A program made the position numbers and the translations under genes. The notes beneath the pieces were generated by a model. That model saw nothing but the letters and a program-made list of their open reading frames with translations. It searched no databases and was not told where the DNA came from. A stretch of 64,000 bases of DNA from Hymenopellis radicata (Eukaryota; Basidiomycota; Agaricomycetes; Agaricales; Physalacriaceae). Below are positions 1 through 64,000 of this stretch, piece by piece (positions within the stretch are counted from its first letter, which is position 1; every line of letters starts with the position of its first letter). The stretch spans positions 1-64,000 of the forward strand of contig JADNRX010000300.1 in NCBI GenBank assembly GCA_015501595.1. The letters run 5' to 3'.

Positions 1-1420
1 GGCGCAGGGATGTGACCGAGGCCGCCGGAGAAGATGCTTGGGAGTACGGACAGCGTGTGCTGGAGATGGCAGAGAGAGAGCAAGGAGGAATCACACGCCA
101 ATCACACGATGAGTAATATTATAATATTATTGAAAAATAATCAGACATTACTAAATATTTAACAACTCAAATGTGCCCTTTAAGGCAAGCCTTCGCCGCG
201 TGTCAGGCGAGTTGCTCCAGGAGTTGCCTCTTCGGCAACTCGATCGAGTTGCCGCGACATTGCCACCTGTGTGAACGGGTGTCGCTGGTGTTGCCAGTGC
301 TATACAGTGGACAGTAGCTGCAGGCATATACACGCCTTGGATCGTGAACCATGCCTCGATGCAGCGACGCAAGGAGTTACATTTCTGTTGAATGTTTGCT
401 TTCTGGCAGTCCGTAGGATGGTTGCCGAGCTGGGCAACTTCCTTCTTCAGTCGAGCCCTGAATCAAGATATAAGTAAGTAGTTGAGGTCATGTATGACCC
501 TAACTCACTGTAGATCTTCCAGTTGCAATGCCTGGATCAAGAAGTTGCAAGGTCTAATGTCGTGCCGAACAAATACATCGCTCGCGCATGTTGCTTCCTC
601 TTGGGTGAGTTGCAGTCGAACAGCAGCATCAGACAACGCTATTAGATAGTTAGATTACATCGCTTGAAAACCGTTGAAAACTAGTAAAAGACATATGTTG
701 AATAAGGGGCATGAATGGATTTCCCTTCTGGTCAACCCCATGGGGATCATTCTCCCATCTGAGAATGGCCGAACACCACTCAGGAATAAGTGTGGGGTTT
801 TCAATCGACATCTAGAAGCCGACGAATCCCACAACATGTTCCTCATGTTGTTTGATAGCCTCCTTGAGCTTCTTCAACAGCTGAGATGCTAGGAATCATG
901 TATAATTAGTAGGTGAAGTCATCCATGACTCCCAGACTTACGCATCACATCAGGAAACAGCCTTTAGCATTGAAGCACCTCAGGACAGGACCATTTTCTT
1001 AAGTCACCAGAGGCTCTTGTGGGACCTCAAGGCACTCCTGAAGCCTCAATGCATTGGGCTACTGTCTTAGGCTACTTTGGGATGCCTTCGACAGCCTCTA
1101 ATCCTCTCCTTCTATAATGAGTGTCTTGAGATGCCTTCAACAGCCTTAAATCCTCTGCGGCTATGATGATTGCTTTGAGGAGAATGAAAATAACTTAGTG
1201 CTACAGATATCTACATCGTTCCTGAAGATGGCCTAAGGCTCTGGTACAGAGGTAACCATTGTGGGATTTTCAAGGACTGGATCTAACTTGTCGAACACGG
1301 CTAATGAGATGGTGAATTGATAGACTGACATGCGATATATAAGCTGTCCATAGGCGTCACGAATCCATTCTAGAGTGACATAAGTAAAGAGGTACCTAAC
1401 AGGCCGGCGTTGAAATGCTC
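1..1420. other. No confident gene; unassigned 5' stretch
   Basis: Several short open frames exist here on both strands, but none shows a motif, plausible splice structure or domain that I recognise. The longest-looking candidate is a plus-strand frame at 674-892 ending in a leucine-rich tail; it has no neighbouring exon I could join. Positions 960-1170 contain imperfect repeats of a CCTCAAGG/CCTTGAGG-like word, a texture also seen around 24.8-25.0, 30.2-30.35 and 34.4-34.7 kb, suggesting fragments of a common repeat rather than genes. Confidence 0.4.
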
Positions 1421-1424
1421 GGGT

Positions 1425-1893
1425 ATAGAGGCATGATATGAAACGGCATCTGGATGCCCTCACGAAGGGCAGCATGAGCCCTGACGGCGCGCGCTTGATT
1501 TTGATGTCCTCGGGGAACCTCCGTGAGGATGATTTTGCATTTCAATTAATCTATGGTTGTGGTCAGTCAATGGTGTAAACGTGGGACGGCAGCACTCACG
1601 CGAATGGCTAGCCGATACACCCTCGTACGCCGCCGCCTGGGGGGTAATTAGACAGAGGAAGGCAGTATGCTTGAAAGCATAAGGGACGTACTGAAAGATA
1701 GCCTATTAAATCGTTAGCATGCAAGGGTATGAAGGAAGGTAGTATGTACTCGCAGGTTTGCATAGATCCAACAGGGACGCGGTTGACACTGCCCGTCATC
1801 TGCATCTCCATGAAGCGGTCAGGATTCCACTGATCTGCATCTTTGCCCCATAACGACGAATTCCTGGTGTAGCCGCTGCCGCCATCTAGCAAT
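1425..1893 (-). pseudogene. Cytochrome P450 C-terminal fragment (degenerate)
   Basis: Read on the minus strand, the piece at about 1893-1740 contains WGKDADQWNPDRF, which fits the P450 PERF region (xxDAxxFNPDRF). After a probable intron comes GYLS joined to GGGVRGCIG, the heme-ligand loop (FSGGxRxCIG), with the cysteine present. The next codon, normally Trp in this family (CIGWRFA), is TAG at about 1610. Beyond another intron there are further matches to the P450 end: LIEMQ, EDIKIKRAPSGLMLPFV, and then, only after a frame change, EGIQMPFHIMPL. These enzymes are heme monooxygenases, usually ER-anchored. The N-terminal two thirds, including the I-helix, are missing. One nonsense codon and one frameshift make this a pseudogene. 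It abuts the truncated end of the hAT gene at about 1925, so a rearrangement probably joined them. Fragment identity is secure; the subfamily cannot be judged. Confidence 0.75.
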
Positions 1894-1924
1894 GCTGGTG
1901 GGCATGAATAAAATAAAATTGAAA

Positions 1925-3128
1925 AATGGGAGAAAAATGTACCTGCACGCTGCCTCGTTAGCAGACGGGCGGCATCAAATGCATACTCTCCCAGCCTTGC
2001 AGAATCCAGCTACGGGTGCCCGTCTGAACACTTGGACAGGTTGCCGTGGATCTTATCCATCATGGGGATAACTTCGTGGAGGAGGGGATATTTCAATTTG
2101 GAGATGTGGTTGGTACAGTTATCGAGCATCTAAGACATTATGTGAGTAAGAAACACACAGAAAGAGAAGAGCAGACCTCACCATCAAGGTACTTTCCAAT
2201 TGTTCGAATATGGTCCATTGAGATGGCGTAAGTTTGAGGCATTTCAGTCGATGCTCGGGTTTTCCCTTGTTATGATGAGGGAGATCGCAGAGAGCGTCGA
2301 GGGGAACCCGGAGGTAGTTTGCGCAAGTGACGACCTTATTCATTGTGTTCCATCTTGTTCGTGCCCTCTTGACGAGCCGTTTCGATTTGATCTTCTGGGC
2401 GACGCAGAGGTGGGGGAGGTCGACTTGTAGCATAATCTTGTTGTGAACGCGCGTAGTGAGATAGATAATCTGCAAGGTTGTCAACATCGAAGTAAGGCAA
2501 GACTACAGAACTCGTACCTTCTTGTGAGCCAATACTCCGGCCTTCTCTTCCTTCTTCGTCAAATTCTTTACCAGCTTGCAAGCCTCGGCGATGAGGCGCA
2601 CTTCCTCTTCCTCCTGCTCACGGATCTCAGCTCGACGAGCGGCCATCAGGGCATCATCATCCTCCCAAGCATCATCTTCCTCGTCCTCCTCATCTGCCGA
2701 GAGATCGCCGTTGTCTAGAGGTGGCAAGTCTGGATCATCGCATTCCTCCTTCTCCTCCTCCTCCTTCTCAATGACTTCGATGACGACCTTCATCTTTCTC
2801 TTCTTTTTCTTCGTCTTTTTCTTCTGCTCCTTCTTTTTCTTCTTCTTCTTCGGCTCAAATTGCGATATAATAGCCTAGAAATTGCGATTAAAGATGAGTC
2901 CTCCAATAAATAACAGGAAGCCTACCTGATACACCAAATTCAAGATGTGCCCAAAGCAGCGGACTTGAGTCGATGTGCCCAACAAGGAATCGGCAGGCAG
3001 GATTTTCTCAATTTCCGCGACCAGCTTATCGTTGACTGACGCGTTATCTCCAACGAGTCCCAGTGTACAATGCTTGATGCCGAAGTATGTCAGGCATTCG
3101 ACCATCTTCTTAGCGAGGTATTTGCCGG
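1925..3128 (-). pseudogene. hAT transposase (BED type), catalytic and C-terminal portion, copy 2
   Basis: This is the downstream part of a minus-strand hAT transposase split by the 3129-9899 insertion. It opens with GKYLAKKMVECLTYFGI and LGLVGDNASVND, followed by RCFGHILNLV. These match the RNase-H-like core of hAT transposases (the D-N-A-x-x-N-D acidic segment and the RCxxHxxNL motif). A lysine run and a Glu/Asp-rich insert (about 2500-2860) follow, as is usual in basidiomycete hATs. Next come TRWNTMNKVV (the TRWNS motif, about 2370) and HISKLKYPLLHEVIPMMDKI (about 2050-2110). Introns are implied near 2870-2930 and 2450-2500. The reading breaks with stops near 2010, and the hAT dimerisation motif is not found before the P450 fragment begins. 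The protein would bind element ends and catalyse cut-and-paste transposition in the nucleus; this copy cannot. Confidence 0.85.
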
Positions 3129-3241
3129 CACCCTATGCAGTACCCTAAACTCCTTAATCCCTCTAACCAGAGGGCAAGGTATTACATTAATCGCTCTAGC
3201 TAGAGCCTCTAATTAGAGGGCCTTAATGTATTAGGGATCCC

Positions 3242-3746
3242 TAGGCTCGGGTCCATCCGCTTCGCAATCACGTGGCTGCGCTGATTACTATTGCGAAGCG
3301 GCTGGTCTCACTCGACCCCGATTTGGCGGATGCTGCCAAATCAGCTGCCGCACTTGGCCTCGACGAGCACCTGCGCTCACAAAAAATTGTAAAAAGTTTA
3401 AGAAATGAAAAGTGGTCTTTTTAGCGTTCTGAATCGATTGCGCATGGTGTGAAAAAACTTTTTTTTCTAACACTATTTACTAGTCGGAAGTACTGCTTGG
3501 GCAAGTTGTAAACAAGCAGGAAAAAAAAGTTTTTTCCCACTATTCTCAATCGACTTAGAATGATGAAAAACCGACTTTTTATTTCTTGAACATTTTACAT
3601 TTTTTTTGGGAGAAAAGGTGGTCGTCGAGCATAAGTGCGGTGACTGAATTGGCAGCATCCGCCAAATCGGGCTTGTTTGTTTCCAGCCGCTTCGCAGTCG
3701 TGATAAGTGCAGCCACGTGATGCGAAGCGAGCTGGTCACGAGCCTA
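3242..3746. mobile_element. MITE with TIR TAGGCTCG and 8-9 bp duplication of AGGGATCCC
   Basis: About 505 bp bounded by TAGGCTCG and CGAGCCTA. The TIR similarity extends about 65 bp and contains repeated GCTTCGCA/TGCGAAGC words and CACGTGGCTG. AGGGATCCC flanks both sides (3233-3241 and 3747-3755) but occurs only once at the matching place in the other foldback arm (near 9407-9415), which confirms insertion and target duplication. An 8-9 bp duplication fits hAT or Mutator-like transposition. No coding capacity is seen; the short frames inside are AT-rich. Confidence 0.8.
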
Positions 3747-5466
3747 AGGGATCCCTTCCAAATTATGTAGCTGGGTATTGTCACATGACCAGACCATATC
3801 CCAAATGGGTAGGGCTCCCTCTAGGTGGCGGGTGGGCTTCCCAATTAGGTCAGGTGAGAGGGATGACATCATCTAGGGACTAGCCAGGTCTACTGATGGA
3901 TAGATTAGATTTTGATGGGATGTGGGGAATGTTCCTAGGATTGATAGATTGATGGATGGGATCTGGGGGGATGGGGGATGGCCTTTGTGGCGCATTTTTG
4001 ATTAGGTCAGCACTAGGCTGGATGGAGTGGGCAATAATGAATGCTGCTGTAGGGGATGGCTGATGGGGTGATGAAAACCTTTTTTATAGTTTTTTGGACT
4101 GGAAATCCAATGGTGTAAACCATTTTGCGATAGCTTCAAAACTGGAGGAGATATTAGAGGTGCAAAAATGCGCCACACTTCTAGTAGGCTTTATACATAG
4201 CCTATAGCCTTGAGACTTTGATACCTATTAGAGGGACTATAGAACGATATGTGATATCAGTTTCAGGTCATTTTATCAAAGGGTTCAAGAGATATATCAG
4301 GATGACTGCTCCAGGGCCACCAGGGATATAGCACAGGATCCTAGAATCCTGGAAGCCTAGGACTTAGCTACATCGTTTATAGTAGTACTAAACCTCTATT
4401 TATGATATAGATAGTGTCCCCAACCAGTAGTCCATGTATAGATAGGTCCCCAATGCTGTTTTAAGCATTTTCGCATTTTTGGTTATTTAACATAGGGATA
4501 CCTCTCTAAATTGTACTGGGCTACCTTTAGACATTCATTTACAACCTTTTCGCAAAAGGAACCATGTCATTTAGTGAAAAGACCAGTGTTCTAGAGGTCA
4601 GTCTTCCTCCCCACCGGAGTTTTGATCAAAATTCCCACGCTCTAGAGGGAGGATCGTCCACTCAATTTAACGTGTCTCACACATGCTACTGTCTCCATTT
4701 CTTCTGCAGGACGTGTATATATGTTATATATATGATTTCCCAATGTTAGACTAGTAGATTAATGAAGTAATCAGGTCAAGAAGTCGTTCTTACATCTGCA
4801 GACCTACTTGCCCTACTATAAATTGAACAATACTCTATGACTATTGATAGGAGACATGAAATGCAAGGTGAACCTTATTATAAGAGTCATATTAGAGGTA
4901 TTACATCAGTCAGCCAGATAACAGTCATGTCCTATAACCTGTTCAGGCCTTGAAAGCAGTTATGCAAGAGTTAGTCTACTGCGCATTGTCACTTTCTTAC
5001 CTCTCATGTGTAGCATGTAAGAGATGCCTCTTACTTCATCCAATATGATATATATCTATAACTGAATACTTTTTAGGGTGCTCTTTGAAGTAGAGAATGA
5101 AATATTACTATCTGAAGGTAGCTTAACCTGTTCGCAGTGCTTAGGACGACTTCCTGATCTAATAACTTCATTAAATTACTGGTCTGACACCTGAAGATTA
5201 TATATATAACATATATACACATCCTGCAGAAGGAATGAAGGCAGTAGCATGTGTGAGACACGTTAAATTGAGTAGACGATCCTCCCTCTAGAGCGTGGGA
5301 ATTTTGATCAAAACTCCGGTAGGGAGGAAGACTGACCTCTAGAACACTGGTCCCTTTACCAAATGACATGGTTCCTTTTGTGAAAAGGTTGTAAATAAAT
5401 GTCTAAAGGTAGCTCAGTACAATTTAGAGAGGTATCCCTATGTTAAATAACCAAAAATGCGAAAAT

Positions 5467-6555
5467 TAGAGACCTCAACGACTCAAATCCGGATCAGATC
5501 CGCAATCCATCACACGAGTACCCGTGGCCGAAAGCGCCGATCCGTGATCCTTATATGATCCGACCCGCCACGAATCGACAGATCAGATGGATCGGATCAC
5601 CGAGATCGCCGAGCGAGTCGAGTACTCCAGTAAACTCGAGTACACCATCACCCAAATCTATTCATGCGCGATGAGTATCCCCGAGCAATGACACGGGGAC
5701 ACTCAGTCGTGCATGATGCAGACTGGAGAGTGGTGGTGAGAGTGGATGAGGAGGTGGTGGTGGTGGAGATGGTGATGGTGGTGGTGGAGGTGGTAGTGTG
5801 GGTAGTGGAGGTGGTGGAGGTGGTGGTGTGGGTGGTGGAGGTGGTGGTGTGGGTGGTGGAGGTGGTGGTGTGGGTGGTGGAGGTGGTGGAGGTGGTGATG
5901 GTCTATGTCATCTGGCACTCACCGTGTCACTGCGCCGCCACCCCATCCGTCATCCGTCCATCGCATCCGTCCATCTCCATCGCATCTGTCCATCGTCGTC
6001 TTCACCCCATCCCCGCCGCCGTCCCATCTCCATCGTCGTCATCCGGGAATCATCCAAGTCGACGCCGTCATGGAAGTCGTCTGTTGCTGCTGTCATAATG
6101 ACAGCAGCGGGTCCGGCATGAAGCCAAGACTACGATCCACACCCGAGAGGCCCCTGACAATCGTCAGAGAGGCAGTGGCGACGACCGTCGCGCACTGGGT
6201 GGTTGTGGTGGGTGGTGGTGGTACGAGGAAGACAGAGAAACCATCTGATCGCAGGCTTACGCGGCCTCTCGGCGATTGCCGGATCATGAGAATTAAGCAG
6301 AAATTCACGCGAATGGCTTGTTTGGGCGATGTAAGGGCCCGTTTAACTTTATAAAAATTTGTAAATTAAGCTTAAATATATAGCTAAATATTGCCAAGTC
6401 AACGCGAGTACTCGCGCCTCCAGAGGCTGATCCGCGATCCATATGTGATCTGACCCGTCACGGGTCTACAGATCAAACAGATCGGATCTCCGAGATGCCC
6501 GAGCGGATCGAGTATGGGTAAACCCGCGTGATCCACTAACTCATTGAGGTCTCTA
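5467..6555. mobile_element. Non-autonomous hAT-type element, TIR TAGAGACCTCAACGA, GATCCG-word subtype
   Basis: 1089 bp, ends TAGAGACCTCAACGACTC and its inverse, with target duplication GCGAAAAT on both sides (5459-5466, 6556-6563). Subterminal DNA is packed with GATCCG/CGGATC and CGAGTACTCG words. The interior carries the shared core in reverse orientation: GC box CCCCGAGCAATGACACGGGG near 5680, a GGTGGTGGA tract at 5745-5900, hairpin at 6086-6108, GGCTTACGCGG at about 6259, and GGGCCCGTTTAAC at about 6338. The tract holds open frames coding Val/Gly or His runs; these are simple-sequence artefacts. No transposase is present. Confidence 0.9.
5745..5900. repeat. GGT-rich trinucleotide tract (GGTGGTGGA/GGTGTG)
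   Basis: An imperfect tract of GGTGGTGGA and GGTGGTGTG units within the 5467-6555 element. Equivalent tracts sit at the same place in its relatives at 26409-27498 and 58686-59691, so it is part of the element rather than a local slip. It produces meaningless open frames on both strands. Confidence 0.85.
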
Positions 6556-6600
6556 GCGAAAATGCCTAAAACAGCATTGGGGACCTAGATATATATGGAC

Positions 6601-6859
6601 TACTGTACCATTTCGACCTTGTCTTCATGGGGTGTTATGCGTTATGCATACTCTTCACAGATGTTACTCTTTATTCAGGGTTCAATTTCCTTATATGGGC
6701 AGGCGGGAGCAGCGGCAATAGCCGCCACAGTAAAAAAATTCCTTTTTGGGCCTTACCTGGGGCCAGATTTTGGCCGTTATGCATTATGGTACCCTCAACT
6801 CTTCATTTCACAGGCCTCTGTTATGCATTATGCGAAGATAAGGTCGAAATAGTACAGTA
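6601..6859. mobile_element. TA-flanked MITE, ends TACTGTACCATTTCGACC
   Basis: 259 bp with inverted ends TACTGTACCATTTCGACCTT and its complement AAGGTCGAAATAGTACAGTA. It sits in the right arm of the foldback element at a place where the other arm is uninterrupted. TA at both ends is consistent with Tc1/mariner-type TA target duplication. No coding capacity. Confidence 0.8.
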
Positions 6860-6906
6860 TTGGGTTGGCAACACTCTCTCTACTACTAATAGAGATTTAT
6901 TAGCAC

Positions 6907-7291
6907 TACTGTCGTATTTCGACCATAGGTTCACGTCACAGGTCACGAGCCCAAAAAATGAATCTGTTACATAAGCAGGTCACTAGTTTTTTTTGGCTGT
7001 GAACCTGCCCCAAATTAGTCACAAATCGGACTTTTGCTCTCAAATTGAGCTTGGTGGCAGTTTTTATAGGATTTTTCTCCTTTTTGGTGTATTGTAGGTC
7101 TAGAATAGCACATTTTTCTCTAATAATACTGAGATTCAGCCTAAAACCTGTGAAATAACCTTGCCATTAAAAAATTTAGTTAACTTATTTTCAGTGGGTC
7201 ACAGTGGTATGTCTGCTGTGAACATCCCACCAAACAAGTTCACGAGGTCACAGGTCACACCTTGTGAACCTACGGTCGAAATACTACAGTA
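6907..7291. mobile_element. TA-flanked MITE, ends TACTGTCGTATTTCGACC (385-bp type)
   Basis: 385 bp. The same sequence, nearly identical over its whole length, recurs at 9416-9800 and 47299-47684. Ends are TACTGTCGTATTTCGACC and GGTCGAAATACTACAGTA. The interior has GGTCACGAGCCC and a T-rich core; no gene. Three near-identical copies in one window point to recent amplification. Confidence 0.88.
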
Positions 7292-7337
7292 TAAACGATG
7301 TATCAAAGTTGTAGGTCCCCAGAATAGCAGGATCCTG

Positions 7338-7594
7338 TACTGTACGGTTTCGACCGTAAATTCGCATAATGCATCACGCAGGCCCGGGAACCAAACTTAG
7401 CTTAAATGATAACGCATCACGGAGCTCGAATTCAGGGTTGGATCGCCCAAAACGGCAAAAATTTCGCTCCCGCCTACGGCGGGACGTCCAAATAAGGTAA
7501 GTCGGGGCTCCGTGCCTGGTTACGAACTTGTTTCCTGTAAGTTCGCGGCATAACGCGTCACATGCCGCGAACTTATGGTCGAAACGGTACAGTA
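7338..7594. mobile_element. TA-flanked MITE, ends TACTGTACGGTTTCGACC
   Basis: 257 bp with inverted ends TACTGTACGGTTTCGACC and GGTCGAAACGGTACAGTA, inserted in the same foldback arm 46 bp from the previous MITE. The interior contains GCATAATGCATCACGC and differs from the 385-bp type, so it is a separate subfamily sharing only the ends. Confidence 0.8.
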
Positions 7595-8037
7595 TTATAT
7601 CCCTGGTGGCCCTGGAGCAGTCATCCTGATATATCTCTTGAACTCTTCCATAGAATGACATGAAATTGATATCACATATCGTTCTATAGTCCCTCTAATA
7701 GGTATCAAAGTCTCAAGGCTATAGGCTATGTATAAGGCCTACTAGAAGTGTGACGCATTTTTGCACCCCTAATATCTCCCCCAATTTTGAAGCTATCGCA
7801 AAATGGGTTGTACCATTGGATTCCCAGCCTGAAAAACTATAAAAAAGGTTTTCATCACCCCATCAGCTATCCCCTACAGCAGCATTCATTATTGCCCACC
7901 CCATCCAGCCTAGTGCTGACCTAATCAAAAAATGCGCCACAAAGGCCATCCCCCATCCCCCCAGAGCCCATCCATCAATCTATCAATCCCAGGAACATTC
8001 CCCACATCTCATCAAAATCTAATCTATCCATCAGTAG

Positions 8038-9262
8038 TAGTGAATAGCATGGGTCGGGTATAGGTGCTCATGAGCACTCCCGACCCGAACCCGACGCCAT
8101 ACCCGCACCCGACGCTCGGGTACGGGTTACCCGCGATTTTACCCTCGGGTATGAGACGGGTGGCGGGTGTACCGTACCCGTGAGGAAAGAAGAGGTTTCG
8201 TGCCTGCCGCCGACCCCCGAGCAATTGCGCGGGGTTAGCGACGTGCACGAGACACATTTGAGGAGCCCCGGCTACTTGCGAGAGCAAGAACCGTCGCTGA
8301 ACAAAGTGCAGAAGTGGGGAGACGTGAGGTGGGTGCAAGGGAAGAAATGGCAGTGAGGGGATGGTGGTCACGAGGAGATGGGGTGTGGAGGAGATGGCGG
8401 TCGCGAAGCAGACAAAAATAGACTGCACGACGGAAAGGAGAAAAGAAAAGAAAAGAGTAGTAGATGCACCTATGAGGCTGGATGCGTACGCGACGCCATC
8501 CAGCTCAATATCCAACATTGTTATGACGGCTTTCAGCCTATCTGCACCCTCCAGCAAGGTCGCTGCCTCGTCCCGAGGGCCTGCACGGTACGGGTCGTGG
8601 TAGAAACGGCGCCGTCGCAAAAGCGGACGGACACCGTTATGCGTATCCAGAGGCAGCGGGTCGGCGCATAGCCAAACCCCTGCAAGCCATCCAGAAGTAT
8701 CACTGCCTCGCTTGTGAGGGCTTACGCGCCAAGTGTCGTTGTCGAATTGGTGTCGTCGTAAAGACGAACACCGAGATGCGCCCCGGAATGTATCCGAGGG
8801 CGCAGTGGCCAGCGCGAAGCCGAACCACGCCAGAAAAGCAGAAGAAGAGCAAGAAAACAAGTAGAATAAGCCTCAGAATAAGTTCTGGAGCCGACGAGCA
8901 CGACATGAACGTCGTGCTGTGGTGGTAAGATGGAAAGCACTGAGATCTGCACGGATCGATCGTTATCCGGCAACTGCCGGGGCGATCAGCCAGCTCGGCG
9001 ATCACAGAAATTCTTTCACCACATCGTTTTCTCGACGACGTTGGGCTCGTTTGAGCCCAAATAAATTTGATAAAATTAATGAAATGTGGTTAGAAAATAT
9101 GGAGGTCACTTGTGGGCATGACAAATCATGTTGATCTCTAGCTCACGGGTGGACACGGGTTGCCGGGTTCCCAACGGGTACTCGGACCGATACCCGACCC
9201 CTACCCGACACATCACCCGACCCGGACCCAGACCGGGTAACCCGTACCCGCGCTATTCACTA
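8038..9262. mobile_element. Non-autonomous hAT element with the same TIR as the 50.16-58.26 kb transposon
   Basis: 1225 bp, ends TAGTGAATAGCATGGGTCGG and its inverse, with target duplication ATCAGTAG on both sides (8030-8037, 9263-9270). Subtermini are made of CGGGTACCCG/ACCCGAC words. Inside are the GC box CCCCCGAGCAATTGCGCGGG (about 8215), the GGCTTACGCG box (about 8720) and GGGCTCGTTTGAGCCC (about 9047) of the shared core. An open minus-strand frame at 8024-8860 runs out through the TIR and shows no domain, so I treat it as fortuitous. Matching ends and duplication length make the 8.1-kb hAT its likely mobiliser. Confidence 0.88.
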
Positions 9263-9415
9263 ATCAGTAGACCTGGCTAGTCCTTAGATGATGTCATCCC
9301 TCTCACCTGACCTAATTGGGAAGCCCACCCGCCACCTAGAGGGAGCCCTACCCATTTGGGATATGGTCTGGTCATGTGACAATACCCAGCTACACAATTT
9401 GGAAGGGATCCCTAA

Positions 9416-9800
9416 TACTGTCCTATTTCGACCGTAGGTTCACGTCACGGGTCACGAGCCCGAAAAATGAACCTGTTACATAAGCAGGTCACTAGTTTTT
9501 TTTGGCTCTGAACCTGTCCCAAATTGGTCACAAATCGGACTTTTGCTCTCAAATTGAGCTTGGAGGCAGTTTTTATAGGATTTTTCTTCTTTTTGGTGTA
9601 TTTTATGTCTAGAATAGCACATTTTTCTCTAATTATACTGAGATTCAGCCTAAAACCTATGAAATAACCCTACTATTAAAAAATTCAGTGAACTTATTTT
9701 CAGTGGGTCACAGGGGCGTGTCCACTGTGAACATCTCACCAAACAAGTTCATGAGGTCACAGGTCACACCCTGTGAACCTACGGTCGAAATACTACAGTA
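9416..9800. mobile_element. TA-flanked MITE, 385-bp type, second copy
   Basis: A near-identical copy of the 6907-7291 MITE, in the terminal part of the right foldback arm. The left arm reads CCTTAATGTATTAGGGATCC without interruption. The right arm has the same sequence split at the TA, which directly shows TA duplication on insertion. Confidence 0.9.
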
Positions 9801-9899
9801 CATTAAGGTCCTCTAATTAGAGGCTCTAGCTAGAGCGATTAATGTAATACCTTGCCTCTGGTTAGAGGGATTAATGAGTTTAGAGTACTGCATAGAGTG

Positions 9900-10069
9900 T
9901 TGCCGTGTGTGATTCATCGAGTCTGGAAAGGAATGAGGACAGGAAGTACGCCAAAAAGTTTAAAACTCACTCAATCATATCGAGAATAAGTGTCCATACC
10001 TCGCCTTGGTGGACAAAGAATACGAGAAGGCCAAGGAATTCGAGAAAGTTCGTCGACGTCCATTCGTCG
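9900..10069 (-). pseudogene. hAT transposase copy 2, middle fragment (WTS motif)
   Basis: A minus-strand exon reading KFDEWTSTNFLEFLGLLVFF, then EVWTLILDMIE, followed by a GT-AG intron and LDESHT up to the foldback insertion. It matches the D-x-W-T-S motif and following strand of the hAT RNase-H-like core, in which the aspartate of DEWTS is part of the catalytic site. It lies between the truncated MITE at 10070-10447 (upstream) and the foldback at 3129-9899 (downstream), and its frame continues at 3128. Confidence 0.85.
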
Positions 10070-10447
10070 AATTTGGGCTGGCACAGGTAACTTGCAGGTA
10101 ACCTGCGACTCGCGACTCGTAACCTGGGTTTGCGCAAGTTGCAGGTTTGAGGTTGGAGCATTTCACAAGTACTTGTGCAGGTTCCGGTAGTCAGTTAAGA
10201 TATAATATTATGCATATAACCTATGTTATACATATGAATATGATTCAACAGAGTTGCCATAGGCTATAGAGATGATGTTTGCACTAGTTTAACCTTAGTT
10301 GAAGGGGATATGAGTGGGTTATAGCTCAAAACTCGTCAAAAACTCGCAAACTCGCGAGTTTTAGACTCGCAACTCGCAATTTTGAGATATGCAAACTTGC
10401 GCAAACTCGACCCGCCGGACCCGGGTTTAGACTCGTGGCATGCTCTA
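10070..10447. mobile_element. MITE of the TAGAGCATGCC family, one end lost
   Basis: The right end ACTCGTGGCATGCTCTA and the whole interior match the complete copies at 23181-23596 and 52936-53343. The left TIR is missing: the element begins abruptly at CGAATTTGGGCTGG. It sits between GRFN and FDEWTS of the hAT transposase. Roughly the terminal 15-20 bp of the element and one copy of the target duplication have been deleted. Confidence 0.85.
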
Positions 10448-11344
10448 AATTGAACCGTCCCTCAACCTCTGCAAGAAGTTCCTTCACCGACTCCGGCGTG
10501 AGCTCGAACACCTTGTTAATGTCACGCGATGAGTTCGAGCAGATGGTGTGTCGGCCAGGGGGTTCAGATGCTTGAAGATGTCATGCAGCTCCTCATCGTC
10601 GACAATTTTCATGGGGCGGTGACGGCGGGATGTCCACTTGACGAGAAGAAAGCGGAATTCTCCCTTGTTGTAGTTGGAAAGGATTTCGTCGATTTTGGTT
10701 TATGTGGGGGTCTTGATGTTGGCTTTGGCATCACACTCGCGAACGTGGTCCACCAAATTTGAGGTGCCCGTATCGGTAATGCTGCGAGTGTGCTTAGATT
10801 TGTGTCTAAAAATAAAGATCAGCGAAGGCAAATGATAATACAAAAGATACCCATACCTTGCGCAAATGAAAACCTGCTTGAGGCCAGTGCTCGCGGCGCT
10901 CAATAGTGACCTCGGGCAAGAAATGCTTATAGATGCGGAAGGTCCATTGTCCTTGCTTCTTCTCTGAAGAACGGATTAGAAAAATTAAGAAATAAAATGG
11001 GAACTTACTGAGTTCGCGCTGAGCCTTCCTAAGATCTGCATCTGGGGTGTCGTTGTCGTCGTCATCAGCGTCTCCCGTAGCGCCACCTGCATTCGCATTT
11101 GGCGGCTCGTCCTTGTCGGGCTCCGCCACCTTGTTCTTCTTAGGCGCCAGCTTCTTTGGCGTTTTCGTTTGCTTTTTCTTCTTGGGCTGCTGCTCCTCCT
11201 CCTCCTCACCACTGCTGTCCTTGGCTTTACGCTTCCTTTTCGCACTGGTGGCATCCTTGTCCGTATCCTTTTTCTTTTTCGTGGCGGCAGGGGCCTTGGC
11301 ACGTGTCTTGGTGGAGGCCTTTTTCTTGCCATAGCACTGCGTAG
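10448..11344 (-). pseudogene. hAT transposase copy 2, N-terminal part with BED finger
   Basis: Read on the minus strand, the first recognisable exon (about 11344-11010) encodes a Lys/Glu-rich nuclear-localisation-like region (KKKK, PKKKKQTKTPKK) and an Asp run. After an intron comes QWTFRIYKHFLPEVTIERREHWPQ and, after another, HTRSITDTGTSNLVDHVREC. That segment has the TSNLxxHxxxC signature of a BED zinc finger, which binds element ends. The next exon carries FRFLLVKWTSRRHRPMKIVDD and IFKHLNP, the usual hAT linker region, then VKELLAEVEGRFN. There is an in-frame TAA just before KIDEILSN (about 10698) and a frame change before INKVFELTPE (about 10530), so the copy is dead apart from its insertions. 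The upstream TIR of this hAT is not identifiable. Confidence 0.85.
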
Positions 11345-11448
11345 ACTAGAATAATATATCAGCTCAGAAGAACTTAAGAGTATGCGCCCAATGTCCAAGT
11401 TCAGTTCGTGTACATGGACGCGGGCCGGGAGTGGGATAAGAATAAACA

Positions 11449-11601
11449 TACTGTCCTATTTCGACCGTAAGTTCACGTCACAGGTCACAAGGCCTCCGAA
11501 TTTCCTTATCGGACACCGGAAAACGCCTCCGATCACTTATCGGGCGTGGGAAGGTCAAAAAATTCAAAATTTTGTGAACTTACGGTCGAAATACTACAGT
11601 A
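11449..11601. mobile_element. Short TA-flanked MITE (153 bp)
   Basis: Inverted ends TACTGTCCTATTTCGACCGT and ACGGTCGAAATACTACAGTA with a short GC-rich middle (TTATCGG repeats). It lies just upstream of the hAT copy 2 N-terminal exon, and belongs to the same end-family as the 385-bp MITEs but is much shorter inside. Confidence 0.85.
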
Positions 11602-12607
11602 CCTTAGAGCACACGATGAGCGAGATTCCAAGAAGCAGCGCCGTAATTATGATACCTGCAATCCAAATGAAGCATCGGAGCAGCTTGAGACCAGAAAAAA
11701 AACATGCCAAAGTCAATCTGTGCAGGTAAGCGTGCCACACACCACAACGAATGCATACCACAACGAATGCACGCCACAACGAATGCAAAGTGCTGCGTCG
11801 TTTCGAAAACAGACACGTGTGCCATCGCGAAAACAGGCAAGGAAAAAGGCTGGGGTCCAAATCCACGAGTGACAACATCCAAATACACGACGAGCGGGCT
11901 GAGTCCAGGTTCAGGCGGAGTCCACGGTGCACTCGTTGCGAAAACAAGTACAGAAATACCCGGTACGAAACTTGCAGTATAACCATGCGGGAACGAATCC
12001 TAGCGCGGTGGGGAGGAGGGAAAATATTGGTAGTGACACTGACAGAGCGGGGAGCACTTATATGCTTCCCGCTATTGAAGCTTAGATTCAAACTAGGTTT
12101 AAATCTGAGCTTCAATGGTGGTGGGCGCGAGAAACGTGCCAATTAAGGCATCTGGATCGGCGCACTAACACCATCATTCCCACCACCATCACTATCACGC
12201 TCCCTCTCTCACTGTCATCATTGCAATCTCCCTTAGTTGTCTTGACTTCGAGTCCGACGACTCCTTTGAGGACCTTGACTCCGTGTCCGGTCTTCTCCCA
12301 ACTGCTGTTTTCGTAACACCAGTTCGCCCTCTTGGCCCATGCGCCTCTGGATTTGTGGACGTGCCCGCCTATCGCTAGACCTATTTCTCTTGGATCCATT
12401 GTCGCCCTCATTGACGCCGCCGACGCCTACTACTAGCAGCTTCCTTTGCTGGCAGTCCGGATTGCCTGATCTGCTGCTGCTTCTGCTTTTTTTGGGATTT
12501 CGGTATGTCGCCTCTCTCCTGCTTGTGTTGCGCACTGCTTAGTGCTCATTTTGTAGCTGTCCATTATCATTCATCCTTGCCACTCCCCGAGTCCTTGCCA
12601 GTGCGTT
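11602..12607. other. Gene-poor spacer with small repeats
   Basis: No gene recognised. It contains three adjacent copies of a CCACAACGAATGCA unit (about 11750-11791) and an imperfect 20-bp-stem inverted repeat at 12074-12116 (ATTGAAGCTTAGATTCAAAC with its inverse, TAG loop). The last part precedes the hypothetical gene at 12608 and may hold its promoter; no TATA-like box could be chosen with confidence. Confidence 0.5.
12074..12116. repeat. Imperfect inverted repeat, about 20-bp stem, TAG loop
   Basis: ATTGAAGCTTAGATTCAAAC followed by TAG and an almost exact reverse complement. It could fold as a hairpin. No neighbouring run or promoter motif gives it a role. Confidence 0.7.
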
Positions 12608-15460
12608 TTGCATTTCCTAACTGATTCCTATATTAATATCCTTACAGTGCAGTCCCGTCCCATGCAGTCGTTCGACAGCAAAGTGGGCGCTAAATTCCCT
12701 CAGAACGATGTCTTCGTCACGTCTCCCAACATGGACATGATGTATTCGCCTCTACTCAATGCGCGCCATGTCCGTATGCGCCTATACCGGCACTTTGGGG
12801 AAGACGATCCCTTGCTTCACTCCCAGCCATATTCCGTTTTACATGGCCATCTCGCTGTTATCCCATTCCCGGCTTACAACACCAATTCCTCTCAATACAT
12901 TCTCTTCCTATCTATCGACACCTCAGTGGATTTCGTTCCCCTCCCTGCCAATTCAAATCGCCCAGTCCAGCTCCTCGGCCATGTTAAACTCGAATTGCAA
13001 CAACTGCTCGTGGGTGAAGCTGCCGCGCTTCGCAAGTGTATAGGAGCGCGACGAACGCAGGAAAGAGAGGACCATTCAGAGTCCACCGGGCTTAAGGACG
13101 ACGCCCCCATTAAAGGGTACGAGTTGCATCTGCGCCACCTTCTAGCGCGCCTCAATCTCCCAGCAAGTGCGGCCGAAGCAGCAATGGTGTTTGCCCTTGT
13201 TCAGTGTGTTATCCTGGAACTTACTGCTCAGTTCGAGTGGCTCACTACTTTCCGTAATTTCTGGCGGACTGCTAAGACTCGACGGCGTCCACTTGCAAAC
13301 ATCATTGGTGCATTAACCGACGACTTGGCAGTGGCCCAGAATTTGTTTCATGTGAGTCTTCGCCATGATTTCCTGCACATGCTCTAACATAAAATGTCCT
13401 TTTAGGCAGGAATTCCCGTCTGGCTTGTTTGGCCCTTACACAGTCTGCCTGTTGGTGACCAAACCGGGATTCGTGTCGATAAATGGGTAGATTTCGATCC
13501 CACATATGGCAGTGGGCGGTTACCATCAAGAGATTCTGTCGTTGGCATCAGGTTGGATGAACAGACCCCGCCCCATGGCGAAATATTCAACGGCCCAACT
13601 CGTAGCACCAGGTGCTACAAGGCAATGGGCGAATACATCCAGAGTCTCACCACGACGCACGTCTACGAGGACGATGACCCGCACCCACCCTTTCAGCACT
13701 CTCGGCTTCATCTTCTCCAGCAGTTGGGACATCCAAAGTGGACCGTCTCGCACAGTCTCTTCTCCTTCAAGCACACATTGTGCACAGCCCTGTAAGTCAC
13801 TGATTCTTCTTCTTATTCAACATGTTCTGATGCTTTGCTAGATAAGAAGGTTCATTCCAAAAATACGGTGCCACCAGGCAACCGCAACAAGTTCATTGAC
13901 GTGGAGGCTTCGGTGATGCCTCAGGCTCTGCCTGAATGGGCTGAGGCTTGCCGTCGCGCGGGTGAGGGCTTCGCTGTCGATGCGCGCCAGATCCCTCCGA
14001 GTGGCATCAATAATGGGTATTCTTTGCCCGATCCCAATATCATTACTGTTGTCAAGAACGATACCACCTGTACAGGCTTCTTCTCTGTCTGGCTGAAGCT
14101 ACGAATCGTCATCCTTTACCTCCTTCAGACTCCACGATACCAACCCCTTCGAACGCAACAGTGGTGGTCCCTATTGGGACTGAGTATGTTTTCATCTGAC
14201 AAGAACACGAAATTGGCCACGACGCGGCGTGAGCTTCAAGCCCTGCTCCAAAAGAATCTTAAACATGCTTCTATGGAGGTGAGTATCGGGTTTTACATTA
14301 CATAGATGCATACTAACTACTTGTCATTAGGCACTAGTGGATCTCTCGAATTTGGAAGCGGCGCCCATGGAGAGGGGTGATCTCCAGATCTCGTAACGAT
14401 GCTCTGCACAAGATCAACTTAGGCGGGAGGTTCTTTGGGAGTTGTTTGAAGTGAATTTTCGATGTGAAATGGTCCGGCTCGATCGACACTGCTATCGCTT
14501 CCTCCCATCAGACAAGGACGAGGGCGGCGATATTTCGATGGTGGCCGTGGGCGAGGCAGAGCAGGGCCAGCTGGGAGCTGAGGAACTTCTGTCGACACCC
14601 TCAGAACGCGAGATCGAGGTGTTGTCACTTGTGCGCCACTTTGATGGAGCATTTGTTCTATCAGGAAACCTTCAAGATGCGGCTGCTTCTGGATTTGTCT
14701 CGCCGTTGTCAGAAAAGCGTCAGGCAGCGTGGTGGGGTTTATATCGTGTGATGCATGGGTGGAAAGAGCCTTATGACATGCCCGACCAACTGCGAGAAAG
14801 CGGGCGAAGGCTGGAAGATGGTAAATTGGTGTCTGATGCAGTTTTATCAGAGGTCGGCGGACATCTTGCTATCATTACTGTTGTGTATTCCGTGATGTCT
14901 TCTTGCGCGCACCGTTGCTGCCTCATGAACTTTGAATTTTTCTTGTACTTTTATATATCTTGTTGTTTAAATTTTTGTGTCTTCATTTATTTAGAGAATG
15001 AAACTGTAGTTCTACTGTACTATTACACGCAAGTCTTCGCATAACGGGTAACGGGGACCTGTGAAATGAAGAGTTCGTGCTACCATAATGCGTAACAGCT
15101 AAAATTGGGCCCCAGGTAAGGCTTAAAAAGGAAATTTTTTAAGGCGACGGCTGCTGCCGCCGCTCCCGCCTGCCCATATAAGGAAATTGGACCCTGAATG
15201 AAGAGCAATGTCTGTGAAGAGTATGCGTAACGGGTAACGCCCCATGAAGACTAGGTTGTAATAGTACAGTACGCTGGTACTTTGAATTTTTCGTGAGGAA
15301 AGGTGAAGTATTGTATGCGAGTACTGTCCGAACGGATGCATACGAGTGTACAAGAATACATTAGGGTTAGTACTATTATGGAAACTTGGCTTAGTGGTTT
15401 AGGTGCCCAGATGATCTTGAAATATTTCGATGGTCAGAGGTTCAAACCAGAGGTAAGTCA
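12608..15460 (+). pseudogene. Multi-exon hypothetical protein gene, interrupted by a MITE
   Basis: The first long exon (12608-13351, start codon uncertain) ends ...DDLAVAQNLF at a GTGAGT donor. After a short intron come AGIPVWLVWPLHSLP and a long exon to about 13792, then exons at about 13848-14278 (NRNKFIDVEA, LPEWAEACRRAG, NNGYSLPDPNI, FFSVWLKLRIVILYLL) and 14400-14897 (LWELFEVNFRCEMVRLDR). A final exon, VLRWYFEFFVRKG, is cut by the 259-bp MITE at 15013-15271. My impression is that this is an uncharacterised family common in Agaricomycetes, marked by the AQxLxxAGIPVWLVxP motif, but I cannot name a function or domain. No signal peptide or membrane segment stands out. The reading is almost continuous apart from one TAA near 14396 that may lie in an intron. 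The gene immediately precedes the Plavaka remnant on the same strand. Coding status is likely; function is unknown. Confidence 0.65.
15013..15271. mobile_element. TA-flanked MITE, ends TACTGTACTATTACACGC
   Basis: 259 bp with inverted ends TACTGTACTATTACACGC/GTAATAGTACAGTA-like. It is inserted in the last exon of the hypothetical gene, between ...ETVVL and RWYFEFF. Near-identical to 20077-20334 and to the outer parts of 61359-62186. Confidence 0.88.
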
Positions 15461-15683
15461 TTTTGTACTTGAAGGCAAGTACTTGCCAGGTACTTGAGGT
15501 AAGTACTTGTCAAGTACCTGAGGCAAGTATTAGGCAAGTACTTGTAATAAGTACTTGCCTTCGAAAAGCTGTACTTGCCAGTCGTGGACCACCTGAATGA
15601 GGGCAAGTGCCGGGTGTACAGGTGCCGGATCCGGCACCACCTGGGTGATGCCGATACTTGCAAGTACTTACCACTCGTACCTC
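15445..15683. repeat. Cluster of AAGTACTTG palindromic words
   Basis: About ten exact or near copies of CAAGTACTTG in 240 bp, many as complete palindromes (GGCAAGTACTTGCC). The two edges resemble inverted GAGGTA-AGT ends, so it may be a small element built of one repeated word, like the word-rich hAT subtermini elsewhere in the window. No target duplication could be established. Confidence 0.6.
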
Positions 15684-15690
15684 TCTCTAG

Positions 15691-16141
15691 ATGGCGACGA
15701 GACGGCAGAGGACTCGGACGACGTTGAAGAGCAGGAGGATGCGATGTAGGAGGATGTTGTCAATGCAGATGTCCCTGATGAAGAGGATGCTGACGTTGAC
15801 GATGATGAGGATGCAGGAGACGTGTTTCATGAATGGTTGAAATAGGCGGAGGCCAATGAGGTTTTCGAGGCTGTGGAAGACATACCGGCACTGGGTCAAG
15901 CCGGGTCCAGGCCTGTCAATGCAGCGCGTGCGGATGAATATGCTGCTCGGGGGTCGAGCGCACTACCTCGATGATAATGATGATGACACAAACTCTGAGA
16001 GAGTCTCCGTGCCACACCCGACTGCTGGGGCTGTCATTCGCATGTCACAAACAGTCCATGAGCAGTGGGCTGAGCTGTTTGGTATGAAGATGCCAAGCGA
16101 TGTTGCGATGGATAGTAGTGGCGCTCCGGACACCGCAGATA
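15691..16141 (+). pseudogene. Plavaka-type transposase, N-terminal remnant
   Basis: An Asp/Glu-rich plus-strand frame (DGDETAEDSDDVEEQEDAM, then AEANEVFEAVEDIPALG) is broken by two TAG codons. After a frame change it continues as PHPTAGAVIRMSQTVHEQWAELF. The order, an acidic region followed by PHPTAGxVI and a W-x-x-x-F helix, matches my memory of the N-terminal part of basidiomycete Plavaka transposases, a CACTA-related cut-and-paste superfamily. It continues in frame style at 18297 after removal of the 16142-18296 insertion. The breaks make it a pseudogene. No intact zinc finger was seen upstream. Confidence 0.7.
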
Positions 16142-16531
16142 CACTTTGCAGGGGGCAAATAAAAGCAACTGCTAAATAGATAGCTAAATATATAGATAAA
16201 TTTATAATTTATCAAATAAATTACATTCTAATAAATTATATATTTTTCCTTTGCTAAATTAAGTGCATCAAACTTGTATTTCCTACTTGAACATAATAAT
16301 ATTTATATTCATCGAAATTTTAGCCCAAAAAATATTTTTTGTATATTTTAAATACAAATTTCAGAAAATATAAAAACTCTAAACTGTAAGTAGCCAAAAA
16401 TCTGGTCAATTTTTAGATTTAGACTTAAATTTTGTATATTGTAATAATTCCCTTTATGATCTGATAAAGAAATAACTAAATTTTGCCTTTGACCTCTGTG
16501 AAATAATAAATTTAGCGCTAGAAAAAATAAA

Positions 16532-16655
16532 TGGGCGCTCAGAGGATGCCCAGAGGGCACTTAGAGGGCACTTAGAGGGCACTTAGAGGGCACTCAGAGG
16601 GCACTCAGAGGATGTACTAAGGGCACTTAAAGGACATACTAAGGGCATTGTAAGG
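16532..16655. repeat. Left subterminal array of 11-bp AGAGGGCACTT repeats
   Basis: About ten tandem, partly degenerate copies of AGAGGGCACTT/AGAGGGCACTC and AAGGGCACTTA just inside the left TIR of the 16142-18296 element. Such arrays are the usual transposase-binding sites of CACTA elements. Confidence 0.85.
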
Positions 16656-17754
16656 GTGCTATGTGGGCCTTGATTGGCCCTCCTCATTACATTCTGTCCC
16701 GAACCAATCTGTGTTCTCGACATAAAACCCCTCAAAAGCAATGATCATTTCATCATATCCACACATACATACTCATACCTCCTATACCGCTTCCTCTCCG
16801 GCATATCCATTCAATCGGTACTCCCGTCGACTCCATCGAGAAGCCAGAAAAGGGTGGTATTGGCGCTCTGTCAAAGGTGTTTTCCCCCGCCGCCTCATTT
16901 TGGGACGAGAGTGGACCTGTATCCTCCGCCTATGAACGAACGGCTTGGGAAATCGAACAAAACGGAGCGCTTGTCGAAGTCACTCAGGCTGCTCCAAGTC
17001 GCAAACGTCGCTCGAACTACGCTGCTTGAAACCGTTGATCCAGCGCTAATCGATAATCCCTCCCCCACAAATTCGCTCGCCTGGCTGTGCAATTTCGCGT
17101 TTCGCATTTGGAATCAAGCCCTTCTGCAACGTGCTGTACGACTCGCACACGCGTATGCCCTGCGTAAGGCGGTTTGTTTGTTTGTTTGAGCGGGGGTGTC
17201 GGTAACCTGGTCTCAGCTCCGTCGGTCTCTTCACAACCGCCCTACTTGAAATGTAAGGCTGAGGATATAGTAGTGAACCATCAAGACAACCGTACAGAGA
17301 ACATGTGGTAAAGCCCAGCCCAGTGTCCCGAGATTTTGGCAGTTAGGAGGCCTTCGCTCAGCCACGAGCACAGCGGCGAAGGTTACTGCTCCCTTTTTGA
17401 GGATGCGGTGTGATCACTGGGATGGTGGCCGAGACAATCTATTCGGTGTGTTTTGAGTCCCTTCAAGTCGAATGCCGAGGACCGTAGGACGATGTTTGGA
17501 TAAGAGTCCGCCGTTTGGCGGGAACATTCCAGATGTCGCTTGCTATCGCGGGCTCGAGAAAGCTGTTTCGCATCTCTGTGGCCGCTTGGTGGGGGTGGCA
17601 GCAATGTCTCAACTTTTAACTGTTCGGACCGGGAGCACAGGTTCTTGCAATACCGCCAGCTGGGCAGCAATCTTGATGTTCTCCATGGGGGCGGTTGGAG
17701 CGTGATATAGGCAGCATATATGTCATCAGCGCGACTTGACTTACCCAGGCCCTC

Positions 17755-17905
17755 ACAGTGCCCTCAGTATGCTCTCTGAGTGTCCCTTGAGTACCCTTTA
17801 AGTGTCCTCTGAGTACCCTCTGAGCACCCTCTAAGTGCCCTCTGAGCACCCTCTAAGTGCCCTCTGAGCACCCTCTGAGCGCCCTCTGACACCCTCTGAG
17901 CACCC
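17755..17905. repeat. Right subterminal array, inverse of the left 11-bp array
   Basis: About twelve tandem copies of AAGTGCCCTCT/GAGCACCCTCT, the reverse complement of the array at 16532-16655, just inside the right TIR. The mirror placement supports a role in end recognition. Confidence 0.85.
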
Positions 17906-18296
17906 ATTTATTTTTTCTAGCGCTAAATTTTTTATTTAACTGAGGTCAAAGACAAAATTTAGTTATCTCTTTATCAGATCATAAAGGGAATTATTACAAT
18001 ATACAAAATTTAAGTCTAAATCTAAAAATTAACCAGATTTTTGGCTACTTACAGTTTAGAGTTTTTATATTTTCGAAAATTTGTATTTAAAATATACAAA
18101 AAATATATTTTGGTCTAAAATTTTGATGAATGTAAATATCATTATGTTCAAGTAGGAAATACAAGTTTGATGCACTTAATTTAGCAAAGGAAAAATATAT
18201 AATTTATTAGAATGTAATTTATTTGATAAATTATAAATTTATCTATATATTTAGCTATCTATTTAGCAGTTGCTTTTATTTGCCCCCTGCAAAGTG

Positions 18297-19904
18297 ATAG
18301 TGACTGGTTCAAGCCCTTTGCCTCTGAACTCGACTGGAGGGTTGTGCAGTGGATGGTTGAGCAAGGTATCGGGCACAACACATTTAATGAATTTCTGAAG
18401 ATTCTAGGAGTACGTGCTCTTTGTTTTTGTTCTCGTTCATATCTCATCATTGTGGAAGGTTAAAGACAAGCTTGAGCTGTCCTACAGCAACACTGTGGGT
18501 CTCCACAAAGTTGTCGACTCCATCCCTCGCCACGCTGGCAAATGGAAGGTCAAACATCTCTCTTTTCCCGACCGCCCCGATGAGAAGTTTATGCTTCACC
18601 ACCGTGACATCCTTGAGTCAATTCGCTCCCTCTGGGGTGATCCTGAGCTTGCCGAGCATCTTGTTTACAAGCCCAGTACCCTGTTCACTGACGAACGTGA
18701 AGATCACCGCTAGAGACCTCAACGAGTCCGACGCGAGTCAGACTCGCGACTCGCGACGTGAGTACTCACGTCCAAAAAGGGCCTGCTCAGACTCGCATCG
18801 CACTCGACTCGCAATGACTCGTGAGTATCTGCGAGTCCACTCGCGAGTCATCGCCTCGAGTCCGAGTCACCTCGGATACTCGTGAGTACTCGTGAGTCCG
18901 TACACCCAGTATTCATGCACAGCGAGCATCCCCGGGCAATGGCACGGGGACAGTCAGCTGGGTATGATGGTTGGGTGCAGGTGGTGAGAGGATGGTAGGG
19001 ATAAGGTGGTGGTGCTGGAGATGGTGTGGCGGAGGAGGGGGAAGTGGTAGTAGCGGAGCAGCTCACCCCAATGTGTCCTCGCCTCATCATCCCTCTCCTC
19101 CTCCTCATCTCTACATCCTTCTCCTCCTCCGCCACATTTCCATCATCATCGTTGGCAACAGCCATTGTAGTGGTTGCCGTCGTTGATGCCATCGTCGACC
19201 TCAGCATGTCGACCTCTGCTGCTCACAGCAGCAGCTCCGGCGTGTCCTGGTGCGCGTGTCCTGGTATGTGTGTCCCGATGCGCGTATCCCAGTGCGCATG
19301 TCCTGGTCAACGTTGTTCTCCTAGTCGACGTCGTTGTCCAGCTTGAGGTCGGGTCCGTGTGAGTGGTGCTGTCATGTCCGTGCTGCTGTCTTAAAGACAG
19401 CAGCAGCAGGCCCGGCACAAAGCCGAGGCCAGAAACACACCCTACAGCTGGCTGACAATCGTCAGCGCAGCGGGGACGACAATCATCGCTCCCCAGGTGG
19501 TCGTGGTGATGGTGAGATGTCAAGAGATACCACTCGATCAGACGCTTATGCATCGCTTCGGGACTCGGCCTGAGTCGCCGGATCTAGCAAAATTATTGCG
19601 TATAGCTCGTTTGAGCCACACCAGGGTCCGTTTGAGTTGCAAAAAATTTGTAAATTAAGATAAAATACATACCTAAATATTTGCAAGTCATCGTGTGATG
19701 ACTCGTGGTCCGCAGATGGATACTCAGACCCGCGACCAGACTCGCGAGTACGTGACTCGCGAGTCACACGAGTGCGAACACCGAGGTGCCCGAGGCGAGT
19801 CGAGTCACCAGATGACTCGGTGACTCGGTGACTCGTTGAGGTCTCTAATCACCGCCTTTACAATGAGATGTGGACGGGAAAGTGGTGAAAGTTCATTCAG
19901 GTAA
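18297..19904 (+). pseudogene. Plavaka-type transposase, second remnant
   Basis: From 18297 the frame reads SDWFKPFASELDWRVVQWMVEQG, then FNEFLKILG, an intron (about 18411-18459), and VKDKLELSYSNTVGLHKVVDSIP, FPDRPDEKFMLHHRDILESI and LVYKPSTLFTDE to 18710. After removal of the 18711-19847 insertion it continues RLYNEMWTGKW. These are characteristic of the Plavaka N-terminal third (PFASExDWRVAxW, LGLSYxNTxxLHQ, LYNEMWTGKWW). The second Trp of the normal KWW is TGA, a nonsense change. The DDE catalytic region is not found downstream, where the foldback relative at 19925 begins, so only about a third of the enzyme remains. Confidence 0.78.
18711..19847. mobile_element. Non-autonomous hAT-type element, TIR TAGAGACCTCAACGAGT, ACTCGCGAGT-word subtype
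   Basis: 1137 bp with target duplication ATCACCGC on both sides (18703-18710, 19848-19855), inserted in the Plavaka pseudogene. TIRs match those of 5467-6555, but the subterminal words are ACTCGCGAGTC rather than GATCCG. The shared core is present: GC box at about 18928, hairpin 19382-19404, CTTATGCA box at about 19538, and GGGTCCGTTTGAG at about 19625. Its closest relative is 55019-56050. Confidence 0.92.
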
Positions 19905-19924
19905 GCTTTTGATCTTCGGAATTT

Positions 19925-21489
19925 CACCCTCTGCACTAAGAATAACATGTTATCCTACTGTTGTAACAGGGCAGAACAACAAGTTATTACCTGTTAGTTG
20001 CATTAGGCCTACCTAGCTAGTACTGAGGTAGCTAGACTGCACTTTTTGTTCCCAATTGGATGGAGAGGGATATCTATACTGTACTATTACACGCAAGTCT
20101 TCGCATAACGGGTAACGGGGACCTGTGAAATGAAGAGTTCGTGCTACCATAACACGTAACAGCTAAAATTGGGCCCCAGGTAAGGCTTAAAAAGGAAATT
20201 TTTTAAGGCGGCGACTATTGCCGCCGCTCCGCCTGCCCATATAAGGAAATTGGACCCTGAATGAAGAGCAATGTCTGTGAAGAGTATGCGTAACGGGTAA
20301 TGCCTCATGAAGACTAGGTTGTAATAGTACAGTAATGGGTAGGAAGAGGGATAGGCCTATTTGGGATGGGGAAGGATGGTCCCAATTGGGATGGGATGGG
20401 GAGGGGTGATAGCAGATCAGGAATAGATTAGATATTGATGAGAAATGATCAGTGGACTCTGAGATGGGTGGGGATGCTCCTGGCTACGCAATGGTGGCGC
20501 ATTTTTGATTAGATCAGCACTGGACTGGATGGGGTGGGCAATAATGAATGCTGCTATAGGGAATGGCTGTTGGGGTGATGAAAATCTTTTTTATAGTTTT
20601 TTAAGCTGGGAATCCAATGATGTAAACCATTTTGCGATAGCTTCAAAACTGGAGGAGATATTAGGGATGCAAAAATGCGCCACACTTCTAATAGGCCTTA
20701 TACATAGCCTATGGCCTTGTGACTTTGATACCTTTTAGAGGTACTATAGAACGATATCTGATATCATTTTCAGGTCATTTCATCAAAGGGTTCAAGAGAT
20801 ATATCAGGATGACTCCTCCAGGGCTACCAGGGATATAGCATAGGATCCTGCCACTCTGGGGATCTGAGACTTTGCTACATCGTTCATAGTAATACTAAAC
20901 CTCTATTTATGATATGAAGAGTGTCCCCAATCCAGTAGTCCATGTATAGATAGGTCCTCAATGCTATTTGAAGCATTTTCGCATTTTTGCCTATTTAATA
21001 TAGTGCTACCTCTCTAAATTGTATTGGACCACCTTTAGATATTCATTTATAATGTTCTCACAAAAGGAACCATATCATTTAGTTAGGGAACCAACGTTTT
21101 GGAGGTCAATCTTCCTCCCCACCGGAGTTTTGATCAAAATTCCCACACTCTGGAGAGAGGATCGTCGACTCAATTTAACGTATCTCACATATGCTACTAC
21201 CTTCATTTCTTCTGCATAACGTATATACATGTTATATGTATGATCTCCAGGTGTCAAACCAGTAATTTAATGAAGTTATCAGATCAGGAACTCGTGCCAG
21301 ACTCTGTAGACAGGTTGAGCTACCTTTAGATAGTAATATTTCATGTTCTACTTCAAAGGGTACCCTAAAAAGTGTTCAGTTATGCTCTCAGTACTTGTTG
21401 AGCACCCTCACTCTAAGGAACAGTTAATAACACATTGTTCTGCCCTATAAGTAGAGTGGAATAATATATTATTCCTAGTACAGAGGGTG
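19925..21489. mobile_element. Relative of the foldback element, ends CACCCTCTG
   Basis: Inverted ends begin CACCCTCTGCACTAAGAATA and CACCCTCTGTACTAGGAATA. The interior (20335-21370) is collinear with one arm of the 3129-9899 foldback, including TTTTTATAGTTTTTT, GGAGGATCGTC and the final CTACCTTTAGATAGTAATA. It carries one arm rather than two, so it may be the ancestral or a collapsed form. I could not see a convincing target duplication. The 20077-20334 MITE is nested inside. Confidence 0.7.
20077..20334. mobile_element. TA-flanked MITE, TACTGTACTATTACACGC type, second copy
   Basis: 258 bp, nearly identical to 15013-15271, ending GTTGTAATAGTACAGTA. It is inserted in the left part of the 19925-21489 element. 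Confidence 0.88.
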
Positions 21490-22697
21490 CTTAGTGTCGA
21501 AATCGACAAACAGATACTCCAGTGCTATTTCGCATCCGGTAATTTAGCTATGATGATCAGTCGGTTAAAGCCGAGCGGAGTTGAAGTGGACTTACAGCAT
21601 CTGTATAGTTGCTTATTCATTATATCCTCCTATTATTTTGTATACTTATTCTCTTTCTTTCTCTCTTTTCGTCATTCTTTCTTTGCTTAATCTTCGTTCA
21701 CCATTAACTGTTCATAGTTCTCTATTTCTCTGAATTTGTTTGGCTAACCCTGCAATACTAGCCGCTATCAGAGGTCCAAAAGGGATTTGGAGCCGTAAGT
21801 GCGCCAAAGGTTATTGGATATCATTAAAACCTTCTAGATGATGAAACAGGAGCATCTGGACTGGGCTATTCCTTGTCTCTTGAGATATAACAATGCCAAG
21901 TCCGGTGGCTATTCAATGCTTTGAGATTTCCTTTAGTCAGAATGGAAAGTCTTCTATGACCTATTCTCAGAGGATCTCGTAGTGCCGGATTTGTCCTCTC
22001 TGAACGGCTACATTCTCTGATGCGCATACGGGGCACAGGTATGTGAATTGTTACGTTTTCTCTTCACCATCTGACTACTTTCATTAGCTTGTAAATAGTA
22101 TGATGAAGCACGCAGTTTCTTACCAATACTTCCGACCAATGATTTCTACCAAATCGAAGCGCGTCTGTGCTGGTTCTGGCATCATTGCCAAGGGCTGCCT
22201 TTTGGTCCTCTCTCCATAAAATGACCTGCTCCAACAGTTCGCACTGTGCCTCGTACACCCACACCACCTGCTCTAACGGTTCTCACTGTACCTGGTGCAC
22301 ACCCATACTATTCTTCGTTTCTATCGCGAAACCAGTCCTTCATCCCGCGCGATTTGATCCCTTTGATGATCCTGTGGACCTGACCAATTTGAGTCTCCAC
22401 CCAGCAAATCTGGACGAGTTCATAGAGCACTGCACCACTGATGCCGCTGTGCGCAAAGCTTGGCGGTACGTTTTCTGCAGTCGTCATCATATTTTGTTCT
22501 AACTATATCTCACAGGCCAAGTTATTCAGGGCGCTCGATACTAAAAATCTGAATATCTTACAGGCTAAGTTATCCAAGGCGCTCAACACCATTTCGACTG
22601 CGCTGCCAAAGGGTTCGCGTCTCTCAAAAATCGATCATTTGCTTAATCTTGATTCCCCTTCGATCTTGAAATGAACCCTGACTACCTACCCCCTCCC

Positions 22698-23768
22698 ACA
22701 TCAGGGGAAGCATATTTCCTCAATTGAGGAAATAGCTGAGGAAATCGATGGAGGAAATTTAATTTCCTCCGTACGTTCTCAGGCCGAGGAAGTCTGATTT
22801 CCTCAAACGGGGAAGATCCTGAGGAAATTAAATTTCCTCGGCAGTTTCCTCAGCTGAAGTAAGCAGATTTCCTCAGTCACTTTCCTTAGTGGCTTCCTCA
22901 GTAATTTCCTCAGCTGAGGAAGGTAGATTTCCTAAGTTGAGGAAATTACTGAGGAACTCAGATTTTCTCATATGAGGAATCAAAATTTTCTCAATATGTA
23001 AGGATTTAAATAATACATTTTTATTATCCAGTTTACACTTTGGTGCAGTACTGAGGAATCGAGGAAATCAATCAGGAAATCTGACTTGCTCAGTAATTTC
23101 TTCAGTTTAGGAAATCTAACTTCCTCAGCTGAGAAAATCACTGAGGAAGCTACTGAGGAAAGTGACTGAGGAAATCCGCCTAGAGCATGCCACGAGTTTC
23201 AGCCAGCGCAGGTAACTTGCAGGTAACCTGCGACTCGCGACTCGCGACCCGGGTTCGCGCAAGTCGCAGGTTTGAGGTTGGAGCATTCTGCAAGTACTTG
23301 CACAGGTTCCGGTAGTCAGTTAAGATATAATATTATGCATATAAACTGTGTTATACATATGAATATGATCCAACAGAGCTGCAATAGGCTATAGAGATCA
23401 TGTTTGCATTTGTTTGACCTCAGTTGGAGTTGATATGAGTGGGTTATAGCTCAAAACTCGTCAAAAACTCGCAAACTCGCGAGTTTTAGACCCGCGACTC
23501 GCAAGTTTGAGACAAGTCGCAAGTCCGGACTTCAGATATGCAAACTCGCGCAAACTCGACCCGCCGGACCCGGGTTTAGACTCGTGGCATGCTCTAAATC
23601 CGCCTACCTCAGCTGAGGAAACTGCCGAGGAAATTTAATTTCCTCAAGATCTTCCTTGTTTGAGGAAATCAGACTTCCTCGGCCTGGAAACGTACGGAGG
23701 AAATCAAATTTCCTCCATTGATTCCCTCAGCTATTTCCTCAGTCGAGGAAATGTGCTTCCCCTGATGT
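22698..23768. mobile_element. Element with about 190-bp TIRs built from GAGGAAAT/ATTTCCTC words
   Basis: The ends ACATCAGGGGAAGCA and TGCTTCCCCTGATGT are inverted, and inverted similarity runs for about 190 bp per side with matching order of words. The whole interior alternates GAGGAAAT and ATTTCCTC, giving dozens of small palindromes. No target duplication is evident. It contains the TAGAGCATGCC MITE at 23181-23596. Confidence 0.75.
23181..23596. mobile_element. Complete MITE, TIR TAGAGCATGCCACGAGT
   Basis: 416 bp with perfect ends TAGAGCATGCCACGAGT/ACTCGTGGCATGCTCTA and target duplication AATCCGCC (23173-23180, 23597-23604). An 8-bp duplication and TAGAG ends place it with hAT-type MITEs. 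Subtermini are made of AACTCGCGAGTT words; the centre is AT-rich. Other copies: 10070-10447, 34274-34407 and 52936-53343. Confidence 0.93.
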
Positions 23769-24130
23769 GTCCGTTCTCCAGCCCTATTATGGACTCGTCT
23801 CGAGCTATCTTCACTCCTTCCCCACAGAGCTCGCCGGGTGTCACCAGGGCCCTCAGCAAGTTGAGCGTTCTTCTCCAAGACACTGCCAGCTTCATTAAGG
23901 ATACCCACAAAGTCGTCGGCTCCATCTCATCTTCGGCTTCATCCTCGGCGACATCAGCCTCCCATTCTATGGTAACACGTTACAAGGGGAGGGATCAGAC
24001 TGCCATTCTTACAGCAGCATCCAGCAGCCAACTCGCTCACGAAGAAGCAAGACGCAAAAAGGCGGCTGATCAGGTATAATTTTCTTTTCTAGTTCTTTTA
24101 TTGAGTCTTACATAACTTACAGAACGTCAA

Positions 24131-25095
24131 TTCCGAATGCGCGACAGTTTCGTAAATGGCTCCTCGGCCCCTCGCACTCTCTTCCACCTTTGGCATACTA
24201 GTCATGGCAAGGTTTGTAGCATGTGGCGGGTGCGTACTCCTTATCATCGGTGTAGTGTAGACTTATAGTGTAATGTTGTATTTTTTTCTTTTTTTTATGA
24301 ATGCACTTTTGTACATTTTACGAGATCGTGATATTGTCGTGATCATTTGCTCGTGACCTCGTAACCCCGAGCTTTAACCCTATGGTAGCAATCAACTACG
24401 GCAACTATTATTCCGCTTTAAGTATGTATCTTTAAGAGTGCCATCCACAATCCAATGCTCACAAGCACTTAGGATGGTGATGCTGTTCCTGTAACGAAAG
24501 ATTGTGCATGTGTCCGCGTGTTTGGTACACGTATCATCTATTTTATTAATTACCTACTAATACTTAGCAGATGTCCTCAGCTCATGGTGATGACGACCCA
24601 TCTAGAGATGCAGTTTTGCTAAGGGAGGACCTCACGAGGTGCCGCCATTGCAAGAATATTTATAGTCGCACTTGTCTCAATAACCCGCACATGTTCGAGA
24701 CCAACCACGTCCAGAGCGAGCCGTATATGACCTACCTCATCAGGAAACGGCCTGTGGGCCAGAGGTGGCCTGAGTTAATAACTGTCACAGTGGCTGACCA
24801 GAGGGCACTGAGGTGTCCCGAGACATCTTTGGTTGCCTCAAAGCAGAGACTACAACATGTACAAGCTTGAGTTACTCTGAGGCTGTTGAGGTTACTTCAA
24901 GCCCCCTCAAAGCATAAGGGTTTGCATCTGTCAACTCACGGTAACTCTGGAACACTTAAGGGTAAGCCATATAGCAGTCACTTGCTTCATATGTCTCAAA
25001 GTAGCTTCGAGACTAGAACGGCAACTAATATATTGCTAAGTCTACTTCAACCATGCTTGGATATGCTTGAAAGACAATTCGTGAACGACACACAT
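24131..25095. other. Unassigned stretch with one small cysteine-containing frame
   Basis: The only notable frame is plus 24571-24870, with CRHCKNIYSRTC near its start, which could be half of a zinc knuckle but lacks the rest. From about 24775 to 25080 the DNA is rich in CCTCAAAG/CTTGAGG-like words similar to 960-1170 and 34430-34700. No gene is supported. Confidence 0.4.
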
Positions 25096-25099
25096 AACA

Positions 25100-25250
25100 C
25101 ATCCACCGCTACCCCCTCGCTTTCGTCTTGTCACCCAGTCCATCAATGACCTCGGGAGAAGGACCGATAGAGACAAGCCCCGCTTGATCTACCTTCTTTG
25201 CAAACTCGGCGCTTGCTGACAAAAATCCATCCCTACGAACGCGAGATCAG
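25100..25250 (-). pseudogene. Biotin carboxylase domain scrap
   Basis: After a plausible acceptor (TTCGTAG), the minus strand reads [19 protein letters not shown], then [19 protein letters not shown]. This is the N-terminal region of biotin carboxylase domains (HPGYGFLSENAEFA...[19 protein letters not shown]) as in pyruvate carboxylase or urea amidolyase. In the intact enzyme it precedes the ATP-grasp core that carboxylates biotin. Only about 45 residues are present and the rest of the enzyme is not in the window, so it is a captured or rearranged exon. Its tail runs into non-coding DNA at about 25100. Confidence 0.7.
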
Positions 25251-26350
25251 CACCCAGGGAAAGCGAGGGCTGAGAAATAGGCATACCCATAATCGCGGCA
25301 AGATCTCCATGAAAGTTGTTGCCATGAACACGCGCGATCTTGAGGCTGAGCATCCACGAAAAAAATGAATATCGTCACCGAGAAAGGCAGTAAAGTCGCC
25401 GACAGCATCGAATCCTCTTGATCGCCGGAGAGTTTTATTCTTTTCATAAATCTGCGGCCTTGCTTGAGAGCTTACGTGTCTAGCGGGGCTGACGGGGTCC
25501 TCCAAGCCTGCAGATACATTACAGCCGTCATTGACAGTACTCCATTTTGAAGCTGTCAGTAAACGCGGACGAAGGTCGTCGTTGCGGCGGAATGTCGTGT
25601 TCACCGTTTACTTGGCAAGTAACCGCAGTCCAAAGAAGAGAACCGATGAAGAACCCAGAAGACAGTCTAGTAAGGCATGCCGGTAACACCATACGCGATG
25701 TTGATCCCGGACCAAGGCACAACACCAATGTGGCGAAGAATGGAGAACGGGGATGTCTGGGACGCCTGCTGCTCTGACTTTGTGCCCTCGAGAGCTGACC
25801 GGTCAGGTCGAGAGCTCCTGGGAAAAAGTGGGTTAGGAAGGGGGCAAGGGGTTTAGAGAGGAGAGTGGCGTAGACGGAATCGATAGTAGTGAGTAGTGTA
25901 AGGAGAAGGGTAGCATGAGCGGGCGAGAAGAGGGCGGCCAGCCCACACGTTCTGCACGCAAGTATGTTAGATTGTGTTAAGAATTTAGATTAGGACTGGA
26001 CTCACCCAAATCACGCTCCCGGAGATGGACTAGGCGCGTTTGTACACAGCAGTAACAGATATGATGGCAAGAACGTGTGCAAGCTGCGCGGGGCCACTTC
26101 GTGAATAGCCATGCAGATCGCGGCCCAACTGAGCAACGTCGGCTAGGGTTGAGGCCACAAAACTGCGATGGGCAGTGATCGGAACAGCACAAAGACAAGT
26201 CCTGTTAATATGGGGAATAGACATATCACGAGAAATATGGGGATGAACGAGAACGGCGGAAAGAAATAGCATGATGAGCGGAAAGCGTACGGAAATTGCT
26301 GTTTTTGGGGGGAGTTCTCTGCGAGGGAAACGGGTGGGTTGACACGACAA
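25250..26350 (-). pseudogene. TVP38/TMEM64-like (VTT domain) membrane protein, degenerate
   Basis: Minus-strand exons give a hydrophobic N-terminal run (LIMLFLSAVLV), then LADVAQLGRDLHGYSRSG, LAHVLAIISVTAVYKRA and SISGSVIW. After an intron come NVWAG, ALFSPAHATLLLTLLTTID and LLSKPLAPFL, then RHIGVVPWSGINIAYGV and IGSLLWTAVTCQ. The order and the motifs (AWSIPGSVxxNVLAGALF, GVVPWSGIN, G-x-PWTAVTCQ) match the VTT/SNARE-associated Golgi domain of fungal TVP38-like proteins, polytopic membrane proteins linked to lipid scrambling and trafficking. The expected Trp before SIPGS is TAG (about 26035). One extra base breaks the NVLAGAL segment, and the reading frame changes twice around 25680-25740. Part of the exon at 25250-25530 is only tentatively joined. 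A pseudogene; the upstream flank was invaded by the 26409-27498 element. Confidence 0.75.
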
Positions 26351-26408
26351 TCAGAGAAATCACGACCTGAAAGAGCGGGCGGGGGAAGGCTGGGTCGTCG
26401 TGGTGGGC

Positions 26409-27498
26409 TAGAGACCTCAACGAGTCAACGGATCACACGGGTTTACCCATACTCGATCCGCTCGGGCATCTCGGAGATCCGATCCGTTTGATCCGTAGAC
26501 CCGTGATGGGTCGGATCACACTTGGATCGCGGATCAGGCTCTGGAGGCGTGAGTACTCGTCGCGAGTACTCGTGTTGACCCGTGAATATTTAGGTATATA
26601 TTTAAACTTAATTTACAAATTTTTTCGAAGTTAAACGGGCCCATGCGTCGCCCAGAACAGACGTGCACGAGTATTTCTCGCGATCCAGTGCTTCGGGCCG
26701 AGTCCCGAGAGGACGCGTAAGCCTCTGATCGGTGACTCGATCTCTAGGCTCTCTCTCTGGTACCACCACCACCACCACCCAGTGCGCGACGGTCGTCGCC
26801 ACTGCCTCTCTGACGATTGTCAGGGGGCCTCTGGGGTGTGCATTTTGGTCTTGGCTCTGTGCCGGACCCGCTGCTGCTGTCTATGTGACGGCAGCAGAGG
26901 CGGACGACTTCACGGCGCCGACTTTGGACGACGACGACTACTACTCTTGGATGACGATGACGACGGGGATGGGGTGAAGATGGGGATGGGGCGACCACGA
27001 GGATGGAGTGGTAATGGATGGCGCGAGGATGATGCGTTGACGAGGTGAGTGCGCGTGATATGGAGTCGACGACGACGACGACGACTCACACCACCACCAT
27101 CACCTACACCACCACCATCACCTACACCACCACCATCACCCACACCACCACCATCACCCACACTACTGCCACCCACACCACCACCACCCACACCACCACC
27201 ACCCACTGTCATCATCTCCACCACCACTCCCACCACCCCAGTCTGCATCATGCACGACTGAGTGTCCCCGTGCCATTGCCCGGGGATGCTCGTCGCGCAT
27301 GAATGGACTTGAGTGTGTGGAATACTCGAGTTTACTCGAGTACTCGACCCGCTCGGCGATCTCGGCGATCCGACTCGTCTTGATCCGTAATCTGTGGCGG
27401 GTCGGATCAGATAAGGATCGTGGATCAGCAGTTTTGGCGACGGATACTCGCGTGGTGGATCACGGATCTGACCCGGGTTTGAGTCGTTGAGGTCTCTA
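26409..27498. mobile_element. Non-autonomous hAT-type element, TIR TAGAGACCTCAACGAGT, GATCCG-word subtype
   Basis: 1090 bp with target duplication TGGTGGGC on both sides (26401-26408, 27499-27506). It carries the shared core in forward orientation: AAGTTAAACGGGCCC at about 26629, CGCGTAAGCCTC at about 26714, an imperfect CTGCTGCTGTC hairpin at about 26870, a CACCAC tract at 27065-27235 and the GC box CCCCGTGCCATTGCCCGGGG at about 27264. Closest relatives are 5467-6555 and 58686-59691. Confidence 0.92.
27065..27235. repeat. CACCACCAT-type trinucleotide tract in the 26409-27498 element
   Basis: An imperfect (CACCAC/CATCAC) tract at the same relative position as those at 5745-5900 and 59310-59425, in complementary orientation. 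Open frames across it code Thr or Val/Gly runs and are not genes. Confidence 0.85.
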
Positions 27499-29080
27499 TG
27501 GTGGGCGGACGTATCGATGATGAAGAATGGTATCTAAACTGGACGGGGACAGTGCGAGCACCAACTGCTAGACGAAATTTGATTAGCACAGAGAAGAGCT
27601 TTATAAGTCAATATGCACCTGTGCATGCAGAACGGACAGCAACTCGTTCTGCACAGGTTCCTCATGAGCTCGTTCCAGTATTACGCCTCGCGTCGTTGAT
27701 CTGCGGCCTCAGCGAAGGACTTGCGCGTCAAGCGGGGCGTCCGCGGTATCGGTCCGGCGTTGGCGGCGGCTGAGCAGCGCGGGAGTGTCAGGGCTTCGTG
27801 GATTTGCGGCCTCATTAGAGGGCTTATGCTACTCCGTTGGCTATCGTTCTCTGATAGAGACAGATGATGTGCTGCCTGCAGTCGAGGGCTTACGCGGCTG
27901 CTTGTCGGTGCTCTGGCGGCGGGAACGATGTTGTAATCGTTCCTTCCAGCCTGTATCGTAGACAGAGCGGCCTCAACATGAGGGCTTACGCGGGCGTCGT
28001 GGTGGTAAGAGCGAGACGTACACTAAAAAAGCTCGCTCAATCACCACTCGGATGATCGGTCCGAGTGGTTTTCGACGACTTGTATGGTCTCCAGCGCGGT
28101 AACGGAGACGAACTGTGGCTTCGCATATAGCGGGATGTGTTCCCGTACCTATTTACAGTATTTTATTTTTTCAGTGATTTTTTGGCAGAGGAGACGATAA
28201 CTTACATATTGTCAATGGCCCACATCGAGTTTAGTACATTGTACGGTAAGTTGTCAACAAAGAATTTCTGTAAGATGTTTAGTAAACATGGTTAGTCGTA
28301 TTATCTAGCATTTTTAGACTGCTACGTGGTCTCGTTCAACGTCTACAACACGTTAAACGATATTCGGATACCAGGCCCGTTACTCCGAACAGTGATCAAG
28401 CACTGTTCGGAGCCGTTGCTCCTTCCTTCCTTCCTACCACCATCAACATCCACTTTCGTCGACCACTCGCGCTTGCTTCCTTCTCCATCGCCATTCCTGG
28501 CGTCTCTACCATTCAGCTGGCTAGCTTTTCCCCGCGTAAGCCCTATCAAAACAGGCAGCATTTCGCATCAACGGTACTGTCAATAAGGCAACGCAACGTG
28601 CGCCCTGCAACTATGAATGGGCTTTGCAAGAGCCGGCTCCTGAGGAACAATGGATGCTGCTCGTCTACAGACGAGCAGCATTACGCGGTGCGTTTCTCAT
28701 TTTGGTTTACTTTTTGGCCTGTGCTAAGGCAACGACAGTGACAGGTCCATTATATTCGCCGCCGCCACACCACGACACCATACCCAAGTGTAGGCCCACT
28801 CAGAGCCAGGCCGACCTTGAGCAGGGCCTATGGTTGGGAGGAGGTGCCGTCTTGGAGTCGGATTCGCAAGACGTGTTGAATTGTAAGTCTCCTATATTCT
28901 GTACTGCTGCTCCCTGTTTTCTCTTCCCACTATTACAGTCTCCAAATCATTCCCTCCCGTGTCGCATGATGATGATCTCAACCAGAATTTCTGAAGTCCA
29001 CCGTGCTGCTGTCGCACAAATTTATGTCACGTGTATGTTGACTTTTCTTCCGATTAGGGTACGTGTTCAGCTTATTTTAC
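27499..29080. other. Unassigned stretch with hairpins and GGCTTACGCG boxes
   Basis: No convincing gene. Three copies of GAGGGCTTAYGC lie at about 27820-27990, the same box found in the hAT-type cores. Perfect or near-perfect inverted repeats occur at about 27622-27663 (CCTGTGCA...TGCACAGG), 28392-28421 (CTCCGAACAGTG, six-base loop, inverse) and 28656-28679 (GCTGCTCGTCT with inverse). CCGAAC/GTTCGG words recur. This suggests one or more hAT-type elements whose ends I could not define. A CGCGTAAGCCC box is also at about 28531. Confidence 0.45.
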
Positions 29081-29830
29081 TACTACCACCACCTTCCGCT
29101 GACACGCCGAGCACGCCCTCACTGACGACTCGCACGCCCTCAACAACGACTCGCATGCCCTCAACGATAACAAGCACGCTCACAATAACGACTTGCAAGC
29201 ATGATGGCAATAAAGATGGCACGTCCACAACGACAACAAGTATGACGACGATGAGGCATACCCCCCACGATAATCACGATGATGGGTACACCGGGAACAA
29301 TAATGACCACTCCCACCCAACTACGATGACCACGCCCACCCCGACAATCAAGGTGACATACACGACAACAACGCCTCACCACGACAAGGATGGCACGTAC
29401 ACCATGATCGCTACGCCCTGCACCCCAACGACGACGACCACGCCCACCACAACGCCACACTCACAACGAGGACGGCGACCATGTATCGCCTTAAGACGGT
29501 TTACCACGACGGCTGTCTATGCCACGGCTCACCACCGACGACGATGATGACTCCCCGCAACCACGAGTGCAGGACCTCGCGATGACAGCTGCTCCCTACA
29601 ACAACAATGAACACCCCACGACACCACGACCACTCTTCCACGACGATGACGATGGCTCCTTATGATGACGAACTCCCCACGACAACGACCACTCTCCCAT
29701 GATGCCGCTCCCTCACGACGCCATGACGATGATGGGTCTCCTCCACAGTTCTACAATGGCTCACTACAAAATCTCATGAGGGTGACGCCTCACTGCGATC
29801 CCAGGATGAAGCCCCATCGCGACAACGATG
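29081..29830. repeat. Low-complexity ACGAC/CAACGA-rich tract
   Basis: About 750 bp dominated by ACGACAAC, ACGCCCAC and related trinucleotide-like words. It holds a long plus-strand frame (28624-29547) of Thr/Pro/His composition. Composition alone keeps this frame open, and no upstream exon or signal peptide supports it. Probably a degenerate microsatellite, perhaps part of another word-rich element. Confidence 0.6.
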
Positions 29831-30588
29831 ACAGCCTTCCCCACACCGGCTTTTTACCTCGATAGCAACATGGAGCGAAGGCAGTTTTTAACAATGTCAA
29901 CCACGGGACAATGACATCAGCAGTGCCCTCCAGCGACTGTACTATACTGTACTGGTGTCTTCAATGCGTAGACTACAAATTTCTCTAATGCTTTGGTGTG
30001 ATGGTTGGTGACTGGTATATTTTCTTAGGGTACAACTATGGCTGATCGTAATTCATGTATTGTACAGTAATTTATTCTACAATTTGTACAACTAATGCAA
30101 GGTGATGTCTATTATGAGCAAATTGTAGGATTTTGATATGCATGGCTGAGCTTTTGGGTAGCTGTTCAAATAGCTTAGTTAATTTGCTCTTGCTCTGTTG
30201 TGTATTGAGCAGACATAAGTTGTATTGTGTTGTGTTCAGGTCATCTCCATTGCTCTTGAGAGTGTGTTGAGTTGCCTTGGCTTTAACTTGAGTGATCTTG
30301 AGTAAGACTCAAGGCATCCTCAAGGAAGGTTTGGACCTGAACCTTTGCCAAAGTTAACCCGATAGAGTTCACACCCTGATGTCCTCTAGGCAACCATGTT
30401 CACCGTGGTTGACTCAGTCGTCCTCTAGGCTGGTGACCTGTTTCCTGATGCTTTGGATGGTCATACACCGCAGGGAGACCTATATGTACTTGGATGGGCA
30501 TTTTCGTCTGTCGCGAGTAGTGTGTATCTCCGTATTTTGGGCTGTACCCCGCTGACAGATATTTCAGCCTCAAACCTGCTGATATTCC

Positions 30589-31722
30589 TAGAGATTACAA
30601 GTCCGGTTGGGTCCAGTTGCGGCGCCCAAATTTGGAAGGACCGGCAACCGCAACCGGTTGCCCAACCCGACTTTTCGTGTCAACCGTGGACCGCAACCGG
30701 TCCTTGTCGAGGACCGGTTGCAACCGCGGTCTTTCACCGGTCCACAACCGGTCGCGACTGGTTGAAACCGACACCGACCGCACACTCGCAGCATCATTTA
30801 TGCCCGTTGGTGGCCCCCGAGCAATTGCGCAGGGGCTACCCAACGTGCATAAGCCACGGGGTGAGCGGTGGGGTGAAGGGGATGGTGATGACAATGGAGG
30901 AGGAGGAGGAGGTGGTCGTGTTGTCGTAGTCGTCGTCGTTGTTGACGCGTCATCATCGACGCGTCCATCCTCAGATCCATCACCTGCTGGGCTCCATCCT
31001 CTTCCGCATCTCCGCGTGCCGTTGGTGTTGGTGTTGCTATGGAGACGACTTTAAGTCGTCTCCTGGTACATCCACGCTGACTCAAAGTCGAGCGCGGGTC
31101 ATCCTCCTGCTCCACCATCTCCTCCTGCTCCTCCTCCTGCTCCTGATCCTCCTCCATCTCCTCCTGGTCTTGCTATGAATATGCTGCCCGTTGGCGGGGC
31201 TTACGCTGTTCGCAGGCTGCCCGTTGCGGGCTTACGCGTCCTGGAGACGACTCAGTCGTCTCCTATCGATGCCGACTCAGAGTCGAGCGCCAGCAGCGTC
31301 AACACCGACTTAGAGTCGAGCGCGACTCGCGTCGTTGCCGACTTGCAGTCGAGCAACGTCGTGGTGGTGGGAGGAAGTGAGAGAGCCAACCCGATCACAC
31401 GCTTACGCATATGTTCGGATCTCGGCCCGAGTCGCCGGATCTGATCATATATTCGCGAATGCCTCGTTTAGGCCACGCAAGGGCCCGTTTTAGCTCGTAA
31501 AAATTTGTAAATTCATCTAAAATATATATGTACATTATCCGGTTGAAACCGGTCTCAACCGGTTGGGTGGCGGTCCTACAAAAAATAGCCAGACGTTCGG
31601 ACCGTCAACTGCAACCGGTTGCAACCGGCAACCGGTCCTTCTAAAACCGGTCCAAAATCGGTTGCGGTCCGGTTGGGTCCGTCGGTCCTACCCGGTCCTA
31701 CCAACCGGACTTGTAAACTCTA
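30589..31722. mobile_element. Non-autonomous hAT-type element, TIR TAGAG-TTACAAGTCCGG, CCGGTTGC-word family
   Basis: 1134 bp, left end TAGAGATTACAAGTCCGG and right end CCGGACTTGTAAACTCTA, with target duplication GATATTCC (30581-30588, 31723-31730). Subtermini are packed with CAACCGGTTG words. The interior carries the shared core: GC box CCCCCGAGCAATTGCGCAGG (about 30815), hairpin 31041-31063, two GGCTTACGC boxes (about 31198, 31225) and a GCTTACGCA box (31402), four CGACTNNGAGTCGAGC words (31079-31355), and GGGCCCGTTTTAG (about 31483). A truncated relative is at 62322-62700. Confidence 0.92.
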
Positions 31723-31875
31723 GATATTCCTGCCGATGGACCTTCTGGCTTCGCGCTTTCCGACATCAGTATGGCCTGTATTTGGCATCCTACCTTTCGT
31801 GGCCAATAGGCCTATTTGTACTGTAAAGAATATTATTTGTTATTTACTGATTGCACCTTGCATGAGAATGAGACC

Positions 31876-32075
31876 TATCGCGGCGATGGCCAGATCATGT
31901 ATAGTTGCTTGTATGCACGATCCCTTGTACAAACAGATCTGCCACGGCGACGGCTGGATCATGTATGGTCTCTTATATGCATGATCTCTTGTACAAACAG
32001 CATGTTCTTCATTGTGGGCTTCTTTCTGCACGGCAACGGCTGGATCATATATGATCCCTTATACAAACAGTGCGT
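31876..32075 (+). repeat. Three imperfect tandem repeats (CGGCGA-GGATCATGTATG...TTGTACAAACAG)
   Basis: Units of about 60-90 bp starting CGGCGATGGC, CGGCGACGGC and CGGCAACGGC, each containing a TGGATCATRTATG core and ending near CTTGTACAAACAG. One plus frame stays open through the first copies. It may be the end of an unknown gene or a minisatellite; nothing decides. Confidence 0.6.
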
Positions 32076-32579
32076 TCTTCATCTTCTTTTGATTATCCAA
32101 GGTCTCATTGTTGGTCAGACCACCATTGTTCTTAAGGGTATAATTTACACGTATATCACTCTCCCTCGCTCACCCTCCCTCGTTGTTCCATTCTCTAGCC
32201 GTATCACACTCGCTACTGTTCTAACTCTTCCTAGAATGTACAAGGTCTTGCAACGCGCCGGCCAGAAGAAACACTCCATTTCGGATGCGCTCAGCGATAC
32301 CGAAGTCCATCACTATCAATCTTGGCGGCAAGGCGTATCTCGACTAACAGTAACACATCGTACAACATCTGCTACTTCTGACATCGTGACTTCTTCTAAC
32401 AATGACAGCTTCGTCGCGAGCGACGAGCTTCTCATGACCGACGTCCTTCCATTCTCTCCTTCCTCCATTCTTTCTTGGGCTCATATATCTGCTGATGTCG
32501 ACGACAACAATTTGGATTATCTATCTATAGACTCTAGTCTGCAGTAAGCTTCAGAAGAAATCCAGTATGCACCATCAGT

Positions 32580-33989
32580 AGTGATTGGCGTAATATTCCG
32601 TATCCCAAACTCCGAAATCCAAGTTCAGGGTCCAAACTCCGAATTTGCTTGTACAGCGATAGATAGCTAATAACTAGTGTTGTTTTTGGACTGGCACTGT
32701 CCAGTGTATGTGTATAGCACCGTTGGGAAGCTGGATGCCAATGAGGCCCAGAGTGAGGGCCCTATCAAGATCAGCCGATCACTCTCTCTACACAACCACG
32801 AGCACCATGCTGACTCTCTGCGCTTTGTGCCAGTTTCTGGAGACACACTCACAGGAATATCCCTCTCTTCTTGATGTTAGCCTTGGCCAAGTCGTTCTTT
32901 ACATCTGCGTAGCGATACAGATCCGCAATGAGATTTTCCTCGTACAACGTCATACCGACTCTTTTCACGACATACCGGATCATCTCCCGCTAACTCTTCT
33001 GTTCTTGGTGGGACATCGCTTGCGCTGTGCACGCCCCCGAACTTTGGCAAGTGGAGGAATTTTGACGGTCAGTCTTGACTTTCCCTTGTCCATCATCATA
33101 TTGAGTAGTCAGCCCTTAATAGTGGGCTCACGATCAGCAGCAGCCAGCTTGAACATGGAACATTGGACGCCAGTAACCGTCTCAAGGTTTGTACACTAAA
33201 TAAAGGTAAGTATAGGCATACTGTACTATTACGGGCAAGTCTTCACAGATTTTCCTAATTTTTTTTTTTGATGGAAACCCGATTAGGATTTCTAGGTGAT
33301 CGGCGGGGTCCGATAAGATCAAATGACCCCCCCGTTACGTATTATGTGAAGACCTTACCGTAATAGTACAGTATAATGTTGGAGAGCACATACCGTTGCC
33401 ATAGGCCGCATATAGTTGGCACTACTCTTGGACACGACGAGGCGATAGAAGTGAAAGATGTGGCATGTAGGACAAGTACGCCCCGCCTCGTGCTCGATTC
33501 TGAGGTATACAACAATTAGCTGCCAGAACAAGCAGAGGCAAAGCAGAATACATACTCGACATCGCTCATGATAGGTGATGACCTGCAAGACGCAACAAAT
33601 AATGAACGATGTAATGGCAAGAGAAGAACACGAAAGAAAGTGGATGAAAGGCGTGGCGGCGATGAGGGCGTTACAGGCGGGCGGGGAAGAAGTACAAAAG
33701 ATGGCGGTGGCGGCGGCGGCAATGATGGTGGTGGTGGTAAGAAAGTAGGGCACGGCGGCGGATGTGCTCGTGGTTATATAGAGAGAGCAATCTTAATAGG
33801 GGCCTCACTCTGGGCCAGAGTTCACACGTAGTCATTGAAATTCATCAGCGCTCAGCATCCAGCTTCCCAGCATACACAGAACACAAAAACAACACTTGGT
33901 TATTATATCTATCGCTATACAAGCAAATTCGGAATTCGGACCCCGAACTTGGATTTCGGAGTTCGTTATTCGGAGTATTGCTCCGCTCT
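32580..33989. mobile_element. Long-inverted-repeat element with about 240-bp arms, nested in the KDZ fragment
   Basis: Left arm 32580-32820 (TAATATTCCG...AACTCCGAAATCCAAG, then GAAGCTGGATGC, GGCCCAGAGTGAGGGCCC) is mirrored by 33765-33989. The flanks CCATCAGT (32572-32579) and CCATCGGT (33990-33997) could be an 8-bp duplication with one change. The middle has two unassigned frames, including a minus frame with CPTCHIF near 33480, and the small MITE 33229-33373. Confidence 0.75.
33229..33373. mobile_element. Small TA-flanked MITE (145 bp)
   Basis: Ends TACTGTACTATTACGGGCAA and its inverse TTACCGTAATAGTACAGTA; the interior includes nine Ts and GGGGGGGTC-like runs. It belongs to the TACTGTACTATTAC end-group but with a different, shorter middle. 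Confidence 0.82.
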
Positions 33990-34273
33990 CCATCGGTATG
34001 TGATGTCTTTGTGATTGATGAATCTCGGTTGATTCTTGCACCTTTAGAAAGATCCTATGGCTAGGTGGCGCGAGCGAACAGATGTGTTCCTTGCTGAATT
34101 GCTCAGTCTGGAAGGTCCACGCGCAATTAATCCCTGTCCTGGCACTTCTGGAAATTTCTATGGAGCCCAAGCCAAATATCAATGCTTGACATGCTTCAAT
34201 GAGCGTCTCTATTGCAGTGTCTGCTTCCTTCTCACCTATGCTGAATTATATCTCCATTGAGTTCAGGTTCGTC

Positions 34274-34407
34274 TAGAGCATGACACGAGTTTGGGCTGGT
34301 GCAGATAACTCGCAGGTAATCTGCGACTCGCGACTCACGACCCAGGTTTGCGCAAGTCGCAGGTTTGAGGTTGGAGCATTCCGCAAGTACTTGCACAGGT
34401 TCCGGTA
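34274..34407. mobile_element. Truncated MITE, TAGAGCATG family (left third only)
   Basis: Begins TAGAGCATGACACGAGTTTG and follows the family consensus to GCACAGGTTCCGGTA, then stops. The remaining about 270 bp and the right TIR are absent. The break lies between the KDZ fragment and unrelated DNA, marking a deletion junction. Confidence 0.85.
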
Positions 34408-37400
34408 CATCACGAAAAGGGGTCTGGGCATTAAGGTGTCTGTAGATGAATTGAAGCACTTAAAGTGTCTTGAGGCTTGTAAGTTGCTAATGCTGCTAAG
34501 GTGCTTCAAATACAGGTTCACCGGTAAGCTCTGTCTCAAGCAGCATCAGGATGCCTCTAAGGATCCTTGATCCTCCTTTAAGATGCATTCAATCATCTAT
34601 ACAACAAGCATGTCTCTTAAGACACTGCCACTACAACTCAAGACAATCTGCACACCCTTTGAGGCAAGCTCAATTCCTCTTAAGCTTCACCCAAAGCAGC
34701 TCTGAGCCACAAAATGAAGACTCAGTTTAGCAAATTAGGCCAATGATTGTGCCGGAAGGAAATAGATTAAACACTATTGACAGACAGACAATGACTACCA
34801 ATCAGCATCGATGTAGCATAGTAAACAGTAGCATAAGTATAGTCATCGTGGTTATGTATAGCCATAGAGGAGGTAGGGAAGAGAGGTTCAAGGGTCTTTA
34901 CCGTCCGCTCTCGTAGTGGTAGTCTCGACGTTGGCATGCTTCTTGAGTGACGTCGCGCTCAGCCTCATGGTTGTCCTGAACCTCATGCTCAACTTCGTCC
35001 TGTGCTCGGCATCCTCATCGTCTTCCTCATCGTGCTCGGTGTGATCATTGCTTAGGGGTCATCATCGTACTCGTCGTCGTGTTGAGCGTGAGTGTCGTCG
35101 TCGTCCTTGTCGCGCGTACGGCTCGTCCTACTCATTGCGACTTGGCCTCGTCCTTCGGTCTTGCCGCGAGCGAGCCACATGTGGGCATAATCGTCGTCAT
35201 CGTGTCGGCGTCCTTCGTCATGGGTGGTCGAAGTACTCGTCCAATGGATAGGCGCGTTGCCGTCATCGAGGCGTCTTCGGGCTGCGGCAAGCGAGATCAG
35301 TGTGGTCGTCGATGTGGGGTGGAGTCGTGGTCGTGGTCTTGAGGGCGGTGAGCATGTAGTCGAAGTTGGCTGCAGTGCTGTACGCCTGCGGTAGCGGCAG
35401 ACGTCGAACGAGGTGGAAGGATAAGAAGGAGATGGTAGCAGGAGAGAGAGTGCGGTGCCGGACCCACGATCAAAAATATACCAACCGCCACGTGATGCTG
35501 ACGTGGCTACGCCGTCGGAGACCGACGGCGAAATGGACTTGAAAGAATTTCACTAGAATTTCAGAGAAAGAATTTAGCGGAGGTTTGGGACGTGCCGTGT
35601 GTTTGAATAGTCTACACCAAAAATCCAAGTGTAATGAGAGGTTTGGGTAGAGCTGCCGGTGTTCGATGGCTTGGGTGATAAGTGTCGGGTCGTGCTGTTC
35701 TGAAAGGGCCCTCGCATAGTCAGAGCCGGCAAGACGTGCTAGCAGAACAAGAAAATGCGCACCTCTCAAGACTGTACACGCCCGCGGCGTCGTACGAGCC
35801 TTGCTACTGTGTGCAATGGCGCTTCCGTGGTAAACCGTCCGGGAGCCTCGTTAGAGGACTTAATGCAAGACGTTGCAATGGAATATTATCCACGGCTGTT
35901 GGAAGGCGTGGTGACGAGTCCGGGGATCCCGATAGCGGTTGCAGTCATTGTTTTGAGGGGGCGGCGAATGTGTATGTGGTGGTAAGAGTGAAAGAAAGGT
36001 ATCCGAATGTTGGTTCGGATTCGCGGTCCGAGTCGCCGCTGCCAAATCTGGCAGACAGCGACGACGATGGCGGGCCAGTACTTGCTCGGGAGAGACTGTG
36101 CTTTTTCGAGATCAATTATCAAGATCTAAATTAACTATCCATGGAGTTCCAGAAAAAATGAGATGTAAGAACTTGACGATTCACCAGCAATGTTCAGTGT
36201 GTCTCGTGAAAAGGATCGTTTGACCAAGTACAAAATATCGCAACAGGCGGTGTCCCTAAATTGAGTTGTAAGTAATAAATATCATTGTGAGGTACATGTA
36301 CATCAAAGAGATGAGGAGTTAGGGAGATACAGCGCGCTGGAACGCACGATTTCATGCCGTTTGGATGGGATACTATCTATGTAAGCTTAATTCCTTACTT
36401 ACATGCAGTATTATTACCAAAGAAATTACTTATACATATAATATAACTACACTACATAAGATCCCGACGGTTATATCACGACTCCGAGCCCGTCGTCGCT
36501 GTCCCGAGCGTCGACGAGCTCGTTCCGCTCATGTTCGGATGTCCGATCCGAACAATCCGGACAGCGATCGAACGCTGTTCGGGTTGGTTAACTCTCTCTC
36601 CGACCACCACCATCAACCCATTTCCATGTTCTTCCACACCACCACCCTTTAGCGACGTGCTGGCACCATTTGTGCGCCTTTTCTTCCGCCCTAGACCCCT
36701 GGAACGTCGAAAAGGCGTGTACGTCCAACGACTGACTTTGAGTCGTCAGGAGACCGTCTTTGCGTCGTCTCCTCCTGGAACGGCGACAAAAGGTGCAGCA
36801 CTGTACTAGCTGCAGGCAGTACACTTACTTGGTATTTCTTTCTTTTTATGTTGACTTACATGGCTTAAACGGTCCTGAACGACGCCGTCGAGCTTTCTAA
36901 CTACTCGTTCTAGGGTTTCCCACTTTTTACCTCTCGATTTACCGCAGATCACGGCGCCGATGGCGGTGGAGCGACGACGACGACGAGGAGGAAACAGTGC
37001 CTTAGCAACGGCAACATTGACGAGGCATAAGCCCCACCAACGTGGGCCGCACCTCACCCCACGGTGCCAGCCCGAAACAGTGCGTATTTCTATGTTCTAA
37101 ATAGGCCTTATCCAGGCTCCCATCTAGATTTGGTCTCCTTTCCTTTCCTTTTATCACGCGTCTGCACGCTCTGGATCGCACAGCGACGACAACGACCGGA
37201 GAAGGACACGCCTCGCGTAAGCCCAGACGACTGGCAGCATTCATGCATTCGAGAAGCGGACGCCGTTGGCCAGAAAGGTCGACCAAGACAGTGCACGTCC
37301 GGCGACCAACTTTGGGTCGTCGCCCGCAGTCAAGGAGACCGACTCTGCGTCATCTCCCTCTGACTCAACCCGACCTTTCATCAAGCCGTTTATGATTATT

Positions 37401-37866
37401 TACCATCATATGCCTGAAGGATGAATGCATACAAACAGATCTACATTGGAACTAGTAATACGCAAATACTGCTCGTTAAGCGAAGCAACGATATGTTATA
37501 TAACATCGTAACAATGATAGCAAGATGCTGCCTTTAAGTCATGTATGATAATATTTAATATAAGGAACCTATGAAGGGAATAAAACTATTTCTAGGATAA
37601 GCAGACCAGATGAGTAACGCGGAATGCAAGTTAAGATTGAGTATGGTCAGCACAAAGGCTGAGAATGATCTGTGAACAGATAGAATGAAGAACACATCGA
37701 GTTCAGAGATGAAGAACATATCCGCAACTACTTTCAAAATGACGGGAAGTTCATACAATTCACTGCGAAGGATGAGAGTTTTTAGAATGGCAAAAGAAGA
37801 AAAATAACGCACTGGTAATTGGCTTAGGAAAGGATCCTCTATGTATATATATAAAATAGAAAAAAC
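34408..37866. other. Unassigned stretch with core-like motifs
   Basis: No gene recognised. It holds CTTGAGG-type words (34430-34700), a GTCGTC/CTCATC-rich tract (34900-35350), a perfect hairpin CGCCGTCGG-AGA-CCGACGGCG at 35510-35530, TCCGAAC/GTTCGG words (36000-36030, 36530-36595), GACTTTGAGTCGTC and GCGTCGTCTCC pairs (36735-36775, 37310-37360) and CGCGTAAGCCC at about 37209. The set matches pieces of the hAT-type shared core, so one or two related elements are probably present, but their TIRs and duplications could not be fixed. Confidence 0.45.
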
Positions 37867-37869
37867 AAG

Positions 37870-40793
37870 CACTGCGTGAAAGGCTCAGATTTATAAGCGA
37901 GAAATGTAGATAAAAAACCTTCTCATTTTTAACTAGTTTTTTAAGTTAGAAACTTCTTAAATATGTTTTAAACATTTTTAAGGAGAATGAAGTCAAAAAT
38001 GCGGTAGAATTAGTATTAAATATAGTAGTGAAAACTTCAAATTTGAAATTCGAAAAATTTAAGAGAGTTTTAAGATTAGAAAAGTAGTAAAAATGTTAAA
38101 ATTCCTAATTTAAAGAATTTAAGCAAAGAATCAGTGAAAAATATACAAAGAATTTGAAAATAATATCAGTAAAAATTTGAAAAGAAATTTAACAAGTTTT
38201 CAGATAATTTATGTGATAATTTCTAGTAGTAGTTTAAATAAAGTTAGCTAAAGAATTAGAAAGAAAGTTTTACTGGAAATATTAACCAATAAAGCAGTAG
38301 AAAAAGCAGTAATATTAATAGAAAACTTTTTAAAAAAATTTTAGTATGTTGTTCAGTTAGATAAGGTAAAAATACTAGAGAATTATTTTAGAAAGCTTTA
38401 AAAATGATTCCAGTAGTATTTTAAACTGAATAAATAGTAAAAAATCTAAAAAGCTTTTAGGATATTTTTCAGGTGGGCGAGATAAGAATACTGCTGAATT
38501 ATTTTAGAAATATTTAAAAATGTTTATAGTAGTATTTTAAACTGAATAAATAGTGAAAAATCTAAAACCAAAACCAGATATTATTATTTGGTACTACTGT
38601 ATGGTTTCAACTGTAAGTTCATGAGGTGTGACGTGTTATGCAATAAAGTTTACATTACGGTGGGATCACCAAAGATCAGCAGAATCGCAGTATGGCCATT
38701 ACAAGCATTACGGGATTGTCCGCAACTATCGCAAAAGCACTACCAGCATCACGAGGGCATCACCAGCATTACGCTGGGATCACCGAGGATCACCAGGATC
38801 GCAGTACGGCCATTACAAGCATTACGAGATTGTCCCCGGCCATCACGGGAGCATTACCAGCATCACAAGGGCATCACCAGCATCACGAGGGCATCACCCG
38901 CATTACGCTGGGATTACCGAGGATCACCAGGATCGCAGTACGGCCATTACAAGCATTACGAGATTATCCCTGACCATCACAAGAGCATTACCAGCATTAC
39001 GAGGACATCACCAGCATTACACTGGGATCACCGGGGATTACCAGGATCGCAGTACGGCCATTACAAGCATTACGGGATTGTCTCCGACTATCACAAGAGC
39101 ATTACCAGCATCACAAGGGCATCACCAGCATCACGAGGGCATCACCCGCATTACGCTGGGATTACCGAGGATCACCAGGATCGCAGTATGGCCATTACAA
39201 GCATTACGGGATTATCCCCGACCATCACAAGAGCATTACCAGCATCACGAGGGCATCACCCGCATTGCATTACGCTGGGATCACCGAGGATCACCAGGAT
39301 CGCAGTACGGCCATTACAAGCATTACGGGATTGTCTCCGACTATCACAAGAGCATTACCAGCATCACAAGGGCATCACCAGCATCACGAGGGCATCACCC
39401 GCATTACGCTGGGATTACCGAGGATCACCAGGATCGCAGTATGGCCATTACAAGCATTACGGGATTATCCCCGACCATCACAAGAGCATTACCAGCATCA
39501 CGAGGGCATCACCCGCATTGCATTACGCTGGGATCACCGAGGATCACCAGGATCGCAGTACGGCCATTACAAGCATTACAGGATTGTCTGCGACTATCAC
39601 AAGAGCATTACCAGCATCACAAGGGCATCACCAGCATCGCGAGGGCATCACCAGCATTACACTGGGATTACCGAGGATCACCAGGATCGCAGTACGGTCA
39701 TTACAAGCATTATGGGATTATCTCCGATCATCACGAGAGCATTACCAGCATTACGCTGGGATCATCAAGGATCACCAGAATCACAATATGGCTACTACAA
39801 ATTTATCTACCCTGTTCTATTCTAATACAGGTTCCTCACTTATACTGCTGTAATAGGTGGCTCTAGGTATCTGCATCATAACTGTACAATATGAGTTATA
39901 GTTACAAATTGTATGACTATCTGTACCATCCCGTATGAAATATCATTGTGTCCTTCTCCAGTTACGAGAACAGTATGACTTACAGGTCCTTAGTTACTTA
40001 CTATAACACTGTAATAGTATCAAATTCTGTTCTAAAGTGTTCATCTACTTTGTCAGGCCCTTCTTCGTACTTCCAAGATCTCTCATTCACCACTTCCTGT
40101 TGTTTCGAAGCCTCCGCACAATGAATCAGGCTCAATATTTGACTTGTATATATTTCGTAAAGTTGACTTATAACTGTACGCATATCATCAAAGGCTCTAG
40201 ATTCAACCTTATGGTTATGGATCTGAAGAGGTTTGTGCCATCAAGGACCGTAAAGTATACCAATGTAATTATGGTTTGAATTCCTAGAGAGAGCCCTAGT
40301 ACTAAACAATAATATCAGCTTTTGGTTTTAGATTTTTCACTATTTATTCAGTTTAAAATACTACTATAAACATTTTTAAATATTTCTAAAATAATTCAGC
40401 ACTATTCTTATCTTGCTCAGCTGAAAAATATCCTAAAAGCTTTTAAGATTTTTTACTATTTATTCAGTTTAAAATACTACTGGAATCATCTTTAAAGATT
40501 TCTAAAATAATTCTCTAGTATTTTTACCTTATATAATTAAACAATATACTAAAACTTTTTTAAAAAGTTTTTTTACTACTTTTCTAATCTTAAAACTCTC
40601 TTAAATTTTCCGAATTTCAAATTTAAAGTTTTCACTAGTATATTTAATACTAATTCTATCGCATTTTTGACTTTATTTTGCTTAAAAATGTTTAAAACAT
40701 ATTTAACAAGTTTTTAATTTAAAAAACTAGTTAAAAATGAGAAGGTTTTTTAACTACATTTCTCACTTACAAATTTGAGCCTTTCACGCAGTG
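37870..40793. mobile_element. CACTA-like AT-rich element with about 0.5-0.7 kb TIRs and an internal minisatellite
   Basis: Ends CACTGCGTGAAAGGCTCA and TGAGCCTTTCACGCAGTG, with a 3-bp AAG duplication (37867-37869, 40794-40796). The arms (37870-38590 and about 40290-40793) are inverted copies, very AT-rich. CACTG ends and a 3-bp duplication resemble the 16142-18296 element, though there are no 11-bp arrays here. The interior holds the 38655-39800 repeat array and no transposase. At about 38595 there is a TACTGTATGGTTTCAAC sequence like one end of the TA-flanked MITEs. Confidence 0.8.
38655..39800. repeat. Higher-order minisatellite, alternating about 114-119 and 134-bp units
   Basis: The marker GGCCATTACAAGCATTA recurs at 38694, 38808, 38942, 39056, 39190, 39309, 39443, 39562 and 39696 (variant), then once more at 39790. 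The spacings are 114, 134, 114, 134, 119, 134, 119, 134 and 94. Thus two monomer types alternate to form an approximately 250-bp higher-order unit present about four times. Each is made of short CATCACGAGGGCATCACC and GGATCACCAGGATCGCAGTA words. Two long overlapping plus frames (about 420 codons each) stay open through it because stops are absent from the unit, not because of a gene. Confidence 0.9.
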
Positions 40794-40796
40794 AAG

Positions 40797-42960
40797 TATG
40801 CTTCAGAGTATTTACCGCTTAAAGTTATTTCAAGATACTCCAACACTTGAGTACAATCGGTGAGAAGCATGGGCAAAGTGAAAAGGAGGTATGCTTAATA
40901 AAGCAGAATTCAAATTATAATAAAACACAAAATCAGTGGTAGCCTGAGATATTATAATATCTCTTTTTAAATAATGAATATATAAGACTATAAACAATAG
41001 ACAATAAATAAAAGTCAAAAAGACGACAAGAAAAACATACTTTGCAATATGGCATTAATTTCATCATCTTCGCATATGAATATATTATTGTAACTACTGA
41101 TTACGACTATGAAGAAGAAAGAGAGAGAAAGAGAAGAAAGAAGAGAGAAAGCCTACTGTAGAGCTCGCAAGTAGAAAATGAACAGTAGAAAGCAAGCAGG
41201 CAAATTGATATAAATAAAGACAAATGTCACTGTGAATAATAATAAGAAGACTGCATACTTATATTACAATTAGATAGTTGTTAATGAGAAAAGGTAACAA
41301 GATGTATATTAAATATTGCAAGCACTGATCTGCAGTTTCTTCTACAGGAAGAGGCATACACGTAATATATACAAAGAAAGGTAAAGATGAATAATTTTGC
41401 ATATAAAAATTAGACATATGAGAGAACATAAGGATCGACACTTAAGTAGAAGACAAAATAGAGAAGCAGAAATATGAGGAGGATCACGAAAAAGTAACGC
41501 TTCAGTAATGGTAAATGTTAAGTTGTCAAGACAACGAATGAAAGCTATAAAAGCGAAACCATTTAGATAACTGAAGCATTGAATGACGTACTTGACCGAT
41601 AATATCTAAAATCAATTACACTTCTCGAATACTTAATAAGCGGAGTTTTAAAAAAAAAAAAATTCTATTCTGCAACCTCCTAAAACAATGGTAAAGCATC
41701 TTTCACTTGAGATTGTGCACTTCATTATTAATAAGGTCGCAGTCTTAGATTTCCAGAGCTTGTAATTACTGCTTTACAATAGTTTAATATTTAGTCATCA
41801 TTACTGAGTTTATTTCTACACTCAGATTGAGCTTAGACCTACATCTCTTTTATGTATCTTAGAGCACATATATGTAATCATTTCTTTATATTTTAAGAAT
41901 GTATATGAGGACATTGTTGTCTTTCTCTTGTTGTATCACTTCTTCCACCTTTACACACAGATTAAGCTCAGACCTACTTTCTTTTTATGTATCTCAGAGA
42001 TCGTTCCTTTATATCTTAAGAATAGAGTGTTTTTTCTCTTCCTGCGCCACTTCTTTCAACTATATATAGGTCTTGTTATCTACATGCTGCGCATCATTTT
42101 ATTAAATTTAGTTATTTATTACTTACTTCGTTCATCCTTCCTTCTCATTCATAGGCTTCTTACGTAGTACAATACGAACTATAATATTAGTCCATTTGTC
42201 GAAATGCTGATTGTTATTTTAACAGCTGTTGATGTTTAACTGTTCTGAAGGAAGATTTATGATATGATGGTTAAGTTTTTGCGCCTGCTCACTATTATCT
42301 TTTTAGAATCTTCACTATACTTCTAGTCGTATAAGCCTTTCATTAATTTTTATAACAATTTTTCCACATTCTATATATTGAAAAGTATTAGGTTTTCTCG
42401 CTTTCAGATGCTCTATTGGAAGAACTTACTGCACATCTTAGCATTATACTCTAATCTTTAAAAATTAGAGGTTCTCAAATATCATATAGTCAAAAAGTTA
42501 TATACAATGCCATCAATCATGATGCAGGTCGCATTGCAAAAGCTTATTTGCATAAATACATATGAATTTCTAAAACTTATCGTTAAGTCGATAGCTTATC
42601 TCATTTCTTTTCGTCAATTATGGCGATTCATTTTTAAGGATAGATTGAACTTACCTATTAAGATTTATTCTAGCACATTGAAGAAACAGTTAAAGAGATT
42701 GTAATATATAAAAAATAAATAAATCTTTCTTTCAATAACGATGTTTTATATTTCTTAGCTTTCATATCTCACGTGTACTCTCAGATCTCTTCTTTTTCAT
42801 TCATAATATATTTTTTATTTTATTATAATCGCTTTTTGTAATTTTTTCTTTAAATTATGATATTGTCTCAAATAGGCAAGCATCGTTTGAAGAGATTGGC
42901 CTTCGTAATAAATTAGAACGCATGTTGAGAGTCCTTCCGATCGGACCTGTTGACTGCTCT
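40797..42960. other. AT-rich, gene-poor stretch
   Basis: Over 2 kb of strongly AT-rich sequence with A/T runs (for example 41650-41662) and GAAAGAGA tracts near 41110-41150. Short frames exist but encode only Ile/Leu/Tyr/Phe-rich strings expected from AT composition. No motif, RNA gene or TIR pair was found. Confidence 0.5.
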
Positions 42961-42990
42961 ATAAATGCTTCTTGCCTCATCATTGCCTAA

Positions 42991-43270
42991 GATACGCTTC
43001 AATACCTGTTGAGAAATCAGCCATGTGAATGCAGTAGGCATTGTGATGATGTACTCTGAAACGCTGCTGAGCATCATACTCTACTGGATACGGCCTGAGC
43101 AGTATATCCGCATAGCTGATCACTTTCGAGTGCCTAATACCTTCGTCGACAAAGTAACTCTCGTCGTTATCATATTCCACAAAGTGCATGGGTCTGCGCG
43201 TAGGTATGATCCTCTCTAGGCGTGGCGGAATACGGATTGTGAGTTTTTCGTCTGGCTTGGAGACTATAAG
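42991..43270 (-). CDS. Hypothetical protein exon
   Basis: A minus-strand frame of about 93 codons reads WLIVSKPDEKLTIRIPPRLE, then RPMHFVEYDNDESYFVDEG, then HSKVISYADILLRPYPVEYD, and ends in GIEAYLRQ at a TGA. Composition and codon use look coding, in contrast to the AT-rich flanks. Upstream of about 43270 the frame is closed, so a splice acceptor must lie there, but I could not choose the preceding exon. No family recognised. Confidence 0.45.
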
Positions 43271-43274
43271 CCAG

Positions 43275-44690
43275 GCTAGTACAACAAGGGAAGAATAGGA
43301 GACACATCACATTCACATCCTGATATTGGTAGTATGCCTTGATGAGTCGGGACTGTTGCTCTGTGACTCATTTCAGCAATGTGTCTGAGAAAAGGAGAAG
43401 AGGAACTTACCGATTCAGACACGATTCATACCAACCTGAACATCTGTAGTTCCCTCAAAGTCTTCTCTCGACCACCCTTGCTTTCCGAGCTGACGCCACA
43501 CCTCCACCAATGGACCACCCTGCTCAAAGCACCATTCCGATTCCTAGCTGTCAAGTTCCCATGAGTGGCAGCTATAGATACATTGGAGCCACAAACCTCG
43601 AATCGGCTTGTGAGTAGTTCAGCCATTTAACGAAGTATTGAATCTAATAATCATGGGTGATGCGAATCCTACCGAGAACTATAAGAAACCTATAGCAAGC
43701 TCTTCTCTTAATCTGCGAACTTTCATAATGACCTCTGTGCATTGTCAAGCACTGCGGACTTAGCTTGCGGGGGTTCACATACCAACAAGAAATGTTTCCT
43801 CTTTATCCTCACGCTCTGGCTCTGGACTGAAGATGGGGACTGACGCTCTCGAGTTGGACTGGCGTTTCCATTTGGTAGGCATGTCAGATTGGAGATGGTG
43901 ACGGGAAGAAGCTAAGCGGCTACTAGCCACATTTGGAAACATGATCGAAGATAAAGATCTTCCGTCATTTCTTAATAAAGACCAATGCCCGTCAACGCGC
44001 AGAGAGTTGGCTTTCCTTGAATAGTGAATATCGATTTGGAGAAGACGTTCTTAAGGACTCACTGGTGCTTTTGACGAGTGTAAGATGCGCGCTTGTGTTT
44101 AGGCAAATTTATAGTGGCACCGAGTGAGGCGAAAAAATAGAGCTGAGGCGGCGGCAACATTCACGTCTTGTGAGTAAAGGTGAGACTTGATCATCTGCGC
44201 GAACTGATGGAGCACCACACCCGCCAGATCCGGCCGAGTAATACTATTATATTTCATATTACAATGCCAGACAACCACTATTAATAAATAAAACAGAAAG
44301 CTTTAGTATACATTTCATACCAAAAATTGATAACCCGTATGTTTTCCACCTACAGCGAATTAACCTTATATTTTCTACACATCGAATGGCCTCACATAAC
44401 TGTTCCATTCCAGTAAACGTCTGCATATATAGCCACAATCTCTGCCACTTCACGCTCTACTACCAAAATTGAAATTGAACACACAAGGTACAACGGAGCT
44501 TAATAATAATTTATACATAATAAGTTATAAACGTACAAGAAACAAGCTCCGAGAATCTATCTAGACTTTTCCACTACCAAACTGACGAAATGCATCCAAC
44601 TGCGCCACCGTCATCTCATCACGTTCTATAAGATAGTGGTAAATCCTAACCCTTTCAATGACTGCAACTTCGTCCATAATATGTGTCTGC
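43275..44690. other. Unassigned stretch
   Basis: Small frames on both strands (43379-43564 plus, 43426-43626 minus, 44259-44453 minus) show no domain. The region may contain introns or upstream exons of the minus-strand hypothetical genes on either side. Nothing further supported. Confidence 0.35.
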
Positions 44691-45945
44691 TTAAGTAGAC
44701 GGACTTGATGTGAAGGACTCCTTCTGTCTCGATGTCGATTGATGACATGCTCTCATAAAGAGCAATGGGGATGCGCCAAACACACTTCCTGCCCACCTCG
44801 CACTGCGATCCAATGTGCGGATGTGCTGGCTAAGTATTGTCATTGAACTGGGCTGGTACCCATGCTTCTGCCATCCGGTGACCGTTGTTAAGACACTGAA
44901 AGCCATTATTGGCTTTGTGAACAATGCGGAAAAGCTCAACATTGTGGGATGCAAGTAGAGAAAAGTTGTATTGGCCCGTATGAAGGCCGAGGAGTATATT
45001 GTGACATAAGATGACTTTGTAATGGAGTTTGGAAAGGAAGCGATGGTAGACATGTGCACCTACTACTCTAGTAACATCGGGATCTACCATTGTAGGGTCC
45101 AAGGCGGCGGGAAGATGCCTGGCCTATGAGTAGGGAAGTGGTGGTCTATCAATGACGTCTTTCAAGGTTGTGAGTGTATCAGCGTCGAAGGATGTGTAAA
45201 CATTTTGCAGAGATTGAACGGTATCTGCAACGTTGCCAACGCGAAGGTCCAAGGAGTCGAACACTCGACTAAAACTGTGTACTGACTGCCGTTAGGACAG
45301 TGCTTTGGTGGTGAACATGCTTAAGGCCGAACATGATTCCTTGATGAATAAGCTCTAGGTATGCACATTCATCAAAGACAAATGAGGGTGTAGGTGGGAA
45401 GGTGTGTAGATCGTCGCTGTCAATATGGTTCGATGCCTGTGAGAAGCTGATGCTATTTTCTTGGGTGTCAAAGAATGTGTTGACGTCGGCGTCACTCCAT
45501 GGCCCATCTCCAAATTCATCATCCTCATCCACCCACTTGTTGGCAGAATAGGTAAGCGCCACCACGTTCTGCCACTGCTCAAAGTCGGCCTCACTACTAA
45601 GCCACTCGGCCGCACCATCTGCACCAAACGCATCCTCATCCAGGTCATCTCATATGCTGCCCTCATCCCAGCAGGCTTCTGAATATAGTTCGTCCCAGTC
45701 AGCTTTCTGCTGACGTCTCTCTGCGACGACAAGAGTAAGAGATATTTCATCAGTATCAGAAGACTCATGATGAATGGAAGAACACAGGGAGGGGTGACTG
45801 ATTAGTAAGAGAGTAAGACATAAGGTAGAATTCAAAGACATACATTTGGCATCGTCTTCTGAGTACGCCGCAGGGGCATCTTGAGTAGCACTTGCAGGAG
45901 GGGCAACATCTGAAGCCTCCGTGGCCCTCTACCTTCTGAAGCATC
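44691..45945 (-). pseudogene. Hypothetical minus-strand gene, probably broken
   Basis: Coding-like pieces, read downstream: ATQDAPAAYSEDDAK (about 45860), an intron, RRQQKADWDELYSEACWDEGS ending in TGA (about 45650), DDLDEDAFGADGAAEWLSS, YSANKWVDEDDEFGDGPWSD, FDECAYLELIHQGIMFG (about 45330), and DPDVTRVVGAHVYHRFLS with AEAWVPAQFND (44830-45100). Acidic, Trp-containing segments followed by a hydrophobic helix suggest a real protein, but at least two stop codons interrupt. No family recognised. It could belong to a transposon, given the surroundings. Confidence 0.4.
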
Positions 45946-46074
45946 ATTAATACTAAATCAAGTAAGAAATTAAAGGGAAGCCTACTGGTGAGAAAAGGAC
46001 ATGGCGAAGCTTAACGAGTGACGCTCCTGGAATCAATTTGCTCGGCCTGATGATGCTTGAGTTCTCGGCAGCAC

Positions 46075-46494
46075 TAGAGATCACACGAGTCCTGACTCGA
46101 GTCGATTCGTGACTCATCAGGCGAGTACTCATGGGGTCAAAGGCTGTTCATGACTCTTGCATGACTCGAGTCCCCTTGACTCACGAGTCGAGTCGAGTCG
46201 AGTATTTGACCCTGCGAGTCTGAGTTGATTCGCGAGTACTCTCCAGACTCATCTAGTATATTGCTGTAGTTAAACCTTATTTAAGCTATTTAGCAGCTAT
46301 TGTCATTGATTCATGTGTTCATGCACGAGTCAACACGAGTCAGGACACGAGTCAGATATTAGCCTTAGGCTGTTCATGACTCTCGCCTGACTCGAGTCCT
46401 CCTGACTCACGAGTCGAGTCGAGTATTTGACCCTGCGAGTTCCGAGTTGATTCACGAGTACTCTCCAGACTCATGCGACTCATGGTGATCTCTA
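46075..46494. mobile_element. Element with TIR TAGAGATCAC and internal duplication
   Basis: Ends TAGAGATCACACGAGTC and GACTCATGGTGATCTCTA are inverted and share the TAGAG start of the hAT-type families. The interior consists of ACTCGAGTC words and contains the same roughly 110-bp segment twice, from GGCTGTTCATGACTC to GTACTCTCCAGACTC (about 46143-46250 and 46375-46472). The flanks GGCAGCAC and GACACGTT do not match, so no target duplication is visible. It may be two copies fused by recombination. Confidence 0.7.
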
Positions 46495-46820
46495 GACACG
46501 TTGCCCTTGATCTCTGAGACATCTATATCTGCAGCGTTCGGCAGCGAATGCAGGAAAGAGAGTGGACCCCGGAGATCTCCCCTCGTATTCTGTGTGTTTC
46601 GGGTGCTGCCGCGTGCCGGCCCTACTCATTATATTCTTCTGACATTCTTAATTCTTTCTTTTAAGAAAGAAAAGAGTTGTATAATTAATGTTTCTCTGCA
46701 AAGTTTCTTTAGAATCTGGCAGCATATTTTTTTCTATGCGAAAGTGTGCACATAGATCATATTTATTTCCTTTTATAGCTATTTATGTCATTCACGTGAA
46801 TGTATATATGTGTACCTAAC

Positions 46821-46985
46821 TGTTGGAATATCAAGTGCATCGCTGCACTCGATACCGGTCCTCCCGATGCCGGCGAACCATCACCACCAACTCATTACCA
46901 TTCCCTCCGTAGTTTGTCATAGCTCCGATTGATATTTATAAAACATACCTATAGAGTACAAAAGCCCCAGCTATGGCTTAACTAC
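46821..46985. repeat. LTR-like repeat beginning TGTTGGAATATCAAG, copy 1
   Basis: About 165 bp closely similar to 61199-61358, starting TGTTGGAATATCAAGTGCAT and including GATATTTATAAAACATACC, a TATA-like segment. A TG start and an internal TATA box suggest LTR U3 sequence. A second matching LTR or a primer-binding site was not found, so LTR identity is inferred. Confidence 0.5.
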
Positions 46986-47081
46986 GGGTTTAACCAAAGG
47001 TCAAGGCAATTTAATCAAAGTAACAAGTTTAACCGATCAGAGTTAAGAGAGTTAACGTTAAACCCTCTCTGATCGATGATG

Positions 47082-48855
47082 TCATATAAGGAGTCCTTGC
47101 CGTATTCCTAATGGAATGGAGTTGGGCATGATAGCTACTGAATTAGCTTCTGTAGCAATATTATTCATATCAATGGATCGATTAAATGGTGAACGAAACG
47201 ATGATCTTTCTGCTATAGGTGGTGAATTAATTTGAGGACGTCGAATGACATCCTTACAAATAGGATCCTTCTTGATAGCTTGATAGTACATGACAGCATA
47301 CTGTCGTATTTCGACCATAGGTTCACGTCACAGGTCACGAGCCCAAAAAATGAACCTATTACATAAGCAGGTCACTAGTTTTTTTTTAGCTGTGAACCTG
47401 CCCCAAATTGGTCACAAATCGGACTTTTGCTCTCAAATTGAGCTTAGTGGCAGTTTTTATAGGATTTTTCTCCTTTTTGGTATATTTTAAGTCTAGAATA
47501 GCACATTTTTCTCTAATTATACTGAGATTCAGCCTAAAACCTGTGAAATAACCTTGCCATTGAAAAATTTAGTGAATTTATTTTCAGTGAGTCACAGTGG
47601 TATATCCACTGTGAACATCCCACCAAACAAGTTCACGAGGTCACAGGTTACACCCTGTGAACCTACGGTCGAAATACTACAGTAGCTGGGATCGTTTATC
47701 GACATGCGACTTATGTGTGAGATTAAGTTAGCTACTTCTAATGTCTCCGCAGCTTTTTCTTCAGAGCGTCTAGTCTCATCCTTCTTAGAGATCTGAGCAA
47801 TCTGGGCTAGTTTCCTATCTAGCTTCGACTCCTTCTTCTCACTATGTTTTCCTCGATCTAATGCTCGCTTAGTGAGTTTCTTCTTTTTAGACACTTTACG
47901 ATATTTCTTCTGAGTGTCTTCTATGTCGCTGTCAGAGTCATCTTCTGATTCTGAGCTTATCGAGTCAGAGGAATCGGAAGAGGAGTCTGAAATATACTCA
48001 TCTCTCTCAATTTCGGACTCATGGTCTGAATCAATTAAATTGGTATTAAACCAATTACGAGTAAATATGACTTGAGCAATTTTATTAATAGCTTCAATGG
48101 AGAAAGCTTGAGTGAGATCAACACTGGCATTACGAGCAACATATGTACTTTCAATTCTTCTTCGCAACGTCTTGTTGATTCCATGCCAAAAGTAGACTGC
48201 TTCTTCATCCATGGTCAGCTTCCGTTTAGAGACCAACCATCCGCTTATAGTAATGAACTCTCTTTGATACTTCTTCCATGTTCGAAGATTAGAAATCTTC
48301 TTCTTATACCATTTCTTAGCGAGTTTACGAATATCACGGACATTATATCGTGTCTCCTTCAAATCTGCATCATAAAATTCAAGCAGATCCTCATAAAGCT
48401 GAGCCCAATCATCTCTGTAACTCTGTAATGACTCAATCAAGCGTACTACAGAACGAGAGCAATAATCAATTATCCGCTCACATTTCTCAGCATCTCGCAC
48501 ATTATATGCTTTGCAGAGTCGGTCGTATCTGCGCAGGAAGATCTTAACGTCTTCATAGTTTCTTGCAAACTTTGTAGGTGCAGACTTACTTCCTAATGAA
48601 GGAAGCCTGAATTGGACTAAGAGTGGATAGGAAGATACTAGTGGAAAGACTAGTGTCTTCGTTGTCTGTAGTGTCAATCAAGGAAGGTTGAACCATTTGA
48701 GGTTCTAAATTATTGGGGAAGATATAGAATGTGTCGGTATCAGGCTGCGTGAAATTATGGATGGGGAATGTCTCTTGAGACATTCGTGCGAATACTGTAG
48801 TATCTAAGAGTATTGATGATATTGATTCCCTCGCGGTGGGCTCTAAGTTTATCAT
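47082..48855 (-). pseudogene. Ty3/gypsy-type retrotransposon gag, broken
   Basis: On the minus strand a start at 48855 opens an N-terminal region that shifts frame near 48600. It continues as APTKFARNYEDVKIFLRRYD, then EKCERIIDYCSRSVVRLIES, YDADLKETRYNVRDIRKLAK, TWKKYQREFITISGWLVSK and AVYFWHGINKTLRRRIES. This is the retrotransposon gag fold typical of basidiomycete Ty3/gypsy elements. It is followed by an acidic Ser/Asp/Glu run and a Lys-rich stretch. The 385-bp MITE at 47299-47684 then interrupts the frame. Past it, AVMYYQAIKKDPICKDVI continues to 47082, where the sequence is cut before the expected zinc knuckle. No protease, reverse transcriptase, RNase H or integrase is in the window. Gag would form the retrotransposon particle; this one cannot. 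Confidence 0.85.
47299..47684. mobile_element. TA-flanked MITE, 385-bp type, third copy
   Basis: Nearly identical to 6907-7291 and 9416-9800, ends TACTGTCGTATTTCGACC and GGTCGAAATACTACAGTA. It lies inside the gag frame after NDPSY, with gag resuming on the other side at AVMYYQ, which dates it after retrotransposon insertion. Confidence 0.92.
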
Positions 48856-49034
48856 ACTAGAAAATTTAAATGTAAATTCTCTAGCACAGAGGTTGCTGGA
48901 ACTTTATGTAGAACGAGCTAGTCTGTTTGTTCGGGGTTAATATTAAATACTCTTTCGATATCTCTATCTGAGTAGGGGAAATCTAAGCTGTTAGTAGAGT
49001 CTTAGTAGGTTTAGTCCTACTATAAGTCGTTCAC

Positions 49035-49260
49035 GTGAATGCTATCGAAGTGACTTACCATTGCACTTCGATTGACACAAGTAATATTGTGTCTATGTAT
49101 CTGTTTCTGTCTTGATTACTGAGGAAGTGACTTATCAATGCACTTCGGTTGACACAAGCGATATTGTGTCTATATATCTGTCTCTGTAAAACTTACTATG
49201 GAAGTGATTGTTCACTTCGGTTAATGATACAAGCATTCTTGTATCTACGTATTCGATCTG
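49035..49260. repeat. Three imperfect tandem repeats in the gag leader
   Basis: Units of about 75-95 bp with GAAGTGACTTAYCATTGCAC, TTGACACAAG and ATATTGTGTCTATRTATCTG; the third is shorter. They lie 5' of gag on its strand, in what would be the LTR or leader of the retrotransposon. Confidence 0.7.
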
Positions 49261-49598
49261 ATCTTTTGAATTTAACTCTGTATTAAACAGAGTTACCTAA
49301 ACGAGTTGCTGTTGACTGGGTCTTCTAGTTTCGTACTAGAAGAAAAAACTGAATATAAGCTTGATTTTAGCTAGGGTTCACACGAAAGTGATTGTAAAAC
49401 TGGGTAGATTGATTATTGATCATCTAATACCGCTTGCCTTATATACTAAAATCCTACCTACTTCTATATGAGGAAATACACAGCTCTGTGCATAGCCCTG
49501 CATAGCCATACGTGTAGCTATACGCGTAGCCTTGCACAGCTCTCGCGTAGCCTTGCACAGTCCTCTAATCATCATATATATCTTTATCAGACAATCAT

Positions 49599-49688
49599 GG
49601 CTCTCTGGTGTAACGGGCATACCTGCATTTCAGCTTTACGCGTGGGTCGAAATAGAGGAGGTCGTAAGTTCGATTCTTACAAGAGCTA
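49599..49688 (+). tRNA. tRNA-like sequence, possibly intron-containing, isotype unresolved
   Basis: Box A-like TGGTGTAACGGGC and box B-like AGTTCGATTC are correctly ordered. The T arm GTAAG-TTCGATT-CTTAC pairs fully, AGGTC makes a standard variable loop, the D stem GTGT/ATAC pairs, and the acceptor pairs in 6 of 7 positions with one wobble. The anticodon stem does not close cleanly; a TTC anticodon would require two mismatches, and an intron of about 20 bases seems needed. It could be a real tRNA gene, a decayed one, or a tRNA-derived SINE head. Confidence 0.45.
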
Positions 49689-49741
49689 GTACGTGGTCTA
49701 CCCACAGCTCTGTTTTTGAATCTGTGTACCTTAATCATATA

Positions 49742-49837
49742 GGCCTTGTAGTGTAATGGTCAACACGCTTGATACATCTGCCTATACGAATAAATTTCAC
49801 ATGATCAAGAGCTACGAGTTCGACTCTCGTCAAGGAA
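49742..49837 (+). tRNA. Second tRNA-like sequence, intron-containing, isotype unresolved
   Basis: D arm GTGT-AATGGTCA-ACAC and T arm ACGAG-TTCGACT-CTCGT pair perfectly, and CTTGA/TCAAG would form a perfect anticodon stem around a roughly 32-base loop plus intron. Acceptor bases pair in only 5 of 7 positions, and U33 is not evident. It lies 54 bp after the first tRNA-like sequence in the same orientation. Confidence 0.45.
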
Positions 49838-49879
49838 CCTCTTTTATGGCGATACACTAATCTTTTCCGTTATTTCTTA

Positions 49880-50122
49880 GAAAATATTAGGAACCATTTT
49901 ATATGCATGACAATGGGGGTCTTTGAAGTGAAGCTATATATATACCATAATGGGTCACAGACCACTTTGGCCAGGCACGAGCCTCCAAATAAGGAAATTT
50001 TAGGTCCCACCTGCAGCAGAACTGTCCAAATAAGGCAATTTAAGGGTCTATGAAGCTGTTCGCTGTAACTTCACACCATAACGGGTCACAGGCCATGAAG
50101 TTACGGTCGAAACGCTACAGTA
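49880..50122. mobile_element. TA-flanked MITE, left end degraded
   Basis: The right end ...CATGAAGTTACGGTCGAAACGCTACAGTA is the inverse of the left end of the 58371-58627 MITE, and the inner CATAACGGGTCACAGGCC matches too. The corresponding left end is not found near 49880. It adjoins the 50160 hAT by 37 bp. Confidence 0.65.
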
Positions 50123-50499
50123 CAGCCAGCTTTGTTGCCTTTTCCGGCTTTTTCGCTTGTAGTGAATAGCGCGGGTCGGGTTCGGGTCAGCGGACAGTTA
50201 CCCGAACCCGACCCTCTGAACCACCCGAACCCGCTATGTCGGGTTCGGGTTTTGCACCGGGTTACCCTCGGGTATGGCAAGGGTAACGGATAGCCCGATA
50301 CCCTACTTACAATCTAAGTATTTGACACAATATGAATATATTGCTATGTACCAAAAGTATCCAGCATGTACAATAATCGAACAGATCTATATACTAGTAA
50401 CATACGATGAGAAAATCATAAAAAGGAACTGTTACTCCTTCGAAATGGTGTCAAAGCCCTCGGGCATCAAGATGTCCCCATCCTCGTCTCCATCCTCTT

Positions 50500-51609
50500 T
50501 AGACCTGGGCAAGAGTGTCTGGTGTTTAAGTGTGCACCCGGGTGCACTCGGCGCTCACACCTGGGTGTCGAGTGTTTGGCAGTGCCGGATAGTGTGTTTG
50601 CACGGGTGGGTACCCGAGTGCGGGTGTTCGGCTTTGGGCGGCGAGTATCCGTGCCCAAACACCCGTGTAAACACTCGGGTATTAATATATATATTTATAG
50701 TGAATTTACATATTTTTTCCCAAGTTAAACGGGGCCTTGTGCCCCATAAATGAGGCATATACACTGATTTTTCCAGATCCGGCGACTCGGGCCGAGTGCC
50801 GAAGCGACGCGTAAGCATGCGATCGGCTAGTTTTCTTTTCTCTCACCAACTACCACCACTTCCGACGTCCCGTCGCTCGACTTTGAGTCGGCGATGAAGA
50901 CACCGGCGCTCGACTCTGAGTCGGCACCGTATAAATGGAGAACGACTTTACGTCGTCTCCAAGGAAACACCGCCGGTCGGACGCGTAAGCCCTCGCAACC
51001 GAGGCAGCAGGACTATTGACGCTCGACTTAGAGTCGGCATCTGCATACTTCAAGGAGGAGACGCCGCCCGCCACGCTGAACAGCGTGCTTGAAGAGCGGG
51101 GGCGGCGGATATGGGCTGCCTCATCGTCTGCAGGCGACGCGGCAGAGGTACGTTTTTATTTTTTCTTCTTGCTGTTGGCGACGTCTGCGGACGTTGTCAA
51201 ATCTTTTATTGTACTAACTCTGTATTCTAGGTTTCTATTGCACGGGTAAGCCCTCCAATGAGGCGCCATACCACCGGACCATCTCCATCTACCTCCCATC
51301 CTCCACACCTATCGCGTCATCTGAATCATGCACCGCCGATGCTCCTCCCGCAATTGCTGGAGGATGCCGACGTGGCATGAAGTGACCGCGAGTTGAGGTG
51401 GAGGATGTGGAGGATTCGGGTGTACACGGGTACACCCGTCACCATACACGGGTGGCGACACACTCGTGTGTGCGGAACACCCGCGAATGGGTGCCGCACT
51501 CGAGTGCCGCACTCGGGTGTCACTCGAGTGCGGGTGTCCAGCTCTGAGTCGCGAATGACCCGTCCCGCGAGTGCGAGTGCACCCGGGTGGGCACTCGTGC
51601 CCAGGTCTA
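50500..51609. mobile_element. Non-autonomous hAT-type element, TIR TAGACCTGGGC, CACCCGGGTG-word family
   Basis: 1110 bp, ends TAGACCTGGGC/GCCCAGGTCTA with target duplication ATCCTCTT (50492-50499, 51610-51617). Subtermini are CACTCGGGTG/CACCCGAGTG words. Shared core: AAGTTAAACGGGGCC (about 50720), CGCGTAAGC (50800, 50980), three GCTCGACTNNGAGTCGGC words (50875-51035), hairpin 50937-50960, and a CCGCAATTGCTGGAGG box (about 51348). It truncates the hAT transposase C-terminus. Confidence 0.92.
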
Positions 51610-52935
51610 ATCCTCTTCATGTAGCGCGGGCATCTTAGTAACGTCTCCAATATCACGAGGATCAATCATATTGGCGCAACTCCAAGCACCGAGGCACAGG
51701 AGAGTGTGAGCAGTCTGGGCCGAGAGGCGATTACGAATGTGGGTGAGGAGGATCCGACCTTGGCTGAAAAGTCCCTCAATGCCAACCGATGTCGCTGCCA
51801 AGAATTATCAGCAAGGTAGGATAGACTTAAGGGCAGACTCACGAGGAATTGACAGGTAGTCTAATGCTATGCGCGAGAGAACGGGATAGTCAGCATGATG
51901 CTTGTGCCACCAACCCATGACGTCCTTGACGTTCTCTCGCGGAGCGTCAAGATAACGATCCAATTCGCCGGCGGGGTTGTTGACTTGCTTCGCGGGCTGG
52001 GGCTCGTTGACGTCGTCATCAGAGAACATGTTTGATTTAGACTGTTTTGTCGTCGATGGCTATTCGTGATTGGATGTCACCGTGAGCGAATGGTAGATAG
52101 CACTGGAAATGATGAACATACCTGCATCTGGGAAGGAGCCTCCGCTGCAGCATGCATACCCACCATGTACGCTGCCAGATACTCCCCAAAGACACGTTGA
52201 ATAAGTGCATCGGCGTCGGTCTTCCATTCATAAGGCCAGTTGTGCTCATCGAAGTACCTGGTCTTGTGTTTGGGGTGCATAACTGAGAAATGGTTAGAAT
52301 AGCATGAACAACTCAAGAAAAGCACGTACCTAGGGCAATATGATACACCTCGGACTCGTCGGATAGACTGTAGTACTTGTTGAGAGTATCTTTCGCAACA
52401 AGTACGGCAGCCTTCATCGGCGAGGCAAGTGTAATGTCCGGCTCGTCGCCGCGCTTCCGAACGACAGCAGTCGCAAGCATAGCATCGAGTTTGTCCATAG
52501 CTGGAATTACCGTGGTGAGGTTGGTGTCGTCACGAGAGAAGTATGTTGTGGCATCTTTGAAAGCCTGCAAGACATGAGACGACGGGACAAAAGGAATGCA
52601 ACAAGTAAATAACTTACTCCCAGAACCTCGCAAAGGTTCTCAAGGGCCATCCACTCTCCAGCAATCATTGAGTAGTCCAGCAGCGCATCCTCGCCGGTAA
52701 TGTCCCGAATGACTCGTTTGTATTGAATGGCTGTCATTAGCATGTCGTAAGTTGAGTTCCAGCGAGTTGATACGTCGCGCGGTAGGACTTTAGGCGGTAG
52801 GCGGTGCTCTTCAACGAGCTTCTTCCATCGAGGCAGGAGAATGGTCGTCGAGTTAATAATCTTGAAGAAAATGGTACGAATCTAACAAGACATAAGTACG
52901 GCGCTTAACTAAATGCGCTGATGACAGCGTGAGAT

Positions 52936-53343
52936 TAGAGCATGCCACGAGTCTAAACCCGGGTCTGGCGGGTCGAGTTTGCCTGAGTTTGCATATCTGA
53001 AGTCCGGACTTGCAACTTGTCTCAAACTCGCGAGTCGCAGGTCTAAAACTCGCGAGTTTTTGATGAGTTTTGAGCTATAACTCACTCATATCCCCTTCAA
53101 CTGAGGTTAAACTAGTGCAAACATCATCTCTACAGCCTATTGCAACTCTGTTGGATCATATTCATATGTATAACACAGTTTATATGCATAATATTATATC
53201 TTAACTGACTACCGGAACCTGCACAAGTACTTGCAGAATCCTCCAACCTCAAACCTGCGACTTGCGCGAACCCGGGTCGCGAGTCGCGAGTCGCAGGTTA
53301 CCTGCGAGTTACCTGCGCTGGCCGAAACTCGTGGCATGCTCTA
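52936..53343. mobile_element. Complete MITE, TIR TAGAGCATGCCACGAGT, in a transposase intron
   Basis: 408 bp with target duplication CGTGAGAT (52928-52935, 53344-53351). It lies between the RCFAH exon and the TRWNS exon of the hAT transposase, in an intron, so it may be tolerated by splicing. Opposite orientation to the copy at 23181-23596 but closely similar throughout. Confidence 0.93.
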
Positions 53344-55018
53344 CGTGAGATTAAGAACTCACCTTCCGTAATGCAGAACTAACGAGTCTTGTGTCTGTCC
53401 GGAACTTCTCTTTTTGCTCTGCTGTCATGTCGGTAAAGGCGTCGTAGAGGTCATTGTCAGGATCATCCTGCTCCGCTGAGCCACCTGCCTCCAACTCGCG
53501 CAGCCGTGTCAGAATCTCCTCTGTGTCGATTGAATCCTCTTTATCAACAGCAGCTGCAGTAGCCGCTGCCTCGTCGTCATCCTCGTTACCATCTTTGCCC
53601 TTGGATTTCTTCGCCAGTTGATTGAACAAACACAGCATACTCTTCGCCACCAAGTTCACGATGTGAGCGAAGCAGCGAGTCCGGGCGCGGGGACCACCAA
53701 AGTTGGGTAAACCGTCGACAAGGCATTCCATCATAACATCGTTGGGAGCAGCATTATCGCAGGTAACGCTCAAAACCTTGGAAGTATTCTGAGCTAACTC
53801 GATCATAGACCATAGTCAACGAACGTACCTTCTCCTCAAGACCGAATTCCTCAAGAACCGTTTTCGTCAACACCGCAAGAGCCTCGCCGGTGTGCGACTG
53901 CAAAAACCATTATTAGCAGCGATAGATGGAGACTTTGGTAAGTCATACCTCTGGCAATTCATAGAAGTCGAGTACTGTGCTGACACACTGTCCATCTTCC
54001 TCCCAGTGGGCCTTATATGCAATGAAGGCTTTATGATTCGGTGAGGTCCAGCCATCCAAAACGATATGAACATGACTATTCAGGCTCTGTAGTACTGTGA
54101 GTTCTCGCTAGCTTTCAGAGTATGGTGATAACTTACCTTAAATTTCTTTGCCAGCCGACATCGCGTCTTCGCGAAAAGAATCTTCGTATCGCGGGAAACA
54201 GTGGTCAGATGAGGGATGTACATTCCGGGGCAGCCAGTCTTCATCAGCTTTTTGAAGCCGCGGTCCGCAACGATGTTGAAAGGGCGGAAGTTTTCAGAGC
54301 ACCAGCGGGCGCATTCAGCTCTATATCGGCCTTGGTGAGTAGCTCGATTATCAACTCAATTAATCACTCATCGTGTTTCAGCATTACTGAAGGGCATCGT
54401 CGCATAGATCTCCTTTCCCTTCGCAATAATACCCTGCAGCATTCCGGTAAGAACACCTTGCCTCTTCTTCCCTGCCTTTTTGACCATGTCACGTGTGGCC
54501 TTTAGATCACCGCTCTCGAACGCGGCCTTCACCGCCTCAATGCCGAAGCACTTTTCAGCATGGAGGTGAAGACCGTGACCGGAAGACTTATCCTTCGTCA
54601 TCAGGTTATGATAGACGTTCTTCCCGCACATCTCGCATTTCCATGCTTCGTGTGGGACGTCCTTCGCCGTGAGCGCATTCCTGTCAACGATCTTGAAATC
54701 GGCGGCATAAAAGCCATAGACGGTAGATCGTAAGTTTCCAGTTTTCTGAATAGCTGCAAGCCGTATTAACAGACTATAGATATGATGGATACGAAAGACG
54801 TACGCGGGTTATCGCTCTCTTCATCAGCGATGTTGGCGGCCTTGGGAAGCTCCGAGAGATTGATGGTGTGAGTACTCTTCTTCTTTTTGGATGCCCGCTT
54901 CGTCTTCTTCTTGGGCTTGGTGGCGGCTCGTTCTTTGCCTTGTGAAACTGTCAGCACATCGCTGACAATATAAGTTTAGTCTTCACCTTTTTCCGTGGGC
55001 TTGGAGGCACGGCCAGAA

Positions 55019-56050
55019 TAGAGACCTCAACGAGTCCAATGCGAGTCAGACTCGCGAGTCAGACTCGCGACTCGCGACGTGAGTACTCGCGTCAAAACAA
55101 GCCAAACTCAGACTCGCGTCGGACTCGACTCGCGATGACTCATGAGTCATCGCGAGTCTACTCGCGAGTCATTACCACCGAGTCCGAGTCATCTCGGATA
55201 CTCGTGAGTACTTACGAGTCCAACACCTCCCAGTATTCATGCTCAGCGAGCATCCCCGGGCAATGGCACGGGGACAGTCAGCTGGGCATGAGAATGGGGT
55301 GGAGGTGATGGTAGAAATGGTAGTGGGGGTGGAGGTGATGGTGGTAGGAAGAGGTGGTGGTGGTGAGAAGGTGGTGGTGAAGGTGGCTGTCGTCGTCATC
55401 AACGCGTTGAACGCATCAATACATCATTGGCTCCTCAACCTCCTCATCATCTCCTCCTCCTGCTCTTCCTCCTGCTCCTCCTATCCTCCACCGCATCATC
55501 CTCACATTACCGTTGTCCTCGCGTTATTGTGGTCGTCCTAGTCCAAGTCGTCGTCCTGGTCGTAGTTGTCGTCGTATCGTCCTATGCTGCTGTCATAAAG
55601 ACAGCAGCAGTATGCCCGGCACATAGCCAAGGCCATAAATATACACCAAATGCTGCCTGACAATCGTCAGAGCGGCAGGAGCGACAATCGTCACATCCTG
55701 GGTGGTCGTGGTGGTGGGAGGATACAAGAAAGACGACCCGATCAGACGCTTACGCGTCCTCTCGGATCTCGGCCCGGATCGCCGGATTAGGCAGGATAAT
55801 CGCGCACGTCTCTTTCTCGAGACGTTGTAGACCGTTTGCTCTGGAAAAATTTTGTAAATTTAGCTAAAATATATCTCTAAATATTTGCGAGTCATTGTGT
55901 GATGACTCGCGCCCCACAGAGCGATACTCAGACTCGTACCCAGACTCGCGAGTATGTGACTCACGAGTCACACGAGTGCGAACACCGAGGTGCCGAGGTG
56001 AGTCGAGTCACCAGATGACTCGGTGACTCGGTGACTCGTTGAGGTCTCTA
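55019..56050. mobile_element. Non-autonomous hAT-type element, TIR TAGAGACCTCAACGAGT, ACTCGCGAGT-word subtype
   Basis: 1032 bp, target duplication GGCCAGAA (55011-55018, 56051-56058), within the Lys-rich N-terminal exon of the hAT transposase. Core: GC box CCCCGGGCAATGGCACGGGG at about 55253, hairpin 55585-55607, GCTTACGCG at about 55749. Sister of 18711-19847. Confidence 0.93.
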
Positions 56051-57029
56051 GGCCAGAATGACGAGGTTCAGGTTTGGGAGAGCCGGACGGGGTACGTTCC
56101 TTGTCTGCAGTCGTATATGAGTATGATGACTGACTTTTCCTGTACTAAACGACGTACCCTTGCCTTTGCCCTTAGACTTCGGATTGGACTGACGAGTGCC
56201 GCCGCACTTTTCTACCCTGATGGGCTTACCAGTGCGGCCGCGCTGAGGATGATCGTCAAGGGCATCTTCTTTATTGTCTTCCTGCTCGGATGACAACGAC
56301 TCGGATGGATTGTCGACCTCCTCAGCATATTCGTCGGAGTCGGATGACACGTCAACAACGGAGCTGCCGCAGGAGGCATGAGAGGTGGTGGGCTGAGGAA
56401 TGTTGTTGTCGTCGTCGTCGATATCCATGTGTGTGGAGTGGTCGAAGTGAAAGGAGCCTAGAACTGAGTTAGATACATAAGGTAAGAATCATGAAGCAAC
56501 ATACTCGCGCCCTCGGATGACATTGATCGCATACTAGGTGCATCGTCAGGGATGTCTTGGTCGACAGATGGTGAACGAGGGGAAGCATAAGATGATGAGG
56601 ACCGGTTACGAGGAGACAGGGATCGACGGATGAAGTCCTTCATACGGCGGACCTGCTTCTTGACAGACTCCTTAAATTGACCAGCCGTTCAAGTTAGTTT
56701 AGAGGTAGTAGAGCCTACGGGAGACTGCGAGGCGCGTCGCTTGGATGCCCGCCTGTCGTCGTCGGCCATAACAGTAGTATATATATAGTGACAATGGACA
56801 GTTGAATGCAAGAGGGAATGATGGGATGTTGAGAGTCTGAAGTTGGTTTGGTCGAGCTTTTAGTCTAGTCAATTGCAAATATTTGAGTCATGAGATTGTC
56901 TCAGGTTGACAGTAGTAACAGAATCTGAATTTAGGTATCCTGGGGGACTAAGTCGTGTGCCACGAAGCAATTAGAAGGATTGGGTGCTGCCAAGGGTAAC
57001 GGGTAGGGGCCGGGTCCCGGACCGTGAAC

Positions 57030-58183
57030 CCCAGTGAAAACAGCGTCTGTTTATATCTGTAGTTTACTGTTTTTTTTGCACATCTGTAAAAGCGACCGAT
57101 ATACAGATTTTTCTCGATTTTATTCTGTTTTTTTATGTTTCGGAAAACAGAACGATACAGCATACTACCCTATTCCCGTCTGTTCTTAGCGCTTCTCAGA
57201 TTGGTTCGAAACATAAAAAAACACAATAAAACAGATGTATTTGCACACTAGATCTAGCAGTAATAGTAGGGTGCTTCCTGCCTGCGTAGCGGCACCGCCG
57301 GTCGTGGCACCATATCGCCAGTGCATGCTATCAAAAGCCTCTTCATACGCGCTGCTGCCACGGACACCCATATCGTCCAGGTACACTATTGCGACAATGT
57401 ACGGAAACATCGCTGCAATCATGGTCTCTCGTTGTCGTCATTGGAACTGGCCGGGTCGCAAAGTCTTGCAGGACCACTCACCAACATGTGAGCCACTGCG
57501 AGTGCTGTGCGCAATGAGATCGTGTAGGGTGGTGATGATAATCGAGGTCGCCCTTGTCCGCCGCCGTCACCTCAAAGGTTGCGTTCAGGGGGTCCCGCTT
57601 GGCGCCGGCTCTACGGGTCATCTTAATGGCAGCGCCTGGCACGCTCGTCGTTGATGGTCGTCATCGACAAACCTGGTATCCGGGTGGTTAGTCGTCTCAA
57701 AGGTTGCCCACGGTATGATCCTCACCTGAAGCGACGACGTAGGCATGTAGGTGGCCATAAGGAGCCCAACACTTCCAGGCTGGCGTGGTTATCGTAATAC
57801 TGGCAGCATGCAATGTGGCAGTGGTGCCATGATGGTGGTGGTCGAAGAGAAAGGAACAAGTGAGGATGATGGTGGTCAGAGGGAAAGGAACGAGGGACGA
57901 TGATGTCACCGATGCGGGACTCTGAATGGACTTCTAAACTTTGGCTTTCTGAAGATTTGCAAGTTGGATTTCAAAGATTGCAACTTGGCTTTTCAAAGAT
58001 TTCGACTTCTCGACTTTACTTTTTGGAAATCTTACTTTGAGTTTCCGATTTCAAAAGTTGAGAAGCACAAAATTAACGAAATATGAGTTCATTCAACGAC
58101 ATTTACAGAATACTACAGATATCCGCAGATCGCGCTCAGAACAACAGTAAAATACAGATATAAACAGACGCCGTTTTCACTGG
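57030..58183. mobile_element. Element with ends CCAGTGAAAACAGCG and CAGATATAAACAGACG words
   Basis: The ends CCAGTGAAAACAGCGTCTG and CAGACGCCGTTTTCACTGG are inverted, and the next bases (TATATCTGTA, AACAGTAAA) also mirror. The flanks CCGTGAAC and GCGTGAAC form an 8-bp duplication with one difference. CAGTG ends with 8-bp duplication fit hAT. It lies in the 5' flank of the transposase gene, inside the larger hAT. Frames inside carry no recognisable domain. Confidence 0.78.
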
Positions 58184-58370
58184 GCGTGAACCCGAACCCG
58201 ACCCACTAATATACCCGACGCTGACCCGGACCAGATGACCCGAACCCGGGCTATTCACTATTCGCTTGTGACAAGAGAAAAAGTTCACAAGCTCACCGAC
58301 CAGATTCAAAAAGTACTCGACAAGACCAAAAGTTCACAAGAGGAGCTGTATAAGAAACTCTATTCTGCTA

Positions 58371-58627
58371 TACTGTAGCGTTTCAACCATAACTTCGTGG
58401 CCTGTGACCCGATATGGTGCGAACTTATAGCGAACAGCTTCGCGATCAGGCACAGAGGCGGGAATTACCCAATTGGGACATGCCCGCCGTTAGGCGGGCC
58501 CGAAAATTTCCTTTTTGAGCCAGGTGACCCTGAAAATGCTGGCCGTGATGCAATATCTAGTATGTATAGCTTCGCTTCATGAGGCCCGTGATCCAATATG
58601 CGAATTAATGGTCGAAACGCTACAGTA
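58371..58627. mobile_element. TA-flanked MITE, ends TACTGTAGCGTTTCAACC
   Basis: 257 bp with inverted ends TACTGTAGCGTTTCAACC/GGTCGAAACGCTACAGTA. The interior includes GGCCTGTGACCCGATATGG. It is related to the degraded copy ending at 50122, and lies 111 bp beyond the hAT transposon end. Confidence 0.85.
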
Positions 58628-58685
58628 GTATTACTCCCTAAAAATTCGTTATTATGATCAACGAAGCGATTGACATAGATATGAT

Positions 58686-59691
58686 TAGAGACCTCAACGA
58701 GTCAGCGGATCACGCGGGTTTACCCATACTCGATCCGCTCGGGCATCTCGGAGATCCGATCCGTTTGATCCGTAGACCCGTGGCGGGTCGGATCAGTAAT
58801 GGATCACGGATCGGCCTCTGGAGGCACGAGTACTCGTCTCGTCAATATTTACATATATATTTAATGCTAATTTACAAATTTTTTCAAAGTTAAACGGGGC
58901 CTTGAGTCACCCAAACGAGCTGTACGCATGAATTTCCTAGGAATTCTCACGATCCGGCGATTGCCGAGAGGCCGCGTAAGCCTCTGATCGATAACTCGAT
59001 CTCTCTCATCTTTCTCTCCCACCACCACGATCACCACCCAGCGAGCGACGATTGTCGCCGCTGCCACTCTGACGACTGTCAGGTGGCCTCTGGGGTGAGG
59101 ATTGTGCCCCGGCTGAGTGCTGGGCTTGCTGCTGTCTCTATGACAGCAGCAATGGACGACTTCACGGCGCCGACTCTGGACGAGCACGACCACGACTCCC
59201 GGACAATGACAACGACGGGGATGGAGTGAAGACGTGGATGGAGTGATGATGGATGGCGGGAGGATGACGCGTTGACACGGTGAGTGGTGCGCTGATGGAG
59301 CCGACAACGACGACTCACACCACCACCATCACCCACACCACCACTACCTACACCACTACCACTACCACCACCATCACCATCTACCATCACTCTTGCCTCC
59401 ACACCACCACCATGACCTCCTCCTCTGCTATCACCACCCTCAGTCTGCATCATGCACGACTGAGTGTCCCCGTGCCATTGCCCGGGGATACTCGTCGGGC
59501 ATGAATAGATTTGGGTGCGTGGAATACTCGAGTAAACTCGAGTACTCGACCCGCTCGGCGATCTCGGCGATCCGATCCGTCGATTCGTGGCGGGTCGGAT
59601 CACATAAGGATCACGGATCGGCACTTTCGGCCACGGGTACTCGCGTGATGGATCGCGGATCTGATCCGGATTTGAGTCGTTGAGGTCTCTA
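58686..59691. mobile_element. Non-autonomous hAT-type element, TIR TAGAGACCTCAACGAGT, GATCCG-word subtype
   Basis: 1006 bp with target duplication GATATGAT (58678-58685, 59692-59699). Core in forward orientation: AAGTTAAACGGGGCC (about 58885), GCGTAAGCCTC (about 58975), hairpin 59128-59150, CACCAC tract 59310-59425, GC box CCCCGTGCCATTGCCCGGGG (about 59467). Confidence 0.93.
59310..59425. repeat. CACCACCAT-type tract in the 58686-59691 element
   Basis: Imperfect CACCAC/CATCAC/CACTAC tract, equivalent in position to 27065-27235. Not coding. Confidence 0.8.
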
Positions 59692-59699
59692 GATATGAT

Positions 59700-60140
59700 A
59701 GAAGGCATGGAAGGCATCGGGTGGTGGTGGGAAAAGTGGTGAGGAATGAGGAAATTGTGGGGTCCACATCTTTGACGTGTCGTCATCGTTGCCATTGTCG
59801 ACGTGTCAGTATTGTTGAAAACATCTTGTTCTCCTCATTGTTGAGGCAATGTCATCCTGGCTGCTGAGGCGTTGTTGTGCTCGTGTTGTGCTTGTCATTA
59901 AGCTGTTGTCGTCCACGCCATTGACATTGTCAGCCTGGTCATTGAAATTTGAGGCAGCCTTGTCATCCTCATCCTCGTCCAAAGGTTGTTGATGATGTCC
60001 GCTGCTGCTATAAAGTCAGCAGCAGTAAGCTTGGCACACAGCCAAAGCCCATGCCTTCACCCCAGAGGCCGGCTGACAGTCGTCAGAGCAACAGTGGCGA
60101 GAATGGTTGTAGCGAGGAGAGAGAGGTAAGGACTCGGCTC
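59700..60140. mobile_element. Fragment of a core-bearing hAT-type element
   Basis: From 59996 the DNA reads GTCCGCTGCTGCTATAAAGTCAGCAGCAG, GGCACACAGCCAAAGCCC and CCGGCTGACAGTCGTCAG. This is the same order as in the complete elements (hairpin, GGCACAAAGCC, CTGACAATCGTCAG). The upstream GTCATC-rich part resembles 19160-19370. TIRs are absent, so it is a truncated relic. Confidence 0.65.
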
Positions 60141-60414
60141 AGAGTCCACGTCATAGAGCCATGTGCATGTTCACTTTGGATTTCTTCCAAGTCCACCACA
60201 GGCCGCCTTAGCCTCTTTCCATACCCAATCTTACCGCAGGCCTAAGCACCGGCTCACCAGCAGCTTGGATGACAATCTCAGTCCACGGTACTAGCGAGGG
60301 AGGCCGACAAGAGCTAGTGCGGGAAACGATGAGCTGGACGACAACGGCAGCTAGCCAATGAGGATACATCGACAATGGCGATATGCAGCTGTTAAATTAT
60401 TTCATATTCGAGAA

Positions 60415-60912
60415 CTAACAATAATCACAGCTCATTTGTGCATACGGCTTCTATCGGATGGGTGTATTCCTTCTAGATGAGAAGGACATCTTCTCGTAGC
60501 CAAAGGTTGGCACTTCCATCCTAAAAGTGATGGATATCAGACGCAAACTCTCCGACAATGCCTGGGCATGCATTCACACAGCGGCGGGCACCTCTCCAGA
60601 TCCCCCAGTCACCGATGAGTTTGACAGCAGAGTTCTCGACATCAATGCTATTCTAGGCGCAGCCGGGTGAGCTCTCATTCGAATATTATATTCCTGTCAG
60701 CAGTCTTGGCCCACCTGTTGACGATATCGGCAACTTTGGCGACGACGACGACGACACCACAACTGTCTAAAAGTACCATCAAACTTCCTTGCATGGAGCA
60801 TCGTAACATGTTTTCCTTTACTCACTCGTTCTTAGCCCATCTCAGTTGCAGTCCCTTCATATTTGTCTACGCTACTTCTTTCGCCCGCCGTGTGTACTGT
60901 AGATCATTTTAA
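60415..60912 (+). other. Hypothetical coding remnant
   Basis: A plus frame reads CAYGFYRMGVFLLDEKDIFS, then a TAG, then VMDIRRKLSDNAWACIHTAA and FDSRVLDINAILGAAG before a GTGAGC donor at about 60669. Acceptor-like CACAG at about 60430 precedes it. It looks like one exon of a protein with one nonsense codon; no family recognised. A second frame at 60667-60912 has a hydrophobic start but no support. Confidence 0.35.
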
Positions 60913-61198
60913 TCAACTCAAAATTTAATCTGAAAATCAGTGTGATTCCGAAATTGCTTGTCAGCTTGTAAACTTTCTTAACTTGTCAGACTCGAACAAA
61001 TACAACTTTATGACATTTTGGACATGGCCTGTACACTTGTGGCTTTCTCGCTTTATTGTAGTGTACAAGCACGAGAAAGTGTGAGAAAGTTTACTGTCGA
61101 ACTTGCTGATGATGTTTCCTGCTAACCTTGTAAATGTCGCACCTGGTAGATTCCAGGGGTACCTGTTATGTTCGTGCAGCTCAGCACTTGCAGGGGTA

Positions 61199-61358
61199 TG
61201 TTGGAATATCAAGTGCATCACTGCACTCAATACCAGTCCTTCTGATGCCGGCGAACTCCACTGGTACCATCACCACCGACTCGCCACCATTCCCTCCATA
61301 GTTTGTCATGACTCCGATTGATATTTATAGGACATACCTGTAGAGTACAAAAGCCCTG
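61199..61358. repeat. LTR-like repeat beginning TGTTGGAATATCAAG, copy 2
   Basis: About 160 bp matching 46821-46985 from TGTTGGAATATCAAG to GTAGAGTACAAAAGCCC, with GATATTTATAGGACATACC. The MITE at 61359 cuts it. No internal retrotransposon region adjoins, so it may be part of a solo LTR. Confidence 0.5.
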
Positions 61359-62186
61359 TACTGTACTATTACACGCAAGTCTTCGCATAACGGGTAACGG
61401 GGACATGTGAAATGAAGAGTTCGTGCTATTATAACACGTAACAGCCAAAATTGGGCCTCAAGTAAGGCCCAAAAAGGAAATTTTTTAAGGCAGCAGCTGT
61501 TATTGCCGCTAGTGTTGCCGCAGTTCAGCTAGGTCTGACTCGGTCCTGTTTCTGCCGGTTTAGGTAAGCCCTTGAAGCTGAACGAAGCCGAACCGTTAAA
61601 CTACAGTTCGAACCAAGGTTCGAACCTGGTTCCAGTTGACATTTTTGACACTTCTGCAACCGCATGTAGTGGTGATGCACATTGTACTATTTACTTGTAA
61701 CTACCTCAGACAATCATAGCAAACACTCAGAAGCAATATTAGCTGGTTGTCAAGCTGTTGTGAGTTAGGCTTTGGCTCGGACTTCTCCGAGCCTACCGGA
61801 TCAGTCCGCACACCTCTTCGTTTTCAGCATTTCCTGCCCTTCTCCCCATCTCAGATGAAGCTAAATAATGTCCCAGGTTTGTATTATTCACTGTACAATT
61901 GGATCCAATCACCAAAATACTCATATACACTTAATCATTTTTTGGACGCCAAACCGGGTTCGAACCCCGTCCGAACCGATTGGAACCGAAACCGCGAGTT
62001 CGGTTTTTGCTGGTTTTTTCCTGTCCAGTTTGTCGGTTTAATGGTTCGAAGCCGAACCGTGGCAACACTAATTGCCGCTCCCACCTGCCCATATAAGGAA
62101 ATTGGACTCTGAATGAAGAGCAATGTCTGTGAAGAGTATGCGTAATGAGTAACACCCCATGAAGACTAAGTTGTAATAGTACAATA
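61359..62186. mobile_element. TA-flanked MITE, TACTGTACTATTACACGC type, third copy, with nested insertion
   Basis: The outer parts (61359-61509 and 62071-62186) match 15013-15271 and 20077-20334. The right end reads ACAATA instead of ACAGTA. The middle is occupied by the 61510-62070 element, so the original MITE was about 260 bp. Confidence 0.85.
61510..62070. mobile_element. Non-autonomous hAT-type element, TIR TAGTGTTGCC, GGTTCGAACC-word family
   Basis: 561 bp, ends TAGTGTTGCC/GGCAACACTA with target duplication ATTGCCGC (61502-61509, 62071-62078), nested in the MITE. Subtermini carry GGTTCGAACC/CCGAACCG words. No coding region; the shared core is not evident in this shorter family. Confidence 0.9.
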
Positions 62187-62321
62187 TGTAGTCAGTAGAA
62201 TCCAGTTTCGAATTTGCAGGTTTCCGCACCTTTACAGTCCCACTAAGTTCTAACTCACCTGTTCATCGACGCATCACTCTTATTTTCTCACACTAACTTT
62301 TCATGATTAGTCCTCTATTTG

Positions 62322-62705
62322 TAGAGTTTACAAGTCCAGTTGTATGAACTAGGTAGAACTGGTGGACCCAACTGAACTGCACCTGATCTTAGACTGGTTA
62401 TCGAAGAACCTGTTGCGGTTGACAGTTTGAGCATCTGAGCATTTTTTTCAGAACCAGTTATAACCGGTTGAGATCAGTTTCAACTGGATAATGTAGATAG
62501 ATATTTTATATGAATTTACCAAATTTTTCTGAGTCAAACGGGCCCTTGTGTAGCCCAAAAAGAGCCATACACAACTATCTGATCAGATCTAGTAACTTGG
62601 GCCAAGATCTGACTGCACGCGTAAGTGTGCGATTAGAGCATCTCTCTTGGCTCCTTCCATCATCACGACATTGCTCGACTGCAAGTTGGCAATAATACAA
62701 TTTTG
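62322..62705. mobile_element. Truncated element, TAGAGTTTACAAGTCC family
   Basis: Begins TAGAGTTTACAAGTCCAGTT, like the 30589-31722 family, with decayed AACCGGTTGA words, AGTCAAACGGGCCCTTG (about 62533), CACGCGTAAGTGTGCG (about 62617) and GCTCGACTGCAAGTTGGC (about 62672). The rest of the core and the right TIR are missing. The end coordinate is approximate. Confidence 0.75.
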
Positions 62706-62713
62706 AATTAGCG

Positions 62714-63000
62714 TAGAGACCTCAACAACTCAAACCTAGATCAGATCCGCAATCCATCACGCGAGTACCCATGGCCAAAACTGCTGATCCGAAATCCTTA
62801 TGTGATCCGAGATCCTTATGTGATCCGACCCATTATGGATTACGGATCATGATGAGTCGGATCGTCGAGATCGCTGAGCGGGTCGAGTACTGAAGTAAAC
62901 TCGAGTATTCCACGCACTCAAGTCCATTCATGCCCAACGAGTATCCCCAGGCAATGGCACGGGAACACTCAGTCATGCATAATGCAGTGATGTGCAGTGC
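62714..63000. mobile_element. Truncated element, TAGAGACCTCAAC family, GATCCG subtype
   Basis: Begins TAGAGACCTCAACAACTC, followed by GATCCG words and the GC box CCCCAGGCAATGGCACGGGA (about 62944), then loses similarity near 63000. The right half, including core hairpin and TIR, is absent. It sits directly against the truncated 62322 element. Confidence 0.8.
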
Positions 63001-63592
63001 AGAAATACACCACAGAAATACACACAACCAACATACAAATACAAAACAAAACAAACAACTGGGACTTTTAAAGTCCCCGATGAATAAGTACAAGGATCCG
63101 ACCTTATCACTCGTAATGAATTACAACCTTAGCCAAGATCTGGTGACTCAAGGAGGTTCCAAACGGAGGGGTGTGATGGACTTCCTGTACTAACACAAGT
63201 GCAAGTTCGAGAGAGCTAGGGGTTTCTAACTTGTGGGATTCCAGGAAAGTAAAAGTTCCCGTAGTCTTAGCCGAATGAGGTGACACTCAAGTACACTGAG
63301 TCGCGAGGACTAACCGGTTGACTGATCTCGTGTATTCGCTCTTTAACTCAAAAGCTAGCCTAAACTAACTATAGGTGCCTGTCTTCTTATATGAATTTGA
63401 AGCAGTTGCAAGCGCGGTGACTTTAAGGGTTCTTAAGTTACCTTGTCCACAGCTCTTATTTCTATCGTTTAAACTCCGTCTCGGGACAGAGGGACTTCCA
63501 CAAGTGCTATTCGCAAGTTCCCGAGTACTGACTCAAAGATCACTAAGTAAAACTGTTACTGGTTCACGGGGGTTCTGGTTGATTGATAAACT
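63000..63592. other. Unassigned stretch
   Basis: No recognised gene or repeat. Short plus frames (62930-63193, 63375-63629) lack motifs. I see nothing further to annotate here. Confidence 0.4.
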
Positions 63593-64000
63593 TACTGTAC
63601 TATTACGACCGGATGCACACGGCTTGTGACGTGTGACACCATGAACATGTTGAATGACATGTTCACGGATGGCTAGGATGTGTGACGTCTTCAAAATAGG
63701 TTCACACTAATTTTTGGACCGGTTTTCGGACTGGCAGAGTCTTCTTTCATACACAAGATGACATACCTTGGTATCTGATAAGATGGCGGTTATCATTGAG
63801 CACATTGGGTTAGAAAGCAAAAATTTGTTTCCATGTCAATGTGTATAGGTCCGATTGACATTAATTTTCCATTGTTCAACAACTTCCAGCAGTCTATAAT
63901 GATCTACAAACCCGCCATGTCACCCGACCTCTTCGTGTCCTCAGAATGGATTTCTCGCAACCTAAAATACACGTCCAGTCTCCCTCGTTGTGTTCGTCGC
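63593..64000. mobile_element. Left end of a TA-flanked MITE; rest unassigned to the window edge
   Basis: TACTGTACTATTACGACCGG at 63593 is a good left end of the TA-flanked group, followed by GTGACGTGTGACACC. No matching right end occurs before 64000, so the element is either truncated or runs past the window. The last about 100 bases contain a possible plus-strand coding frame cut by the edge. Confidence 0.5.

Follow-up and report, generated by a model that had tools for sequence, protein, structure and literature searches.

The classification of non-autonomous DNA transposons relies on their ends and assumes that lineages can be told by these ends, the interiors being dispensable. The 64-kb window analyzed here (positions 1 to 64,000 of contig JADNRX010000300.1 of Hymenopellis radicata) raises the question of whether this assumption holds, since a sequence-only reading had proposed that elements with unlike ends share one internal core, as if ends had been exchanged around a conserved cassette. 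The TIRs that it described were present at all nine element starts; eight of these belong to complete elements, which measure 1006-1225 bp and have the corresponding TIR at their 3' end, and the ninth, at 62322, to a remnant (Table 1). All eight complete elements are flanked by a perfect 8-bp target-site duplication (TSD), as in the hAT superfamily, and not by the TTAA target site of piggyBac. Three shorter hAT-type elements with TIRs and TSDs (23181-23596, 52936-53343, and 61510-62070; 408-561 bp) gave no match to the core, so not all hAT-type elements carry it; the first of them shows weak (64%) matches to K ends, an end type described below. In the same window, a minus-strand ORF of 278 aa (8024-8860) extends through one element end.

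Table 1. Features of the 64-kb window; in element rows, the strand is the direction from the TATA-like block to the H1 stem-loop of the cassette.
Feature	Position	Strand	Details
P-ended non-autonomous hAT element	5467..6555	-	TIR TAGAGACCTC, TSD GCGAAAAT; cassette 5659-6398
S-ended element	8038..9262	-	TIR TAGTGAATAGC, TSD ATCAGTAG; S/K-type cassette 8195-9103
P-ended element, P2 subtype (GCGAGTC subterminal words)	18711..19847	-	TSD ATCACCGC; cassette 18910-19687
P-ended element	26409..27498	+	TSD TGGTGGGC; cassette 26579-27305
T-ended element (TAGAGwTTACAAGT; ACCGGTT subterminal words)	30589..31722	-	TSD GATATTCC; cassette 30795-31544
hAT element, S ends and transposase gene	50160..58260		TSD TTCGCTTG; interrupted by nested elements
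D-ended element (TAGACCTGGGC; CACCCGGGTG words)	50500..51609	+	TSD ATCCTCTT; cassette 50672-51383
TATA-like box and conserved block 2 of D element	50672..50825	+	AATTTACA, AAACGGGGCC, GATCCGGCGA, CGCGTAAGC
Intron-like stretch in D-type cassette	51148..51230	+	GTACGT ... TACTAAC ... TAG
H1 boundary stem-loop of D element	51309..51383	+	stem CATGC/GCATG, inner CCTCC/GGAGG around CGCAATTGCT; aligned stretch
P-ended element, P2 subtype	55019..56050	-	TSD GGCCAGAA; cassette 55234-55891
P-ended element	58686..59691	+	TSD GATATGAT; cassette 58838-59507
Truncated T-ended remnant	62322..62713	+	cassette block 2 at 62483-62635

Across the 75.5-Mb assembly (1405 contigs), similarity to the window elements or to their core yielded 54 distinct complete elements of 974-1517 bp, chosen for TSDs with at most one mismatch. 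They carry five end types, namely, P (TAGAGACCTC, 23 elements), S (TAGTGArTAGC, 11), K (TAGAGATCGGCACG, 9), D (TAGACCTGGGC, 6), and T (TAGAGwTTACAAGT, 5), a number that is a lower bound given the similarity-based collection. K ends were found outside the window, on elements that matched the one at 8038 at ~70-74% over its core (positions 160-1039 of that element) and did not match it at the ends. Near-identical pairs (99.7% for K, 99.5% for P, and 99.0% for S) have different TSDs and thus represent separate, recent insertions. The genome-wide core search suggested beforehand, carried out with sequence patterns, located the core at ~540 places, 286 for the P/T/D pattern and 254 for the S/K pattern, with none for the reversed controls. 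Among the first 20 listed P/T/D places, 19 lie in P (14), T (3), or D (2) elements or remnants, so that no free core was seen among those 20; the remaining place, L069, is unclassified. L069 and L090 resemble a sixth end type with AACCCA words, for which no TIR/TSD pair was found, and they were left out of the count. L093, a K variant whose TIRs have diverged and whose TSD has one mismatch, also stands outside the 54, and a candidate P core with foreign ends (L084) was actually a P element interrupted by an insertion bearing a T-like end. The label "MITE" suits the TIRs and the high copy number and does not suit the size, usually under 500 bp in the definition given in PMC2872659; hence, we call them non-autonomous hAT elements.

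Each element is composed of two ends of ~130-250 bp, made of the TIR and family-specific subterminal repeats, and of a cassette of 0.6-1.1 kb between them, which runs from a TATA-like block through boxes and a series of hairpins to H1. In the P/T/D type, the boxes are AAACGG(G)CC and GATCCGGCGA/CGCGTAAGC. Comparison of ends and cores in a matrix of Z scores confirmed that elements with unlike ends have a common core, the interior being more conserved between end families than the TIRs, and it revealed T ends on a D-like core in T_L078. Within families, H1 is kept about like the subterminal ends in four of the five (T being the exception), and every family conserves its terminal 30 bp better than the middle of its core; these values exclude S_L062, S_L058, S_L060, and pairs >97% identical in the middle. 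This pattern suggests constraint on parts of the core and not pure hitch-hiking.

Evidence for exchange comes from separate trees of two core blocks, block 2 (160 columns) and block 1, the boundary hairpin (76 columns), built from 49 of the 54 elements (K_L052, K_L057, S_L054, S_L056, and T_L063, in which block 2 had no match, were omitted). In the block 2 tree, S ends are divided between the S/K clade and the P/T/D clade, the latter holding S_L062, and forcing them together was rejected (p-AU 6.7e-16). In the block 1 tree, they are scattered over several places, and a single S group was likewise rejected (p-AU 4.2e-7). These tests were run after an earlier result had already singled out S_L062. 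Moreover, S_L058 and S_L060 fall in a supported P2 group (100/99) with block 1 and in the S/K clade with block 2. T_L078 joins D in the block 1 tree (96/94), a tree with few columns for which the program warned of long branches, including that of T_L078 itself.

Windowed painting placed the junctions. S_L062 is S-like over ~1-140, P2/T-type over ~150-990 (P1 or D scoring best in a few windows), and S-like again from ~1000, its final ~125 bp being nearly identical to the same part of S_L058 and S_L055. The ~30 bp directly outside its TATA-side border are still P2-like, and thus the donor was seemingly of the P2 type and had its outer ends replaced. S_L058 resembles the autonomous S locus L014 over ~1-140, then has a P2-type H1 (~150-225) followed by an S/K core. 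Altogether, end exchange is real beyond reasonable doubt for S ends and likely for T_L078. The core tree nonetheless shows strong clustering of TIR labels (6 changes for block 2, shuffled mean 24.2), so swaps are rare relative to copying, which counts against free exchange.

A source of ends is visible for S. The 8.1-kb S-ended element at 50160 has its transposase gene on the minus strand (~51.6-54.9 kb), with PF05699 above the cut-off at 51844-51966; its nested elements include two of the nine listed ones, the D element being inserted at the end of the transposase gene, and outside the nested elements no core match was found. L014 is a second S-ended transposase locus with PF05699 above the cut-off, and its match to S_L060 starts at the TIR, reaches 93.8% over 145 bp, and goes no further. 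S elements therefore have TIRs and subterminal repeats in common with hAT-transposase elements, and for P no more than a related end was found, which lies at L034 next to a hAT transposase (PF05699, E 9.9e-08). That end is similar to P ends, without being identical, both at its start and in its subterminal words, with 66% over 163 bp; L034 matches only P ends and, with one end covered, shows no core match. Among 30 of the 70 PF05699 places, taken as ~3-kb loci, no T-, D-, or K-ended transposase element was identified. K-element pieces, core included, lie near a transposase match at L010, L029, and L030 and are probably separate elements. Seven relatives came up when a single transposase piece was used in a protein search.

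What the cassette might be was addressed through its structure in 51 of the 54 cores (K_L052, K_L057, and T_L063 omitted). A TATA-like motif lies within the first 50 nt of 47 cores, in its strict form in 31, compared with 143 of 1278 window 50-mers (49 for the strict form on either strand), a background not matched for AT content. At the opposite border, 98.5% of H1 stem cells are paired in 25 sequences, and for 8 of 16 pairs one or more of these sequences have both partners altered. Double changes occupy 42 cells versus 10.1 in shuffles that ignore relatedness and 11 in the best slid control; extra pair types in H1 were not above shuffles (93/500). The S/K core (14 sequences) has 85 predicted pairs, 97.8% of them paired versus 96.4% after shuffling, with 8 pairs altered on both sides (3.0 shuffled) and 17 double-change cells (4.8 shuffled, best slid control 5). 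Covarying helices, as looked for in a structured RNA, are thus found in H1 and in the S/K core; in the T/D alignment, 8 of 47 pairs have double changes, a count made without a control.

A recurrent hairpin whose 5' side has one bulged base occurs 118 times in the 51 cores versus 11.0 expected from shuffles, and the bulged base is U in 86; the 3'-side form reaches 35 versus 15.0. The 5'-bulged form has a density of 2.99/kb in cores, 0.83/kb in ends, and 0.51/kb in the rest of the window, and 63 of the 118 sequences are distinct. In the U-CGAC type, the upper stem CGAC is combined with 12 different lower arms, each complementary. The repeated word GCTCGACTNNGAGTCGGC, already noticed as common to two families, turned out to be the stem-bulge-stem of this hairpin. 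In the 14 of 51 cores sampled, MFE z scores range from -3.7 to -10.4 on the sense strand and from -3.0 to -9.0 on the opposite one; as both fold, the strand of the cassette is assigned by the TATA-like box only.

The cassette is hairpin-rich and apparently non-coding. In the same 14 cores, the longest sense ORFs have 38-135 aa (antisense frames up to 159 aa) with no frame common to families by eye, and a coding function was provisionally set aside; the D types share a frame of 41-45 aa. Rfam returned no match at gathering level in the 64-kb window. In five loci searched, the only matches were sub-threshold ones to microRNA models in L088, with a best E of 3e-4 and 36.8 bits versus a cut-off of 85; they lie on the strand opposite to the cassette, where GGTGG and CCACC tracts occur, and were rejected. 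A general intron was also discarded, its signal being at chance over all 51 cores; an intron-like stretch is similar only in several D types and T_L078.

We propose that these elements probably consist of two separable modules, hAT-family ends exchanged around one homologous cassette that would encode a structured RNA. The ends would be the parts recognized by a given hAT transposase and would derive from different hAT families, and the cassette is bounded by the covarying H1 stem-loop on one side and by the TATA-like AT-rich block on the other. Ectopic repair of the double-strand gap left by excision can draw end and interior from different templates. The cassette has moved from one end type to another, and recombination affects its own segments as well. 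As we infer, the route would most likely be template switching or gene conversion in the course of such post-excision repair, or else recombination between copies that are nested or adjacent. The cassette would be transcribed from the TATA side towards H1, and the RNA, or a protein bound to the bulged-U hairpins, could favor the spread or the survival of the element. More tentatively, the cassette could be a gene for a structured RNA, either selfish or domesticated, that has a promoter of its own, bulged-U hairpins for protein binding, and a stem-loop at its 3' boundary, and that spreads by adopting the ends of any hAT family that is active, a possibility we would stop short of calling probable. 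The RNA could serve to recruit a protein of the host or of the transposon, or to shield against one.

The structured RNA is our preferred reading of why the cassette is retained. Its main rival accepts the exchange and makes the cassette a DNA module (a transposition enhancer or protein-binding palindromes) or gene-conversion filler with no RNA function. We judge it rather unlikely, since helices stay paired while their sequence changes, a TATA-like box lies at one border, and the one-base bulge, mostly U, between stems whose lower arms vary yet remain complementary would be needless for DNA recognition; folding of both strands, the intron signal at chance, and the palindromic words that likewise fill hAT subterminal regions would nevertheless suit it. 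The TATA-like box, together with the intron-like stretch of several D types and T_L078, could also point to a promoter or UTR remnant of an extinct autonomous hAT, the elements being deletion derivatives that recombined later. This appears improbable: neither the S element of the window nor the covered parts of L014 and L034 hold a cassette, the 14 cores sampled have longest sense ORFs of 38-135 aa without a common frame by eye, and stems covarying across five end families are unexpected for a leftover UTR.

Descent from a single ancestral element, with ends evolving fast alongside their transposases, a static core, and no exchange, would account for the TAG with which all TIRs begin, the partly alike subterminal words of P, D, and K, and the clustering of TIR labels. 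We give it very little credence in the face of S ends on two core clades, the discordant placement of S_L058/S_L060 by the two blocks, the sharp junctions in S_L062 and S_L058, the T ends and D-like core of T_L078, and two S-ended transposase loci without the core. It is rejected for S ends and may hold for part of the P/D/K divergence. These alternatives overlap with the modular reading, and their likelihoods do not sum to one. The proposal that ends were exchanged around a conserved cassette is thereby supported, by the core trees as well as by the mosaic junctions and the coreless S-ended transposase loci.

As ends and interior have partly separate histories, families defined by their ends misstate ancestry, and a non-autonomous lineage could outlast any single transposase through a change of ends. 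Among the titles and abstract openings listed for open-licence PMC articles, we found neither a hAT case nor a structured-RNA cassette with exchanged DNA-transposon ends. The maize Ac/Ds elements are hAT. As described in PMC3260210, they are similar in their short TIRs, subterminal repeats, and heterogeneous non-autonomous elements, and opposite in having common ends and unlike interiors. Unlike TIRs on one interior are already in print for the Acropora coral CMITEs, which have differing TIRs around one conserved internal region of unknown origin, and one member of which carried the internal region of another family (PMC2872659). CMITEs are piggyBac elements (TTAA) of ~100 bp with a 75-bp core, whereas those described here are hAT elements of 1-1.5 kb with 8-bp TSDs; covarying hairpins and defined mosaics are found here, whereas the passages on CMITEs in that paper mention neither a structured RNA nor junctions or mosaic trees. 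A conserved central module with unlike outer parts is also found in the SINEs that carry highly conserved domains (CORE, V, Deu), and "module exchange" is one reason proposed for it; the module can enter a DNA transposon, as V was carried into MER6 MITEs (PMC6887750). SINEs are retroposons with heads and tails, whereas here cut-and-paste ends for different hAT families are swapped on both sides. Should the cassette prove to be an RNA gene, DNA transposons would be the carriers of a mobile RNA, a DNA-transposon counterpart of the conserved-domain SINEs, and the reason for the conservation of the coral MITE interior and of SINE central domains would become testable.

The transposase gene of the S element, the hAT element with S-type ends whose gene lies on the minus strand, is interrupted by one copy of a short hAT-type family that lacks the core cassette. 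Past the nested P element, the minus strand of the S transposase element looks partly coding, and this part may contain N-terminal exons of the transposase gene.

The window also holds, besides copies of the short family, a 561-bp element without the core and inverted-repeat structures at 16521-17917 and 37939-40724 (see the table). The structure at 16521-17917 is adjoined on both sides by TAGCGCTA, which is self-complementary and thus possibly belongs to the palindrome. The tandem array of the structure at 37939-40724 has kept long open frames.

Features in the window and a rearranged core elsewhere in the assembly
Feature	Position	Description
Short core-less family, copy	23181-23596	TIR TAGAGCATGCCACG; perfect TSD
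Short core-less family, copy	52936-53343	TIR TAGAGCATGCCACG; perfect TSD
Core-less element	61510-62070	561 bp; TIR TAGTGTTGCCGCAG; TSD ATTGCCGC
S transposase element, part past nested P element	56051-58260	2.2 kb
K-type remnant	15515-15689	matches K-element 3' end; CAAGTACTTG words
Inverted-repeat element	16521-17917	tandem AGAGGGCACTT arrays at each end
Inverted repeats around a tandem array	37939-40724	253-bp array; repeats with duplicated 116-bp units
P-type core, rearranged	L092 1-801 (C1262:31600-32400)	TATA side duplicated, inverted, head-to-head

Elsewhere in the assembly, the core at loci L069 and L090 is P-like and the subterminal word, AACCCA, differs. These loci may represent a sixth end type; the element ends of both were looked for and not found. 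At three loci (L010, L029, and L030), hAT transposase hits have pieces of K-type elements, core included, no more than about 1.5 kb away.
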